Positions 1-64,000 of a DNA stretch of 64,000 nucleotides are shown in pieces (position 1 is the stretch's first letter; each line of letters opens with the position of its first letter). Source of the stretch: Pseudidiomarina tainanensis (GTDB lineage: Bacteria > Pseudomonadota > Gammaproteobacteria > Enterobacterales > Alteromonadaceae); contig NZ_PIQJ01000001.1 of NCBI RefSeq assembly GCF_004214835.1, positions 806,001-870,000 of the forward strand, given 5' to 3'. Below the pieces are notes generated by a model, which ran no database searches, had not been told where the DNA came from, and saw nothing but the letters and a program-made list of their open reading frames with translations. A program made the position numbers and the translations under genes.

Positions 1-306
1 GCGGGTTACAATACGGCGCAGTACACAGGTATGAGGCTCGTCATCTTGCAACTCTTGCTCATGCAACCAGAGTAACGCAGGGCTCTGCTGGTCGGCGAGA
101 TGAAACGTCGCACTGACTTCAGCTTTATCGGCATCAGCACGAATCAGATCAACATCGGCGCGATCGCCTAAACATAAGCCTAAAGCATCCAGTGCAATAG
201 ATTTACCGGCACCTGTTTCACCGGTAATTGCTGTCATACCGGCGTTAAAGTCAATATCAAGTTGGCGTACAACCGCAAGGTTGCGTATTTGCATATGAAG
301 CAGCAT
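1..306 (-). CDS. recN: DNA repair protein RecN, N-terminal part (runs off the window)
   Basis: This is the first 102 codons of the SMC-like ATPase RecN, which acts in recombinational repair of double-strand breaks. The start region resembles E. coli RecN, with a conserved IRNLAVV stretch, an IDF motif and the Walker A loop TGETGAGKS at about residues 29-37. The ATG at 306 is preceded by a GAGGTG ribosome-binding site six bases away. The stop lies outside the window, so the coiled coil and Walker B cannot be seen. It follows nadK on the same strand, as in E. coli. LexA-like boxes upstream indicate SOS control. Identity is confident; only the 5' part is visible. Confidence 0.95.
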   Translation of the reverse strand, partial: MLLHMQIRNLAVVRQLDIDFNAGMTAITGETGAGKSIALDALGLCLGDRADVDLIRADADKAEVSATFHLADQQSPALLWLHEQELQDDEPHTCVLRRIVTR

Positions 307-321
307 AGGTCACCTCAAACA

Positions 322-360
322 CTGTGTATGTGTACAGTAGTTATACAGTATTTATACAGT
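322..360 (-). promoter_or_regulatory. LexA (SOS) operator region of recN
   Basis: Positions 322-337 read CTGTGTATGTGTACAG, which fits the LexA consensus CTGT-N8-ACAG. The same strand carries two more copies of the unit end, giving three tandem 11-bp repeats ending in TACAG (327-337, 338-348, 349-359). The two outer units have a good CTGT half-site on the recN strand but a poor partner half. E. coli recN also has several LexA boxes before its start, so SOS control is expected. The box lies 15 bp upstream of the recN start codon. Confidence 0.85.
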
Positions 361-382
361 AATGCAAGAGGGGCCGAAAAAT

Positions 383-1273
383 TTAAAACAAACGGCTACC
401 CCAACCGAGTTTATTGCGCAGTACGCGGTAATAACTATGGTCTTTCGGGTGTACTAAGCAGAGGCGATGTGCATGTTGTTGAATCACAACATCATCACCG
501 GGTTGAACGGTCATACGTACATGACCATCACAACTTAACTGTAGGCTATCGTTATCAGCCGCGGCGCGCAGGCGAATGACGCTATGTCCATCCACAACAA
601 TTGGGCGGCTACTCAACGTATGTGGAAACATGGGGACCATGGTGATGGCATCAAGCCCCGGCGTTAAAATTGGCCCGCCACCAGATAATGAATAAGCGGT
701 AGAACCGGTTGGGGTACTAATTATGAGCCCGTCGGAGCGCTGCGAATACACGAATTCGTCGTTTACATACACTTCAAACTCAATCATGTGGGCGACTTTA
801 TCGGAGTGTAAAACAACTTCGTTAATGGCACGCCCAACGCTTTTTGATTTGCCATTATGAAAAACTTCCGCTTGCAATAAGAAGCGCCGCTCGGTTTGAT
901 ACTCGCCTTCGAGTACCGCTTTTAATTGCTCAATCACATGGTCGGGGTCAAGATCTGTGAGGAAGCCTAAGTTACCGCGGTTGACACCAATGACTGCAAT
1001 ATCCGCTTCGCATAAGATACGAGCGGCACCAAGCATATTCCCATCACCGCCGACAACGACGGCAAGATCGGCCGATTCGCCAATGCGGTGTAGGGGGAGT
1101 ATTTGTGCGCGTGTGGTTTTCAACTGCTCTGCCGTGCGTGACTCAATAATCACGTCATAGCCCATCGACATCAAGCTCTCTTCAAGCTTTAACAACGTTG
1201 TACGCGTTGCTTCGTGATGCACCTTACCGAGCAGTGCGATTCGTCGGAATCCAGATTGCCCTGTTGTCGCCAT
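383..1273 (-). CDS. nadK: NAD kinase
   Basis: ATP-dependent phosphorylation of NAD to NADP in the cytoplasm. The 296-residue product has the usual family length. It carries the diagnostic GGDGN loop at residues 75-79, the [13 protein letters not shown] segment at about 96-108, and the downstream [15 protein letters not shown] region that binds NAD. The ATG at 1273 follows an AAGGAAA ribosome-binding site. It is divergent from grpE and precedes recN on the same strand, the arrangement known from E. coli. The 76-bp gap to recN holds the LexA boxes, so recN can be transcribed both from nadK and from its own promoter. Confidence 0.97.
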
Positions 1274-1300
1274 GTTTTTTTCCTTTTTTTACTGTGATGA

Positions 1301-1329
1301 CTTGAATCATTCACAGCTGACCCCATAAC
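1301..1329 (+). promoter_or_regulatory. Sigma-32 heat-shock promoter of grpE
   Basis: CTTGAA at 1301-1306 and CCCCATAAC at 1321-1329 are separated by 14 bases. This fits the sigma-32 consensus (CTTGAA, 13-15 bp, CCCCATNT). It sits about 70 bp before the grpE ATG, in the intergenic region shared with the divergent nadK. Confidence 0.85.
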
Positions 1330-1397
1330 TGCCTGCAGATAGTTATATCACAACAAATTATTGTTCATTTGTGAATTTCAACCAAGAGTACGCAGTT

Positions 1398-2009
1398 ATG
1401 ACCAAGAATGATTCAACAAAAGCCACTCAGGCGGAAGAACAGCAAGGCGCAGAGGCGCAAGCTGAGCAAGTGGTTCAGGACGAGCAAGTCGAATCTCAGG
1501 CAACCGAAAATGAGTCGGGTGATGAGAATCAACAACGCATTGAAGCTTTGGAATTGGCCTTGAGCCAAGCCGAACAGCGTGCAGACGATGCTAATGATCG
1601 CGCCGTTCGCGCTGTGGCAGAGATGGAAAATGTGCGTCGTCGCTCGGCTCAGGATGTTGAAAAAGCCCACAAATTCGCGTTGGAAAAGTTTGCCGGAGAA
1701 ATTTTAGATACCGTGGACAACTTAGAGCGTGCGATGGACATTGCCAAGCAAGCAGACGATATCAATCAAAGTTTCTTCGAAGGTATTGAGCTGACCCACA
1801 AAAATCTACTCAGCACATTGAATAAATTTGGTGTAGAGGCAGTGGGTGCTGTTGGCGATGCGTTTAATCCAGAGCTGCATCAAGCAATGGCGATGCAACC
1901 ATCTGAAGAGCATGAAAACAACACCGTATTGGCCGTAATGCAGAAAGGCTACACCTTAAGCGGCCGTTTATTGCGCCCAGCAATGGTGATGGTAGTGAAA
2001 AATTCTTAA
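1398..2009 (+). CDS. grpE: Nucleotide exchange factor GrpE
   Basis: GrpE releases ADP from DnaK in the DnaK-DnaJ-GrpE chaperone cycle. The 203-residue product has an acidic, Gln/Glu-rich, probably unstructured first 45 residues, then a long coiled coil. The conserved region RAVAEMENVRRR...DVEKAHKFALEKFA follows, and a beta domain ends in GYTLSGRLLRPAMVMV. I chose the ATG at 1398 over an in-frame GTG at 1371, because the GTG lacks a ribosome-binding site and the ATG has an AAGAG 9 bases upstream. It lies 89 bp before dnaK, with a sigma-32 promoter of its own. Confidence 0.96.
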   Translation: MTKNDSTKATQAEEQQGAEAQAEQVVQDEQVESQATENESGDENQQRIEALELALSQAEQRADDANDRAVRAVAEMENVRRRSAQDVEKAHKFALEKFAGEILDTVDNLERAMDIAKQADDINQSFFEGIELTHKNLLSTLNKFGVEAVGAVGDAFNPELHQAMAMQPSEEHENNTVLAVMQKGYTLSGRLLRPAMVMVVKNS

Positions 2010-2025
2010 TAACCCTATTAGGGGT

Positions 2026-2055
2026 GTTGAAATACGCAAAAGCCACCCCATATTT
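2026..2055 (+). promoter_or_regulatory. Sigma-32 heat-shock promoter of dnaK
   Basis: GTTGAAA at 2026-2032 and CCCCATATTT at 2046-2055 are separated by 13 bases, a close match to the sigma-32 consensus. It lies inside the grpE-dnaK gap, about 45 bp before the dnaK start. dnaK can therefore be heat-induced independently of grpE. Confidence 0.85.
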
Positions 2056-2098
2056 GAGTTATCAAACCTGTTTTAGATTATGAAGTTGGAGACGAATC

Positions 2099-4009
2099 AT
2101 GGGTAAAATTATCGGAATCGACTTAGGTACTACTAACTCTTGCGTAGCAGTACTTGATGGTGACAAACCGCGTGTTATTGAAAATGCTGAAGGCGATCGT
2201 ACTACGCCATCAGTGGTTGCGTTCACTGATGACGGTGAAGTGTTGGTAGGTTCACCTGCAAAACGCCAAGCTGTAACGAACGCAAACAAAACCTTATTTG
2301 CAATCAAGCGTCTGATTGGACGTCGATTCAAAGACGAAGAAGTACAGCGTGACCTTGGCATCATGCCATTTAAAATTGTCGAGGCAGACAATGGCGATGC
2401 ATGGGTGCAAATTAATGATGAGAAAAAGGCACCGCCACAAATCTCTGCCGAAGTTCTGAAGAAAATGAAGAAAACTGCAGAAGACTTTTTAGGTGAGAAA
2501 GTAACTGAAGCGGTTATCACCGTGCCGGCTTACTTTAACGATGCACAACGTCAAGCAACGAAAGATGCTGGTCGTATTGCTGGCCTAGAAGTGAAGCGTA
2601 TTATCAACGAGCCAACAGCGGCTGCGTTGGCGTATGGTCTTGATAAGAAGAAAGGCGATAACACCATTGCCGTTTACGACTTAGGTGGTGGTACATTCGA
2701 TATCTCAATTATCGAGATTGATGAAGTTGATGGCGACCACACGTTCGAAGTTTTAGCAACGAACGGTGATACTCACTTGGGTGGTGAAGACTTTGATAAC
2801 CGCTTAATTAACTACTTGGTTGAGCAGTTCAACAAAGACCAAGGCATTGACTTGCGCAAAGATCCGTTGGCAATGCAGCGTTTAAAAGAAGCTGCAGAGA
2901 AAGCGAAAATTGAATTGTCTTCAGCGCAACAAACAGAAGTGAACTTGCCGTATATTACTGCCGATGCGACAGGTCCAAAACACCTGGCTATCAAAGTAAC
3001 TCGTGCGAAGCTTGAGTCTTTAGTTGAAGACATGATTGCGAAAACGCTCGAGCCAGTGAAGCAAGCGTTGAAAGATGCTGACTTGTCGGTAAGCGATATT
3101 CACGACATCATTTTGGTTGGCGGTCAAACCCGTATGCCAAAAGTACAGCAAGCAGTGACCGATTTCTTCGGTAAAGAGCCACGTCGCGACGTGAACCCAG
3201 ATGAAGCTGTGGCCGTTGGTGCGGCAGTGCAGGCGGGTGTTCTGCAAGGTGATGTGAAAGACGTATTGTTGCTTGACGTAACACCACTGTCGCTGGGTAT
3301 TGAAACCATGGGCGGCGTGATGACTAAATTAATTGAGAAGAATACAACGATTCCTACAAAGCAATCGCAAACCTTCTCAACTGCTGAAGATAACCAAGCT
3401 GCCGTGACGGTTCATGTGATTCAAGGTGAGCGTAAGCGCGCCGCAGATAACAAATCGTTAGGTCAGTTCAATTTGGAAGGTATTCGTCCAGCGTCACGCG
3501 GCGTGCCACAAATTGAAGTTACTTTCGACATTGATGCGGACGGTATCTTGCACGTATCTGCGAAAGATAAAGACACTGGTAAAGAGCAGAAGATCACCAT
3601 CAAAGCTTCATCAGGCTTGAGTGATGATGAAGTTGAAAAAATGGTTCGCGATGCTGAGGCTCACGCCGAAGAAGATCGTAAGTTTGAAGAGATGGTACAA
3701 GTGCGTAACCAAGCTGATGCATTGGTTCACGGTACGCGTAAGCAACTTGAAGAAGCTGGCGATGCACTTGAGGCAAGTGACAAAGAAGCCATCGAATCAG
3801 CTATCAGTGACTTAGAAGCGGCTATCAAAGGCAATGAAAAAGCTGAAATTGAAGCGAAGCAGCAAGCCTTGATTGAAGCATCGGGTAAATTGATGGAAGC
3901 AGCTCAGGCGAAAGCACAGCAAGCGGGTGACGCTGGTGACAGCGGTAAACAAGATGCTGACGATGTTGTTGATGCTGAGTTTGAAGAAGTTAAAGACGAC
4001 AAGAAGTAA
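2099..4009 (+). CDS. dnaK: Molecular chaperone DnaK (Hsp70)
   Basis: ATP-dependent Hsp70 chaperone of the cytoplasm. The 636-residue protein opens with [17 protein letters not shown] (phosphate-binding loop 1) and has [12 protein letters not shown] near residue 195. After the linker [17 protein letters not shown] it has the substrate-binding beta domain, and it ends with a charged lid and an acidic EEVKDDKK tail typical of bacterial DnaK. A GGAGA ribosome-binding site precedes the ATG. It is flanked by grpE and dnaJ, its two co-chaperones, and has its own sigma-32 promoter. The length is normal and no oddities are seen. Confidence 0.99.
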
Positions 4010-4039
4010 TTGCACGCCCACCGGGTGTCTGTAGTTCAA

Positions 4040-4073
4040 CACACGGGGGTTGCCGAGGGGTAGCCTCCGTGTG
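4040..4073 (+). other. Intergenic RNA hairpin between dnaK and dnaJ
   Basis: CACACGGGGG (4040-4049) pairs with CCTCCGTGTG (4064-4073) over 10 bp with one G-U pair, leaving a 14-base loop. No T run follows, so it is not a standard intrinsic terminator. It may stabilise the dnaK 3' end or reduce read-through into dnaJ; that role is inference. Confidence 0.6.
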
Positions 4074-4117
4074 CTTGTATCAGGCAGGAAGTAAAGGAAC
4101 GCGGAAACCACATAATT

Positions 4118-5257
4118 ATGTCGAAACCAGATTTGTATGAAGTGCTGGGTGTCAGTAAAGATGCCAGCGAACGCGACATCAAAAAAGCCTACAAAAAGTT
4201 GGCGATGAAATATCATCCCGACCGCACCAAAGGTGACAAAGACCTCGAGATGAAATTCAAAGAGGTTCGAGCTGCCTATGAAGTGCTGTCAGATCCACAA
4301 AAACGCTCTGCTTATGACCAGTATGGTCATGCCGCGTTTGAACAAGGTCAGGGTGGCTTCGGCGGTGGTGCTGGCGCAGCTGACTTTGCTGATATTTTTG
4401 GTGATGTGTTCGGTGATATTTTTGGCGGTGGCGGACGTCGCGGCCGCGCACAAGCGCAACGCGGTGCTGATTTACGCTATAACCTAGAGTTAAGTTTAGA
4501 AGAAGCTGTTCGCGGCAAAGAAGTTGAACTGAAAATTCCTAAGCTAAGCACTTGCGAAGACTGTGATGGTAGCGGTGCGAGCGAAGGCAGTAGCGCTGAA
4601 ACCTGTAACCATTGTCATGGCTCTGGTCAAATCCAAATGCGCCAAGGTTTCTTTGCTGTACAACAACCATGTCCACACTGTCGTGGGCGCGGCAAAGTCA
4701 TCAAAGATCCGTGTCGCACGTGTCACGGTGAAGGCCGAGTTGAGCGCACTAAAACCTTATCCGTTAAAATTCCTGCAGGTGTTGATACCGGTGATCGCAT
4801 CCGCTTAACTGGTGAAGGTGAAGCTGGCGAAATGGGCGCACCAGCCGGCGACTTATATGTGCAAGTTCATGTACGTGAACACCCAATCTTTGCACGTGAC
4901 GGAAATAATCTATACTGTGAAGTACCGCTGAGTTTTACACGTGCAGCTTTAGGTGGTGATATTGAAGTACCAACACTTGAAGGCAAAGTGAAACTGAAAG
5001 TACCGGCTGAAACTCAAACGGGGAAATTACTTCGTTTGCGTGGTAAAGGCGTGAAATCGGTGCGCACTGGTGCGGTAGGTGACTTGATTTGTAAAGTTGT
5101 GATTGAAACACCGGTAAATTTATCTGAAAAGCAACGTGATTTATTGCGAGAGCTTGAGGAGTCGATGGGAACCGGCGAAGAAGCAGGTAAGTATCGTCCG
5201 AAAGAGAAGGGTTTCTTTGACGGAGTACGCAAGTTCTTCGACGACCTTCGCGGATAA
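4118..5257 (+). CDS. dnaJ: Co-chaperone DnaJ (Hsp40, class A)
   Basis: DnaJ stimulates the ATPase of DnaK and delivers substrates. The 379-residue protein has the full class A layout. The J domain has the HPD motif at residues 33-35. A Gly/Phe-rich linker follows at about 75-110. Four CxxCxGxG zinc-finger repeats ([32 protein letters not shown]) span about residues 147-212. The C-terminal substrate-binding domain completes it. It follows dnaK by 108 bp, with a hairpin between them, and is probably expressed from the dnaK heat-shock promoter. A GATATTR palindrome begins 10 bp after the stop. Confidence 0.99.
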
Positions 5258-5262
5258 CAAAG

Positions 5263-5360
5263 CAAAAGCGATATTGGCTATTAGATATTGGATATTAGAA
5301 CAAAAGTTTGAAACTCTTGCTAGTATCCAATATCTAATAGCTAATATCGCAGTTGAATTT
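5263..5360 (+). repeat. GATATTR-heptad palindromic repeat, copy A (leader of the M48 peptidase gene)
   Basis: The arms 5268-5294 and 5324-5350 are 27-bp inverted repeats with one G-U-compatible mismatch around a 29-base spacer. The left arm is made of 7-bp units: GATATTG, GCTATTA, GATATTG, GATATTA (5270-5297). The element is followed by a GTTGAATTT boundary (5352-5360), also found in copy C, and then at once by the AGGAGG ribosome-binding site of the next gene. In RNA it would form a long hairpin ending about 20 nt before the start codon. It could also weaken expression from dnaJ. Confidence 0.9.
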
Positions 5361-5370
5361 AGGAGGGGAT

Positions 5371-6183
5371 ATGGGTCATTGGATGAAAGTTGCTGGTGCC
5401 GCGCTATTGAGCGTGTCGCTACTAAGCGCATGTACTGAATCGCCAACTGGGCGTAGTCAGCTGATGCTATTCTCCAGTGGTCAATTAGCCTCCTTAGGTG
5501 ATGATAGTTACGCCAAACTTAAAGCCCAAGAAAAGGTGAGTACCGATGCGCGCACTAATGCCTATGTGCGTTGTATTACCGATGATTTGATTGCCGTTCT
5601 GCCGAGCCCTTGGCGTGACAAGGAGTGGGAAGTTACGGTATTTGATAGCGAACAGGTGAATGCTTTTGCCTTACCTGGCGAAAATATCGGTGTCTACACT
5701 GGGCTGTTAAAAGTTGCCGAAAATCGCGATCAACTGGCGGCTGTTATTGGTCATGAGATTGGTCATGTGATTGCCGACCACGGTAACGAACGCATGTCTA
5801 ACCAGTTTGCTGTTGGCTTAGGCTTGCAACTGGGGTCAGTATTGGTTGCTGAAAACCTCGATAGTGAAACGGCTGCGCTAGCAATGGCGGCACTGGGTAT
5901 TGGTGCGCAAGTGGGCGTATTACTCCCATACTCTCGTGTGCATGAGAGTGAATCCGATCAACTCGGTCTCGATTACATGGCTGCAGCTGGCTATAACCCT
6001 CTGGAAGCAGCCGATTTATGGCGCAACATGGCCAAAGCTGGTGGTGGCGGTACTCCAGAATTTTTGTCGACTCACCCCTCGCCACAATCACGGATTCAAG
6101 CGATAGAGGCGTATGCGCCGAAGGTGCAACAGCTTTATCAGCAAGCTTCATCGCAACGCCGCAAACCGCTCTGCACCCTTTAA
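5371..6183 (+). CDS. M48-family zinc metallopeptidase lipoprotein (LoiP-like)
   Basis: A predicted membrane-anchored periplasmic zinc peptidase, 270 residues. The N-terminus is a lipoprotein signal with lipobox LLSAC, Cys21. The catalytic HEIGH motif is at residues 128-132, and the downstream HESESDQLG segment supplies the third zinc-ligand Glu. A C-terminal STHPSPQSRI motif is typical of the M48 LoiP/BepA-like group. I chose the ATG at 5371 because AGGAGG ends 4 bases before it; the next in-frame ATG at 5383 is too far. The substrate is unknown; E. coli relatives take part in outer-membrane protein quality control. Palindromic repeats flank it on both sides (copies A and B). Confidence 0.88.
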   Translation: MGHWMKVAGAALLSVSLLSACTESPTGRSQLMLFSSGQLASLGDDSYAKLKAQEKVSTDARTNAYVRCITDDLIAVLPSPWRDKEWEVTVFDSEQVNAFALPGENIGVYTGLLKVAENRDQLAAVIGHEIGHVIADHGNERMSNQFAVGLGLQLGSVLVAENLDSETAALAMAALGIGAQVGVLLPYSRVHESESDQLGLDYMAAAGYNPLEAADLWRNMAKAGGGGTPEFLSTHPSPQSRIQAIEAYAPKVQQLYQQASSQRRKPLCTL

Positions 6184-6189
6184 CGGCAA

Positions 6190-6240
6190 CGACGATATTA
6201 GCTGTTGAATATTAGATATTAGCAACAGCTACTATCGTCG
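6190..6240. repeat. GATATTR-type palindrome, copy B (between convergent genes)
   Basis: An 18-bp inverted repeat with one mismatch (arms 6190-6207 and 6223-6240, outer end CGACGATA) surrounds a loop made of the family heptads GAATATTAGATATTAG. The outer arm sequence differs from the other copies, but the core is the same. It lies 6 bp after the M48 peptidase stop and 8 bp after the stop of the convergent gdx gene, so it may act as a bidirectional 3' hairpin. Confidence 0.8.
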
Positions 6241-6248
6241 TTTGAAAG

Positions 6249-6563
6249 CTAGCTGGCGAGTTTCATTAGAATTAAGCCTGATATAATTAGTGTGGCAGCT
6301 AACAATCTCAGGGGCGTGACTGGTTCGCCAAGAAACCAAATACCTACTGCAAAAGCACCTATCGCCCCAATTCCTGTCCAAATAGTGTAGGCCGTTCCTA
6401 ATGGAATAGTTCGCATAGCTACAGCAAGTAACCAAAAGCTAATCAGCATTGTAACGAGTGTAATAGTGGATGCGAGAGGGCGGGTGAAGCCGAGTGATTG
6501 CTTCATTGAAAACGCCCAAATAATTTCAAAAACACCGGCAATAAATAGATAGAGCCAAGCCAT
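6249..6563 (-). CDS. gdx: Guanidinium exporter, small multidrug resistance family (Gdx/SugE)
   Basis: A 104-residue, four-helix inner-membrane protein that exports guanidinium in exchange for protons. It aligns closely with E. coli SugE/Gdx: an IAGVFEIIWAF helix with the essential Glu at residue 13, the central GTAYTIWTGIGAIGAFAVGI signature, and the C-terminal helix ending in ILMKL. The Gdx subtype is distinguished from the drug-exporting EmrE type by this signature. The call is strengthened by a guanidine-II riboswitch immediately upstream. An AGGAG ribosome-binding site precedes the ATG. It is convergent with the M48 peptidase gene. Confidence 0.95.
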   Translation of the reverse strand: MAWLYLFIAGVFEIIWAFSMKQSLGFTRPLASTITLVTMLISFWLLAVAMRTIPLGTAYTIWTGIGAIGAFAVGIWFLGEPVTPLRLLAATLIISGLILMKLAS

Positions 6564-6565
6564 AC

Positions 6566-6651
6566 GGCGCTCCTTTTTTAGCGCCAGGTCGTCCTGGTCA
6601 GTTATCCCTTAAATATATCGAGTGGGCCCAGATTGGGAGAGGTCGTCCTCT
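6566..6651 (-). promoter_or_regulatory. Guanidine-II (mini-ykkC) riboswitch controlling gdx
   Basis: On the gdx strand there are two small hairpins with the invariant ACGA loop: AGAGG-ACGA-CCTCT (6651-6638) and CCAGG-ACGA-CCTGG (6597-6584). About 40 nt separate them. This is the two-hairpin guanidine-II architecture, in which the ACGR loops bind guanidinium and kiss. Just after P2, GGCGCT (6585-6580) can pair with AGCGCC (6571-6566), placing the AAGGAG ribosome-binding site in a hairpin. That hairpin reuses the last bases of P2, so the two folds exclude each other. Ligand-stabilised P2 would free the ribosome-binding site (inference). Confidence 0.92.
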
Positions 6652-6731
6652 GTCGGGAATTTTATCACTTGGTTATATGTCAGTCCAAAATGAACTAAAG
6701 CCCGTCCACCACCGTTAGTACAATACTCAAC

Positions 6732-6829
6732 AAAAGCGATATTGGATAATAGATTTTAGAGCCGATGTATCAGGTATTAGTGGTTTATCTAATATCGAAT
6801 ATCCAACAGCCAATATCGAAGTTGAATTT
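6732..6829 (+). repeat. GATATTR-heptad palindromic repeat, copy C (leader of the symporter gene)
   Basis: This is a degenerate copy. The outer arms CGATATTGG (6737-6745) and CCAATATCG (6810-6818) pair perfectly, and the inner arms contain heptad remnants that differ by about one 7-bp unit. Its flanks match copy A: CAAAAGCGATATTGG on the left and CGNAGTTGAATTT on the right. The GAATTT boundary ends 12 bases before the start codon of the downstream symporter gene. Confidence 0.8.
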
Positions 6830-6841
6830 TGATGAGGTGTT

Positions 6842-11169
<4,328 letters not shown>

Positions 11170-11176
11170 TTACCTC

Positions 11177-12397
11177 CTAATGATCATGCGCTGCGCCGTC
11201 TTTTAAGACGTCAGCTTTGAGTAAATAGCTATTATCAACCACGTAGCTTGCGCCAGGTTCAATACCATCAAGAACTTCAACAAACTCGCCATCGTCGCGA
11301 CCTAGCTCAAGCATTCTGACCTCAAAGGTATTGCCTACGCGCACAAAGACTACAGGGCGCTCGCGAAACGTTTGCAACGCTCGCTTGGCAACCGCTTGTG
11401 CTGCTTTTATCTGATGAGTTGTCACGTCAGCTTTCACGTGCATGCCAGGACGCCAATGACCTTCACTATTATCAATCACTGTGCGTGCACGAGCGATATG
11501 ACCGCCGGTCATCTTTGGCGCAATATAGGTGATTTCGCTGGTCGCTTGTAAGTGCTGATGTAAGTCGTAAACGTTAACTGATTGCCCAACGGATAATTGC
11601 TCGATAGTTTCTGGAAAGGCGGATAATTCAATCCATACCTTGGATAAATTCGTAATTTCAAACAACTGTTGTGAATTGGCGACTTCGCCGATATTTGCGT
11701 TGCGCTCGGTCACTTCGCCAGAAATAGGGCTAAATAAAGTATAAATCGAACCACTTGCTGCGTTACGAATCCGCGCAAGAGGTTGGTCATGCTCGACGGC
11801 ATCACCAATATCAACAAGCACTTCGGTAATTACTCCCGGATATTGCGCGCTGACACCGCGTTGTAATGAATTGACTGGTGCGACAATGCCAAACATTGTT
11901 TCTTTAAAAACCAAGTTTTTCGGTTCAACTTCTGCGGTTGTTATGCCTGCGGCTTCGATAACGCGATTAGAGAGCTCTGTGCGACCTTCAAAATTCTCGT
12001 ATCGCCATTGCACTTGGTTATTTTGGTAACTTGCACTGACATTAACTGTGTATGAGTGAGGTTCGTAGATCTCCTGTTCACTGACGAAATAATCGTTTTC
12101 TGGAACAAAAGTTAAGTTGTCAGTGACTTCACCGAGTCGCTCCAATGAAACAGTGAGTTGGAAATCCGTAGGCATGATTGCTTGGCCGTCGCTGTATGCA
12201 TAAACTCGCATCTCCGGTGGTATACCTGTCTCATAAATTGTGATTTCAATGTCAAAGTTATCACTGGTAAGTAATTTACCGCCATGTGGACCTTCAACCT
12301 CGTTCGTTTCCGTGAGAGCTGATGTACTTGCAGTAGCAATGTTAGTCGTGACGCCTAACATCAACATGAGTGAGAATAAATGGATCATGAACTTCAT
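11177..12397 (-). CDS. czcB: Periplasmic adaptor subunit of metal efflux RND system (CzcB-like)
   Basis: Membrane-fusion protein linking the RND pump to the outer-membrane channel, 406 residues. It has an N-terminal signal or anchor segment (about residues 1-23), then a GPHGGKLL motif and beta domain that many CzcB-type adaptors carry before the HlyD-like core. The biotinyl-lipoyl-like part is at about 165-240 (GVITEVLVDIGDAVEHDQPLA), and the C-terminal beta-barrel domain ends in a His-containing AAHDH tail. It overlaps the stop of the TolC-like gene by 4 bp (translational coupling) and precedes czcA by 10 bp. Confidence 0.9.
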   Translation of the reverse strand: MKFMIHLFSLMLMLGVTTNIATASTSALTETNEVEGPHGGKLLTSDNFDIEITIYETGIPPEMRVYAYSDGQAIMPTDFQLTVSLERLGEVTDNLTFVPENDYFVSEQEIYEPHSYTVNVSASYQNNQVQWRYENFEGRTELSNRVIEAAGITTAEVEPKNLVFKETMFGIVAPVNSLQRGVSAQYPGVITEVLVDIGDAVEHDQPLARIRNAASGSIYTLFSPISGEVTERNANIGEVANSQQLFEITNLSKVWIELSAFPETIEQLSVGQSVNVYDLHQHLQATSEITYIAPKMTGGHIARARTVIDNSEGHWRPGMHVKADVTTHQIKAAQAVAKRALQTFRERPVVFVRVGNTFEVRMLELGRDDGEFVEVLDGIEPGASYVVDNSYLLKADVLKDGAAHDH

Positions 12398-13638
12398 AGG
12401 GTTGCTTCCATAAATGATTGGCCAGTCATACGCTCAAGTTGTAGAAGGTCTTGATAAGTCGCGTATTGGCGTTGAATTTGTTGTTTTTCGAGTTCAGCAA
12501 GCTGTTCTTGCGCATCTAAGATTTGCAGTACACTGTAGATACCGTCGCTGTAACCATTACGAATCGTTTCAACGAGTGTTTTTGCTCGCGGCACGAGTTG
12601 CTCAGTTAAATCGGTCAGCATTTGTGTTTGCACCTGCACATTGGCAAGGAGTGCATTCGCTCTGCTCTTTAGCTGCTCACGGAGCATTTTTTGCTGGGCT
12701 AGCACAAGATTTTGTTCAGCGCGGTTTTGCGCAATATTGCCGCGTTGCGGATTACTAAGCTGAAATGGAATAGATGCGTTTAAAACGAAACCAAAATCAT
12801 CGTTAGCGGCGTTATGACGAACACCAGCGCCGATCCGAACATCAGCAACTGCTGCCGCTTTCAGTGCTTCAAGCTTGGCAGTGAGTAATCGTTCAGAGTC
12901 AAAGAGCTTGAGTAGTTCTGGTGCGCGCATTACCGCGCTTTCGAGTTTCGCTCGAGTCGGGATTGCAATATCACTAGCAAAGTTACCGAGCACACGATTA
13001 AATTCGGTTGATTCAGCCCACATCGAGGTTAATTCATAGCGCGCCTGAACCAGCTGATTACCAAGCTCTTTGAGCTTTGCTTGGTTGGTTGCAATCGCGA
13101 GTTCAACACGCATCGATTCGCCTCGCGGAGCGCCACCAAGATTGAAGCGTTGCTGCGCAAGCTGATAGGTATCTTGTAATCGAGATAGATAGATCTGCTG
13201 GTGTTTCTCTAGCTCTTGCAACAGAAGTAAACGATAAAATCTGGTTGTCGTCTCAGCAAGAATCTCAATTTTGGCATAGTTAAACTCTGCTTCAATCAGT
13301 TCTCGTTCTGCGTCGGCAACTGCGATTCGTGAATCGAGTTTGCCGCCAAGTTCGATAACCTGACTAAATGCCAACGTCGTTTCGAGATGGCTTAAACCCT
13401 CTTGTGAACCACTACCAAGTAAATTCTCGAATTCAATATCGAGCGAGGGGTTAGGGCGCAATGCAGCTTGCATTCGGGTCGCCTCAGCCACCCTTAATTG
13501 GTAAGGGAACTGCAGTAATGTTGGGTTTTGATTGAGGGTTTGCGTTAATGCTTCACGCAAACTTAAATTCTTAGCCAGCGCAGGTGTATTGATCAAAGTA
13601 ATCAATAGCAAGGCGAGGCCAAAGCGAAATATCGCCAT
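12394..13638 (-). CDS. czcC: Outer-membrane efflux channel, TolC/CzcC family
   Basis: Outer-membrane trimeric channel of the metal exporter, 414 residues. The signal peptide spans about residues 1-22 (ending PALAKN). Two outer-membrane-efflux repeats of mostly helical, Gln/Leu/Ala-rich sequence follow, for example LSLREALTQTLNQNPTL near the start and GIYSVLQILDAQEQLAELEKQQ near the end. A GGAGAA ribosome-binding site lies upstream of the ATG. Overlap with the adaptor gene and the same-strand czcA show the function. The family call is certain; the metal is inferred from the CzcA motif. Confidence 0.9.
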   Translation of the reverse strand: MAIFRFGLALLLITLINTPALAKNLSLREALTQTLNQNPTLLQFPYQLRVAEATRMQAALRPNPSLDIEFENLLGSGSQEGLSHLETTLAFSQVIELGGKLDSRIAVADAERELIEAEFNYAKIEILAETTTRFYRLLLLQELEKHQQIYLSRLQDTYQLAQQRFNLGGAPRGESMRVELAIATNQAKLKELGNQLVQARYELTSMWAESTEFNRVLGNFASDIAIPTRAKLESAVMRAPELLKLFDSERLLTAKLEALKAAAVADVRIGAGVRHNAANDDFGFVLNASIPFQLSNPQRGNIAQNRAEQNLVLAQQKMLREQLKSRANALLANVQVQTQMLTDLTEQLVPRAKTLVETIRNGYSDGIYSVLQILDAQEQLAELEKQQIQRQYATYQDLLQLERMTGQSFMEATL

Positions 13639-13696
13639 GGAAATTCTCCATTCGTTTTGTTAATCAATGAGAATCGGACTTGATCCGAGTTGACGT

Positions 13697-14041
13697 TTAA
13701 ACGGCCGAAGAATTAGGCGGCGGAACCGGCGGTTGCGGGTTCGCAATAGTGATGAACAATTTGGGAGTTTTAATGCGCTCAACCAATTTACTGGTTGGCA
13801 ACGCAAATGCAGCATAAGCAGTCAAGCAACTCACGTGAGCATGGAATTGATGCTCGCTGTCATGCTCATCGGTTGCTTGTTGATGTTTGTCACTTTGATG
13901 ATGTTGTTGGTGGTCAGAATGTTGTTGGTAAACAATATCAATATTATGTTCGCTGTCGCTGATATGACCTGCTGCCACGGAACATGTAAATAGTCCATGA
14001 AACAACATAATCGAAATGAGGAGCAAGACAGTTTTATTCAC
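13697..14041 (-). CDS. Histidine-rich secreted protein, CzcI-like
   Basis: A 114-residue protein with an N-terminal signal peptide (about residues 1-24). A histidine-rich middle (about 25-70) follows, with repeated HQQHH, DKHQQ, DEHDSEH and HAHVSC motifs. Next come a short hydrophobic stretch (CLTAYAAFALP) and a proline-rich end (PPVPPPNSS). The layout resembles CzcI, a small periplasmic protein encoded just before czcC in Cupriavidus, thought to bind metal or modulate induction. The start is a GTG with only a weak ribosome-binding site, so it is less certain. It lies 58 bp before czcC on the same strand. The metal-binding role is inference from composition and position. Confidence 0.75.
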   Translation of the reverse strand: MNKTVLLLISIMLFHGLFTCSVAAGHISDSEHNIDIVYQQHSDHQQHHQSDKHQQATDEHDSEHQFHAHVSCLTAYAAFALPTSKLVERIKTPKLFITIANPQPPVPPPNSSAV

Positions 14042-14173
14042 GTGACGAATATTTTCTTCAAGTGCAAAGGAAGAATTGATGATAACAAGGCGCGCTGGTT
14101 AAAACAATGATGGCAACATGGATGACTTTTACGCTAAGCTTTGAGCCATAAACAATGACCACGAGTATGACTC

Positions 14174-14977
14174 ATGAAACTTGGAATTCTCGGTGCCTCT
14201 GGCCGTATGGGGCAGGCGGTGATGGCGCTAGCCCGACAATCAGATATTGCAGTAACAGCTGCAATCGTCAGTCAGCAATCGAATCGATATGGTGAGTTAG
14301 TGCGCGCCAACGACGCTGGGGCGGGTTTACAATATCAGCATGCTAGCGACCTAAAGTTGAATCAAGTCGAAATACTCATCGATTTCTCTCTGCCGCAGGC
14401 GTTGCCTGACAATTTAGCCTTAGCGAAAAAATTGAATGTGCCCATTGTGGTGTGCACCACTGGACTCAGTCAGCAACACCATCACGAACTAAACCACGCT
14501 GCGCAAAGCATTCCCGTGTTATATGCCGCGAATACGAGTGTCGGGATTACGTTATTGCGACAACTGGTGGAATTGACTGCGGCGGCTCTTCCGGATACCG
14601 ATATAGAAATCTTTGAAGCGCATCATAATAAAAAACGTGATGCGCCCTCAGGTACTGCGGTGGTGCTAGGAGAAAGTGCGGCCCGAGGGCGGGGACAAAC
14701 GTTAAAGGATGTTTCGGCTGGTGTGCGCGGCGATGGTGTGCGTAAATCAGGAACCATCGGATTTTCGGTGATGCGAGCTGCGGATATCATTGGCGAACAT
14801 ACGGTGTTATTTGCACATGAAGGCGAACGACTTGAGTTGACTCATCGCGTCAGTAACCGACAAATATTTGCCCGCGGCGCTATTCAAGCTGCGCAATGGC
14901 TTAAAGAACAGCCTTCGGGATATTATGAGATGGCGGATGTCTTAGCATTGAATACACTTTTAAAACAATTCATCTAG
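14174..14977 (+). CDS. dapB: 4-hydroxy-tetrahydrodipicolinate reductase
   Basis: NAD(P)H-dependent reductase of the lysine/diaminopimelate pathway, supplying both lysine and the peptidoglycan cross-link residue. The 267-residue protein has the N-terminal GxxGRMG nucleotide-binding loop (GASGRMG, residues 7-13) and the catalytic region EAHHNKKRDAPSGTA (conserved His-His and Lys). It also has GTIGFSVMRAADIIGEHTV before the C-terminus. No strong ribosome-binding site is seen before this ATG, but the sequence fits the family start. It lies upstream of carAB, as in many gammaproteobacteria, with 260 bp between. Confidence 0.97.
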   Translation: MKLGILGASGRMGQAVMALARQSDIAVTAAIVSQQSNRYGELVRANDAGAGLQYQHASDLKLNQVEILIDFSLPQALPDNLALAKKLNVPIVVCTTGLSQQHHHELNHAAQSIPVLYAANTSVGITLLRQLVELTAAALPDTDIEIFEAHHNKKRDAPSGTAVVLGESAARGRGQTLKDVSAGVRGDGVRKSGTIGFSVMRAADIIGEHTVLFAHEGERLELTHRVSNRQIFARGAIQAAQWLKEQPSGYYEMADVLALNTLLKQFI

Positions 14978-15005
14978 ACTGGCGCGGTTGAGTTAATTCG
15001 TATGC

Positions 15006-15060
15006 TTGACCGCTAATTTTCAGTTTACGAAACGGCTAAATTTCTGTAGAATGCGGTCAA
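15006..15060 (+). promoter_or_regulatory. Probable carA promoter bracketed by an inverted repeat
   Basis: TTTACG (15024-15029), a 17-bp spacer and TAGAAT (15047-15052) form a plausible sigma-70 promoter. It is enclosed by a perfect 8-bp inverted repeat, TTGACCGC (15006-15013) and GCGGTCAA (15053-15060). The repeat could be a pair of regulator sites in opposite orientation. Three TGAAT/ATTCA half-sites follow in the leader (about 15108-15160), a weak hint of ArgR binding. No full ARG box was found. Confidence 0.55.
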
Positions 15061-15183
15061 TTTGCCAGTAACATTTCGGGCAAGCTGAAACGCGCACTCC
15101 ACTGGTATTCAGAGGTGCAAATTCAGAGCGAGCTAAATAGCTTTGGATGCATTCTGAATATCCGACGCTGGTGCAAGGTAATC

Positions 15184-15220
15184 AACGGGGAAGTCATTTT
15201 TTTGATTCACCCGTTTTTTT
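15184..15220 (+). terminator. Terminator-like hairpin (possible attenuator) just before carA
   Basis: AACGGG (15184-15189) pairs with CCCGTT (15210-15215). A 2x2 internal mismatch and five further base pairs follow, and seven T residues lie directly after (15214-15220). It ends 7 bases before the GGAGG of carA, about 130 nt into the transcript. The stem is modest, so it may be a conditional terminator. An overlapping 40-codon reading frame starts at ATG 15147 and runs past the carA start in another frame. Confidence 0.5.
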
Positions 15221-15237
15221 ATGTACGGAGGTTAACC

Positions 15238-16377
15238 TTGAGTATTCTAGCGAGCCACTCAGCAAGTAAAGCCATTTTGGTACTTGCCGATGGGACTGTT
15301 TTTCACGGCACGGCTATTGGCGCCGGCGGTACCGCAGTTGGTGAAGTTGTTTTTAACACCGCAATGACCGGTTACCAAGAAATTCTCACCGACCCCTCCT
15401 ACGCAGAACAGATCGTTACCCTTACTTATCCCCACATTGGCAATTACGGCACAAACCACGAAGATGAAGAATCGAATCGCGTATGGGCGAAAGGTTTGAT
15501 CATTCGTGATATGTCGCTCAAAGCGAGTAACTTCCGCCGCGAACAGTCGTTGGGTGATTATCTTCGTCAACGCAATGTTGTGGGTATAGCCGACATTGAT
15601 ACGCGTAAGTTGACCCGTATTTTGCGTGAGAAAGGTGCGCAAAATGGTTGCATCATGGCTGGCGATATTGATGTGAACAAAGCACTTGAATTAGCGCAAC
15701 GATTCCCAGGCTTGAAAGGTTTAGACCTGGCGAAAGAAGTGACCATCCGCACACCAGTAGAGTGGACGAGTAAAAGTTGGAAATTGGGCCAAGGCTTTAG
15801 CGAACTAACCGAGCCGAAGTTCCATGTTGTTGCATACGATTATGGCTGTAAACGTAATATTTTACGTTTGTTGGCGGACCGGGGCTGTAAAGTCACGATG
15901 GTACCGGCGCAAACCCCAGCAAAAGATGTCTTAGCGATGAATCCAGACGGGGTATTCCTGTCGAATGGACCGGGTGACCCGGAACCATGTGATTATGCCA
16001 TTCAGGCGATTAAAGACATTATTGCTGCAGAAGTACCTATCTTTGGTATTTGCTTAGGTCACCAATTGCTAGCTTTAGCAAGTGGTGCACGAACCGTGAA
16101 AATGAAGCTCGGTCACCATGGCGCGAACCATCCAGTACAGGATTTAGCAACAAGCCGTGTGATGATTACCAGTCAAAACCATGGTTTTGCGGTTGATGAA
16201 GCGACTTTGCCAGAAAATCTCAAGGCAACACACAAATCACTCTTCGACGGTACTCTACAGGGTATTGAGCGCACGGATGTTAAAGCGTTTAGCTTTCAAG
16301 GACACCCTGAAGCAAGCCCTGGCCCGAATGATGCGGCCCCGTTATTTGACCACTTTATTGAATTGATGAGCCAGTAA
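15238..16377 (+). CDS. carA: Carbamoyl-phosphate synthase small subunit
   Basis: Glutamine amidotransferase subunit that feeds ammonia to CarB for carbamoyl phosphate, used in arginine and pyrimidine synthesis. The class I amidotransferase core contains the nucleophile Cys in [15 protein letters not shown] and the catalytic His/Glu in [12 protein letters not shown] set the start at TTG 15238, which has GGAGG six bases upstream and gives 379 residues, close to E. coli CarA (382). The reading frame stays open to 15115, but no ribosome-binding site or homology supports that extension. It is followed by carB after 2 bp. Confidence 0.97.
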
Positions 16378-16379
16378 CT

Positions 16380-19600
<3,221 letters not shown>

Positions 19601-19604
<4 letters not shown>

Positions 19605-20077
19605 ATCAGATTCCAATGACCACCCGCGGCGCTGAGATGCTGCGGGAGGAATTGAAACGCTTAAAAACGGAAGATCGCCCGCGCATTATTCAGGCGATCG
19701 CTGATGCTCGTGAGCACGGTGATTTGAAAGAAAACGCCGAGTATCATGCCGCGCGTGAGCAGCAGGGGTTTTGTGAAGGCCGTATTCAAGAAATTGAAGC
19801 GAAGCTATCTAATGCGCAAATCATTGATGTCACTAAGGTGCCCAACCAAGGTAAAGTCATCTTCGGCGCAACGGTAACGGTTTATAATACGGTTACCGAC
19901 AAAGAAATGACCTATCGGATTGTCGGTGATGATGAAGCCGACATTAAGCAGAACCTGATTTCGATTAATTCGCCAATTGCACGTGCATTGATTGGTAAAG
20001 AGATTGATGATGCTGCTCGAGTGAATACCCCGAACGGCGAAGTTGAATATGAGGTTGTTAAGGTCGAATATCTTTAA
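19601..20077 (+). CDS. greA: Transcription elongation factor GreA
   Basis: GreA binds the RNA polymerase secondary channel and stimulates cleavage of backtracked RNA. The 158-residue protein has the N-terminal coiled coil with the acidic tip ([23 protein letters not shown], about residues 34-56) and the C-terminal FKBP-like domain containing [14 protein letters not shown]. It starts within the last codon of carB (ATGA overlap), so the three genes are translationally coupled. No clear intrinsic terminator was seen in the 24 bp before the convergent HTH gene. Confidence 0.98.
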
Positions 20078-20101
20078 CCGATCACATCATCATTAAGCTT
20101 T

Positions 20102-20395
20102 TTAGTTTCTTAACAGCGCGACCAGTTCGCGCTGTTTTTGTTTGCGCTGCTCCGGTGTCATAGGTACTTGATGATACGCATCGACATCCGGAAACACCTC
20201 ATCAATCTCCATCCCCAGTGCTTTGGCAATCGCCAAGGCAACCGGCTGTGAGCGCGCTTTGCGCGACGCCACTTTGGAAATCAAAGATGGACTTTTACCT
20301 AAAGCCTCCGCGATCATTGAAAAATCATAACCCCGTCGCATTAATTCCTTTTTGATTTGTTTGCTATCCATCAGGTATAGTGCTTCTTTGTTCAA
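20102..20395 (-). CDS. Small helix-turn-helix regulator, Ner/Cro-like
   Basis: A 97-residue DNA-binding protein. Residues 12-60 form a lambda-repressor-type helix-turn-helix (QIKKELMRRGYDFSMIAEAL, then SPSLISKVASRKARSQPVALAIAKALGMEIDEVFPD), most like phage Ner/Nlp proteins. The start is uncertain: TTG at 20395 or ATG at 20371, neither with a good ribosome-binding site. It is divergent from a CI-like gene 126 bp away, with operator-like palindromes between them. The pair is unrelated to the housekeeping genes around it and is absent at this place in E. coli. It is probably a phage-derived remnant or a domesticated switch (inference). Confidence 0.7.
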   Translation of the reverse strand: MNKEALYLMDSKQIKKELMRRGYDFSMIAEALGKSPSLISKVASRKARSQPVALAIAKALGMEIDEVFPDVDAYHQVPMTPEQRKQKQRELVALLRN

Positions 20396-20454
20396 GTGAA
20401 GTGAAAATGAAGCTCACAACGAACTCCAAAAATAACTCATAAATAATAAAAACA

Positions 20455-20496
20455 TGTCATTTGATGCGTAAATCGACAAAGAAGTGTCAAATGACA
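20455..20496. promoter_or_regulatory. Twin operator-like palindromes between divergent regulators
   Basis: TGTCATTTGATG (20455-20466) and TGTCAAATGACA (20485-20496) are two copies of one palindrome with TGTCA/TGACA ends. Their centres are 30 bp apart, close to three helical turns. The second copy ends 26 bp before the CI-like start codon. This is the usual place for repressor operators between a divergent repressor pair. No protein binding has been shown. Confidence 0.6.
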
Positions 20497-20521
20497 GGTT
20501 AGGCAAAATAGACCACAGACT

Positions 20522-21010
20522 ATGGCTAAAAGCAACATGGAATTGCCGGATCTTGATACCTGTATGGAACGCTTGAAATTAGTTTCGAAACAGACTACGG
20601 CGAGCGCTGTAATGCGCTGGCTGGGGCTTCCAGCGAGTACGTATAGTAATTGGAAGCGACGTAAGTCATTGAATTATGATCGCGTGATTGAAGGAATGCT
20701 ACGACAGGGGGTGTCGTTGGATTGGCTGTTTGCGCCAAATGTGGATCTGTTTTACCCGAATGTGAGCTTGGTTGTCACTGAGCAAGACGAGGTTCAGTAT
20801 GCCGCTCCGTCGGTTGCCGATACCATGAAGGCTTTGCAGTATGTAGAGCCTATTATGAAAAAGCATAACGTGCCGATGACCGAAGCCAATCATCAATTTA
20901 TGACAGAGGCTTATTTTAAACGTCGAGGTGACGCAATGTTACTCGATACTGCGCTGCAACAAGTTGCATTAGCTCTCGCCACAGCGCAAAAGGCCACCGA
21001 CAATAAATAG
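20522..21010 (+). CDS. Phage CI-repressor-like helix-turn-helix protein
   Basis: A 162-residue protein whose first 70 residues match the phage CI repressor N-terminal domain. The stretch MERLKLVSKQTTASAVMRWLG is followed by PASTYSNWKRRKSLNYDRV and GVSLDWLFAP. There is no S24 peptidase domain; the rest is a helical region of unknown function, so it would not be cleaved like lambda CI. It diverges from the Ner-like gene across the palindromic operators. It is directly convergent with yhbY (stop codons adjacent, no gap). What it controls is unknown. Confidence 0.72.
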   Translation: MAKSNMELPDLDTCMERLKLVSKQTTASAVMRWLGLPASTYSNWKRRKSLNYDRVIEGMLRQGVSLDWLFAPNVDLFYPNVSLVVTEQDEVQYAAPSVADTMKALQYVEPIMKKHNVPMTEANHQFMTEAYFKRRGDAMLLDTALQQVALALATAQKATDNK

Positions 21011-21319
21011 TTAAGCTCGTGGCAGTTGAATCTTCGCTGCTGCGCTTGGTTTATACATTGTCAGAATCTTACCGACTACCTGAACTTTCGTTGCACCGGT
21101 GTGTGCTATGATTGTCGCGTAAATTTGCTCGCGCATTTCGCGGTCTTCGTCAGGTACTTTCACTTTGATTAACTCGTGGTGATCAAGCGCCAATTCAATC
21201 TCCGCCATCACACCTTCAGTGAGACCATTAGCGCCCAACAGCACCACTGGTTTAAGTGAATGCGCCAATGATTTTAAGTGTTGTTTTTGTTTATTGCTTA
21301 AGGTTACGGCCGTTGCCAT
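21011..21319 (-). CDS. yhbY: RNA-binding protein YhbY (CRM domain), ribosome assembly
   Basis: A 102-residue CRM-domain protein that associates with pre-50S ribosomal subunits in E. coli. Family motifs are LSNKQKQHLKSLAHSLKPVVLLGANGLTEGV near the start, then HELIKVKVPDEDREMREQI and the GxxG-type VVGKILTMYK segment. It is divergent from rlmE, another 50S maturation gene, as in E. coli. The start ATG at 21319 leaves an 81-bp divergent promoter region. Length and sequence are ordinary. Confidence 0.95.
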   Translation of the reverse strand: MATAVTLSNKQKQHLKSLAHSLKPVVLLGANGLTEGVMAEIELALDHHELIKVKVPDEDREMREQIYATIIAHTGATKVQVVGKILTMYKPSAAAKIQLPRA

Positions 21320-21400
21320 GTAATATATCCCATCGAATGACTTGAATTTCCGCTATTCTACCGCCATCTGGGTAGAAGAAGCCAGTTTGGTAAGAGAAAC

Positions 21401-22027
21401 ATGACGAAAAAACGCTCCGCCAGCAGCAAACGCTGGTTACAAGAACATTTTAGCGACCACTATGTGCAAAAGGCACAGAAAAAGGGTTACCGCTCACGTG
21501 CCGTATTTAAAATAGAAGAGATACAGCAGAAAGATCGGATTTTAAAGCAAGGCCAGACCGTGGTCGACCTTGGAGCTGCGCCGGGAGGTTGGTCGCAGTT
21601 TGTGGTGGATTCGCTACATGGTAACTGCGAAGTCATTGCTTGCGATATTTTGCCGATGGACCCAATCGCTGGGGTCGATTTCCTCGAAGGCGATTTCCGT
21701 GACGAGGAAGTTTTGGGTGCGCTATTGAGCCGAATTGGTGGCAAAAACGTAGATGTAGTGTTGTCCGATATGGCACCGAATATGAGTGGGAATGACAATG
21801 TGGATCAACCACGCTCTATGTATCTCGTTGAATTAGCGTTAGATATGTGTCATCAAGTATTGAAACCAAACGGTAGTTTCGTCGTCAAAGTATTCCAAGG
21901 CGAAGGCTTTGAAGAATTTTTGAAAAATGTCCGCGCTGCTTTTAAAACAGTGAAGACACGTAAGCCAGACTCATCACGAGCCCGTTCGCGGGAAGTGTAT
22001 CTGGTAGCGACCGGTTACAAACTGTAG
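21401..22027 (+). CDS. rlmE: 23S rRNA 2'-O-methyltransferase (U2552), RlmE/FtsJ
   Basis: SAM-dependent methyltransferase that modifies U2552 in the 50S A loop and is heat-induced in E. coli. The 208-residue protein has the KDKE-type catalytic set in the usual contexts: [10 protein letters not shown], the SAM-binding [26 protein letters not shown] and [15 protein letters not shown]. The ATG at 21401 follows a TAAGAG ribosome-binding site. It lies 45 bp before ftsH on the same strand, the conserved rlmE-ftsH operon. Confidence 0.98.
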
Positions 22028-22072
22028 TACCCTGTAGGGCGTGCTACAAATGCAAACAAGAGGTAGTCAGCT

Positions 22073-23998
22073 TTGAGCGATATGGCAAAAAATCTCATTT
22101 TATGGCTGGTCATAGCCGTTGTTCTAATGACTGTATTTAACAACTTCAGTCAAAGCGGTGCTAATGGTCAACAAGTGGCTTACAGCCAATTTATCAATCA
22201 AGTCCACAACGGTGGTGTGCGTTCGGTTGATATCGATGGTCGCATGATTACCGCGCAGTCGCGCAGTGGTGAGCAGTTTACTACGGTGGTGCCAACTCAG
22301 TACGATCCCAAGTTGTTGGATGACTTGTTGGAGAACAACGTAGAAGTAAACGGTAAGCTGCCGGAAGAACCTAGTATTTTGGCGCAAATCTTTATTTCTT
22401 GGTTCCCAATGTTGTTGTTGATTGGCGTGTGGATATTCTTTATGCGCCAAATGCAAGGCGGTGGTGGCCGTGGTGCTATGTCGTTTGGTAAAAGTAAAGC
22501 GCGCTTAATGAGCGAAGACCAAATTAAAACCACGTTTGCTGATGTCGCCGGCTGTGACGAAGCGAAAGAAGAAGTGACCGAACTGGTTGATTACTTAAAA
22601 GACCCAACCAAATTCCAGCACCTTGGCGGCAAAATTCCAAAAGGTGTGTTGATGGTTGGCCCTCCAGGTACTGGTAAAACCTTGCTTGCGAAAGCAATTG
22701 CGGGTGAAGCGCGTGTACCATTCTTTTCGATTTCTGGTTCAGACTTCGTCGAAATGTTCGTCGGTGTCGGTGCTTCGCGGGTTCGTGACATGTTCGAGCA
22801 AGCGAAAAAAGCTGCACCTTGTATCATTTTTATCGATGAGATTGATGCGGTTGGTCGTCAGCGTGGTGCTGGTTTAGGTGGTGGGCACGATGAGCGTGAG
22901 CAAACCTTGAACCAAATGCTTGTGGAAATGGATGGTTTTGAAGGCAACGAAGGTATTATCGTGATTGCTGCAACCAACCGTCCAGATGTTCTTGACCCTG
23001 CGTTATTGCGTCCAGGTCGTTTCGACCGCCAGGTTGTGGTTGGCTTGCCAGACGTTCGTGGTCGTGAACAGATTTTGAAAGTTCATATGCGTAAGGTTCC
23101 TTTAGGCAAAGATGTTGATGCATCATTAATTGCGCGCGGTACACCAGGCTTCTCAGGTGCTGATTTAGCGAACTTGGTAAACGAAGCGGCATTATTCGCG
23201 GCGCGAGGCAACAAAAAAGTTGTCGCGATGGAAGAGTTCGAAAAAGCTAAAGACAAGATCATGATGGGTGCCGAACGCCGCTCGATGGTGATGACCGAAG
23301 ATGAGAAAGCAATGACTGCTTATCACGAAGCGGGACACGCGATTGTCGGGCGTTTAGTGCCTGAGCATGATCCAGTTTATAAAGTGTCGATTATTCCTCG
23401 CGGCCGAGCACTCGGCGTGACCATGTACTTGCCGGAGCAAGATCGTGTGAGTCATTCAAAGCAGCACTTGGAGAGTATGATCTCAAGTCTGTTTGGTGGT
23501 CGAATTGCCGAGGCGTTGATTTATGGTGACGATAAAGTGACCACCGGTGCCTCCAATGATATTGAACGTGCAACGCAAATCGCGCGCAAGATGGTGACGC
23601 AATGGGGTCTATCTGAAAAGATGGGGCCATTGTTATACGCTGACGACGAAAATGAAGTGTTTTTAGGTCGCTCAGTAACTCAACATAAACATATGTCTGA
23701 TGAAACCGCGCGAGCAATTGATCAAGAGGTTAAATTGTTCATCGACCGTAACTATGATCGGGCAAAGCGGATATTGGAAGAAAACGTCGACATCTTGCAC
23801 ACCATGAAAGATGCATTAATGAAGTACGAAACAATTGATGCAGATCAGATTGATGACTTGATGAACCGTCGTGATGTGCGTGAGCCACGTGATTGGCAGC
23901 AACGCGACAACAACAAGTCTGGTGGCGATGACGGGAAGGCGGAAGGTAGCCAACCGGTATCGACGAGTAAACCAGCTGGCGACACACCAGCGAGTTAA
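22073..23998 (+). CDS. ftsH: ATP-dependent zinc metalloprotease FtsH
   Basis: Membrane-anchored AAA+ protease that degrades sigma-32, LpxC and misfolded membrane proteins. The 641-residue protein has two N-terminal transmembrane segments around a periplasmic domain. Its AAA module has GPPGTGKT (Walker A), [14 protein letters not shown] (Walker B) and the second region of homology. The zinc site is HEAGH. The start is TTG at 22073, with AAGAGGT 8 bases upstream, giving the MSDMAKNL beginning seen in vibrios; the ATG at 22082 is too far from it. A strong terminator follows. Confidence 0.98.
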
Positions 23999-24009
23999 TC
24001 AGTGTCGAA

Positions 24010-24036
24010 AAGCCCCGTAAAGCGGGGCTTTTTTTT
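24010..24036 (+). terminator. Intrinsic terminator after ftsH
   Basis: AAGCCCCG (24010-24017) and CGGGGCTT (24023-24030) form a perfect 8-bp GC-rich stem with a TAAAG loop, ending in eight T residues. It ends the rlmE-ftsH unit 12 bp after the ftsH stop and lies just upstream of folP. Confidence 0.92.
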
Positions 24037-24056
24037 GAATGATGGTGGACAAACTG

Positions 24057-24875
24057 ATGGCTGATACACGCGCAAACATTGAAGTGATGGGCATTTTAAA
24101 TGCGACACCGGATTCTTTTTCTGACGGTGGTAAATTTAATCGAGTGGATAACGCATTACGTCAAGCTGAGCAGATGATCGCTGATGGCGCCGCATGGTTA
24201 GATGTGGGGGGCGAATCAACCCGTCCTGGTAGCACCGGTGTTAGCGTTGCCGAAGAGCTTGACCGAGTTGTGCCGATTGTTGAGAAATTAAAAGCGAATT
24301 TCGCCGTTCCTATTTCAGTTGATACCTGCAAAACCGCCGTTATGGCTGAAGTTTTGAAGCTGAATGTAGCCATGATTAACGATATCAATGCGCTTCGCGA
24401 TGAGGGGGCGGAGCAGTTACTAGCAGCGGCCCCCGAAGTTAAAGTTTGCCTGATGCATATGCAAGGTGAGCCGCGCACGATGCAACATGAGCCGCGTTAT
24501 GATGACGTAGTTAATGACGTAAGACAGTTTCTTGATGAGCGTGTACGTGCTTGCATGAATACCGGAATACAAAAAAACAACATTTATCTCGATCCAGGCT
24601 TTGGCTTTGGTAAATCAGTCAGGCATAATTACCAGCTACTACAGCGATTGCAGGCGTTTCATGACATGCAGTTACCACTATTGGTTGGCATGTCCCGAAA
24701 GTCGATGCTCGGCCAAGTGACTGGGCGTGAAGTTAATGAACGTTTAGCGGGTAGCATAGCGGCGGCAACGATTGCTGCAATGAAAGGGGCACAGATTATT
24801 CGTGTGCATGATGTCAAGGAAACGGTTGATGCAATGAAAGTTGTTGCAGCAACCTTGGCTGGAGAATTCGCTTGA
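24057..24875 (+). CDS. folP: Dihydropteroate synthase
   Basis: Joins p-aminobenzoate to dihydropterin pyrophosphate in folate synthesis, in the cytoplasm. Signatures are [18 protein letters not shown] near the start, [26 protein letters not shown] and [10 protein letters not shown] prefer the ATG at 24057 (272 residues), with GGTGG 8 bases upstream. The in-frame ATGs at 24039 and 24042 fall right behind the ftsH terminator with no ribosome-binding site. Its stop overlaps the glmM start (TTGA), so the two are coupled, as in E. coli. Confidence 0.96.
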
Positions 24876-26212
24876 GTCAGCGTAAGTATTTTGGAACCGA
24901 TGGGGTGCGTGGTCGCGTTGGTGATTTTCCGATAACCCCAGATTTCGCGGTAAAACTTGGATGGGCTGCCGGAACAGTCTTGTCGGCAAGTGGTAATCAG
25001 CGTGTATTGGTAGGGAAAGACACCCGCTTATCAGGCTATATGTTAGAGTCCGCGTTAGAAGCTGGCTTGCTTTCTGCCGGTGTCAGTGTTGAGTTTTTAG
25101 GACCTATGCCGACGCCTGCGGTAGCATACCTGACGCGGAACTTCCGTGCTGCTGCCGGTATTGTTATCAGTGCTTCACACAACCCATATTATGATAACGG
25201 TATTAAATTTTTCTCTGATTCAGGGAGTAAGTTACCGGATAGTGTTGAGGCGGAAATCGAGCGGTTATTAGACGAGCCGATTCGTTGTGTGCCGTCTGAA
25301 AACATGGGCCGCGCAAGTCGTATTGATGATGCGCCTGGGCGTTACATTGAGTTTTGTAAGAGTGTATTCCCATCGGACTTATCCTTAAAAGGGTTAAAGA
25401 TTGTTGTCGATTGTGCGCATGGTGCGACCTATCACATCGCGCCAGATGTGTTGACTGAGCTGGGTGCTGATATTTGGGAAATTGGCACTGAACCAAATGG
25501 TGTGAACATCAACGAAAAATGCGGTGCAACGCATCTTGATGCGCTACGTGAGCAAGTATTAGCGCACAAAGCTGATTTGGGTTTCGCGCTGGATGGCGAC
25601 GGTGACCGCATTATGATGGTCACCTCAAGTGGTCGTATTGTTGATGGCGATGACATCATCTACATCCTTGCGCGTGCAGCGCAGCAAGATGGCCTGCTAC
25701 AAGGTGGTATTGTCGGCACATTGATGAGCAACTTTGCGCTTGAGAAGTTCTTTACTGATAGGCGTATTCCGTTTGTTCGAGCCAAAGTCGGTGACCGCTA
25801 TGTGATGGAAGAGTTGGTCAAACGTGATTGGCGCATTGGCGGTGAAAATTCCGGCCATATTATTAATCGCCAATTCCATAGCACCGGTGATGGTATCATT
25901 GCCGGTTTGCAAGTACTTACCGCAATGCAGCGCGAAGGTCGCTCGCTCGATGAGCTACTGGAAAACTTTGTGAAGTTTCCTCAGGCATTAGTTAACGTGC
26001 GATTCAATGCCGGCTCAGATCCGCTTGCAGCGGAGAATGTGCGGGCGGTCGTGCAAGAAGTCGAACGTGCGTTAGGCAACAATGGACGAGTACTTTTACG
26101 CAAGTCAGGCACAGAGCCATTGATTCGTGTCATGGTGGAAGGAAAAGACGCCAAAACTGTTCGTAAATTCGCCGAAGAAATAGCGAGCGAAGTCGAAGCG
26201 GCTAGTAATTAA
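24872..26212 (+). CDS. glmM: Phosphoglucosamine mutase
   Basis: Converts glucosamine-6-phosphate to glucosamine-1-phosphate for peptidoglycan and LPS precursor synthesis. The 446-residue protein starts [14 protein letters not shown]. It has the phosphoserine loop [18 protein letters not shown] (active Ser near residue 102), the magnesium loop ALDGDGDR, and the sugar-phosphate loop [15 protein letters not shown]. Translation starts at TTG 24872, overlapping the folP stop. A GC-rich hairpin follows before tpiA. Confidence 0.98.
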
Positions 26213-26251
26213 CCAGTGATGCATTATTTCCGCATTCACTGCTTGTAAGTT

Positions 26252-26279
26252 GCGGCGAGGTTATGTAATATCTCGCCGC
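26252..26279 (+). other. Inverted repeat between glmM and tpiA
   Basis: GCGGCGAG (26252-26259) and CTCGCCGC (26272-26279) form a perfect 8-bp stem, extendable by a G-T and a T-A pair, around a short AT-rich loop. There is no T run, so it is not a clear intrinsic terminator. It could be an RNA stabiliser or an operator; it ends 23 bp before the tpiA start codon. Confidence 0.5.
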
Positions 26280-26302
26280 TCTCAACGAAGTCAGAGGTTT
26301 AG

Positions 26303-27067
26303 ATGCAACGCCAACCGTTAGTTATAGCTAACTGGAAAATGAACGGTGACCGGCAATTGGTCACGGCCATGGCTGAAGCACTTCGCGAAAGTGCAGCGCA
26401 GCATGCTGACGTGAGTGTGGTGGTATGCCCACCAGCCGTATTACTCCCAGCTTGGCAACAAGCAGCGTTTTACGACAACATTCAACTTGGCGCACAAGAT
26501 GCCAATGAACACGTAAGTGGTGCGCACACCGGTGAACATAGCTTAGCGTTGTTGGTAGAGTCTGGTGCCAGTATGGTACTCGTTGGTCACTCTGAGCGTC
26601 GTCAGTTTTATGGCGATAATGCAAAGCGCATTGCAGCGAAAGTAAACCACACCCTTAACGAGTCAAATTTGACCGTTGTGCTGTGTGTCGGTGAGAGTGC
26701 TGAAGAACGTGAACAACAGCAAACATTTGATGTTGTTGCGGCACAGTTACAAGAAGCTCTAGCAGATTGTAATAACTGTGAACGTATAGTGGTTGCTTAT
26801 GAACCAGTTTGGGCGATTGGTACCGGTTTAACGGCCAGCCCAGAGCAAGCGCAAGAAGTTCATGCGTTTATTCGTAACTGGTTGCAAGAAAAATTCGGGC
26901 CTTCAGGCGCTAACGTGCAAGTACTGTACGGTGGAAGCGTGAAGGCTGACAATGCCGAGCAACTGTTTGCTCAGGCGGATATAGATGGTGGTTTGATAGG
27001 CGGCGCAAGCTTAATCGAAGAACAATTCGTCGCGATTTGTAACGCTGCACAAACCCGGAGTAAATAA
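26303..27067 (+). CDS. tpiA: Triosephosphate isomerase
   Basis: Glycolytic enzyme interconverting dihydroxyacetone phosphate and glyceraldehyde-3-phosphate. The 254-residue TIM barrel has the active residues in their usual contexts: ANWKMNGD (Asn/Lys) near the start, VGHSERRQFYGD (catalytic His) near residue 95, and AYEPVWAIGTG (catalytic Glu) near 170. The phosphate-binding LYGGSVK and GGLIGGASL lie near the end. An AGAGG ribosome-binding site precedes the ATG. It is linked to secG by a 3-bp gap. Confidence 0.98.
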   Translation: MQRQPLVIANWKMNGDRQLVTAMAEALRESAAQHADVSVVVCPPAVLLPAWQQAAFYDNIQLGAQDANEHVSGAHTGEHSLALLVESGASMVLVGHSERRQFYGDNAKRIAAKVNHTLNESNLTVVLCVGESAEEREQQQTFDVVAAQLQEALADCNNCERIVVAYEPVWAIGTGLTASPEQAQEVHAFIRNWLQEKFGPSGANVQVLYGGSVKADNAEQLFAQADIDGGLIGGASLIEEQFVAICNAAQTRSK

Positions 27068-27070
27068 GTT

Positions 27071-27397
27071 ATGTACGAAATTTTATTGATTGCATACTTA
27101 ATTGTTGCCTTGATCCTGATTGGTTTCATTATGATTCAGCAGGGTAAAGGAGCTGATATGGGCGCGTCATTTGGTGCAGGTGCATCAAATACCGTTTTCG
27201 GCTCAAGCGGTTCAGGTAACTTTTTAACGCGGACAACGGCAATTTTGGCTGTCGTATTTTTCGTCTTGAGTTTGGTGCTTGGTAACTTGTCTTCTGGCAA
27301 TGGCGACACCAAAGGTAAGTTTGACGAAATCGAAGTGCCAGTTGAAGAAGTGCCAGCTGTTCCAGCGAACGACAGCGACGTTCCTGGCGGCAATTAA
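27071..27397 (+). CDS. secG: Protein-export membrane subunit SecG
   Basis: A small subunit of the SecYEG translocon that aids SecA-driven export. The 108-residue protein has two hydrophobic helices (about residues 4-22 and 53-72) and the conserved QQGKGADMGASFGAGASNTVFGSSGSGNFLTR loop between them. An acidic, Pro/Val-rich tail (IEVPVEEVPAVPAND) follows. It is followed 28 bp later by a tRNA-Leu gene, the same secG-leuU arrangement as in E. coli. Confidence 0.96.
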   Translation: MYEILLIAYLIVALILIGFIMIQQGKGADMGASFGAGASNTVFGSSGSGNFLTRTTAILAVVFFVLSLVLGNLSSGNGDTKGKFDEIEVPVEEVPAVPANDSDVPGGN

Positions 27398-27425
27398 TTA
27401 AACGCTTGATAAGCGTCAAAGTTTT

Positions 27426-27510
27426 GCGGATGTGGTGGAATTGGTAGACACGCTATCTTGAGGGGGTAGTGCTTTCGGGCGTGCGGGTTCAAGTCCCGCC
27501 ATCCGCACCA
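27426..27510 (+). tRNA. leuU: tRNA-Leu (anticodon GAG)
   Basis: An 85-nt class II tRNA with acceptor GCGGATG/CATCCGC and encoded ACCA. The anticodon arm CTATC-TTGAGGG-GGTAG gives anticodon GAG. A variable arm and the GGTTCAAGTCC T-arm follow. It lies between secG and the initiator tRNA, as in E. coli. Confidence 0.96.
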
Positions 27511-27529
27511 AATTAGCAACCGGCCACGG

Positions 27530-27558
27530 TTGCGGTTTCAAGTCGAAACCCGTATAAT
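27530..27558 (+). promoter_or_regulatory. Sigma-70 promoter of the initiator tRNA-rimP-nusA operon
   Basis: TTGCGG (27530-27535), a 17-bp spacer and a perfect TATAAT (27553-27558) lie 17 bp before the tRNA 5' end. The spacer contains a 6-bp inverted repeat, GGTTTC/GAAACC. Confidence 0.8.
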
Positions 27559-27575
27559 ATGGACACGTTTTCGGA

Positions 27576-27652
<77 letters not shown>

Positions 27653-27675
27653 ATTACAAAAGGGTCCAGTGTTTT

Positions 27676-27704
27676 AAAAGCCCCGCAGCAGTTCGGGGCT
27701 TTTT
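27676..27704 (+). terminator. Intrinsic terminator after the initiator tRNA
   Basis: AAAAGCCCCG (27676-27685) and CGGGGCTTTT (27694-27703) form a 10-bp stem with an 8-base loop and a run of five T residues. It probably terminates most tRNA transcripts while some read through into rimP. Confidence 0.9.
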
Positions 27705-27725
27705 ACTATGTGACCTTTGCTGCGG

Positions 27726-27751
27726 CAAACTAATTCTGAAATATTAGTTTG
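27726..27751 (+). other. AT-rich stem-loop in the rimP leader
   Basis: CAAACTAAT (27726-27734) pairs perfectly with ATTAGTTTG (27743-27751) around an 8-base loop. It is the middle one of three hairpins between the initiator tRNA and rimP. No T run follows it. Its function is unknown. Confidence 0.6.
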
Positions 27752-27771
27752 AGTGGGCAGTCAACAACACT

Positions 27772-27792
27772 GGGCGTTTACGCCCTTTTTTT
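27772..27792 (+). terminator. Second terminator, just before rimP
   Basis: GGGCG (27772-27776), loop TTTA, CGCCC (27781-27785) and seven T residues (27786-27792). It ends only 5 bp before the AGGAG ribosome-binding site of rimP. Its place suggests regulated read-through into rimP-nusA-infB; in E. coli the leader of this operon also has terminators and NusA feeds back on it. Confidence 0.8.
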
Positions 27793-27812
27793 GTTTTTAG
27801 GAGTTAGCAAAC

Positions 27813-28271
27813 TTGGCTCGAATGGAAGACCGTTTATTTGACATGTTAGAACCGGCAGTTGCCGCCTTAGACTTCACCTTATGGGGTGTCGAGTTTGTGC
27901 GCGCCGGAAAACACTCAACGTTGCGTGTATACATTGATTCCGAAAATGGAATTAGTGTTGATGACTGTGCTGATGTCAGCCATCAGGTGAGCGCAATTTT
28001 GGACGTTGAAGACCCGATCAACAGTGAGTACTTCCTTGAAGTATCGTCGCCAGGAATGGAACGTCCGTTTTTTAAAGCTAGCCAGTACGCTGATTATATC
28101 GGTGAAAGGGCTGCGGTTGAGCTAACCATGGCGCAACAAGGTAAACGTAAGTTTAAAGGCGTGATTGCCGCTGTTGATGGCGATCACATTGAATTTAGTA
28201 TTGATGGCGAGCAGTTCAAAGTAGCTCAGTCATCAATTAAGAAAGCTCATTTAGTTCCTCAGTTCAACTAA
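27813..28271 (+). CDS. rimP: Ribosome maturation factor RimP
   Basis: A 152-residue factor for 30S subunit maturation. Motifs include FTLWGVEFVRAGKHSTLRVYID, DDCADVSHQVSAILDVEDPI and YFLEVSSPGMERPFFKA, all typical of the family. The TTG at 27813 has AGGAG 10 bases upstream and is preferred over ATG 27822, which is 19 bases away. It is first in the protein-coding part of the nusA-infB operon. Confidence 0.97.
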   Translation: MARMEDRLFDMLEPAVAALDFTLWGVEFVRAGKHSTLRVYIDSENGISVDDCADVSHQVSAILDVEDPINSEYFLEVSSPGMERPFFKASQYADYIGERAAVELTMAQQGKRKFKGVIAAVDGDHIEFSIDGEQFKVAQSSIKKAHLVPQFN

Positions 28272-28295
28272 GGATTGCGTAGGCGAGGCAAAACA

Positions 28296-29795
28296 ATGGC
28301 AAAAGAAATTTTATTGGTTGCAGAAGCGGTTTCAAACGAAAAAGATGTGTCAAAAGAGAAGATTTTTGAGGCACTTGAATCTGCGCTTGCACACGCAACT
28401 AAAAAGAAATATGAAGGCGATATCGATGTTCGCGTAAGTATCAATCGTCAAACCGGCGAATTTGATACCTATCGTCGTTGGTTAGTAGTTGACGACAGTG
28501 AACAGCCGCTTGAGCACCCATATCGCGAAATTAGTTTAGCGGCAGCTCAGTATGAAGACGAGTCTGTAAACGCTGGCGACTATGTTGAAGAGCAAATCGA
28601 ATCGATTGAATTTGACCGCATTACAACGCAGACCGCGAAGCAAGTTATCGTGCAAAAAGTCCGTGAAGCTGAGCGCGCCAAAGTTGTTGAAGAATATCAA
28701 GATCAAGTCGGTGAGTTAGTGAGCGGCATTGTCAAACGTGCAACGCGTGAGCACGTTATTCTTGATTTAGGTAACAACGCCGAAGCGATTATTTATCGTG
28801 AAGAATTATTACCGCGTGAATCATTCCGCGCTGGCGACCGTGTTCGCGGTCTTCTTTACGATGTGCGCCCAGAAGCACGTGGTGCACAATTATTCGTAAG
28901 CCGCACACATCCAGATTTCTTGGTTGAATTGTTCCGCATCGAAGTACCGGAAATCGGCGAAGAGATGATTGAAATTCGCGGTGCCGCGCGTGACCCGGGT
29001 TCACGAGCCAAAATTGCAGTGAAAAGTAATGACCGTCGCATCGATCCAGTCGGCGCTTGTGTTGGTATGCGTGGTGCACGTGTACAAGCCGTATCGGGTG
29101 AGCTCGGTGGTGAACGTGTCGATATCGTGTTGTGGGATGATAACCCAGCGCAATTCGTTATTAATGCAATGGCGCCGGCAGAAGTTGCGTCGATTGTCGT
29201 TGACGAAGAAGCGCACACCATGGATATCGCGGTTGAAGAAGGTAACTTGGCACAGGCAATTGGTAAAGCGGGTCAGAACGTGCGCTTGGCAAGCCAGTTA
29301 ACTGGTTGGCAATTAAATGTCATGTCAGTTGATGAGTTCACCGAGAAAAACCAAGCTGAAGCGCAGAAAGTTCTCGACTTGTTTACGTCAAAACTTGATA
29401 TCGACGAAGACTTTGCTTCAGTACTCGTCGATGAAGGCTTTTCAACGCTTGAAGAAATCGCATACGTACCAGTTGACGAATTACTCGACATTGAAGGTAT
29501 GGATGAAGATATCGTTGAAGAGCTGCGTACACGTGCGAAAGCGGTGTTAACAACACAAGCGCTGAAGAACGAAGAGTCGTTAGAAAGTGCTGAGCCGGAC
29601 GAAACATTATTGAACTTAGAAGGCTTAGATCGTCATTTGGCCTATGTGTTCGCAAGCCGTGGCATCATCACTTTAGAAGACCTTGCAGAGCAAGGTATCG
29701 ATGATTTAGCCGGAATTGATGAGTTGACCGAAGAACGAGCAGGCGAGCTGATTATGCAAGCACGCAACATTTGCTGGTTCGGTAACGAAGAATAA
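28296..29795 (+). CDS. nusA: Transcription termination/antitermination factor NusA
   Basis: RNA polymerase-binding factor controlling pausing, termination and antitermination. The 499-residue protein has the N-terminal polymerase-binding domain ([14 protein letters not shown]...), an S1 domain near 135-200, and two KH domains ([36 protein letters not shown]). It ends with two acidic repeats with [18 protein letters not shown] and ARNICWFG. I use ATG 28296 rather than the upstream in-frame codon at 28275, because the product then starts as E. coli NusA does. Confidence 0.98.
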
Positions 29796-29818
29796 GATCA
29801 ACGGGGGTACTATAGACT

Positions 29819-32491
29819 ATGGAAGAAGTAACGCTGGATAAACTAGCTAAAGACGTCGGTACGACAGTTGATCGTTTGGTGCAACAGTTTGCGGAAGCAG
29901 GCATGAAAAAGCAGCCAGGCGACCGTGTCAATGAGGATGAAAAGCAGGCCCTGTTAGCCCATTTAAATAAGGCGCATGGTGGTAGTGGTCCGAGTGAGCC
30001 TGCCAAAATGACGTTGAAGCGCAAAGAAAAAAGCACACTGAGTATTGGTGGCGGCCCAGGTCGCAGCAAGTCAGTGCAGGTTGAAGTGCGTAAAAAGCGT
30101 ACTTACGTGAAGCGTTCTGCGCTTGAAGAACAGCAAAAAGCTGATCAAGAAAAAGCCGAACAAGAACGCTTAGCGGCAGAAGCCAAGCGCAAAGAAGAAG
30201 AAGCGAAAGCGGCAGCTGAAGCGAAGGCAAAAGCTGATGCGAAAGCGGCCGAAGAGAAAGCGAAGCAAGAAGCGGCCCGCAAAGAAAAAGAGAAAGCGAA
30301 GGCAAAAGCTGAAGCTGAAAAACGCGCAGCAATGACGCCAGAAGAGCGCCAGAAGGCGGACGAGGCGAAGGCTGAAGCGGAACGTTTACGCAAAGCGCAA
30401 GAAGAAGAAGCGCGCAAAAAAGCGGAAGCAGAAGCTGCACGTCAGGCTGAAGAAGCTCGCCGCTTAGCAGAAGAAAACGAAGCGCGTTGGCAAGAAGAAG
30501 AAGCCAAACGTAAGCAAGCTGAGCAGGAAGAAGTGCACTTCACGACTTCGCAAACTGCGCAAGCAGCAGAAGATGAGCAGGATGAAGGCGAAGAACGCCG
30601 TGCTCGTCGCAACAAAACCAAACGTCGTGGTAAAGACGACGAGCGTGACGAAGCGCCTCGCCGTGAGAAACGTCGTAAAGGTTCAAAACGTTCATCGTTG
30701 CAGCACGGCTTTAACAAGCCTGCAGCACCTGTTGAACGTGAAGTGAAACTAGGTGAAACCATTACTGTTGGTGAGTTAGCGAACCGTATGGCGGTGAAGG
30801 CTAGCGAAGTGATCAAAACCATGATGAAAATGGGTGAAATGGTCACGATTAACCAAGTGCTTGATCAAGAAACTGCCTCGTTGGTAGTTGAAGAGATGGG
30901 GCACAAAGTGGTGTTGGTTAGTGAAAATGCGCTTGAGCAAGAGATTCTGGCGGATCGTGATGAAGCTGAGAACCAGCAACAAGTTTCTCGTGCGCCAGTA
31001 GTAACCGTTATGGGTCACGTTGACCATGGTAAAACCTCGTTACTCGACTACATTCGTAAAGCGAAAGTCGCCAGTGGCGAAGCGGGTGGTATTACTCAGC
31101 ATATCGGTGCGTACCACGTTGAAACCGGCCATGGCATGATTACCTTCCTCGATACACCAGGCCACGCTGCGTTTACGTCAATGCGTGCACGTGGTGCGAG
31201 TGCAACGGATATCGTTATCTTGGTTGTTGCTGCAGATGATGGCGTGATGCCACAAACATTGGAAGCGATTCAGCACGCGAAAGCGGCAGGCGTACCAATT
31301 GTTGTTGCAATCAACAAAATGGATAAGCCAGAAGCAGATCCAGATCGTGTGAAGAACGAACTAGCACAACGCGATGTTATCCCAGAAGAATGGGGTGGTG
31401 ATGTGATGTTCGTACCGGTATCTGCGCATAGCGGTGACGGTATTGAGCAATTGCTTGAGTCGGTCTTGTTGCAAGCTGAGGTACTTGATCTAAAAGCCAA
31501 TGCCAGCGGCATGGCAAAAGGTATCGTGATTGAATCACGTCTCGATAAAGGGCGTGGTCCAGTTGCTTCAGTCTTGGTTCAAGAAGGTACTTTACGCCAA
31601 GGCGATATCGTTCTTTGTGGTCTTGAATATGGTCGTATTCGTGCGATGCGCGATGAGAACGGTAAAGACATTAAAGAAGCTGGGCCTTCAATTCCTGTGG
31701 AAATTCTCGGTTTATCGGGTGTTCCGCAAGCGGGCGATGAAGCAACCGCTGTAAAAGATGAGCGTAAAGCGCGTGAAGTTGCCAACTATCGTCAAGGCAA
31801 ATATCGTGAAATTAAGCTAGCGAAGCAGCAAAAAGCGAAGCTAGAAAATATGTTTGCGAATATGGCTGAAGGCGACGTGAAAGAATTGAACGTTGTATTG
31901 AAGTCTGATGTTCAAGGTTCGTTGGAAGCGATTGCTGACTCATTGGTGAAGTTATCTACTGATGAAGTGAAAGTGAATATTATTGGTAGCGGCGTTGGCG
32001 GTATTACCGAAACTGACGCATCGTTGGCAAGTGCTTCGAACGCTATCGTTGTCGGCTTTAACGTCCGTGCTGATGCATCAGCTAAACGTGTCATTGAACA
32101 AGAAGCGGTTGATTTACGCTACTACAGCGTTATCTACGACCTGATTGATGAAGTGAAGGCGGCAATGGGCGGTATGCTCGCACCAGAATTCAAACAACAA
32201 ATCATCGGCTTGGCAGAAGTTCGTGACGTGTTTAAGTCACCGAAGATTGGCGCTATTGCCGGTTGTATGGTTACTGAAGGTGTCGTCAAACGTTCAGCTC
32301 CAATTCGTGTTCTTCGTGATAACGTTGTTATCTTTGAAGGCGAGCTTGATTCGTTGCGTCGTTTTAAAGACGACGTACAAGAAGTTCGTAATGGCATGGA
32401 ATGTGGTATCGGCGTGAAGAACTACAACGACGTGAAAGTCGGTGACCAAATCGAAGTATTTGAAACGATTCAAGTAGAGCGGAGCCTATAA
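29819..32491 (+). CDS. infB: Translation initiation factor IF-2
   Basis: GTPase that brings fMet-tRNA to the 30S subunit. The 890-residue protein has an N-terminal IF2 domain, then a long Lys/Glu/Ala-rich segment (about residues 95-240) and a basic linker. The GTPase domain has [15 protein letters not shown] (G1) near residue 395, [15 protein letters not shown] (G3) and NKMDK (G4). The tRNA-binding C-terminal domains end in [13 protein letters not shown]-type sequence. The charged segment has biased codon composition but no frameshift. It lies between nusA (23-bp gap) and rbfA (6-bp gap). Confidence 0.99.
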
Positions 32492-32497
32492 ACCAAT

Positions 32498-32917
32498 ATG
32501 GCAAAAGATTTTAGCCGTACTGATCGCGTGGGGCAGCAATATCAACGAGAAATCGCGATGATATTGCAACGCGAAATCAAAGACCCACGCGTATCAATGG
32601 TCACTGTGTCGGATATTGAAGTGTCACGAGATCTTGCATATGCAAAAGTTTTCGTGACCTTCTTTAACGACGATGAAGCTTATGTCAAAACAGCACTTAA
32701 AGTGCTGAATGAGGCATCTGGCTTTATCCGTTCATTGTTGGGCAAGCGCGTACGCGCTCGTATCACGCCAGAATTACGCTTTGTACACGACCCGTCGTTG
32801 AACGAAGGTATTCGTATGTCACGTCTGGTTGATGAAGCCATTAGACGTGATTCAAAGCGTAGCGATAAAACTGATGACAGCAGTGATACTCAATCGGATT
32901 CAAGCGGAGACGAATAA
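32498..32917 (+). CDS. rbfA: 30S ribosome-binding factor RbfA
   Basis: Binds free 30S subunits and helps 16S rRNA 5' end processing; it is a cold-shock protein in E. coli. The 139-residue KH-fold protein contains [40 protein letters not shown] and [20 protein letters not shown] Ser/Asp-rich tail ([14 protein letters not shown]) extends the family core. Its stop directly abuts the truB start codon. Confidence 0.97.
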
Positions 32918-33859
32918 ATGGGACGACGTAAATCGGGCCGCAATGTCAGCGGCGTGATTTTGTTAGATAAGCCCCGTGATATCACATCAAACGCCGCACT
33001 CCAGCAAGTGCGGCGTTTTTTTAATGCCAATAAGGCGGGTCATACGGGCGCTTTAGATCCGTTAGCAACTGGGCTGTTACCACTGTGTTTTGGTGAGGCA
33101 ACAAAGGTATCTCATTTTGCCCTAGAGGCAGATAAAACCTATCGGGTTGTCGCACAGTTAGGTGCGAGAACAACCACCAGCGACGCCGAGGGGGATATTG
33201 CTTGGGAATGCGAATCAGCGGCGCTAGCAACCTTGTCGCAGACGCGAATCAATCAAGCAATTGACCATTTCATCGGCAGCCAAGAACAATCGCCATCGAT
33301 GTATTCGGCGCTAAAACATGAAGGCCGTCCGCTGTATTGGTATGCGCGTCAAGGTATTGAAGTGCCTAGAAAAACGAGGCAAATCACCATTCATGCGATA
33401 AATTTTATTGATTGGTCAGAGCAACAATTAACGTTGGAAGTGACGTGTTCGAAAGGCACTTATATTCGAACGTTAATTGACGACATGGGGCAATATCTAG
33501 GCTGCGGGGCATACGTACAAGAATTGCATCGCAGTTGGATAGAAGGCGTTGAGGGGCCGCTATTGAGCTTAAGTGAATTGGCCGAAGTTGCAGACCAGTG
33601 CAACCCTGAGGCCGGTGACTACGCCGCTTTGGACGCCTTATTACAGCCAAACGACTGTGTCATTCGACAAATTCAGGCGGTTTCAATTGATGCCGAAAAT
33701 GCAGCGCGTTTTCAAAGTGGTAATCCAGCGCGAGCTGCGCTGGATGCTGCTGATAGCGCTGAGCCATGGCGAGTTTTTCGATCGGATAGCGGTGAATTTA
33801 TTGGCATTGGCATTTGGCAAAATGGCGTGCTCGCACCAAAGCGCGTACTGAATCTATAA
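32918..33859 (+). CDS. truB: tRNA pseudouridine-55 synthase
   Basis: Makes pseudouridine 55 in the T loop of all elongator tRNAs. The 313-residue protein has GVILLDKPRDITSN near the start and GHTGALDPLATGLLPLCFGEATK with the catalytic Asp near residue 48. SALKHEGRPLYWYARQG and CSKGTYIRTLIDDMGQYLGCGAY follow, with a PUA-like C-terminal part. It directly follows rbfA with no gap and precedes the rpsO promoter. Confidence 0.98.
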   Translation: MGRRKSGRNVSGVILLDKPRDITSNAALQQVRRFFNANKAGHTGALDPLATGLLPLCFGEATKVSHFALEADKTYRVVAQLGARTTTSDAEGDIAWECESAALATLSQTRINQAIDHFIGSQEQSPSMYSALKHEGRPLYWYARQGIEVPRKTRQITIHAINFIDWSEQQLTLEVTCSKGTYIRTLIDDMGQYLGCGAYVQELHRSWIEGVEGPLLSLSELAEVADQCNPEAGDYAALDALLQPNDCVIRQIQAVSIDAENAARFQSGNPARAALDAADSAEPWRVFRSDSGEFIGIGIWQNGVLAPKRVLNL

Positions 33860-33883
33860 AACTGAGTTTACCCGCTGTTAGCA

Positions 33884-33912
33884 TTGCGTTTGCGAGCGTT
33901 CATGCGTATAAT
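33884..33912 (+). promoter_or_regulatory. Sigma-70 promoter of rpsO-pnp
   Basis: TTGCGT (33884-33889), a 17-bp spacer and a perfect TATAAT (33907-33912) lie 69 bp before the rpsO start, leaving a leader of about 60 nt. Confidence 0.75.
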
Positions 33913-33980
33913 CCACAGCGATTTCGTCGGTGCTGAATTAGTGATTGGCACTGACATTCTTAAACAATCAGGAGTAATAT

Positions 33981-34250
33981 ATGTCACTAACTGCGGCACA
34001 AAAAGCGGAAATCGTTAAAGAATACGGTCAAGGCGAAAACGACACTGGTTCTCCAGAAGTTCAAGTTGCTTTGTTAACTGCAAACATTAACGAGCTGCAA
34101 AGCCACTTTAAAGAACACGCAAAAGATCACCACTCACGTCGTGGTCTGTTACGTATGGTAAGCCAACGTCGTAAGTTGTTGGACTACTTAAAGCGTAAAA
34201 ACAATCAGCGCTATGCAAGCCTGATTGAGCGACTCGGTTTACGTCGCTAA
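33981..34250 (+). CDS. rpsO: 30S ribosomal protein S15
   Basis: An 89-residue primary 16S rRNA-binding protein. The sequence is typical throughout, with [35 protein letters not shown] and the C-terminal RLGLRR. A CAGGAG ribosome-binding site precedes the ATG. In E. coli S15 represses its own mRNA through a pseudoknot in the leader; I could not confirm such a fold here. A terminator and a palindromic repeat separate it from pnp. Confidence 0.99.
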
Positions 34251-34263
34251 GCACTGTTCGAGC

Positions 34264-34289
34264 AAAGGGGCCTGTTGTGGCCCCTTTTT
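34264..34289 (+). terminator. Intrinsic terminator after rpsO
   Basis: AAAGGGGCC (34264-34272) and GGCCCCTTT (34279-34287) form a 9-bp stem with a TGTTGT loop and a run of five T residues. It corresponds to the rpsO-pnp intergenic terminator of E. coli. Confidence 0.9.
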
Positions 34290-34303
34290 CGTTTAATGAA
34301 AAA

Positions 34304-34400
34304 CTAAAGCGATATTGGATATTAGATATTGGATATTAGAAAAGCGAGCCGGCATTTAGCGAGTATCTAATATCTAGTAGCTAATAGCGCTTTAGAATTT
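34304..34400 (+). repeat. GATATTR-heptad palindromic repeat, copy D (pnp leader)
   Basis: Arms 34304-34335 and 34364-34395 are each 32 bp, with a few mostly G-U-compatible mismatches around a 28-base spacer. The left arm contains four perfect 7-bp units, GATATTG/GATATTA alternating (34311-34338). The outer 8 bp, CTAAAGCG/CGCTTTAG, pair perfectly. The GAATTT boundary shared with copies A and C follows at 34395-34400. The RNA hairpin would sit 28 nt before the pnp start codon. Confidence 0.92.
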
Positions 34401-34428
34401 AGAGAGAAAGAAGAAAGGAAAATAACAC

Positions 34429-36564
34429 GTGAATCCGATTACAAAGAAATTTCAGTATGGTCAGCATACAGTCACATTAGAAACTGGCGCGATGGCGCGT
34501 CAAGCAACAGCAGCAGTACTTGCAAGCATGGACGACACCACCGTATTGGTGACCGTTGTCGCAAAAAAAGACGCTAAAGAAGGTCAAGATTTCTTCCCAT
34601 TAACCGTGAACTACCAAGAGCGTACTTACGCAGCTGGTAAAATACCTGGTGGCTTTTTCAAGCGTGAAGGCCGTCCTTCAGAAAACGAAACGTTGACCTC
34701 ACGTTTAATCGACCGTCCAATTCGTCCGTTATTCCCTGAAGGTTTTAACAACGAAGTTCAAGTGATTGCGACCGTCGTATCGGTTAATCCACAAATCAAT
34801 CCTGATATCGTTGCGTTGATTGGTACTTCTGCGGCGTTGGCTATCTCTGGTGTTCCATTTGCTGGCCCAATTGGTGCAGCACGCGTTGGTGTAATCAACG
34901 ACGAATATGTATTGAACCCAACCATGGACGAACTCGCTACTTCGAAACTTGATTTAGTTGTTGCTGGTACGTCAAGCGCAGTATTGATGGTTGAATCAGA
35001 AGCTCAGTTGCTGTCTGAAGACGCCATGTTAGGCGCGGTCGTTTATGGTCACGATCAAATGCAATCAGTGATCAATGCGATTAACGAATTTGCAGCTGAA
35101 GCTGGTAAAGAGAAGTGGGACTGGCAAGCTCCTGCGACTAACGATTCTTTATTGAACAAAATCAAAGAATTGGCTGAGCAAGGTATCGGCGATGCTTACC
35201 GCATCACTGAGAAGGCCAAGCGTTACGAACAAATCGCTGCGCTAAAGGCTGAAATCACTGAGAAATTAGTTGCCGAAGACGAAACTTTGGATGCGAAAGA
35301 AATTGGTGACTTATTCCATTCATTGGAAAGCAAAGTGGTGCGTAGCCGTATCATCGCCGGTGAAAAGCGTATCGATGGCCGTGAACCAGATATGGTGCGT
35401 GCATTGCATATCGCTACTGGCGTGTTACCGCGTACGCACGGTTCTGCGGTATTTACTCGTGGCGAAACCCAAGCGTTGGTCACTGCTACCTTAGGTACTG
35501 AGCGTGATGCGCAGATGATTGACGACCTAACTGGTCGCACTGATAGCCGTTTCATGTTGCACTACAACTTCCCTCCATACTGTGTGGGCGAAACCGGCAT
35601 GGTAGGTTCACCGAAGCGTCGTGAAATTGGTCACGGTCGTTTGGCGAAACGTGGTGTGCAAGCGGTCATGCCATCACAAGAAGAATTCCCGTACACCATT
35701 CGTGTGGTGTCAGAAATCACTGAATCAAACGGGTCAAGCTCGATGGCATCAGTTTGTGGTGCATCATTAGCGTTGATGGATGCTGGTGTTCCAATTAAAT
35801 CGTCAGTTGCTGGTATCGCCATGGGCTTGGTCAAAGAAGGCGACAACTTTGTTGTGTTGTCTGACATCTTGGGTGATGAAGACCACTTGGGCGACATGGA
35901 CTTTAAAGTAGCGGGTAGCACAGAAGGTGTCACAGCGCTTCAGATGGATATCAAGATTGACGGTATCACACGTGAAATCATGGAAATTGCATTGGCTCAA
36001 GCAAAAGCTGCGCGTTTGCACATTTTGAACGTGATGGATGATGCGATTTCTGGTGCTCGTACTGAATTATCAAGCTACGCGCCACGCTACACCACAATCA
36101 AAATTAATCCAGATAAGATTCGTGACGTTATCGGTAAGGGCGGTGCAGTTATCCGTGAATTAACCGAGAGCACAAATACCAACATCGAAATCAATGATGA
36201 CGGTACCGTACGTATCGCAGCAACTGACCAAGAATCAGCAGATGCAGCGATTGCGCGTATTGAAGAATTGACAGCTGAAGTTGAAGTGGGCCGAATCTAC
36301 CAAGGTAAAGTTGCACGTATCGTTGATTTCGGTGCGTTCGTGACGATTCTACCTGGCAAAGATGGCTTGGTGCACATTTCACAAATCGCTGAAGAGCGTG
36401 TGAACGACGTGAACGAGTATTTGAAAGTTGGTGATGTTGTACCAGTAAAAGTACTCGAAATTGACCGCCAAGGCCGTGTTCGTTTGAGCATGAAAGATGC
36501 TGCTGATAAGCCGGCTGAAGCGCCTGCACAAGATGCGGCTGAAGAGTCTTCAAACGACGAATAA
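34429..36564 (+). CDS. pnp: Polyribonucleotide nucleotidyltransferase (PNPase)
   Basis: Phosphate-dependent 3'-5' exoribonuclease, a trimer and degradosome partner. The 711-residue protein has two RNase PH domains (from residue 5; second near 310-540, with [14 protein letters not shown] and [14 protein letters not shown]). A KH domain with [10 protein letters not shown] near 565 and an S1 domain near 620-690 follow, with an acidic tail. It starts with GTG 34429 after an AAAGGAA ribosome-binding site. In E. coli pnp is autoregulated through an RNase III-cut leader hairpin; here copy D of the repeat occupies that place. Confidence 0.99.
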
Positions 36565-36588
36565 GTTACCGTCGTAATCAAAAGCTGA

Positions 36589-36623
36589 AAAGCTGTGTTC
36601 GGGGAGCCGGACACAGCTTTTTT
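36589..36623 (+). terminator. Intrinsic terminator after pnp
   Basis: A 14-bp stem, 36589-36602 with 36607-36620 (one G-U pair), has the tetraloop GGAG and ends in six T residues. It separates pnp from nlpI. Confidence 0.92.
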
Positions 36624-36710
36624 ATTGGGCTTTCTTAACATTGAATTTTCGTTTTTTTAGGCAATCTACGTTATTATGCTGTTAGAAGCTTTTCAACAAG
36701 GTAGTGATTC

Positions 36711-37607
36711 ATGAAAATTCGTATCGGGCTTGTCATTTTTCTGATGATGTTTTTAAGTGCGTGTGCACAAACAGGAAAATCATCAGACAACGCATTGACT
36801 AATTTATTTGTGGTGACGCCACAAGAAGCGGATGCCCGTTACCAGTTAGAGATTGCGAAATTGAATGAAATTGTCGCCCGCGATCTGGAACTGCCGGAAG
36901 AAAGTCGCGCAGAATTATTGTATCGTCGCGGTTCGTTATACGATGCACTTGGATTGGTCACGTTGGCACGGATCGATTTTAACCACGCTTTAGAGTACAA
37001 CCCGCGCTTAGCAGATGCCTACAATTACCTCGGGATTCATTACACGCAATTAGAAGAATTTGGCTATGCCTATGAGATGTTTGACGGGGTTTTAGAACTT
37101 GATCCTGAACATCCTTATGCAATCCTCAACCGCGGTGTAAACGCTTATTACGACGAACGCATTGACCTCGCCATTAGTGACTTCCGTGACTATTTTGAAG
37201 CACAACCGACAGACCCATATCGAGTCATTTGGCTATTTTTAGCGGAAGTGGAAGACGATGCGACCGCTGCCAGATTGAACTTAGCAAAGCGTCGTGTTGA
37301 GTATGGCAATACTGAATGGGGCTGGAGTCTAGTCGACTTAATGCTCGGCGCCATTGATGAGCAAACGTTTTTGAACGGCTTTGCGGTACGTGATTTAAAG
37401 CCAGATGAAACACTCGCGGAGCGCATGTGCGAAACCTATTTCTATCTGGGCAAGCTACAGCAACTCAACGGTGATTTCTCGGCCGCATCGGTGTATTTTC
37501 GACTGGCCATGAGTACCAATGTGTTTATGTTCTTAGAATACCGCTATGCAGGCTTAGAGCTGCAACGCAGCAAACAAGCATTAGAAACCAATGCAACGAA
37601 TGGATAA
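36711..37607 (+). CDS. nlpI: Lipoprotein NlpI, TPR adaptor
   Basis: A 298-residue outer-membrane lipoprotein that in E. coli is an adaptor for peptidoglycan hydrolases and for the Prc protease. The signal ends in lipobox FLSAC (Cys18). Tetratricopeptide repeats follow, for example LLYRRGSLYDALGLVTLARIDFNHALEYNP, AYNYLGIHYTQLEEFGYAYEMFDGVLELDP and YAILNRGVNAYYDERIDLAISDF. Position after pnp is conserved. The next gene, a putative metallopeptidase, starts 12 bp later and is probably co-transcribed. Confidence 0.95.
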   Translation: MKIRIGLVIFLMMFLSACAQTGKSSDNALTNLFVVTPQEADARYQLEIAKLNEIVARDLELPEESRAELLYRRGSLYDALGLVTLARIDFNHALEYNPRLADAYNYLGIHYTQLEEFGYAYEMFDGVLELDPEHPYAILNRGVNAYYDERIDLAISDFRDYFEAQPTDPYRVIWLFLAEVEDDATAARLNLAKRRVEYGNTEWGWSLVDLMLGAIDEQTFLNGFAVRDLKPDETLAERMCETYFYLGKLQQLNGDFSAASVYFRLAMSTNVFMFLEYRYAGLELQRSKQALETNATNG

Positions 37608-37619
37608 CGGCGTAACGTT

Positions 37620-38450
37620 GTGAAGACAATGTTTACCAGCGTGATGGCACTTGTACTGAGTCATGCCAGTAACGCGAGTAATTTACACGAGGCAGCAGCG
37701 TATGGCATTGCGCCGCTGCCGTCGCTCCAGAATCAACAGTGTGGCGTTGTTGAGCCGGTAACGCTTTATTTGCCACAGACGCAAAAACGACAGGTGTTAG
37801 AACAACTTTCACAGTGGCATCAACACCCTCTGGCGCAGTTTGTGAATTGCTTTTCGATACAAACTTATCATGCAGCGCAATTGCAGTGCGACATTGTCGG
37901 TACTCGCGCACGCATGGATTGTCGGTGGCAACAAACACAAACAATTGACATGAACCAGCGTCGTATTGTCTTTGTTCGAGCCGGTGATGGCATAGCGAGC
38001 AGCACGGCTAATCAAATCATACTTCCCATTAATGCGTCACTATCTCTATTTGCGCATGAAATAGGCCATTGGCTTGGCTTGGCTGATGAATACGCCATGG
38101 CACCTGAGCTTGCTGAAGGTTTTTGTGTGGGGCGTTATAACCATGCCAGTGTCAACGTGGTGGTTACCGACAACACGGTTATGTCTGGGCGCGAATTAAA
38201 GCAACTTTGGCGACGGTTACCATGGCGTCACGCGGTGGCGGATTGGCGTCAATTGGCAACGCAGATCAATGATGAACAGTGGCGTTTGGGAAGTGCGGCA
38301 GAGTCGGTGGGCTTGCATCCAGTAGCAACCTGTAACGCAGTTGCTGGAAAGTTTGCTTGGCGCCCGCTGATTGCGATGACGCCAATGCAATATCACGATA
38401 TTAATGAATGGCCTGAGCTTTATCTCGAGCTTATTGCGCACCCACGGTAA
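37620..38450 (+). CDS. Putative secreted zinc metallopeptidase (HExxHxxGxxDE motif)
   Basis: A 276-residue protein of no family I recognise by name. The N-terminus looks like a signal peptide (MFTSVMALVLSHASNASN). The central HEIGHWLGLADEY fits the metzincin-like HExxHxxGxxD zinc site, about 145 residues in. Six cysteines spread over the predicted secreted part suggest disulfide bonds. Translation may start at GTG 37620 or ATG 37629. It lies 12 bp after nlpI. Its last 20 bp overlap the convergent MAPEG gene. Catalytic activity is inferred from the motif only; the substrate is unknown. Confidence 0.7.
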   Translation: MKTMFTSVMALVLSHASNASNLHEAAAYGIAPLPSLQNQQCGVVEPVTLYLPQTQKRQVLEQLSQWHQHPLAQFVNCFSIQTYHAAQLQCDIVGTRARMDCRWQQTQTIDMNQRRIVFVRAGDGIASSTANQIILPINASLSLFAHEIGHWLGLADEYAMAPELAEGFCVGRYNHASVNVVVTDNTVMSGRELKQLWRRLPWRHAVADWRQLATQINDEQWRLGSAAESVGLHPVATCNAVAGKFAWRPLIAMTPMQYHDINEWPELYLELIAHPR

Positions 38451-38832
38451 TTGCTGTTTGTGCAATCATCAGTACCGGGCAAAGTAGAGCAAAAAGCCAC
38501 ACCAAACTGCGCAGTTTGTCCCAGTTCGCGAGATAAAACACATGGTATGCCACACGAAAACCAATAAAGCTAATGGCAAGCGTGGTATTGAGTGCAGTGA
38601 TTTGTTCGGTAACCAACACTAACAAAATCGCTGCTGCATACAATGGAAAAGCTTCAAAGGCATTGTAATGACCAGCAACTGCACGCGCCCCAGCGCCGGT
38701 TAAGCGGCTCTGTTGGGCACGAGGATGACGGTTGTCATAGCCTTTATCGCGATTTTGAAAGTAAACCACGGGGGCTTTCGCTGCAATGGGCAGCAACCCC
38801 GCAATTAATAAGCACCAAATGAGCGTACTCAT
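38431..38832 (-). CDS. MAPEG-family membrane protein
   Basis: A 133-residue integral membrane protein with four predicted helices. The pattern [53 protein letters not shown] carries the family's NxRxP-like and ExFP features. Eukaryotic MAPEG proteins handle eicosanoids and glutathione, but bacterial members like this one have no firm function. Its ATG overlaps the lipA stop by 4 bp, so it is transcribed after... the lipA side cannot precede it: lipA reads into it on the same strand. It therefore probably belongs to the tail of the lipB-lipA unit. Its 3' end overlaps the convergent metallopeptidase gene by 20 bp. Confidence 0.85.
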
Positions 38833-39794
38833 TTTACTTCCTTACCGGCTGCTTGCATGTCCGCATGATAGGAAGAGCGTACAAGTGGCCCCGAGGCAAT
38901 ATGGGTAAAGCCCATTTTTTCACCTTCTTCGCGGAACATATCAAACTCGGCAGGGGTGACATAGCGAGTCACCGGAAGGTGATGGCGGCTCGGTTGCAGA
39001 TATTGACCTATCGTCAGCATATCCACGTTATGAGCACGCAAATCGCGCATAACTTCTAAGATTTCTTCATTGGTTTCACCCAGACCGACCATTAAGCCAG
39101 ACTTAGTCCGCACATCAGAGCGCGCTTCTTTGTAACGCTTCAATAAATCGAGCGACCACTGGTAGTTCGCTCCAGGGCGCGCCGCCTTATACATGCGTGG
39201 CACCGTTTCTAGATTGTGGTTGAATACATCAGGTGCTTCATCTGCGAGTATTTCAAGCGCAACGTCCATACGACCGCGGAAATCGGGCACTAACACTTCG
39301 ACTTGGATACCTGGGCTTTGCTCACGAATTTCTCGAATACAATCAGCGAAGTGCTGAGCACCACCATCGCGCAAATCATCACGATCGACCGATGTAACCA
39401 CGACGTATTTCACTTTCATATCACGAATGGTTGCACCTAATTTCACTGCTTCTTCAGGATCAACAGGCAAAGGGCGGCCGTGTGCAACGTCACAGAATGG
39501 GCAGCGACGGGTGCAAATAGCACCTAAAATCATAAACGTCGCAGTTCCGTGGTTAAAACACTCGGCGAGGTTTGGGCACGAGGCTTCTTCACAAACGGAG
39601 TGTAAGCCGTGCTTACGCATCGCTTGTTTGATTTCGTCAATTCGTTGAGTAGACGCGGGTAACTTAACCTTTAACCACTCAGGCTTGCGCAACATTTGGT
39701 CGCGCTCAGTAGGGACAATTTTCACCGGAATCAACGCCATTTTGTCGGCGTCGCGTAATTTAACTCCAGGTTCAACTCTAACTGGCTTTGACAT
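38829..39794 (-). CDS. lipA: Lipoyl synthase
   Basis: Radical-SAM enzyme inserting two sulfurs into octanoyl groups on lipoyl domains. The 321-residue protein has both iron-sulfur cysteine sets: [12 protein letters not shown] (auxiliary cluster, sacrificed as sulfur donor) and [13 protein letters not shown] (radical-SAM CxxxCxxC). The [21 protein letters not shown] and [10 protein letters not shown] segments follow. Its start overlaps the lipB stop by 17 bp, giving tight coupling of the two lipoate enzymes. The MAPEG gene follows. Confidence 0.99.
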
Positions 39795-40443
39795 AATCTT
39801 TCGCGAATCCTGTTTCTTCTATCGTGTGTTCATAACCCAATAATCGAGCAAAAATTTGGGTTACATGCAGGGCCGCTTCGTTGACACTTTGCGGACCATT
39901 CAGATCTTTACTTTGCACCATTTGCATACCGGCGTAGCCACATGGATTAATACGCAAAAATGGTTCCAAATCCATATCGACGTTCAAGGCTAAGCCATGA
40001 AATGAGCAACCTTTACGTATACGCAAACCGAGCGAACAAAGTTTTGCACCATTGACATAAACGCCTGGGGCATCAGGACGTGCAGCGGCTTCCACGCCAT
40101 ACTCTGCCATCATTGCCACAATGGCATCTTCAATCGCATTAACTAACTGGCGAACGCCCATCTTACGCCGGCGAATATCGAGCAGAAAGTAAACCACCAG
40201 CTGTCCAGGACCGTGATAAGTGACTTGACCGCCTCGGTCTACCTTCACAATCGGGATGTTGCCCGGTGCCAGAATATGCTCTTCTTTGCCTGCTTGGCCT
40301 TGGGTGAAAACAGGGTCGTGCTCTAACACCCACAGCTCATCGGTGGTATTTTCGTCACGTTCATCAGTAAACTTTTGCATAGCGGCCCAAATCGGCTCGT
40401 ATGGTTGTCGACCTAAACTTCGAATAACTAATTTAGAGGACAT
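39778..40443 (-). CDS. lipB: Octanoyltransferase LipB
   Basis: Transfers octanoyl from acyl carrier protein to lipoyl domains, the step before LipA. The 221-residue protein has [21 protein letters not shown], then [27 protein letters not shown] (with the catalytic Lys nearby). NPCGYAGMQ holds the acyl-thioester Cys. Overlaps with lipA (17 bp) and with the upstream ybeD gene (11 bp) show one translation-coupled operon. Confidence 0.98.
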
Positions 40444-40699
40444 AACGAACTTCTTCGATATCCGCTAACGCACGATACAGCGTCTCAATGTGCTGTTGGC
40501 TTGTGACTTGAACTTTGATTGATACAGAATGGTAATTACCTTTGCTACTCGGTTTTACCGTTGGTAGGTAATCACCTGGTGCATGTTGCTGGGCAACCGC
40601 AACTACCGAATCTGGAAGCTCGGGTACAGCAAGTCCCATCACTTTAAAGGTAAAGTGACACGGAAATTCTACCAACTCATCAAAGCGTGTTTTTTGCAT
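40433..40699 (-). CDS. ybeD: YbeD/UPF0250 family protein
   Basis: An 88-residue ACT-like protein of unknown function (DUF493 family). Family motifs [52 protein letters not shown] are clear. It sits between the aminotransferase gene and lipB, the same place as in E. coli (dacA-ybeD-lipB). A regulatory role is possible by analogy to ACT domains, but nothing in the sequence proves it. Confidence 0.93.
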
Positions 40700-40702
40700 G
40701 CT

Positions 40703-41551
40703 TTACTCCTGAATGAGATGTCGTTTGCTGGCGTGAAACGCTTCAGCTATCTGTGCAGTTATTGCACCGCACTGACCATTGCCGACAATTATATCATCAA
40801 TTTGTCCAACCGGCTGTACTTCGCGGCTTGAGCTTGTCAGGAATACCTCATCAACGTGTTGCAATTCATTGACATTCATTGGTTCTTCATGCACTTCGAT
40901 AGCTAAACTTTTCGCCAGTTGTATCACCCATGTGCGGGTGATCCCCGCCAAAATCAAGTGGTCAGCAGGCGGTGTATATAAATGGCCGTTTTTGACCATA
41001 AAATAATTGCATGAAGCGCCTTCGGTAATACGCCCATGACGATGCAATAATGGCTCAAATGCACCTAATTTAGCGGCCTCGCGTTTTAGCATGATATTAC
41101 CGAGCAAACTAATACTTTTGATATCACAACGCTGCCACCGAATATCCTCTAAAACTGCAACTTTCACAGGAATTGGTGTATCCCAATGAACGTGTAACGA
41201 AGACATGCTGGCATAAATCGTGGGTGATAAAGGCTGCGTCGGCAGATGGCTACGTTGGCTATCGGCGCCAAAAGTCAGCTGAATGTACACCAAACCATTG
41301 TCATAGTTATTGCGATCAATCAATTCATCAACCAACTGGTACCAATAGTTAGCCTCAATAAACGTGATACCAATAGCTTCAGCTGAGCGTTGTAGGCGTT
41401 GAATATGTAATTCGAGTAAGAAAGGTCGGCGTTGGTAAACCGGAATAACTTCGTATACGCCGTCTGCAAACAAAAAGCCTCGGTCAAAAACCGAGACTTT
41501 TGCGTCTTCACTGGTGATCCAGTCACCGTTTAAATAGATTATGTCAGCCAC
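40703..41551 (-). CDS. dat: D-amino acid aminotransferase (class IV PLP enzyme)
   Basis: A 282-residue class IV aminotransferase, most like D-alanine transaminase, which makes D-glutamate and D-alanine from each other's keto acids. Visible features are YLNGDWITSEDAKVSVFDRGFLFADGVYEV at the start and the PLP lysine in RCDIKSISLLGNIMLKREA near residue 145. TEGASCNYFMVKNG and LTSSSREVQPV follow. Placement between dacA and ybeD suggests a cell-wall D-amino-acid role. Branched-chain or aminodeoxychorismate relatives are less likely, given the D-type motifs. Confidence 0.88.
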   Translation of the reverse strand: MADIIYLNGDWITSEDAKVSVFDRGFLFADGVYEVIPVYQRRPFLLELHIQRLQRSAEAIGITFIEANYWYQLVDELIDRNNYDNGLVYIQLTFGADSQRSHLPTQPLSPTIYASMSSLHVHWDTPIPVKVAVLEDIRWQRCDIKSISLLGNIMLKREAAKLGAFEPLLHRHGRITEGASCNYFMVKNGHLYTPPADHLILAGITRTWVIQLAKSLAIEVHEEPMNVNELQHVDEVFLTSSSREVQPVGQIDDIIVGNGQCGAITAQIAEAFHASKRHLIQE

Positions 41552-41574
41552 ATTGACTACCTAGCAGGGGGATA

Positions 41575-42747
41575 TTAACTCTCGCCTTCACCACTAAACT
41601 TCTGCTCAGCCCAATCCATTAAGCGTTTGAAGATACCGCCTTGTTCAACGGCATTTAGCGTCACTAATGGATAGCTTGCGATATCTTCGCCTTCTAACTG
41701 CAGGTAAACCGTACCCACTTGTGTACCTTTAGCAATCGGTGCTTCTAAAGTTTGGTTTAGTTCAAAGTTCGCTTTTAGATTATTGCGCTGTCCGCGTGGT
41801 AGCGTGATGACGACTGGTTCAGTGACACCGAGTTGAACCGTGTCTTGCTCACCCCCCCAAATACGGTGATCGACAAAACTCTCACCTGCTTGATACGCAG
41901 TAACTGTTTCGTAATAGCGGAAGCCGTAGTTCAGCAGCTTTTTGCTCTCAACTTTACGAGCTTGTTCGCTAGCTGTTCCCATAACGACAGCAATTAAACG
42001 AGTGTCGCCTTCGGTTGCAGAAGAAACCAGGCTGTAGCCAGCTTCATTGGTGTGGCCCGTTTTAATACCATCGACATTCATGCTGCGATCCCACAACAAA
42101 GAGTTGCGGTTATATTGTTTGATATTGTTATAAGTGAATGATTTTTCAGCATATAACGAGTATTCTTCAGGTACATCACGGATCAAGGCGCGGGCAAGCG
42201 TAGCCATGTCACGCGGTGAGCTGTACTGATTTGGATCAGGAAGTCCGTGACTGTTGGCAAAGCTCGAACTACTCATGCCTAATTCTGCGGCATAGGTGTT
42301 CATTAAATCAGCAAATGCATCTTCGCTACCAGCAATGTGTTCAGCCATAGCAACACAAGCATCGTTGCCGGAGGAAATCACAATACCGCGATTGAGATCA
42401 GCGACCGATACTTGCTTACCAACCTCGATGAACATTTTTGAGGACTCTGGGAAGTTTTTCGCCCACGCATTGTTACTGATGGTTACCATATCATCGTTAC
42501 TGATTCGTCCCGCTTGTAACTCTCGACCGATGATATAGCTCGTCATCATTTTGGTTAAACTAGCAGGCGCTAACGCTTCATCGGCATTTTCTGAGGTAAT
42601 GACGTACCCGGTAGTGTAATCAATCAGGATATACCCTTTGGCGTTGACTGATGGTGCCGGGGGAACAATTGCTGCTTGGGCAACAGCAGTAAAGGCTACT
42701 GCGGTAATGGCAATTGTACGAAAAAAATGACGAAGTACACGACGCAT
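41575..42747 (-). CDS. dacA: D-alanyl-D-alanine carboxypeptidase (PBP5, DacA)
   Basis: Penicillin-binding protein that trims the terminal D-alanine of peptidoglycan pentapeptides in the periplasm. It has a signal peptide (residues 1-25), then the SLTKMM motif (active Ser), SGN (SSGNDACVAMAEHIAG) and KTGHT, and a C-terminal beta domain with an amphipathic anchor. I set the start at ATG 42747 (390 residues), with a GAAGAG site upstream and the signal peptide at the very start. The longer open frame adds 22 residues ahead of it. Confidence 0.96.
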   Translation of the reverse strand: MRRVLRHFFRTIAITAVAFTAVAQAAIVPPAPSVNAKGYILIDYTTGYVITSENADEALAPASLTKMMTSYIIGRELQAGRISNDDMVTISNNAWAKNFPESSKMFIEVGKQVSVADLNRGIVISSGNDACVAMAEHIAGSEDAFADLMNTYAAELGMSSSSFANSHGLPDPNQYSSPRDMATLARALIRDVPEEYSLYAEKSFTYNNIKQYNRNSLLWDRSMNVDGIKTGHTNEAGYSLVSSATEGDTRLIAVVMGTASEQARKVESKKLLNYGFRYYETVTAYQAGESFVDHRIWGGEQDTVQLGVTEPVVITLPRGQRNNLKANFELNQTLEAPIAKGTQVGTVYLQLEGEDIASYPLVTLNAVEQGGIFKRLMDWAEQKFSGEGES

Positions 42748-42874
42748 GTTAACTCTTCTCTTTTTTATTTCTGGATGAAAAGGGCGCTGAATATAGCATA
42801 AAAATGCCCGCAATAGCAGTATATGGCAGGGCCGATACGACGTTGCGCTGCAATGCTACCGACAAACGCTAAGA

Positions 42875-43681
42875 TTACGGAACCGCAACGCGAAATGCGT
42901 CGGGATACCCAGCTTTCCTTAGCTGTTCAAGTAACTGATTGGTTTGTGGTTCAGCCAATGGACCTAAAACTACTCGGTATAGACCATTATTTGGCTGAGT
43001 AGTTGCAGGAACTTGGTATAAATTCTGTAATCGGCTGGCTTCTGCCCGTAATCGTTCGGTATCACTGCCAGCATGAACTTGAATATAAAATTGCTCAATC
43101 GACTCGGCTTCTAAAGGTGGCGTGACTGCCAGCACTTCATTACCTGAACTAGGTTGCAAAGCTTCAATTTTAACGCGGGCCGTACCAGATTTGAGCATAT
43201 CGAGTTTGTATGCGGCGACATAGGAAAGATCGATAATACGGTTACCATGAAATGGCCCGCGGTCATTCACTCGAACCACCACGCTTTTTTCATTATCTAA
43301 ATTGGTTACGCGCACATAGGTTGGCAGTGGCAATGTTTTATGTGCGGCACTCATCGCATACATATCGTAAGTTTCGCCATTCGATGTGAGGTGACCATGA
43401 AACTTTTCACCGTACCATGATGCCACGCCTTCCTGACTGAAATCGGACACATCATCCAAAATATGCCAAGTATTACCGAATAACGAATAGGTTCGATTAC
43501 CCTGACGACTCGGCGGCTCAAAAGAGGGTTCAGGCTCAACCAACTCGTCGGCGGTGGGTAACCGCGACGGAATAGAGTCATATTTTTGACTATAGCGAGA
43601 GTTTGTTGATGATGAACTTGAACATGCACTCAACAAAACTATCAACACTGCTATTGTTAGTAACCGAATAACGATCATCAT
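42875..43681 (-). CDS. rlpA: RlpA-family septal lytic transglycosylase lipoprotein with SPOR domain
   Basis: A 268-residue lipoprotein with lipobox LLSAC (Cys20), then a low-complexity serine stretch. The double-psi beta-barrel at about 85-180 contains GVASWYGEKFHGHLTSNGE and RVNDRGPFHGNRIIDLSYVAA. A C-terminal SPOR domain at about 195-265 binds denuded peptidoglycan at the septum. In Pseudomonas RlpA cleaves denuded glycans. It lies in the dacA-rlpA-mltB-rodA-mrdA cell-wall cluster. It starts 4 bp after the mltB stop. Confidence 0.95.
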   Translation of the reverse strand: MMIVIRLLTIAVLIVLLSACSSSSSTNSRYSQKYDSIPSRLPTADELVEPEPSFEPPSRQGNRTYSLFGNTWHILDDVSDFSQEGVASWYGEKFHGHLTSNGETYDMYAMSAAHKTLPLPTYVRVTNLDNEKSVVVRVNDRGPFHGNRIIDLSYVAAYKLDMLKSGTARVKIEALQPSSGNEVLAVTPPLEAESIEQFYIQVHAGSDTERLRAEASRLQNLYQVPATTQPNNGLYRVVLGPLAEPQTNQLLEQLRKAGYPDAFRVAVP

Positions 43682-43684
43682 GAA

Positions 43685-44671
43685 TTAGCGCGCTTGTTTT
43701 AATTGTTGACTAAGTTGGTACACAGCCATGGCATACAGCGGACTATGATTGTATCGAGTAATCACATAAAAGTTGTGATATCCCAACCAATACTCGTGAC
43801 CGTCAGCTAATTCGAATTCGAATACTTTAGCCAAAGCCTCGTCCGTGCTTGTGCCCATTTGGTTTAATTCTAGACCGTTTTGCTTCAATTCTGCAACTGA
43901 TGTATCTGGTTTTAATCCTTTACTGACAAGCTTTGCGTGGGTGTCTGTCGCGGTTAATTTGGTTGCCACAGGGGCATGAGCTTGCCAACCGTGCTCGGCA
44001 AAGTAGTTGGCGACACTGCCGATTGCGTCGGTGATATTTCCAAGCAGATCGCGGACGTTATCGCCGTCAAAATCAACCGCGTAATGACGATATGACGATG
44101 AAATAAACTGGCCGTAACCCATTGCGCCAGCGTAAGAACCCATTAGCTCTCGCGCTGGGAGAGATTCCTCGCGTGTAAGTAACATATATTGTTCAAGTTC
44201 TGAGCGGAAAAACTTAGCACGGGGCGGGTAGTGGAAGCCGAGCGTATAAAGCGCATCAAGTACGCTATATTTACCACGGTATTCACCATAAAAGGTTTCG
44301 ACACCAATAATGGCGACGATTATCTCAGCGGGCACTCCAAATTCTTGCTCTGCACGGGCAAGCGTTTGTTCATGTTCTTGCCAGAATTTTAATCCTGCTT
44401 GTAGGCGTTTTTCGGTAAGGAAAATTGGGTAGTATTGATACCAAGGTTTGGCTTCCCAGGGTCTCGCAATCGCCTCAAGAATAGTTTCATTACGGGTAGC
44501 CTGAGCCAATAGTGACTCAACTTCAGTTGCGGTAAAACCGTGTTTGGTAACCATTTGCTCAACAAACTGCTGACGCTGTTGTTGATAATCTGTGGACGCG
44601 AATGCCAATTGGCTGGTTAAGCTTAGCGCGCCGCAAACGGCAATGACACATGCTTTACTCAAGTTACCCAT
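43685..44671 (-). CDS. mltB: Lytic murein transglycosylase B (MltB family)
   Basis: Periplasmic enzyme that cleaves peptidoglycan glycans to 1,6-anhydro ends. The 328-residue protein starts with a signal peptide (about residues 1-26). VAIIGVETFYGEYRGKYSVLDALYTLGFHYPPRAKFF contains the catalytic Glu. GSYAGAMGYGQFISSSYRHYAVDFDGD and the C-terminal GYHNFYVITRYNHSPLYAMAVYQLS follow. The absence of a lipobox Cys suggests a soluble form rather than the lipoprotein of E. coli. Genes rodA and rlpA flank it. Confidence 0.96.
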   Translation of the reverse strand: MGNLSKACVIAVCGALSLTSQLAFASTDYQQQRQQFVEQMVTKHGFTATEVESLLAQATRNETILEAIARPWEAKPWYQYYPIFLTEKRLQAGLKFWQEHEQTLARAEQEFGVPAEIIVAIIGVETFYGEYRGKYSVLDALYTLGFHYPPRAKFFRSELEQYMLLTREESLPARELMGSYAGAMGYGQFISSSYRHYAVDFDGDNVRDLLGNITDAIGSVANYFAEHGWQAHAPVATKLTATDTHAKLVSKGLKPDTSVAELKQNGLELNQMGTSTDEALAKVFEFELADGHEYWLGYHNFYVITRYNHSPLYAMAVYQLSQQLKQAR

Positions 44672-44691
44672 ACTTGTTATTCCTTGTTGTG

Positions 44692-45801
44692 TTAATCATG
44701 CATAACTAAACGTTGGTTCGTTGCAACTGCCATCAGTAAACCAAACCCAGCGAGCAAAGTCACCATTGAGGTGCCACCGTAACTGATGAGAGGTAAGGGT
44801 ACACCAACCACAGGCAATAAACCGGAAACCATGCCGATATTTACAAGAACATAAACAAAAAAAGTTAGGGTGAGGCTACCGGCGAGTAATTTCTGATAAA
44901 CCTTTTGCGCACGCATGGCGATAATCAGACCACGAACAATGACAAAGCCGTATAGAATGAACAGGCCAATCACACCCACGAGGCCGAACTCCTCACTAAA
45001 TACGGAAAAGATAAAATCGGTATGGCGCTCTGGTAAAAACTCGAGTTGTGATTGTGTACCTTGAAGCCAGCCTTTGCCCTCAACACCACCGGAACCAATC
45101 GCAATTTTGGATTGAATGATTTGATAACCAGAGCCCAGCGGATCGCGTTCGGGATCAAGAAATGTCAATACTCGCTGGCGTTGATAGCCATGCATTAAAA
45201 AGAACCACAACACCGGAATAAAAGCGCCAATAGCTGCCGCAAAAAAGGTGATTAAACGCCAGCTGATACCCGATAGAAATAAGACAAAAATACCTGAGCT
45301 TGCAATAAGGATTGATGTCCCTAAATCAGGCTGTTTTGCGATCATCAAAGTGGGAACCATGAGCAACATAAATGCGGCAGCTAATCGACGTTTAGTCGGT
45401 GGAATCCCGTGTTCAGCAAGAAACCACGCAATCGTCATCGGTACGGCTAGCTTCATGATTTCAGACGGTTGAATGGTGACCACACCAAGGTTCAACCATC
45501 GTTGTGCTCCTTTACTGGATTCACCAAATAACAATACGCCCAGCAACAGCACAACACCGATAGCAAACAGTGGCAACGAAAAACGTTCAATAGCACCGAG
45601 AGGAATTTGTGCAATCACCAGCATTGCGGTGAATGCTAGGCCGATACGAATGAGCTGGCGTTCTGTCATGGCAAGATCTTGCCCGCTTGCGGAATAAACG
45701 GTGATTAAGCTAAGCACCGCTAGCGCCAGTAGGCCAAGAAATAGCGGACCATCAATGTGGAAACGCTGCAGCCACTTATTCTTTTGTTGATTGCTGCGCA
45801 T
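44692..45801 (-). CDS. rodA: Peptidoglycan glycosyltransferase RodA (SEDS family)
   Basis: Inner-membrane polymerase of lateral-wall peptidoglycan, working with PBP2. The 369-residue, multi-helix protein has SASGQD near the start, KGAQRWLNLGVVTIQPSEIMKLAVP, GSGGVEGKGWLQGTQSQLEFLPERHTDFIFSV and VGVPLPLISYGGTSM. I set the start at ATG 45801, as in E. coli RodA. The open frame continues to 45876 but lacks homology. It overlaps the mrdA stop by 26 bp. Confidence 0.97.
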   Translation of the reverse strand: MRSNQQKNKWLQRFHIDGPLFLGLLALAVLSLITVYSASGQDLAMTERQLIRIGLAFTAMLVIAQIPLGAIERFSLPLFAIGVVLLLGVLLFGESSKGAQRWLNLGVVTIQPSEIMKLAVPMTIAWFLAEHGIPPTKRRLAAAFMLLMVPTLMIAKQPDLGTSILIASSGIFVLFLSGISWRLITFFAAAIGAFIPVLWFFLMHGYQRQRVLTFLDPERDPLGSGYQIIQSKIAIGSGGVEGKGWLQGTQSQLEFLPERHTDFIFSVFSEEFGLVGVIGLFILYGFVIVRGLIIAMRAQKVYQKLLAGSLTLTFFVYVLVNIGMVSGLLPVVGVPLPLISYGGTSMVTLLAGFGLLMAVATNQRLVMHD

Positions 45802-47662
45802 AACGCTGTTCCTGTTCAAAGTAGAAATCAAGTAACCTTCTTGCCATTGGGGCTGCAACACTACCACCGCCACCAATCGTATTTTCTACGGCAATAACAA
45901 CGACTAACTCAGGGTTTTCAGCCGGAGCATGGCCAACATACATCGCATTATCACGATAACGTTCATCAATTTCTTCGGCGTTGTATTCTTCTTCCTGACC
46001 AATGCTACGCACTTGAGCCGTTCCTGTTTTACCGCCGCTGGTATAGGTTGCATCTTTGAATGCACGATGCGCGGTGCCTTTAATCGAACTCACAGTTAAA
46101 TTGAGCGCCTGTAATACGACATCCCAATTTTTGGGATTTTTCAAGGTAACAGGTTCGCGCATTTCAACCACAGCCGGCAAGACAACTTCACCTTCTTGAA
46201 TGGCATGCAATAACCGCGGTACGGGTCTTTCGCCGCGGTTGACGATAACTGAAGTTCCCACGGCTAATTGCATTGGTGTGGTGGTCCAGTAGCTTTGACC
46301 AATACCAATCGAAACGGTTTCACCTGCATACCACGGCTGATTGAAACGAGCCCGCTTCCAGCCTCGTGATGGCATGACAGCTGCTGATTCTTCGGCGATA
46401 TCGATTCCAGTGCGTGCACCAAAACCATAGCGAACCATGCCATCGTGAATGGTATCAATGCCCATTTTTAACGCTAAATCGTAATAGAACGTATCGCAAC
46501 TTTCGACAATCGCATCGGTGACATTGACCCAGCCATGGCCCCAGGCTAACCAGTCACGATAGCGATGGTCAACGCCTTCTATTTGGAACCAACCAGGATC
46601 CCAAACTTTGGTGGTTGGGGTGATAATACCTTCTTCGAGACCCAACACGGCAAGTTGTGGTTTGACCGTTGAAGCGGGTGGATAGCCGCCTTGTGTTGAA
46701 CGATTTAATAAAGGAGAGTGGCGAGAATTTAACAGGCTCTGGTATTGTGCGTAAGAAATGCCTTGGGCAAACCAGTTCGGATCGTAACTTGGCTTACTCA
46801 CCATGGCTCGAATTGCGCCATCGCGAGGATCCATCAAGATGATCGATCCACGCTCGTCCCCGAGTAGTTCGTATGCAAATTGCTGCAGTTCAATGTCTAA
46901 TTCAAGGTGAAGATCTTGGCCTGGTATAGGTGGCTCAACCGAGAGGGTACGGATATTGCGGCCGTGGATATCCACTTCAACTTGTTGATATCCGATGGTG
47001 CCATGGAGCAGCTCTTCATAATATCTTTCAATACCAAGTTTACCGATGACCCGTGTGGCGGCGTAATTTGCCTGTTTGTCCTCTTCGCGTAACTTGTTTA
47101 AATCATTGCGGTTAATTTTAGCGACGTAGCCAAGCGCATGAGTAATTGCTTCGCCATAGGGGTAATGCCGAACCAGCCGCGCTTCAATGCTAACGCCTGG
47201 AAATTCGTGTTGGCGCACAGCAAAGCGCGCCGCCTGTTGTTCGGTTAAACCGTCAAGCAAAATGATCTGATTAAAGCGGCGTTCACGACGCCGGTTCTCG
47301 TGAAACTCAGCGATGGTCTCATCGTCGATGGCGAGCAGTTGTTGCAGTTGAGTAAGTGTTTGTTCTAAGTCTTGAACTTTTTCTGGCGTTACTTCAAGAC
47401 TCATTACCGGCTGGTTTTCTGCCAGAATACGCCCTCGACGATCATAAATTAGGCCACGGTTTGGCGCTAATGGAACAACCTTAATACGATTATCATTGGA
47501 GCGAGTTTGGAAACTTTGATGATCAACGACCTGCAGTCGATACATGTTGGTGAACAATACACCAAAGGCAATCACAACAATAAGCAGACTAACAAAAACG
47601 CGACGCCCGAAAAGCGTAGATTCAGCATGATGATCTCGAATGGTGACGCGTTTATGCTTCAT
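45776..47662 (-). CDS. mrdA: Penicillin-binding protein 2 (transpeptidase MrdA)
   Basis: Transpeptidase of the elongasome. The 628-residue protein (start ATG 47662) has a cytoplasmic tail and one N-terminal membrane anchor at about residues 18-40. TRSNDNRIKVVPLAPNRGLIYDRRG follows, then the active-site ASTVKPQ (SxxK), a SCD version of the second motif (ESCDTFYYDLA) and SGGKTGTAQ (KTG). The longer open frame starts inside rlmH and adds 21 residues. Coupling to rlmH is by a 1-bp gap. It forms the elongation complex with RodA. Confidence 0.97.
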   Translation of the reverse strand: MKHKRVTIRDHHAESTLFGRRVFVSLLIVVIAFGVLFTNMYRLQVVDHQSFQTRSNDNRIKVVPLAPNRGLIYDRRGRILAENQPVMSLEVTPEKVQDLEQTLTQLQQLLAIDDETIAEFHENRRRERRFNQIILLDGLTEQQAARFAVRQHEFPGVSIEARLVRHYPYGEAITHALGYVAKINRNDLNKLREEDKQANYAATRVIGKLGIERYYEELLHGTIGYQQVEVDIHGRNIRTLSVEPPIPGQDLHLELDIELQQFAYELLGDERGSIILMDPRDGAIRAMVSKPSYDPNWFAQGISYAQYQSLLNSRHSPLLNRSTQGGYPPASTVKPQLAVLGLEEGIITPTTKVWDPGWFQIEGVDHRYRDWLAWGHGWVNVTDAIVESCDTFYYDLALKMGIDTIHDGMVRYGFGARTGIDIAEESAAVMPSRGWKRARFNQPWYAGETVSIGIGQSYWTTTPMQLAVGTSVIVNRGERPVPRLLHAIQEGEVVLPAVVEMREPVTLKNPKNWDVVLQALNLTVSSIKGTAHRAFKDATYTSGGKTGTAQVRSIGQEEEYNAEEIDERYRDNAMYVGHAPAENPELVVVIAVENTIGGGGSVAAPMARRLLDFYFEQEQRYAQQSTKE

Positions 47663-47663
47663 A

Positions 47664-48134
47664 TTACTCGCGATGATATGGATGGTTAGCGGTAACACTC
47701 CAAGCGCGGTACAGACTTTCAGCAATCAGTACACGTACGAGAGGGTGTGGTAATGTTAATGCTGACAATGACCAACGCTCATCAGCTGCTGCAATGCATT
47801 CGGGAGCGAGTCCTTCTGGCCCACCAACCAACAAGCTAACATCACGGCCATCCATGAGCCAAGTTTCGAGCCGCTGTGCAAGCTGAGGTGTCGTCCAGCT
47901 TTTGCCGGTTACTTCCAGGGTGACAATGCGATCGCCCTTGCCAACAGCAGCCAGCATCGCTTCACCTTCTTGACGCAAAATTCGCGCGATATCAGCATTT
48001 TTACCACGTTTTCCAGCGTTAATCTCGATGAGTTCAAGTTGGCAATCAGCTGGAAAACGTTTGGCGTAGGTTTGATAACCAGTGCTGACCCAATCAGGCA
48101 TTTTCTGCCCAACAGCAATCAGCCGAATACGCAT
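47664..48134 (-). CDS. rlmH: 23S rRNA pseudouridine-1915 N3-methyltransferase RlmH
   Basis: SPOUT-class methyltransferase acting on helix 69 of 23S rRNA in the assembled 70S ribosome. The 156-residue protein has [14 protein letters not shown] at the start and a C-terminal knot with [38 protein letters not shown]. It overlaps the rsfS stop by one base and precedes mrdA. This order (rsfS-rlmH-mrdA-rodA) is conserved in E. coli. Confidence 0.98.
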
Positions 48135-48466
48135 TACTTTCGCCCCCAGAGCTTTTCGAGCTCATAGAAGTCGCGAATAGATTCTTGCATGATATGCACA
48201 ACCACATCGCCGAGATCGACCAGAACCCATTCTGAATGTTCATGACCTTCGATACCGAGTGGTGCAACACCATGATGTTTGGCTTCAGTTGCCACATAGT
48301 TGGCAATACTACGAACATGCGTTTTTGAGTTGCCTGAACAGATGATCATATATTCTGCAACGTCGGTTTGATCATGAACATCAAGTACTTTAATGTCACG
48401 GCCTTTCAGGTCTTCAACTTTGTCGACAACAAAGTCGCGTAATTGTTCTGCTTGCAAGAGATCCAC
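48134..48466 (-). CDS. rsfS: Ribosomal silencing factor RsfS
   Basis: A 110-residue factor that binds L14 and blocks joining of subunits during starvation. Motifs are the [35 protein letters not shown] stretch and the [32 protein letters not shown] tail. It lies 74 bp downstream of nadD, in the same order as E. coli (nadD-rsfS-rlmH). Confidence 0.97.
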
Positions 48467-48540
48467 GCTCCAATAATTCGGCTAATAAAATAATGTCATA
48501 AAACGGGCGTAGTTTACCACGAAGCAATGGTAAAAATCAG

Positions 48541-49170
48541 CTAACGATAGAGTTGATGTGTTTGGATATAGTTAGCAACTGTCGTGGGTACAAGATGAGC
48601 CCAAGCTTGCTCAGTTTGAATCGCATTGCGGATGGCTGTAGCCGAGATATCAAATGCGGGCGTTTCGGCGAGGTAAACGTAACCATTTGGCTGGTCACGC
48701 AACTGTTCAGGGTGTTTTGTTTCAACCGCGGCTAACCATTGTTGTAAGGTGTCACTGAAGATATTGTGCGAATGCGGGCGACGCATGACCACGATATGCG
48801 CATGGTCGAGTAAATGTTGCCATTGGTACCAGCTTTCAAGCCCAGCAAACGCATCTTCGCCAACAATAAATACTAAGGTGTCGTGCGGCCAGCGTTGATG
48901 AAATTGGCTCAAGGTTAACTGGGTGTAAGATTTACGCGGTTGCAATAATTCCCAATTGTCGGCAATACAGTTAGGTAGCTCTTGCGCGGCCAGCTTTGCC
49001 ATAGCAAGCCGTTGTTCGGCGCTGGCGCCCGGATAACTGCGATGTGGCGGTTGCGCGCTGGGTAACAGGATGAGTTGGTCGCAGGCAATGAGCTCACAGA
49101 CGTGCTTGACTGCGTTTAAATGACCCCAATGAATTGGATCAAAGGTACCGCCTAATATTGCCCGCATCAT
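48541..49170 (-). CDS. nadD: Nicotinate-nucleotide adenylyltransferase
   Basis: Adenylates nicotinate mononucleotide in NAD synthesis. The 209-residue protein has the nucleotidyltransferase GGTFDPIHWGHL (GTFDPxHxGH motif, residues 7-18). VFIVGEDAFAGLESWYQW and the C-terminal DISATAIRNAI (ISxTxxR) follow. Its start overlaps the holA stop by 4 bp. The operon is lptE-holA-nadD-rsfS-rlmH, as in E. coli. Confidence 0.98.
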   Translation of the reverse strand: MMRAILGGTFDPIHWGHLNAVKHVCELIACDQLILLPSAQPPHRSYPGASAEQRLAMAKLAAQELPNCIADNWELLQPRKSYTQLTLSQFHQRWPHDTLVFIVGEDAFAGLESWYQWQHLLDHAHIVVMRRPHSHNIFSDTLQQWLAAVETKHPEQLRDQPNGYVYLAETPAFDISATAIRNAIQTEQAWAHLVPTTVANYIQTHQLYR

Positions 49171-50186
49171 TGTGGTAACCGACTCACGGCATCCGGCTGG
49201 CAGTAAAGAGTAACAAGATGCGTCGCCAGCGTACCGTAATCTTCACCAGAGTCGCGTTTAAATGCATACTCAAGTCGTGTCAATAATTCAGCAGCTTTAC
49301 TGATAGCCGGAGCTGTCATACGTTGACAAAAGTTTCGATAGGGGCCTTCTTGATTACGCCAAACGCCATTCTTACGGCAAGCATCAGCAAAGTTATCGGC
49401 TTGCTGCAAGGTGCATACGAGTTGCCATTCACGTTGTAGCATCCAATTTAAAATAGCTTCTTCAACATCGTCTTCTAACAAGCGAGCGAGGCGATGCAGG
49501 GCGTTATTTAGGTCAGCATGCAGGATGGCTTCTTGCAGGGCAAAAACATTAAATCGGCTCTGGTCTTGAGCGGCTTGCTGAATCGAATCGGCAGATATCG
49601 GTTGCGGTAAATCGCTTAGTGCGAGCTTTTGTAATTCTTGATCCAGAGCAAGCAAATTTCCTTCAAACCAACTCGTCAACAGTTGTGTTGCCTCTGCATT
49701 GAGTTGTAACCGATATCGCTGTGCGCGTTGCTGAATAAAGCGGGGTAAACTGGCACGATCAGGACTGTTAGCACTCACCACGGGCCCAGCCGAGACTAAG
49801 TCTTGATACCATTTTGATTTGAGCTGCTCTTGCTTTAATTTGGGGCCGATGATGATCAGAATCTGATCTTCAAGTGGGGCTTGAGCATACTGTCTTAAAG
49901 CATCGGCGCCATCACGTCCAGGCTTGCCTTCCGGTAGTTCTAGCTCAACAAGCTTTTTACTTGAAAATAAGCTGAAACTTGCACTCTGGTCTCTTAGCAA
50001 ACGCCAATCAAACTGGCTGTCTTGTAAGTGCCGTTCACGTTCGTCGATACCCTGTTGGCGCGCAATTTTACGTAATTGTTGAAGTGCGTCATCGATTAAT
50101 AATGGAGCATCACCGAACACACAAATAACCGCAGGCAGTCCCGATTGGGAGAACTGGTCTTGCAATTGTGTTGGGGTGAGCTGCAT
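49167..50186 (-). CDS. holA: DNA polymerase III delta subunit
   Basis: Opens the beta sliding clamp as part of the clamp loader. The 339-residue protein has the family start QLTPTQLQDQFSQSGLPAVICVFGDAPLLIDDALQQLR. FSLFSSKKLVELELPEGKPG carries the clamp-binding wedge, and a helical C-terminal domain follows. It is 6 bp downstream of lptE and overlaps nadD. Length matches E. coli HolA (343). Confidence 0.96.
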   Translation of the reverse strand: MQLTPTQLQDQFSQSGLPAVICVFGDAPLLIDDALQQLRKIARQQGIDERERHLQDSQFDWRLLRDQSASFSLFSSKKLVELELPEGKPGRDGADALRQYAQAPLEDQILIIIGPKLKQEQLKSKWYQDLVSAGPVVSANSPDRASLPRFIQQRAQRYRLQLNAEATQLLTSWFEGNLLALDQELQKLALSDLPQPISADSIQQAAQDQSRFNVFALQEAILHADLNNALHRLARLLEDDVEEAILNWMLQREWQLVCTLQQADNFADACRKNGVWRNQEGPYRNFCQRMTAPAISKAAELLTRLEYAFKRDSGEDYGTLATHLVTLYCQPDAVSRLPQ

Positions 50187-50192
50187 TATCGA

Positions 50193-50681
50193 TTACTCCG
50201 TGAGGTAGGCAATCGTTTGGCGCAACAGTAAGCGCGCTGCTTCTTCGCGCATTTCCTGAACCAGTACCTCTCGTTCACGTGTTTTTGCCAAGGCAAAGTT
50301 CGGGTCATCTTGGTAGTCGCGATAGACTTCAACTTGTTGTTGCGCGGAAACTTCGCCTTGTTCAATCAACTGGTAATAGACTGTATAAATCATTTCATAT
50401 TCGGCGACTTGCCCTGACTGCGATAACGACAAGGTGCGTCGATCGAGAGTGTCGTCTAGCACTTCAATAATGAGGCTTTTTTGTTGCGTGCCATCAAGTT
50501 TTGCACCAGCAAGATTCAAACGGCGCTCAAGCACTTGCTGAAATTCGCTAAAGGCGGGTGCTTGTACACTGACTGTTTGCATCGCCGGTGGCAACTGATA
50601 GTCATCGCGTAATTGAAAACCACAGCCGGTTAGGGCTGTGGCTAAGGCTATTACGGTTAACTTCAGAATCAGCTGTCGCAT
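50193..50681 (-). CDS. lptE: LPS-assembly lipoprotein LptE
   Basis: Outer-membrane lipoprotein that plugs the LptD channel in LPS transport. The 162-residue protein has a signal with lipobox LTGC (Cys20). CGFQLRDDYQLPPAMQTVSVQ follows, then QQVLERRLNLAGA and a C-terminal helix VQEMREEAARLLLRQTIAYL. It lies between leuS and holA, the conserved order leuS-lptE-holA-nadD. The leuS stop is 15 bp upstream. Confidence 0.96.
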   Translation of the reverse strand: MRQLILKLTVIALATALTGCGFQLRDDYQLPPAMQTVSVQAPAFSEFQQVLERRLNLAGAKLDGTQQKSLIIEVLDDTLDRRTLSLSQSGQVAEYEMIYTVYYQLIEQGEVSAQQQVEVYRDYQDDPNFALAKTREREVLVQEMREEAARLLLRQTIAYLTE

Positions 50682-50696
50682 AGTCGGTAACCTATG

Positions 50697-53306
50697 TTAG
50701 TTCGCTACGATATTAAAAAGCTTACCTGGCACGTAAATTTGCTTACGAATGGTTTTACCATCAATAAACTTTTGTACGTTTTCATCAGCGAGCGCCACAG
50801 CGGTCACTTGATCTTGGTTTGCATCAGCGGAAACAGTAATTTTACTGCGCACTTTGCCATTTACTTGAACCACGACGAGCACCGATGTTTCAACTAGTGC
50901 GGCTTCGTCGAATTGCGGCCAAGCGGCAAAGTTGACGTCGTCTTGGTGCCCAAGTGCTTGCCACAGCGCTTCGCTCAGATGTGGGGTTACCGGTGCCAAC
51001 ATAAGTACCACTGCATCAAGTGCTTCAGCCATAATGCCACGATCAAGTTCGGTGGCTAATGGTGCTTTTTGCAGGCGATTTAATAACTCCATGATGGCAG
51101 CGATAGCCGTATTGAAGTTTTGGCGACGCCCCATATCATCAGTAACTTTCGCAATGGTACGGTGCACTTCGCGGCGTAGTTCTTGTTGAGCGTCGGATAA
51201 TTCGCTCCAATTCTGACTGCGAGACTGTTCTGCAACCTCAACAAAGTCAGCCACTAAACGCCACACGCGACGTAAGAAACGTTGTGCACCTTCAACACCT
51301 GAGTCAGCCCACTCCAAAGTGGCTTCTGGTGGCGCTGCGAACATCATGAATAAACGCACGGTATCAGCGCCGTATTTATCAATCATGACTTGTGGGTCGA
51401 TACCGTTATTCTTGGATTTCGACATTTTGGTCATGCCGCCATGTTGCACGGGCTGGCCATCAGTGGTCAGAATCGCTTGGGTAATACGACCCTTTTCGTC
51501 ACGAATAATTTCAACATCAAGCGGCGAGTACCAAGTGATTTTGCCCGAAGCATCTTCGCGGTAGTAGCTATCTGCTAAAACCATACCTTGCGTTAATAGG
51601 CGCTTAAACGGCTCGTCTGAACTAACCAAGCCGGTGTCACGCAATAACTTGTGGAAGAAGCGTGCATACAATAAATGTAAGATGGCATGCTCGATACCAC
51701 CGATATACTGATCAACAGGTAGCCAATAGTTTGCTTGCTCAGGGTTGAGCATGCCGTCATGGAAATTGGCGCTACAATAGCGAGCGTAATACCACGACGA
51801 CTCCATAAAGGTATCGAAAGTATCGGTTTCATGCTCGGCTGGCGCACCGTTATAGGTTGTTTTACGCCAGTTTTCATCGGCTTTGATTGGCGAGGTTGTG
51901 CCATCCATCACGACATCTTCTGGTAGACGCACAGGTAACTGATCCGCCGGTACTGGAACCGACTCACCGTTAGGCAAGTTCAGCATCGGAATTGGCGTGC
52001 CCCAATAGCGTTGACGTGAAACGCCCCAATCGCGTAGACGATAATTAACCTGACGACGACCGATGTTGCGCTGTTCTAGGTGCGCAGCAATCGCGTCAAA
52101 GGCTTCGTCACTGCTCAGACCGTCATACTCGCCGGAGTTAATGGTAGTACCTTTGGTTGTAATCGCTCCGGTAGCGATATCTTCATCGCCAGATGCTGGA
52201 TCAATGACAACTTGAATCGGTAGATCATAAGCTGTCGCGAATTCCCAGTCGCGTTGGTCGTGAGCAGGTACCGCCATCACTGCGCCTGAGCCGTAATCCA
52301 TCAAGACAAAGTTGGCAACCCACACCGGAATCTGCTCGCCGGTCATTGGGTGCACTGCACGAACACCGGTATCCATGCCTTTCTTATCAATGGTTGCCAG
52401 TTCAGCTTCCGCCATCTTGGTATTTTTGATGGTTTCAATAAATGCCGCTAATTCAGGATTGTTTGCGGCAGCTTCTTGCGCAAGTGGATGCTGTGCTGCG
52501 ACCGCCATATACGTCACGCCATAAAGCGTATCCGGACGCGTCGTATAAACGGTTAACTGACGCTCGCTATTGGCAATTGAAAAGTCAATTTCGACGCCTT
52601 CAGATCGACCAATCCAATTGCGTTGCATGGTTTTGACCTGCTCAGGCCAGCCTTCTAGCTGGTCCAAATCCGTCAACAACTCTTCAGCGTAATCGGTGAT
52701 TTTAATGAACCACTGCGGAATTTCTTTTTGCTCAACAATAGCGCCTGAACGCCAGCCGCGACCGTCGATAACCTGTTCGTTAGCCAATACCGTCTGGTCA
52801 ATTGGGTCCCAGTTCACGGTCGCATTTTTTTTGTAAACCAAACCTTTTTCAAATAGTTTCGTGAAAAACCACTGCTCCCAGCGATAATACTCTGGGGTAC
52901 AGGTTGCAAGTTCACGTGACCAATCGTAACCAAAGCCAAGCGACTTTAATTGGTTACGCATGTAGTCGATGTTTTGATAAGTCCACTTAGCTGGCGCTGT
53001 TTTATTTTGGATAGCTGCGTTTTCTGCAGGCAAGCCAAAAGCATCCCAACCCATCGGTTGTAATACGTTTTTTCCTTGCATGCGTTGATAGCGGGCAACG
53101 ACATCACCAAGTGTGTAGTTACGCACGTGGCCCATGTGTAATTTGCCACTCGGGTATGGAAACATTGATAAGCAATAAAACTTCTCTTTGTTTTCATCTT
53201 CGGTAACGTTAAATACTTGGTCACGTTCCCAACGTTGCTGAACTTGCGGTTCTACAACGGCTGGATCATATTGTTCCGCTATTTTTTTTGACATCTGACT
53301 ATCCAT
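50697..53306 (-). CDS. leuS: Leucyl-tRNA synthetase
   Basis: Class I synthetase, 869 residues. It carries [16 protein letters not shown] (HIGH motif, about residues 46-61) and a large editing domain (from about 225, with [14 protein letters not shown]). [14 protein letters not shown] (KMSKS) lies near residue 627, with a C-terminal anticodon-binding domain. The start is either ATG 53306 or ATG 53294; the ribosome-binding site is weak for both. A 63-codon gene lies just upstream on the same strand. Confidence 0.98.
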
Positions 53307-53325
53307 TCAACTGCTAAATAATTGA

Positions 53326-53517
53326 TTAAAGGGCGTACCACATCATCAGCATAACGACGACACCAAACACACCAAAGAAGGCGTATTCAAGGCGTTCGCG
53401 CTGCTGGGCGTCACGGTTTTCGTTACGGTGAAAAGCAAACATGCCCAAACTAGTCACACCAAGTGAACCAGCACCAACTAAAATGGCAAATAACAAAGCG
53501 GCAATAATGTTTTCCAT
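53326..53517 (-). CDS. Small membrane protein of unknown function
   Basis: A 63-residue protein I do not recognise. It has two hydrophobic segments (about residues 4-27 and 45-62) with a short charged loop HRNENRDAQQRERLEY between them. A clear GGAGAA ribosome-binding site stands 6 bases before the ATG, so it is likely real. It lies between lnt and leuS on the same strand, 19 bp before leuS. No function can be proposed from the sequence. Confidence 0.7.
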   Translation of the reverse strand: MENIIAALLFAILVGAGSLGVTSLGMFAFHRNENRDAQQRERLEYAFFGVFGVVVMLMMWYAL

Positions 53518-53570
53518 GGCGATTCTCCATGCTGGATAAATAAAAGTTTAATACAGTAGCTTGAGTAAGC

Positions 53571-55097
53571 TTAGTTTACTGATTTTGAGCTGGTTTGACT
53601 ACGCCGAACTGCTATCAAAGTACTGACTAATGCCAGTATAACAGCGATTAGCCATGCGCCGAGTGAACCGAATAGTTGAAACAACGTTTGTCCTTTGACA
53701 ATAGGAACTTCGGCGCTTAATGCCGTCGAGGTAAACTGCGGTGCTCGTGCAATCTCATTGCCATAGGCGTCGACCACGGCAGTGATTCCATTATTGGTTG
53801 CTCGTAATAACGGGCGACCGAGCTCCAATGCTCGCATACGGGCAATTTGCATATGTTGGGCTGGCCCGTGTGAAGCGCCAAACCAAGTGTCGTTGCTCAC
53901 GGTTAAAATATAGTCTGTACTGGCTGAGACATTTGCTCGAACTTGCGCCGGGAATGCTATTTCGTAACAAATAGCGCCGGCTAAGTGAAAGCCTTTGGCG
54001 CGCAAGTTCGGTTGCTTGTAGTCTCCACGCGTAAACGAGCTCATCGGCAAGTCGAACAGAGGCGCAAGTGGTCGTAGTAAGTCTTCGAACGGGACAAACT
54101 CGCCAATCGGTAGTAACTGATGTTTTTGATAACGATTGGTATGACCATGTGCATAAGGCTCGACCGGTTGATAAGGTGCATCGAGACCGAGCACAATCAT
54201 CGTATTAAAGTATTCGCTATTCTGATAATCAATAATACCGGTAATTAGTGTGGTGTTGGTATCAACTAAAGCCTTATCGATATTTTTCAAAACATCATCG
54301 GTATAAGGTTCGGGCATGGTAATCGCTGATTCTGGCCAGACAATAATGTCATGAGTTGGATAATGAGGGCGACTCAAGTCCAGATAAGTCATCAAAGATT
54401 GCCAGTGTTGATCTGGATTCCATTTGATTGATTGTTCGATGTTGCCTTGTACAAGTAAAACCCGAGCTTCTTCCCCAGTGGATTTCAGTGGGCTTATCCA
54501 CGGTAGGGCGAATGGAATGATGAGTAAGCCGAAGGCAACCAGCCCAAACTCTTTTCGTTGATATTCAAACCAACAGTACAGTGAAATTGCAATCGACCAC
54601 AGTACGACCGTAATGCCGACGCCGCCTAACCACGGTGCGTAATTACCGAGCCAGCCATCGGTTTGCGTGTAACCAAGTTCAAGCCAAGGAAAGCCGGTGA
54701 GAAACCAACCTCGAATCGATTCACTGACCAACCAAGTGAGGGGTAACACGCCAATCGCCAGCCGCCCCAGCCAACGCTCGCTATATTTCCACAGAAACAA
54801 CGCTAATGCAGGGAAGATACTTAAGTAGATGAACAATACGGCTAAGACGGCAATCGATGCGAGAACTGGTAAGCCACCAAATTGGTCAATACTGACGTAG
54901 ATCCAGCTAAGGCCGGCACTAAACCAACCTAAACCGAAATAAAAGCCGATACGCCAAGCCATATATGGCGTGGTATCGCGCAGGGTAAACAGTAAGGCAA
55001 CCAAAACAGGTAACACCAGCCACGCCTGAGAGAAGGGCGCATAGCTGAATATTAGGCTGCCACCAAGTAGCAGCGCTATAATTCGTCGCGTGTTCAT
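53571..55097 (-). CDS. lnt: Apolipoprotein N-acyltransferase
   Basis: Adds the third acyl chain to lipoproteins at the inner membrane. The 508-residue protein has N-terminal membrane helices (about residues 5-195), then a nitrilase-like periplasmic domain. The triad is visible as Glu in VWPESAITMPE, Lys in KHQLLPIGEFVPFEDL and Cys in AGAICYEIAFP. A last helix closes the C-terminus. It starts one base after the corC stop and is in the corC-lnt order of E. coli. Confidence 0.98.
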   Translation of the reverse strand: MNTRRIIALLLGGSLIFSYAPFSQAWLVLPVLVALLFTLRDTTPYMAWRIGFYFGLGWFSAGLSWIYVSIDQFGGLPVLASIAVLAVLFIYLSIFPALALFLWKYSERWLGRLAIGVLPLTWLVSESIRGWFLTGFPWLELGYTQTDGWLGNYAPWLGGVGITVVLWSIAISLYCWFEYQRKEFGLVAFGLLIIPFALPWISPLKSTGEEARVLLVQGNIEQSIKWNPDQHWQSLMTYLDLSRPHYPTHDIIVWPESAITMPEPYTDDVLKNIDKALVDTNTTLITGIIDYQNSEYFNTMIVLGLDAPYQPVEPYAHGHTNRYQKHQLLPIGEFVPFEDLLRPLAPLFDLPMSSFTRGDYKQPNLRAKGFHLAGAICYEIAFPAQVRANVSASTDYILTVSNDTWFGASHGPAQHMQIARMRALELGRPLLRATNNGITAVVDAYGNEIARAPQFTSTALSAEVPIVKGQTLFQLFGSLGAWLIAVILALVSTLIAVRRSQTSSKSVN

Positions 55098-55976
55098 CTA
55101 GTCCGCATCTACAGCGTTATTGGTATCCGTGATGGTTACCTGGAGTTGTTGAATACGGCGTTTATCGGCACCGGTGACTTTAAATAAAATGCCGCCAAGG
55201 GTGAGCTCTTCGCCGACCTGCGGTAAATGACCAAATCCATGGGCGACCATGCCGCCAATGGTGTCATATTCTTCGTCGCCGAATGTGGTATTGAAGTAGT
55301 CATTAAAATCTTCAATGGTGGTCAACGCTTTGACAGAATAGCGGGATTTGTTAATTCGGCGAATATCCGCTTTGTTATCTTCGTTGTAATCGGTTTCGTC
55401 TTCGATTTCACCGACAATTTCCTCGAGGATATCTTCAATGGTCACCAAACCAGAAACACCGCCATATTCATCGACAACAATCGCCATGTGATAACGCTGT
55501 GAGCGAAACTCTTTCAACAGCACATCTACACGCTTACTCTCTGGCACAATCACAGCAGGGCGTATGACTTCAGACAGGGCAAACTCATGGTCGGTCATAC
55601 CGAATCCATAAGCGAGCAAATCTTTGGCAAGTAAAATACCTTCAACGTGGTCTTTGTTCTCACTAACCACTGGGTAGCGGCTATGTTGAGAATCAATCAC
55701 GATAGGCAGAAAAGACTCAACGCTTTGATTAACATCGATAGTAACCATTTGTGAACGTGGCACCATAATGTCGCGAACTTTGAGTTCCGCAACATCAAGC
55801 ACACCCTCAATCATTTCTTTGGTGTCGTTATCAATTAAGTCGCGTTCTTCGGCGTCTTGGATTAAATCAACTAACTCTTCGCGGCTGTTCGGCTCTCCGG
55901 TAAAAAGTTGCAACAGTTTGGTTGCCCACGTTTTACGCGCAGAACCGTTGGTAGAGTGTGGATTATCATCGCTCAT
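55098..55976 (-). CDS. corC: CorC/YbeX CBS-domain protein (magnesium/cobalt homeostasis)
   Basis: A 292-residue soluble protein with two CBS domains: about residues 70-125 (VRDIMVPRSQMVTIDV) and about 130-190 (VVDEYGGVSGLVTIEDILEEIVGEIEDE). A C-terminal CorC_HlyC domain follows (IGGMVAHGFGHLPQVGEELTLGG). It acts with magnesium efflux in Salmonella; later work links YbeX to ribosome function. It lies between ybeY and lnt, the conserved order. Confidence 0.96.
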   Translation of the reverse strand: MSDDNPHSTNGSARKTWATKLLQLFTGEPNSREELVDLIQDAEERDLIDNDTKEMIEGVLDVAELKVRDIMVPRSQMVTIDVNQSVESFLPIVIDSQHSRYPVVSENKDHVEGILLAKDLLAYGFGMTDHEFALSEVIRPAVIVPESKRVDVLLKEFRSQRYHMAIVVDEYGGVSGLVTIEDILEEIVGEIEDETDYNEDNKADIRRINKSRYSVKALTTIEDFNDYFNTTFGDEEYDTIGGMVAHGFGHLPQVGEELTLGGILFKVTGADKRRIQQLQVTITDTNNAVDAD

Positions 55977-55994
55977 GTGCTGTTTTTGCTCCGT

Positions 55995-56477
55995 TTAGTG
56001 CTGGTTATCAGCGTGGTCATCAGCATAAGGGTCAGCATACCCCAGTGCTTTCAGAATGTCTCTTTCGAGCTGTTCCATATGCTCGGCTTCGTCGTCTTCA
56101 ATATGGTCATAACCTAGCAAATGCAAGGTTCCGTGTACAACCATATGTGCCCAATGTGCGATTAAGGGCTTATTTTGCTCACGCGCTTCTTGCGCAACAA
56201 CGTCAGCACAAATAACCAAATCACCCAATAAGTTGATAGGCAAGGGAATAGGTGATTCGAATGGAAACGACAATACGTTGGTGGCATACGCTTTGTTTCG
56301 ATACTGCTGATTAAGGGCTAAGCCCTCTTCTGGATCAACAATGCGTAAGGTTAATTCGGTTTCAGTGGTGCTGTTGAGGTGGTGCAGCACTGCTTCTACC
56401 CAGGCTTCAAAAGAAGCTTCAGACGGCAATTCCGCTGCAGTGCAGGCAATTTGCACGTCAATGGTTACGTGGTTCAT
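55995..56477 (-). CDS. ybeY: Endoribonuclease YbeY (rRNA maturation)
   Basis: Zinc-dependent RNase needed for 16S rRNA 3' maturation and 70S quality control. The 160-residue protein has the signature [25 protein letters not shown] (HGxLHLxGYDH), holding the three zinc histidines. The N-terminal [31 protein letters not shown] also fits. It overlaps ybeZ by 4 bp. Confidence 0.97.
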
Positions 56478-57463
56478 GAGTTTTCGTCGAACGCCTCATA
56501 GGCTTGCACAATGCGTTGCACCACAGGGTGGCGGACGACATCAGAAGCTTGGAAGAAGGTAAAACTGACATCGTCCACATCTTTTAGTACTTCGATGACG
56601 TGACGGAGACCAGATTTTTGACCACGCGGTAAATCAACTTGGGTAATGTCCCCGGTGATCACAGCGCGCGAGTTGAAACCAATACGTGTTAGAAACATTT
56701 TCATTTGTTCACAGGTGGTGTTTTGGCTTTCATCGAGAATAATAAATGCGTCGTTAAGTGTACGACCACGCATGTATGCCAGCGGCGCAACTTCAATCAC
56801 GTTACGCTCAATGAGTTTTTCGACTTTTTCAAAGCCTAACATTTCGAATAGCGCGTCATACAACGGGCGTAGATACGGGTCTACTTTTTGCGCAAGATCG
56901 CCAGGTAAAAATCCAAGTTTTTCACCAGCTTCGACTGCTGGACGCGTCAGTAAAATTCGACGAATCTCTTGACGCTCCAACGCATCAACAGCACAAGCCA
57001 CGGCTAAGTAGGTTTTACCTGTGCCAGCAGGGCCAACACCAAAATTCACATCATGAGTCAAAATAGCGCGAACGTATTCGGCTTGATTATGGTTACGCGG
57101 CTTGATTAACCCACGCTTGGTTTTTATATGAGTCATTTTTTCCGCGGCAGGGTCGTTATCAGGCGACTGCTCAAGCACTTTGGCTTGTTGCACAGCTAAA
57201 TGCACCATTTGTGGTGTCACTTTTCCTTCTTCACCTTTCACTGTCGCAGTTTCGACGTAGAGATCACGCAGGATTGTCGCCCCCGCTTGAACGGTATGGG
57301 TTGGACCTATCAGCCGAAATTCATTGTGGCGATGACTAATTTCAATGCCAAGACGACGCTCAATATGCTTCAGATTTTCATCCAAAGCGCCGCAAAGATC
57401 AGCAATGCGGCGATTGTCGGCAGGTTCTAAATCGATGTCTAGGGTACTGACAGTTTGACTCAA
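56474..57463 (-). CDS. ybeZ: PhoH-like ATPase YbeZ (PhoL)
   Basis: A 329-residue PhoH-family NTPase, thought to work with YbeY in RNA metabolism. It has an N-terminal RNA-binding-like region, then [19 protein letters not shown] (Walker A, about residue 140). [34 protein letters not shown] and [24 protein letters not shown] (Walker B) follow. It is followed, with a 4-bp overlap, by ybeY and lies after miaB, the conserved order. Confidence 0.96.
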
Positions 57464-57478
57464 GGTTACCTCGTTATA

Positions 57479-58921
57479 TTAATTGGCTACTGGCGGCACA
57501 AATGTCGCAACACCCAATTCGTCTGGTTGTGTACGTGCCTGACGGGCAAGAATTGCTTGGGGTGATGTATCTACACGTAATCCCATATCAGATTCAACGC
57601 GCAACACGTCACCGCGAAGTGAGTTCACAAATACATCGGTGATTTTTACATCAACGAATTTGCCAATCATGTCTGGCGTACCGGTGAAGTTGACCACCCG
57701 GTTGTTCTCGGTCCGGCCGCTCAATTCCATTGGGTCTTTTTTCGACGGGCCAGTCACCAAAATACGTTGTTCGGTTCCGAGCATGCGGCGCGCATGTGCA
57801 TGTGATTGCTGATTCAAGCGCTGTTGCAATAATTGCAGGCGTTGTTTTTTGGTCTCTTCGCTTACATCATCGGGTAAGTCAGCCGCAGGTGTGCCCGGAC
57901 GTGCGCTGTAAATGAAACTAAAGCTCATGTCGTAATCAACAGCTTGGATTAAGTCCATGGTTGCTTCGAAATCAGCGTCAGTTTCGCCTGGGAAGCCAAT
58001 AATAAAATCAGAGCTCATGGCAATATCAGGACGAATTTTTTTCAGCTTACGAATCTGCGATTTGTATTCCAGTGCAGTATGGCCGCGTTTCATGAGTGTC
58101 AGAATACGATCAGAGCCACTTTGTACTGGAAGATGCAAATGACTGACTAACTCCGGAATCGTGGCATAAGCCTCGATAATGTCATCAGTAAATTCCACTG
58201 GGTGCGAAGTAGTGTAACGAATCCGGTCGATACCATCGATAGCGGCCACTAAATGGAGTAGCTCAGCAAATCGACAAACAGTACCGTCATGATGTTCGCC
58301 GCGGAACGCATTCACGTTCTGACCTAACAAGTTCACTTCACGAACGCCTTGCTCAGCAAGTTGCGCAATTTCAAACAGCACGTCATCAACGGGGCGACTC
58401 ACTTCTTCGCCACGAGTATATGGGACTACGCAGAAGGTACAGTACTTACTACAGCCTTCCATGATTGAAACAAACGCGGTTGGGCCGTCAGCTTTCGGCT
58501 CAGGTAAGCGATCAAACTTTTCAATTTCTGGAAAGGAAATATCAACCATCGGTGTATGGTTGGTTTGAACTTGTTTAACCATCTCAGGCAGTCGGTGCAA
58601 GGTTTGTGGACCAAACACAATATCGACATATGGTGCACGCTGACGAATGTGGTCACCTTCTTGTGATGCCACACAGCCACCTACACCAATGACAAGCTCA
58701 GGGTTCTTGTCTTTCAGTGTCTTCCAGCGTCCCAATTGATGGAACACTTTTTCTTGCGCTTTTTCGCGAATCGAGCAGGTATTGAGCAGAATCAAGTCAG
58801 CCTCTTCAGGCTCAGCTGCCACATCATAACCGTGCGTTGCTTTGAGTAGATCAGCCATTTTTGCTGAATCGTACTCGTTCATCTGACAACCCCACGTTTT
58901 TATATATAACTTCTTACTCAT
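57479..58921 (-). CDS. miaB: tRNA-2-methylthio-N6-isopentenyladenosine-37 methylthiotransferase
   Basis: Radical-SAM enzyme adding a methylthio group to i6A37 in tRNAs reading UNN codons. The 480-residue protein has the N-terminal UPF0004 domain with its cysteines ([31 protein letters not shown]). The radical-SAM CxxxCxxC is in [21 protein letters not shown]-terminal TRAM domain and an extra tail are present. It is first in the miaB-ybeZ-ybeY-corC-lnt run and diverges from the ubiF region. Confidence 0.98.
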
Positions 58922-59011
58922 AAACCTCTGTGCTCACTTGCTTATTGCGTTGATGACACCGCACACGATGACTACGTCTATAAAGGGCTGCTATTTTAGC
59001 CCGAACCACGC

Positions 59012-59896
59012 CTAACTGCCAACTTTGTGACCAGTTTCTGCCTTGCGTCGCGTGCGAATGGCCAAATATCCCGCTACCGTAATAACGGCCGCGCCTAAAA
59101 TCATACTGAAAGTAATGGGTTCGTCCCAAAACCAATAGCCCATAATTGCGGCAAAAATCACTGAACTGTAGGTGAAAACACCAACGCGAGCAGCTGGGGC
59201 AAGAGCAAAAGCTTTGGTCATACCCAGTTGACCAGCTACGGCCAATCCACCCATGGCGATGATACCGAGCCAATGTTCACTGGCAATAGATTCACCTCGC
59301 CAAATTAGTGGAATTGCAGAAATAACCGTCGCCAATGTCGAAAAATAGAAAACAATTTTACTCGAAGACTCGGTTGCCGACATCTGTCGGATCAAAGTTT
59401 TGGTGAACGCAGCTAAGCAGGCAGCAATAAATGCCACACCAATAATCGGCGACAACTGCGCTTGCGCTGGATTAAGGAATATAAACACCCCAATAAAACC
59501 GATGCCAATGGCTAGCCAAGTTTGCGCTAAAACGCGCTCGTTCAACCACAACCGCCCGATAATTGGAATGATAAAGGGCGACAATAGTAGCACTAAAGTT
59601 GCTTGTGCCAGCGGCAAATTGGCAATGGCATAGAAAAACAAATACATCGCGGCAAGCCCAGCTAAACCGCGTGTTAAATGGAAACGCCACGCTTTGGTTT
59701 TGAATGCGTCAGGACCTTTACGCCATAACCATGGCAGTAATACGACAAACGCCATTAAATTACGAAAAAACACTAATTGTTCTGACGGCAAATCAGTGCT
59801 CAAATACTTCACTAACGCACTGACGCCAGCAAAACAAAGTTCGGCGCCAAGTACTAAAGCAGAAGCGATCACCACCGTTCGTTGTGGGGTGTCCAT
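59012..59896 (-). CDS. DMT-superfamily (EamA) transporter
   Basis: A 294-residue membrane protein with ten predicted helices in two EamA repeats (about residues 7-135 and 145-285), the drug/metabolite transporter layout. The substrate cannot be told. I use ATG 59896, which has TAAGGA a few bases upstream, over the GTG at 59920, which has none. It diverges from the DUF486 gene 44 bp away; another small transporter-like protein, perhaps a partner only by position. Confidence 0.85.
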   Translation of the reverse strand: MDTPQRTVVIASALVLGAELCFAGVSALVKYLSTDLPSEQLVFFRNLMAFVVLLPWLWRKGPDAFKTKAWRFHLTRGLAGLAAMYLFFYAIANLPLAQATLVLLLSPFIIPIIGRLWLNERVLAQTWLAIGIGFIGVFIFLNPAQAQLSPIIGVAFIAACLAAFTKTLIRQMSATESSSKIVFYFSTLATVISAIPLIWRGESIASEHWLGIIAMGGLAVAGQLGMTKAFALAPAARVGVFTYSSVIFAAIMGYWFWDEPITFSMILGAAVITVAGYLAIRTRRKAETGHKVGS

Positions 59897-59940
59897 AAAG
59901 TCCTTACGCGGTTGTTGCACCGCACCCAGAGAAGAGAAAA

Positions 59941-60294
59941 ATGAACCGCTATCTTATCACGATCACTTTACTCACGTTGAGCAATGTTTTTATGACATTT
60001 GCTTGGTATGCACATTTGAAAAATATGGCTGACAAACCGTGGATAATTGCCGCCTTTGCGAGTTGGGGTATCGCTCTTATTGAATATTTACTGCAAGTAC
60101 CCGCAAACCGAATTGGTTATGAAGTTATGAATCTTGGGCAATTAAAAATTTTGCAGGAAGTGATCACATTATCTGTATTTGTTCCATTCGCATTGTTTTA
60201 CATGAAAGAGAAGCTAACCTGGGATTATTTATGGGCTGGGCTGTGTATTTGTGGCGCAGTATTTTTTATTATGCGAAGTAAGTTAACCGGTTAA
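59941..60294 (+). CDS. DUF486 small membrane protein
   Basis: A 117-residue protein with four predicted helices, of the DUF486 family (a distant DMT relative). It has the typical LSNVFMTFAWYAHLKNM, SWGIALIEYLLQVPANRIGY and LKILQEVITLSVFVPFALFYMKEKLTWDYLWA. The function is unknown; a transport role is guessed from fold. It lies 14 bp before ubiF on the same strand, so the two may be co-transcribed. Confidence 0.88.
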   Translation: MNRYLITITLLTLSNVFMTFAWYAHLKNMADKPWIIAAFASWGIALIEYLLQVPANRIGYEVMNLGQLKILQEVITLSVFVPFALFYMKEKLTWDYLWAGLCICGAVFFIMRSKLTG

Positions 60295-60308
60295 ATAGGT
60301 ATTTTCAT

Positions 60309-61433
60309 ATGAACGTAGTCGTTGTCGGCGGTGGTATGGTGGGCGCTGGTGCTGCTGTTTCTTTAGCGAAACAGGGGCATCACGTAACCGTTATAGAAGC
60401 GGGCAAGGCTGCAGCAAGCGAGGGGGATTGGGATTTACGTATTTCATCCATTCACCTGCGCAATGTGGAGTGGCTAGAAGAATTAGCTACTTGGAGCAAC
60501 ATTCGCGCTGAACGCAAATTCATGTATACCGATTTAGCGGTGCAGACTGTTGATGGTCAACGGTTGAACTTTTCTAATACCGACGTTGATTGCTCAGCGC
60601 TTGGTGCAATGGTCGAAAATAATGCCTTGCAAGAAGCGTTATGGGGGCAATTCTCAGAGCACAATATTCGGGTATATAGCGAAACGCGTGTCGAGCAATT
60701 TGATTTAGCTGATCGCACTGTGGCGCTAAGCAACGGCGAGAAGCTCACATATGATTTGCTGCTGGGTGCCGATGGGGCGCAATCACAAGTGGCAAAGGCT
60801 GCCCAAATTGGTCAGCGTGGTTGGGACTACGATATGCATTGTATGCTTGCCATTGCAGACGTTGAACAGCCATTACCTGCGGCAACTTGGGAAGTGTTTC
60901 GTCACCAGGGGCCTTTTGCGCTGTTGCCATTAGGACCAAACCAAGCTTGTTTGATCGATTATCGCTCGCAGCAACAGTGGCAAGAATTTGCCGGTAATAG
61001 CGATGCGATAAAGCAAAGCTTGTGTGAAGTTTTTGCACCGCACATTGGTGCACACACCATCAGCAAGTTTGCGGGTTTTCCATTGCGGCGCCAACGTGCA
61101 TTGCGCTACACCAGTCACGATTCTGTTGCATTGATTGGCGATGCCGCACATAGCATCCATCCATTGGCGGGCCAGGGCGTGAACTTAGGTTTTGCTGATG
61201 TGCAAGAACTCACAACGCAACTTGCCGCAAACTCTTTGCTGCAGGCATTAAAGAACTATGAACGGATTCGTATGCATGAAAATCAGCAAATGATGCGAGC
61301 GATGGATGCGATTCATGTGGGCTTTCGTTCGCAGCATTTCCTGCCTCGCGGTTTGCTGGCGGCTGGTTTGACGTTAGTGGATAGGGTCGCGCCAATGAAA
61401 CGGCTACTAGTACGCAAGGCCATCGGCTTTTAA
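60309..61433 (+). CDS. ubiF: FAD-dependent ubiquinone-biosynthesis hydroxylase (UbiF-like)
   Basis: A 374-residue aromatic-ring flavin monooxygenase of the UbiF/UbiH/VisC group. It has the FAD motif VVVGGGMVGAGAAVSLAKQGHHVTVIE at the start and GADGAQSQVAKAA. LIGDAAHSIHPLAGQGVNLGFADVQEL (GD motif) follows near residue 275. The position next to miaB and the Met-Leu-Gln tRNA operon is that of E. coli ubiF, which hydroxylates C6 of the ubiquinone ring. Which ring carbon it modifies cannot be read from motifs alone. Confidence 0.88.
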   Translation: MNVVVVGGGMVGAGAAVSLAKQGHHVTVIEAGKAAASEGDWDLRISSIHLRNVEWLEELATWSNIRAERKFMYTDLAVQTVDGQRLNFSNTDVDCSALGAMVENNALQEALWGQFSEHNIRVYSETRVEQFDLADRTVALSNGEKLTYDLLLGADGAQSQVAKAAQIGQRGWDYDMHCMLAIADVEQPLPAATWEVFRHQGPFALLPLGPNQACLIDYRSQQQWQEFAGNSDAIKQSLCEVFAPHIGAHTISKFAGFPLRRQRALRYTSHDSVALIGDAAHSIHPLAGQGVNLGFADVQELTTQLAANSLLQALKNYERIRMHENQQMMRAMDAIHVGFRSQHFLPRGLLAAGLTLVDRVAPMKRLLVRKAIGF

Positions 61434-61437
61434 AGTG

Positions 61438-61562
61438 CAAAATCGATATTAGATATTGGATATTAGATATTAGATATTGGATATTAGATATTAGGGGATG
61501 GCCAACAAAAAAACGCTATTAGGTTTTAGCTAATATCGAATAGCTAATATCTAATAGCGTTC
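61438..61562. repeat. GATATTR-heptad tandem repeat and palindrome, copy E
   Basis: Positions 61445-61493 are seven perfect tandem 7-bp units, GATATTR, in the order A-G-A-A-G-A-A at the last base. After a short spacer, 61512-61561 carries the opposite-strand version of such units. That part also forms its own hairpin, AACGCTATTAG (61512-61522) with CTAATAGCGTT (61551-61561). The element lies between the ubiF stop and the 3' end of the convergent tRNA operon. Confidence 0.92.
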
Positions 61563-61580
61563 TTGCTGTTCATTGCGGTT

Positions 61581-61596
61581 CACCACCGAGGTGGTG
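61581..61596 (-). other. Hairpin overlapping the 3' end of tRNA-Leu(CAG)
   Basis: CACCACC (61581-61587) and GGTGGTG (61590-61596) are perfect complements with two bases between. The right half includes the encoded ACCA end of the tRNA. In the precursor, this would compete with, or form after, the mature acceptor end. There is no T run. It is the only candidate 3' hairpin apart from copy E. Confidence 0.55.
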
Positions 61597-61678
61597 CGGA
61601 GGGGGGGACTTGAACCCCCACGAGCGTTAGCTCACTAGCACCTGAAGCTAGCGCGTCTACCAATTCCGCCACCCCCGC
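61592..61678 (-). tRNA. tRNA-Leu (anticodon CAG)
   Basis: An 87-nt class II tRNA on the minus strand. The acceptor stem is GCGGGGG/CCTCCGC with encoded ACCA. The anticodon arm CTAGC-TTCAGGT-GCTAG gives anticodon CAG, and there is a long variable arm. It is the last tRNA of the operon. Confidence 0.96.
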
Positions 61679-61696
61679 AATACACAGGGGAAAAAA

Positions 61697-61771
61697 TGGC
61701 TGGGGTATCAGGATTTGAACCTGAGAATGGCGGGATCAAAACCCGCTGCCTTACCGCTTGGCTATACCCCA
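61697..61771 (-). tRNA. tRNA-Gln (anticodon TTG), second copy
   Basis: 75 nt on the minus strand, TGGGGTA acceptor, anticodon TTG and encoded GCCA end. It is identical to the neighbouring tRNA-Gln except for one base pair of the T stem (T-A here, C-G there). Confidence 0.96.
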
Positions 61772-61801
61772 ACACTGGGTGCATCAAGAAGAGAGTGGCG
61801 A

Positions 61802-61876
61802 TGGCTGGGGTACCAGGATTTGAACCTGGGAATGGCGGGATCAAAACCCGCTGCCTTACCGCTTGGCTATACCCCA
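61802..61876 (-). tRNA. tRNA-Gln (anticodon TTG), first copy
   Basis: 75 nt on the minus strand, TGGGGTA acceptor, anticodon TTG, T stem CCAGG/CCTGG and encoded CCA. A tandem duplicate of the next gene; E. coli glnU/glnW lie in the corresponding operon. Confidence 0.96.
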
Positions 61877-61904
61877 ACTGAATATACCGCCTGACAGTTT
61901 GAGT

Positions 61905-61989
61905 TGGTGCGGACGGAGAGACTTGAACTCTCACGCCGTGAGGCACTGGAACCTAAATCCAGCGTGTCTACCAATTCCACCACGTCCGC
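61905..61989 (-). tRNA. leuW: tRNA-Leu (anticodon TAG)
   Basis: An 85-nt class II tRNA on the minus strand. The acceptor is GCGGACG, the anticodon arm CTGGA-TTTAGGT-TCCAG gives TAG, and CCA is encoded. It is the second gene of the operon, like E. coli leuW. Confidence 0.96.
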
Positions 61990-62006
61990 CCAAAAGGGTC
62001 TTTGAT

Positions 62007-62083
62007 TGGTGGCTACGGCGAGATTCGAACTTGCGACCCCAGCATTATGAGTGCTGTGCTCTAACCAGCTGAGCTACGTAGCC
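62007..62083 (-). tRNA. metT: Elongator tRNA-Met (anticodon CAT)
   Basis: 77 nt on the minus strand, GGCTACG acceptor with a G1-C72 pair, anticodon arm with CTCATAA and encoded ACCA. It is nearly the same as E. coli elongator tRNA-Met (metT/metU) and is clearly not the initiator. First gene of the operon. Confidence 0.96.
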
Positions 62084-62127
62084 AACATCAAATTTTCATC
62101 AAACTGCACTCGTTGAGTGCGGCGCGT

Positions 62128-62156
62128 ATTATGCAAATCAGGGGCGAAAGCGTCAA
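62128..62156 (-). promoter_or_regulatory. Promoter of the five-tRNA operon
   Basis: On the minus strand TTGACG (62156-62151), a 17-bp spacer and CATAAT (62133-62128) are followed by a GC-rich discriminator, ACGCGCCGC. A GC-rich discriminator is typical of growth-rate/stringently controlled stable-RNA promoters. It lies about 45 bp before the first tRNA. Confidence 0.85.
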
Positions 62157-62231
62157 CCTCTTTTTCTCAAAAAATCCATGATTTCTGCGCGATTGCTTAA
62201 AAAACGGATAGTTTGCTTATTTAATCGACGA

Positions 62232-62969
62232 CTAATCGACTAATTGATACGAAACTGTCGACACAACACGCACAATTTTTAAATGTGGCGTATTCGAGTC
62301 ACGATCGTAAATTGTGAATTGGCCCTGGTTCGCACTGCGGATTTTACCGAGCTGACTATCCGAGTGTTCAGCAAAACGTAAAGCGACCTCTCGGGCGTTA
62401 CGCGCAGACTCCTCAATCATACTTGGTTTAATCGCATTAAGACCGTTAAAGTGATATTCGACGGCACTGTCGTAATTATTACCGCTCAGGCTAACACCTT
62501 GTTTACCAAGTTCAGACAGTTGCTGGCGCAATTCACGTACGCGGTCGACTTTTTCAGTGTAAACAGTCAACGTTTGTTCGCCGGTGTACCGTAATCCAAC
62601 ATCTTCGGTCGCCCAGCGTTCGGCCAGTTTATCGAGTACATTCGGTGCTGAAACGGAAAGCTCGGCTTCATCGAAGCCATTCACCAGTAAAAATGCGCGA
62701 ATGGCTTGGATGTCTTTATCGAGTTCTTCATAAATGGTGTTCTGCGTATTACCCGCGCGAACCACCTTCAGTGGCCAAATAGCTGTATCCGCTTTAACTT
62801 CTCGCTCAGCTAAGCCTTTAACCTCAACGACGCGGTCGAAATTACGAAAGCTTTGTACACTATTACTAAGCCCGTAACTCAACAATCCGGCGCCAATAAT
62901 TATCGCGACGGCCAAAACAATGCCGCCAACATTGGCGCCATCGGTACTGTTTGAGTGAGAAGTTGTCAT
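62232..62969 (-). CDS. SIMPL-domain (DUF541) membrane-anchored protein
   Basis: A 245-residue protein with one N-terminal membrane helix (about residues 14-34), then the SIMPL domain. Its marks are VVEVKGLAEREVKADTAIWPLKV, LTVYTEKVDRVRELRQQLSELGKQGV and the ARNAREVALRFAEHSDSQLGKI segment. E. coli YggE of this family is linked to oxidative-stress tolerance. No exact role is known for this subgroup. It is 32 bp downstream of the SDR gene on the same strand and may be co-transcribed. Confidence 0.87.
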   Translation of the reverse strand: MTTSHSNSTDGANVGGIVLAVAIIIGAGLLSYGLSNSVQSFRNFDRVVEVKGLAEREVKADTAIWPLKVVRAGNTQNTIYEELDKDIQAIRAFLLVNGFDEAELSVSAPNVLDKLAERWATEDVGLRYTGEQTLTVYTEKVDRVRELRQQLSELGKQGVSLSGNNYDSAVEYHFNGLNAIKPSMIEESARNAREVALRFAEHSDSQLGKIRSANQGQFTIYDRDSNTPHLKIVRVVSTVSYQLVD

Positions 62970-63001
62970 GATTGTATCCTAGCGAATCGAAACGGTAAAA
63001 G

Positions 63002-63667
63002 TTACCACGGCAAGGAGTCGCCGTTGCTGTGTTTAAATTGACCCGTGGTATCAATCGTTAGTTCATCGATACGCTGAATTAATCTTTCAGCTGCAGTATC
63101 GGCGCTGATATCACCTGCATTGTTAACCATTTCAGTTTGCACAAACCCAGGGTGGAGCATTGCCACAGCGATGCCGTCATCTTTCAAATCATTCGCCAGT
63201 GAAACACCAGCCGCATTCAGCGCAGCTTTACTCATACGGTAACCATAATAGGCACCAGAGCCATTATCCGCCATTGAACCCATGCGGCTTGTTATCATAA
63301 TGACCTTACTGCCTTTGTGTAAGTTGTCTCGCAGCGCATCGGTCACGAGCAATGGTCCCATTGCATTCACTTTAAATTGTGCCTCAATGGTTGCGGTGGA
63401 CAAGCTCCCGAGGTGTTCGCGCTCGAGCAAGCCAGCATTGTTAATTAAAATATCAATAGAGTGTCCACTGAGTTGTTGGCTCAATTCAGAAATACTATCG
63501 GCATGAGTGACATCAATATTTTCAATAATGCTCACTCCAAGTGCTTTGAGTTCCTCTGACGCCTTGCGACAGACCGCTGTCACGTTATCGCCGCGTTGCT
63601 TGAATTGCGTTGCAAGGGCCAAGCCAATACCGCGGTTAGCGCCAGTAATCACAATATGCTGTGTCAT
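63002..63667 (-). CDS. Short-chain dehydrogenase/reductase family protein
   Basis: A 221-residue Rossmann-fold oxidoreductase with HIVITGANRGIGLALA (NAD(P) motif TGxxxGIG) at the start and the NNAG-type segment ILINNAGLLE. The catalytic Tyr-x-x-x-Lys is in YYGYRMSKAALNAAG. It resembles CsgA-like or C-factor SDRs. The substrate is not known. It follows fumC by 9 bp and precedes the SIMPL gene. Confidence 0.88.
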   Translation of the reverse strand: MTQHIVITGANRGIGLALATQFKQRGDNVTAVCRKASEELKALGVSIIENIDVTHADSISELSQQLSGHSIDILINNAGLLEREHLGSLSTATIEAQFKVNAMGPLLVTDALRDNLHKGSKVIMITSRMGSMADNGSGAYYGYRMSKAALNAAGVSLANDLKDDGIAVAMLHPGFVQTEMVNNAGDISADTAAERLIQRIDELTIDTTGQFKHSNGDSLPW

Positions 63668-63676
63668 GTGTACTCC

Positions 63677-64000
63677 TTATATTAAATTTTTAGGGTCGAG
63701 TAATTGCTCGAGTTTTTCACGCGGAATATCGGTCATTTCCTCGGCGACATCGAGGATAGGGCGTTGTTGCTGATAGGCTTTTTTAGCAATTTCAGCCGCT
63801 TTGTTATAACCAATTTCACGATTTAATGCGGTCACCAGAATCGGATTTTTTGCTAAAGCTTCATTTAACCGATCGTGATTCACAGTAAAGTCGACGATTG
63901 CCTGATCAGCGAGCGCACGTGCGGCATTGTTCAGCAATGCGATGCTCTGCAATTGGTTGTATGCGATAACAGGTAACATCACGTTTAATTGGAAGTTACC
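63677..64000 (-). CDS. fumC: Class II fumarate hydratase, C-terminal part (runs off the window)
   Basis: The last 107 codons of a fumarase/aspartase-superfamily enzyme. GNFQLNVMLPVIAYNQLQSI and NPILVTALNREIGYNKAAEIAKKAYQQ match FumC rather than aspartase, whose C-terminus is longer and different. FumC hydrates fumarate to malate in the TCA cycle. The N-terminal part and active-site signature lie outside the window. Confidence 0.9.
   Translation of the reverse strand, partial: GNFQLNVMLPVIAYNQLQSIALLNNAARALADQAIVDFTVNHDRLNEALAKNPILVTALNREIGYNKAAEIAKKAYQQQRPILDVAEEMTDIPREKLEQLLDPKNLI

What the first reader, a model, noticed from the sequence alone, without database searches (positions are those of the whole stretch)
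5263..61562. Five-copy family of palindromes built from 7-bp GATATTR units
Copies lie at 5263-5360, 6190-6240, 6732-6829, 34304-34400 and 61438-61562. Each is an inverted repeat whose arms are themselves tandem heptamers (GATATTA or GATATTG, with GCTATTA variants). Because the unit is 7 bp, the arms can pair in several registers, and unit number can change by slippage. All copies are intergenic. They do not look like REP/BIME, ERIC or a CRISPR. I do not recognise them as a named family.
Basis: seen in the sequence. Interest (0 to 1): 0.72.

Follow-up and report, generated by a model that had tools for sequence, protein, structure and literature searches.

The report
Heptamer hairpins from an IVP element

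Summary
The five copies belong to a family of about 160 arms in this Pseudidiomarina genome. The arm is 41 bp, AANNNCAANNNC + GATATTA GCTATTR GATATTA GATATTA G, in inverted pairs or composites in 51 of 74 elements. It is not REP/RAYT: the one RAYT sits among different REPs. One copy carries a gene in its loop: a 120-aa 23S rRNA-intervening-sequence protein (IVP/S23, PF05635). Among 26 genomes of the genus, 15 of 17 with IVP have 8 or more repeat hits, 0 of 9 without it (0-4 hits). In Gammaproteobacteria, plasmids and viral contigs, 68 of 87 IVP loci have period-7 flanking arrays, inverted in 41 of 45 readable cases, with varied heptamers; controls 15 of 161. Arrays often abut stop codons. Plasmids 96-98% identical lack the IVP unit, one site showing a 5-8 bp target duplication. 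Best reading: the palindromes are ORF-less miniatures of an IVP-heptamer element. This would link IVP, heptanucleotide repeats (STRR, GGGAATC) and 23S IVSs. How IVP acts is inferred; dispersed and IVP-flanking heptamers do not always match.

The parts
5256..5362 (.). Element 1: left arm 5263-5298 (+), loop, right arm 5320-5355 (-); its CAA lies 5 nt after the stop codon of ORF 4118-5257
   Evidence: z -13.0
6180..6243 (.). Element 2: short two-unit hairpin, left arm 6187-6222 (+); its AA is the end of the TAA stop of ORF 5353-6183
   Evidence: z -7.3
6726..6832 (.). Element 3: decayed left arm (about 6732-6767), intact right arm 6789-6824 (-)
   Evidence: z -2.4
34297..34402 (.). Element 4: left arm 34304-34339 (+), right arm 34360-34395 (-); downstream of the Rfam S15 leader (33925-34037) and the 89-aa ORF 33981-34250, before the 711-aa ORF 34429-36564 (rpsO and pnp by recall, not tested)
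   Evidence: z -7.2
61431..61572 (.). Element 5: expanded left array 61438-61494 (+), right arm 61530-61565 (-); starts at the TAA stop of ORF 60309-61433, beside a tRNA cluster
   Evidence: z -5.5

Best explanation
The GATATTR palindromes are miniature, ORF-less copies of an 'IVP-heptamer element'. [quoted passage not shown] SHOWN: one such full copy in this genome; the same layout at most of the IVP loci sampled in three collections; presence/absence of the whole unit at otherwise near-identical plasmid sites, in one case with a short target duplication; arrays that often begin at stop codons; at most 4 repeat hits in congeners that lack IVP; both solved IVP relatives have five chains, and one is described in print as a homopentamer. 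INFERRED: (1) IVP binds the arrays, probably as the folded hairpin in RNA or single-stranded DNA, one heptad per subunit, which would explain the fixed period of 7 and the 4-5 heptads per arm; (2) bound IVP lets host enzymes copy or insert the hairpin-bounded unit at gene ends, acting in trans on ORF-less copies as RAYT does on REPs; (3) hairpins in transcripts are tolerated because they lie after stop codons and, like rRNA IVSs, can be cut by RNase III; (4) heptamers drift, slip and are swapped in place, so lineages come to carry different units.
For: Full copy: arms at L147:8076-8118 and 8525-8567 enclose ORF 8152-8514, PF05635 118.7 bits, TIGR02436 116.7 bits. Copy number: exactly one IVP in 15 of 24 genomes of the genus (own included), none in 9; all 11 of these 24 with 2 or more GATATTR arms have it. 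With GTTATTC added (26 genomes): IVP+ 15 of 17 have 8 or more hits, IVP- 0 of 9 (cut-off set after seeing the counts; Fisher 1.8e-5, not corrected for kinship; 4 independent pairs: 3 agree, 0 oppose, 1 tie). Without a cut-off: p = 6e-4 (GATATTR) and 1.3e-4 (GTTATTC), also uncorrected. Heptamer-blind scan: 0 period-7 arrays in 320 kb of two IVP- genomes. Period 7 at IVP flanks: 11/15 Pseudidiomarina, 24/30 other Gammaproteobacteria, 11/14 plasmid loci, 22/28 viral-contig loci as an out-of-sample set; inverted in 41 of 45 with both sides readable. GTGAATA dimers: 186 and 82 hits in the two genomes whose IVP is flanked by it (IVP locus included), 0 in three others. Insertion: a 420-bp IVP unit in Trichormus plasmid C is absent from two plasmids of 96-98% identity; these have one GTAATTAA where the unit is flanked by GTAATAAA and GTAATTAA, a 5-8 bp duplication that includes the stop codon. 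Stop codons: 41 of 78 gene ends facing a G000 element lie at -2..0 nt. IVP arrays within 12 nt of an ORF end: upstream 27 of 69 against 1-8 after shifts of 30-120 nt; downstream 15 of 50 against 0-11. Pentamer: 2gsc and 2rld, five chains each; homopentamer stated in PMC4990558. Same layout in print: the Coxiella 23S IVS has tandem heptamers before its S23 ORF.
Against: No movement has been observed; transposition is read from comparisons. No catalytic activity of IVP is known to me and no partner enzyme was found. The match between the IVP's own heptamer and the dispersed one is imperfect: G017 and G019 have IVPs flanked by GTTATTC-type arrays but 113 and 127 GATATTR arms; in G005 the IVP arms are GTTGCTA while the other arrays sampled are mostly GTTATTC; G551, and the 200 kb of G010 read, have arrays only at the IVP locus. 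Four genomes of the genus with IVP have 0-1 GATATTR arms (G005, G010, G012, G016), and one genome outside it (G035) has 3 weak hits without IVP. 19 of 87 IVP loci fall below the period-7 threshold, and control windows reach it in 15 of 161. Left-right pairing covariation, expected if the hairpin itself were under selection, is absent. The 51 paired G000 elements tested show no target duplication at any fixed offset; only one IVP site does. In G000, 32 of the 41 flush stops are TAA, so an AA preference may explain part of the stop-codon effect. The downstream stop-codon excess is weak.
Confidence: 0.7

Rival explanations
1. Host-adopted RNA regulator: IVP is an RNA-binding protein, and hairpin arrays at gene ends are its binding sites, kept for control of mRNA stability or termination; spread is old and not due to ongoing mobility.
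For: Many arrays start exactly at stop codons, four of the five window copies fold strongly as RNA, and some hold a terminator-like loop (by eye). Xanthomonas arrays of the same kind are mostly transcribed and lie near stop codons (PMC4692102 passages). MacGregor proposed a repeat-binding protein for the TAACTGA heptamers (PMC4679880 passages).
Against: The whole IVP unit is present or absent at near-identical plasmid sites and lies inside unrelated operons, cas and nrd. Copy number is patchy within one genus. One site holds a GATATTR palindrome in G000, RAYT REPs in P. woesei and neither in P. gelatinasegens.
Confidence: 0.3
2. Satellite-like drift: replication slippage and gene conversion among hairpins spread heptamer arrays by themselves; IVP is a passenger that such hairpins captured.
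For: Unit-number expansions, 41-bp tandem arms, in-place heptamer swaps with kept outer ends, heptamer mismatch between IVP and dispersed copies in some genomes.
Against: The 9 genomes of the genus without IVP have 0-4 repeat hits. Passenger capture does not explain why the period is 7 and not 6, 8 or 9 at unrelated IVP genes in different phyla.
Confidence: 0.15
3. REP/BIME sequences moved by a RAYT (REP-associated tyrosine transposase).
For: The genome has one RAYT (NCBIfam REP_Tyr_transpos, 153.7 bits).
Against: That RAYT is flanked by GTAGCCCGGCG REPs, not GATATTR. Arms lack the GTAG plus small GC-rich hairpin of REPs (definition recalled).
Confidence: 0.02
4. Retrohoming with IVP acting like the Avd protein of diversity-generating retroelements, driven by a reverse transcriptase.
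For: PF05635 proteins resemble Avd (PMC10053308 passages). RVT_1 is abundant in G661 (41) and G663 (12), and present in G011 (1) and G014 (2).
Against: No RVT_1 in G000 or in 11 of the 13 Pseudidiomarina searched, G000 included.
Confidence: 0.04

Closest known systems
23S rRNA intervening sequences (IVS) with S23p ORF (Coxiella, Leptospira; PMC4990558, abstract and passages seen)
   Same: S23/IVP ORF in the loop of a stem; tandem heptamers (GACAGAT) before the ORF whose number varies between strains; described as a selfish element, RNase III-processed.
   Different: Those lie in rRNA genes; here the units lie at ends of protein genes, and all copies but one in G000 have no IVP ORF.
GGGAATC heptamer repeats of Xanthomonas and GGGGA(C/T)T of Nostoc (PMC4692102, abstract and passages seen)
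   Same: Dispersed tandem heptamers; 70 convergent pairs in X. campestris (186 arrays); preference for 4 units; close to or overlapping stop codons; mostly transcribed. X. campestris also has an S23 protein of solved structure (2gsc, XCC0516).
   Different: Other heptamer; explained there by G-quadruplexes, for which GATATTR lacks G tracts; no mention of S23 (0 hits).
STRR heptanucleotides of heterocystous cyanobacteria (name recalled; Calothrix heptanucleotides cited in PMC4692102) and TAACTGA repeats of Beggiatoaceae (PMC4679880, passages seen)
   Same: Tandem heptamers between genes; most of the cyanobacterial plasmid IVP genes read are flanked by such arrays.
   Different: No S23 mention in PMC4679880 (0 hits); TAACTGA sets are direct repeats with one inverted exception.
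REP/BIME with RAYT
   Same: Single-copy protein gene inside a copy of the repeat plus many non-coding copies at gene ends; both kinds can occupy the same site in sister species.
   Different: Protein is a four-helix bundle, not an HUH transposase; repeat is a heptamer array.

Membership tests
REP/BIME-RAYT | REP-associated tyrosine transposase flanked by the repeat | tested here: not met
   Only Y1_Tnp/RAYT found (L031) is flanked by GTAGCCCGGCG REPs
REP/BIME-RAYT | GTAG/GGAG head plus short GC-rich hairpin (recalled) | tested here: not met
   Arm consensus AANNNCAANNNCGATATTAGC...
IVP (S23) element / 23S IVS kind | S23/IVP ORF between inverted repeats | tested here: met
   L147 copy; the single IVP found in G000; the other copies have no IVP
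IVP (S23) element / 23S IVS kind | Insertion in a 23S rRNA helix, excised by RNase III | not tested
   The copies read lie at protein-gene ends; RNA processing needs an experiment
Dispersed heptamer repeats (GGGAATC/STRR kind) | Tandem 7-bp units dispersed between genes | tested here: met
   88 + 80 exact dimers, control 0
Dispersed heptamer repeats (GGGAATC/STRR kind) | G-quadruplex potential (GGGAATC only) | tested here: not met
   Units have no G tracts of 3
MITE of a DDE transposon | Target-site duplication | tested here: inconclusive
   None at fixed offsets in 51 paired G000 elements; one cyanobacterial IVP unit has a 5-8 bp duplication
MITE of a DDE transposon | Autonomous IS with the same ends | not tested
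   No systematic IS search was made
Diversity-generating retroelement (Avd) | Reverse transcriptase in the genome | tested here: not met
   No PF00078 in G000
CRISPR | Repeats separated by unique spacers of constant length | tested here: not met
   Arms are inverted pairs or abut at 41 bp without spacers

The most novel reading that the evidence does not exclude
IVP/S23 proteins are the trans-acting factor of a phylum-spanning class of transposase-less mobile elements: a pentamer reads inverted heptad arrays at one heptad per subunit and directs the unit, or ORF-less hairpins, to stop codons (and rRNA loops), and arrays genome-wide are rewritten when the heptamer or the IVP changes. Cyanobacterial STRRs, Xanthomonas GGGAATC repeats, 23S IVSs and the GATATTR palindromes would all be one kind.
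Probability: 0.4. Interest if true: 0.93.

Novelty: new variant of a known kind. Interest (0 to 1): 0.84.

Why it matters
IVP/S23 proteins turn up in rRNA genes, cas loci and plasmids, and the papers seen call their function unknown. Tandem heptanucleotide repeats of Calothrix and Nostoc, Xanthomonas and Beggiatoa have been described without an agreed cause. A shared layout (IVP gene between inverted period-7 arrays, often flush with stop codons) would tie these together and make both testable with one protein and one oligonucleotide. It would also suggest that IVP genes reported among cas genes (PMC3936711) are insertions rather than CRISPR components. If IVP really spreads its arrays, it is a mobile system without a recognisable transposase.

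Tried and rejected
RAYT as partner: rejected. RT/DGR route: rejected for G000. CRISPR: rejected. Hairpin held by pairing covariation: not supported. A replichore strand bias suspected from the truncated list was dropped: the list shows only the first 100 places, and totals are even (88/80). Arms seen near contig ends were first taken for assembly breaks in arrays; reading two of them (C1 end, C3 start) shows 5S-like rRNA sequence beside them (recognised by eye), so they more likely mark elements next to rRNA operons. 'Dispersed heptamer = own IVP heptamer' as a strict rule was dropped after G005, G010, G017 and G019. Target duplications in G000 palindromes: none. IVP in annotated phages: no match in 50,697 records at E <= 1e-5, while viral contigs gave 34 loci. 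A hit outside the genus (G143; L100) was not followed; G027 (1) and G035 (3) were weak. R1 arm counts are lower bounds (150 candidates scored per genome; 16, so that call says little about weak copies). Whole-element covariance model: not built; a sequence-only arm model was used. Structure prediction could not be run.

Limits of the counts: the 29 loci used besides G000 (L179-L207) are the best-scoring ones out of 69 genomes with a hit, G000 included; L177 is added to that group. 14 of 26 plasmid records were fetched; viral contigs gave 34 loci, 28 after removing duplicates. L167, L169 and L171 are close sisters. G781 and G782 were scored IVP+ by reading the DNA, not by a profile; GATATTR counts for them were not made and count as 0. 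Gene ends come from my own ORF caller, not from annotation.
Full report
1. The observation. Four of five fold as RNA far better than shuffles; the third copy is decayed (z -2.4). In the whole genome (G000, 2.37 Mb, 5 contigs) the exact dimer has 88 + 80 matches, its reversed control none, and an arm model finds 160 arms at E <= 0.01 (a lower bound, since 150 first-look candidates were scored).

2. Anatomy. Aligning 112 arms (of 118 found) gives TDAA NNN CAA NNN C GATATTA GCTATTR GATATTA GATATTA G. From AA to the last G this is 41 bp, and several composite elements repeat whole arms head to tail at exactly 41 bp (six at C5:244,699-244,947). Of 74 elements in the fetched stretches of contig C1, 44 are single inverted pairs, 7 composites and 23 lone arms. 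The 47 pairs closer than 130 bp have 13-87 bp between arms. Loops vary; by eye, a recurring one resembles CTGATGTATCGGGTATTTGTGTTTTC, in both orientations, and some loops hold what looks like a gene's own terminator. The variable 7th base of units 2-4 shows no left-right correlation, while the NNN between CAA and CGATATT avoids matching its partner: 33 of 165 positions equal against 62 expected in G000 (none of 5000 re-pairings as low), and 38 of 150 against 54.5 in loci of other species (0.1-0.3% as low; partly orthologous copies). Part of this may come from a preference for AAG on the arm facing a gene end. I have no explanation for it.

3. Where they sit. In the same 74 elements, 78 gene 3' ends face an element; 41 lie at -2, -1 or 0 nt from the AA of the arm, so the stop codon is flush with the element; neighbouring distances -3 and +1 have one each. 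The stops of these 41 are TAA 32, TGA 6 and TAG 3, so an AA in the target may play a part. Eleven stops lie inside the array, mostly at 7-bp steps. Starts of genes facing an element are spread more widely.

4. Host and range. An exact 30-base arm occurs in 42 stretches of the named genome collection: Pseudidiomarina marina, woesei, donghaiensis and gelatinasegens, an Idiomarina MAG and a MAG labelled only Gammaproteobacteria (near relatives of the window may be left out there). Within the genus, counts are patchy: 157, 155, 127, 113, 71, 53, 41, 39, 23, 13, 2, 1, 1 and eleven zeros among 24 genomes; outside it two of the 16 others had 1 and 3 weak hits. In 394 genomes of the order, with a strict filter, one other hit appeared (E 5e-9).

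5. The gene inside. One pair of arms is 406 bp apart (C1:649,075-649,566) and encloses a 120-aa ORF (L147:8152-8514) that is an IVP: PF05635 118.7 bits, TIGR02436 four helix bundle 116.7 bits. There is exactly one IVP in 15 of the 24 genomes of the genus and none in 9. All 11 of these with 2 or more GATATTR arms have it. Two more genomes (G781, G782) have one by reading. In 14 of the 17 the IVP lies directly before murJ; in G009, G010 and G011 it is about 2 kb away. In G000 the gene on its other side is rpsT (S20 and MurJ by NCBIfam). In most of them the IVP is again between inverted heptamer arrays, but the heptamer differs: GATATTR, GTTATTC, GTTATTG, GATGTTT, GTTGTTT and mixes, a general GNTRTTN, and GTTGCTA in G005. 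IVP protein identity is 46-48% between G000 and G017/G019, whose MurJ is 94% identical: the gene has been replaced or has diverged very fast in place.

6. Association. Adding the GTTATTC dimer, 15 of 17 IVP+ genomes have 8 or more repeat hits and 0 of 9 IVP- genomes do; those have 0-4 (Fisher p = 1.8e-5, cut-off set after seeing the data, kinship not corrected). Rank tests without a cut-off give 6e-4 and 1.3e-4. On a murJ tree IVP changes at least 4 times; of 4 independent pairs 3 agree and 1 ties, too few for significance. A heptamer-blind scan found no period-7 array in 160 kb of each of two IVP- genomes, against 10 in 103 kb of G000, 7 in 200 kb of G005 and 4 overlapping ones in 200 kb of G010, these last all at the IVP locus.

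7. The wider rule. I then asked whether IVP genes elsewhere have period-7 flanks. With a threshold of 16 of 21 matches in 250-bp flanks: 11 of 15 Pseudidiomarina, 24 of 30 other Gammaproteobacteria, 11 of 14 plasmid loci (12 cyanobacterial, 1 Azospirillum, 1 Gemmatirosa), and, in a set not used to form the idea, 22 of 28 viral-contig loci. At periods 4-6 and 8-13 the four sets give 0-4 loci each. Control windows of the same loci reach the period-7 threshold in 15 of 161. Where both sides are readable, arrays are inverted in 41 of 45, direct in 3, unclear in 1. The heptamers vary from locus to locus (GGGAGTA, GTGAGGG, GGCAGTC, GAGTTCT, TTCAGTG and so on; some are shared), and several loci below the threshold show short inverted heptamer arms by eye. 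GTGAATA, which flanks the IVPs of G663 and G661, has 186 and 82 dimer hits there, IVP locus included, and none in three other IVP+ genomes; GAGTTCT in G551 occurs only at the IVP. In the few G661/G663 loci that I read the dispersed arrays are single, not palindromic.

8. Insertion. IVP units sit inside operons, for example cas10-IVP-cmr3, cas6-IVP-cas4 and nrdB-IVP-nrdA. Related plasmids lack them: a 420-bp unit in Trichormus variabilis plasmid C is absent from Aulosira plasmid 3 and the Tolypothrix PCC 7601 plasmid at 96-98% identity. There the empty sites have a single GTAATTAA after AAAAA, while Trichormus and Scytonema have GTAATAAA before and GTAATTAA after the unit: a target duplication of 5-8 bp that contains the stop codon. 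Picosynechococcus PCC 7002 lacks the 7003 unit and Calothrix NIES-4105 the Nostoc one (85-91% identity); in Dolichospermum other sequence lies at the Anabaena 90 site; Nostoc C052 has an internally deleted one. In Pseudidiomarina, a site with a palindrome in G000 lacks it in P. gelatinasegens and holds RAYT REPs in P. woesei; at least four other orthologous sites keep parts of their outer ends but carry a different heptamer inside. The 51 paired G000 elements show no duplication at a fixed offset. IVP arrays lie within 12 nt of an ORF end in 27 of 69 (upstream, same strand; 1-8 after shifting the array by 30-120 nt) and 15 of 50 (downstream, convergent; 0-11 after shifting, so this side is weak). 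Of these 42 stops TGA are 17, TAA 13 and TAG 12, so at IVP units the target is not a TAA motif.

9. Mechanism. The constant period of 7 across unrelated heptamers points to a reader with a fixed step. The two solved relatives (2gsc, 2rld) have five chains, and 2gsc is described as a homopentamer (PMC4990558 passage). I therefore propose that IVP binds arrays with one heptad per subunit; the G000 arm, counting CAANNNC, has five. That IVP then drives spread in trans is inference. There is no RVT_1 reverse transcriptase in G000, so an Avd-like retrohoming route is unlikely there; G661 and G663 have many. The imperfect match of IVP heptamer and dispersed heptamer in G005, G017 and G019 either reflects recent IVP replacement or means that IVP is not strictly sequence-specific.

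10. Literature. Searched in the held open library only. Heptamers next to S23p are reported for Coxiella; heptamer families without S23 for Xanthomonas/Nostoc and Beggiatoa; IVP in cas loci, rRNA insertions and Avd resemblance, without heptamers in the passages seen. I found no paper that joins IVP with dispersed heptamer repeats; subscription journals were not searched.

11. Verdict. The family is real and belongs to the heptamer-repeat kind. Its link to IVP, and the rule that IVP genes mostly lie between inverted period-7 arrays, often at stop codons, appear new; I rate it a new variant of a known kind, with the stronger mobile-element reading left open.

Noticed in passing
L031 (G000:C1 about 571 kb), 1312-1872 (-): A REP-associated tyrosine transposase gene surrounded by several GTAGCCCGGCG REP copies; in P. 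woesei REPs of this type occupy sites that hold GATATTR palindromes in G000 (L121).
   Followed up: partly
L208, L218, L220 (cyanobacterial plasmids): IVP genes lie inside CRISPR operons; PMC3936711 counted 18 such genes in cas loci. Heptamer flanks (clear in L208 and L220, short in L218) and IVP-free relatives suggest element insertions rather than cas genes.
   Followed up: partly
L164 and L166 (G014, G019): The IVP reading frame runs into the downstream heptamer array, so the protein tail is encoded by repeat units (...RTNSEAHE...).
   Followed up: no
L003, L024, L049, L009: The loop between arms, or the stretch right after a lone arm, holds what looks like an intrinsic terminator, as if arms had been placed on both sides of it.
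   Followed up: no
G000 C1 end, C3 start (L161, L162); arms near contig ends also in G011, G017, G019: GATATTR arms lie next to 5S-like rRNA sequence at contig ends in G000, and near contig ends in sister species; elements may sit downstream of rRNA operons.
   Followed up: no
window 5256-61572 and all paired arms: The NNN triplet between CAA and CGATATT avoids matching between the two arms, keeping a 3x3 mismatch in an otherwise near-perfect hairpin; unexplained.
   Followed up: partly
L306 (Nostoc sp. C052 plasmid pC052_E): An internally deleted IVP gene at the same site as the intact Trichormus unit.
   Followed up: no
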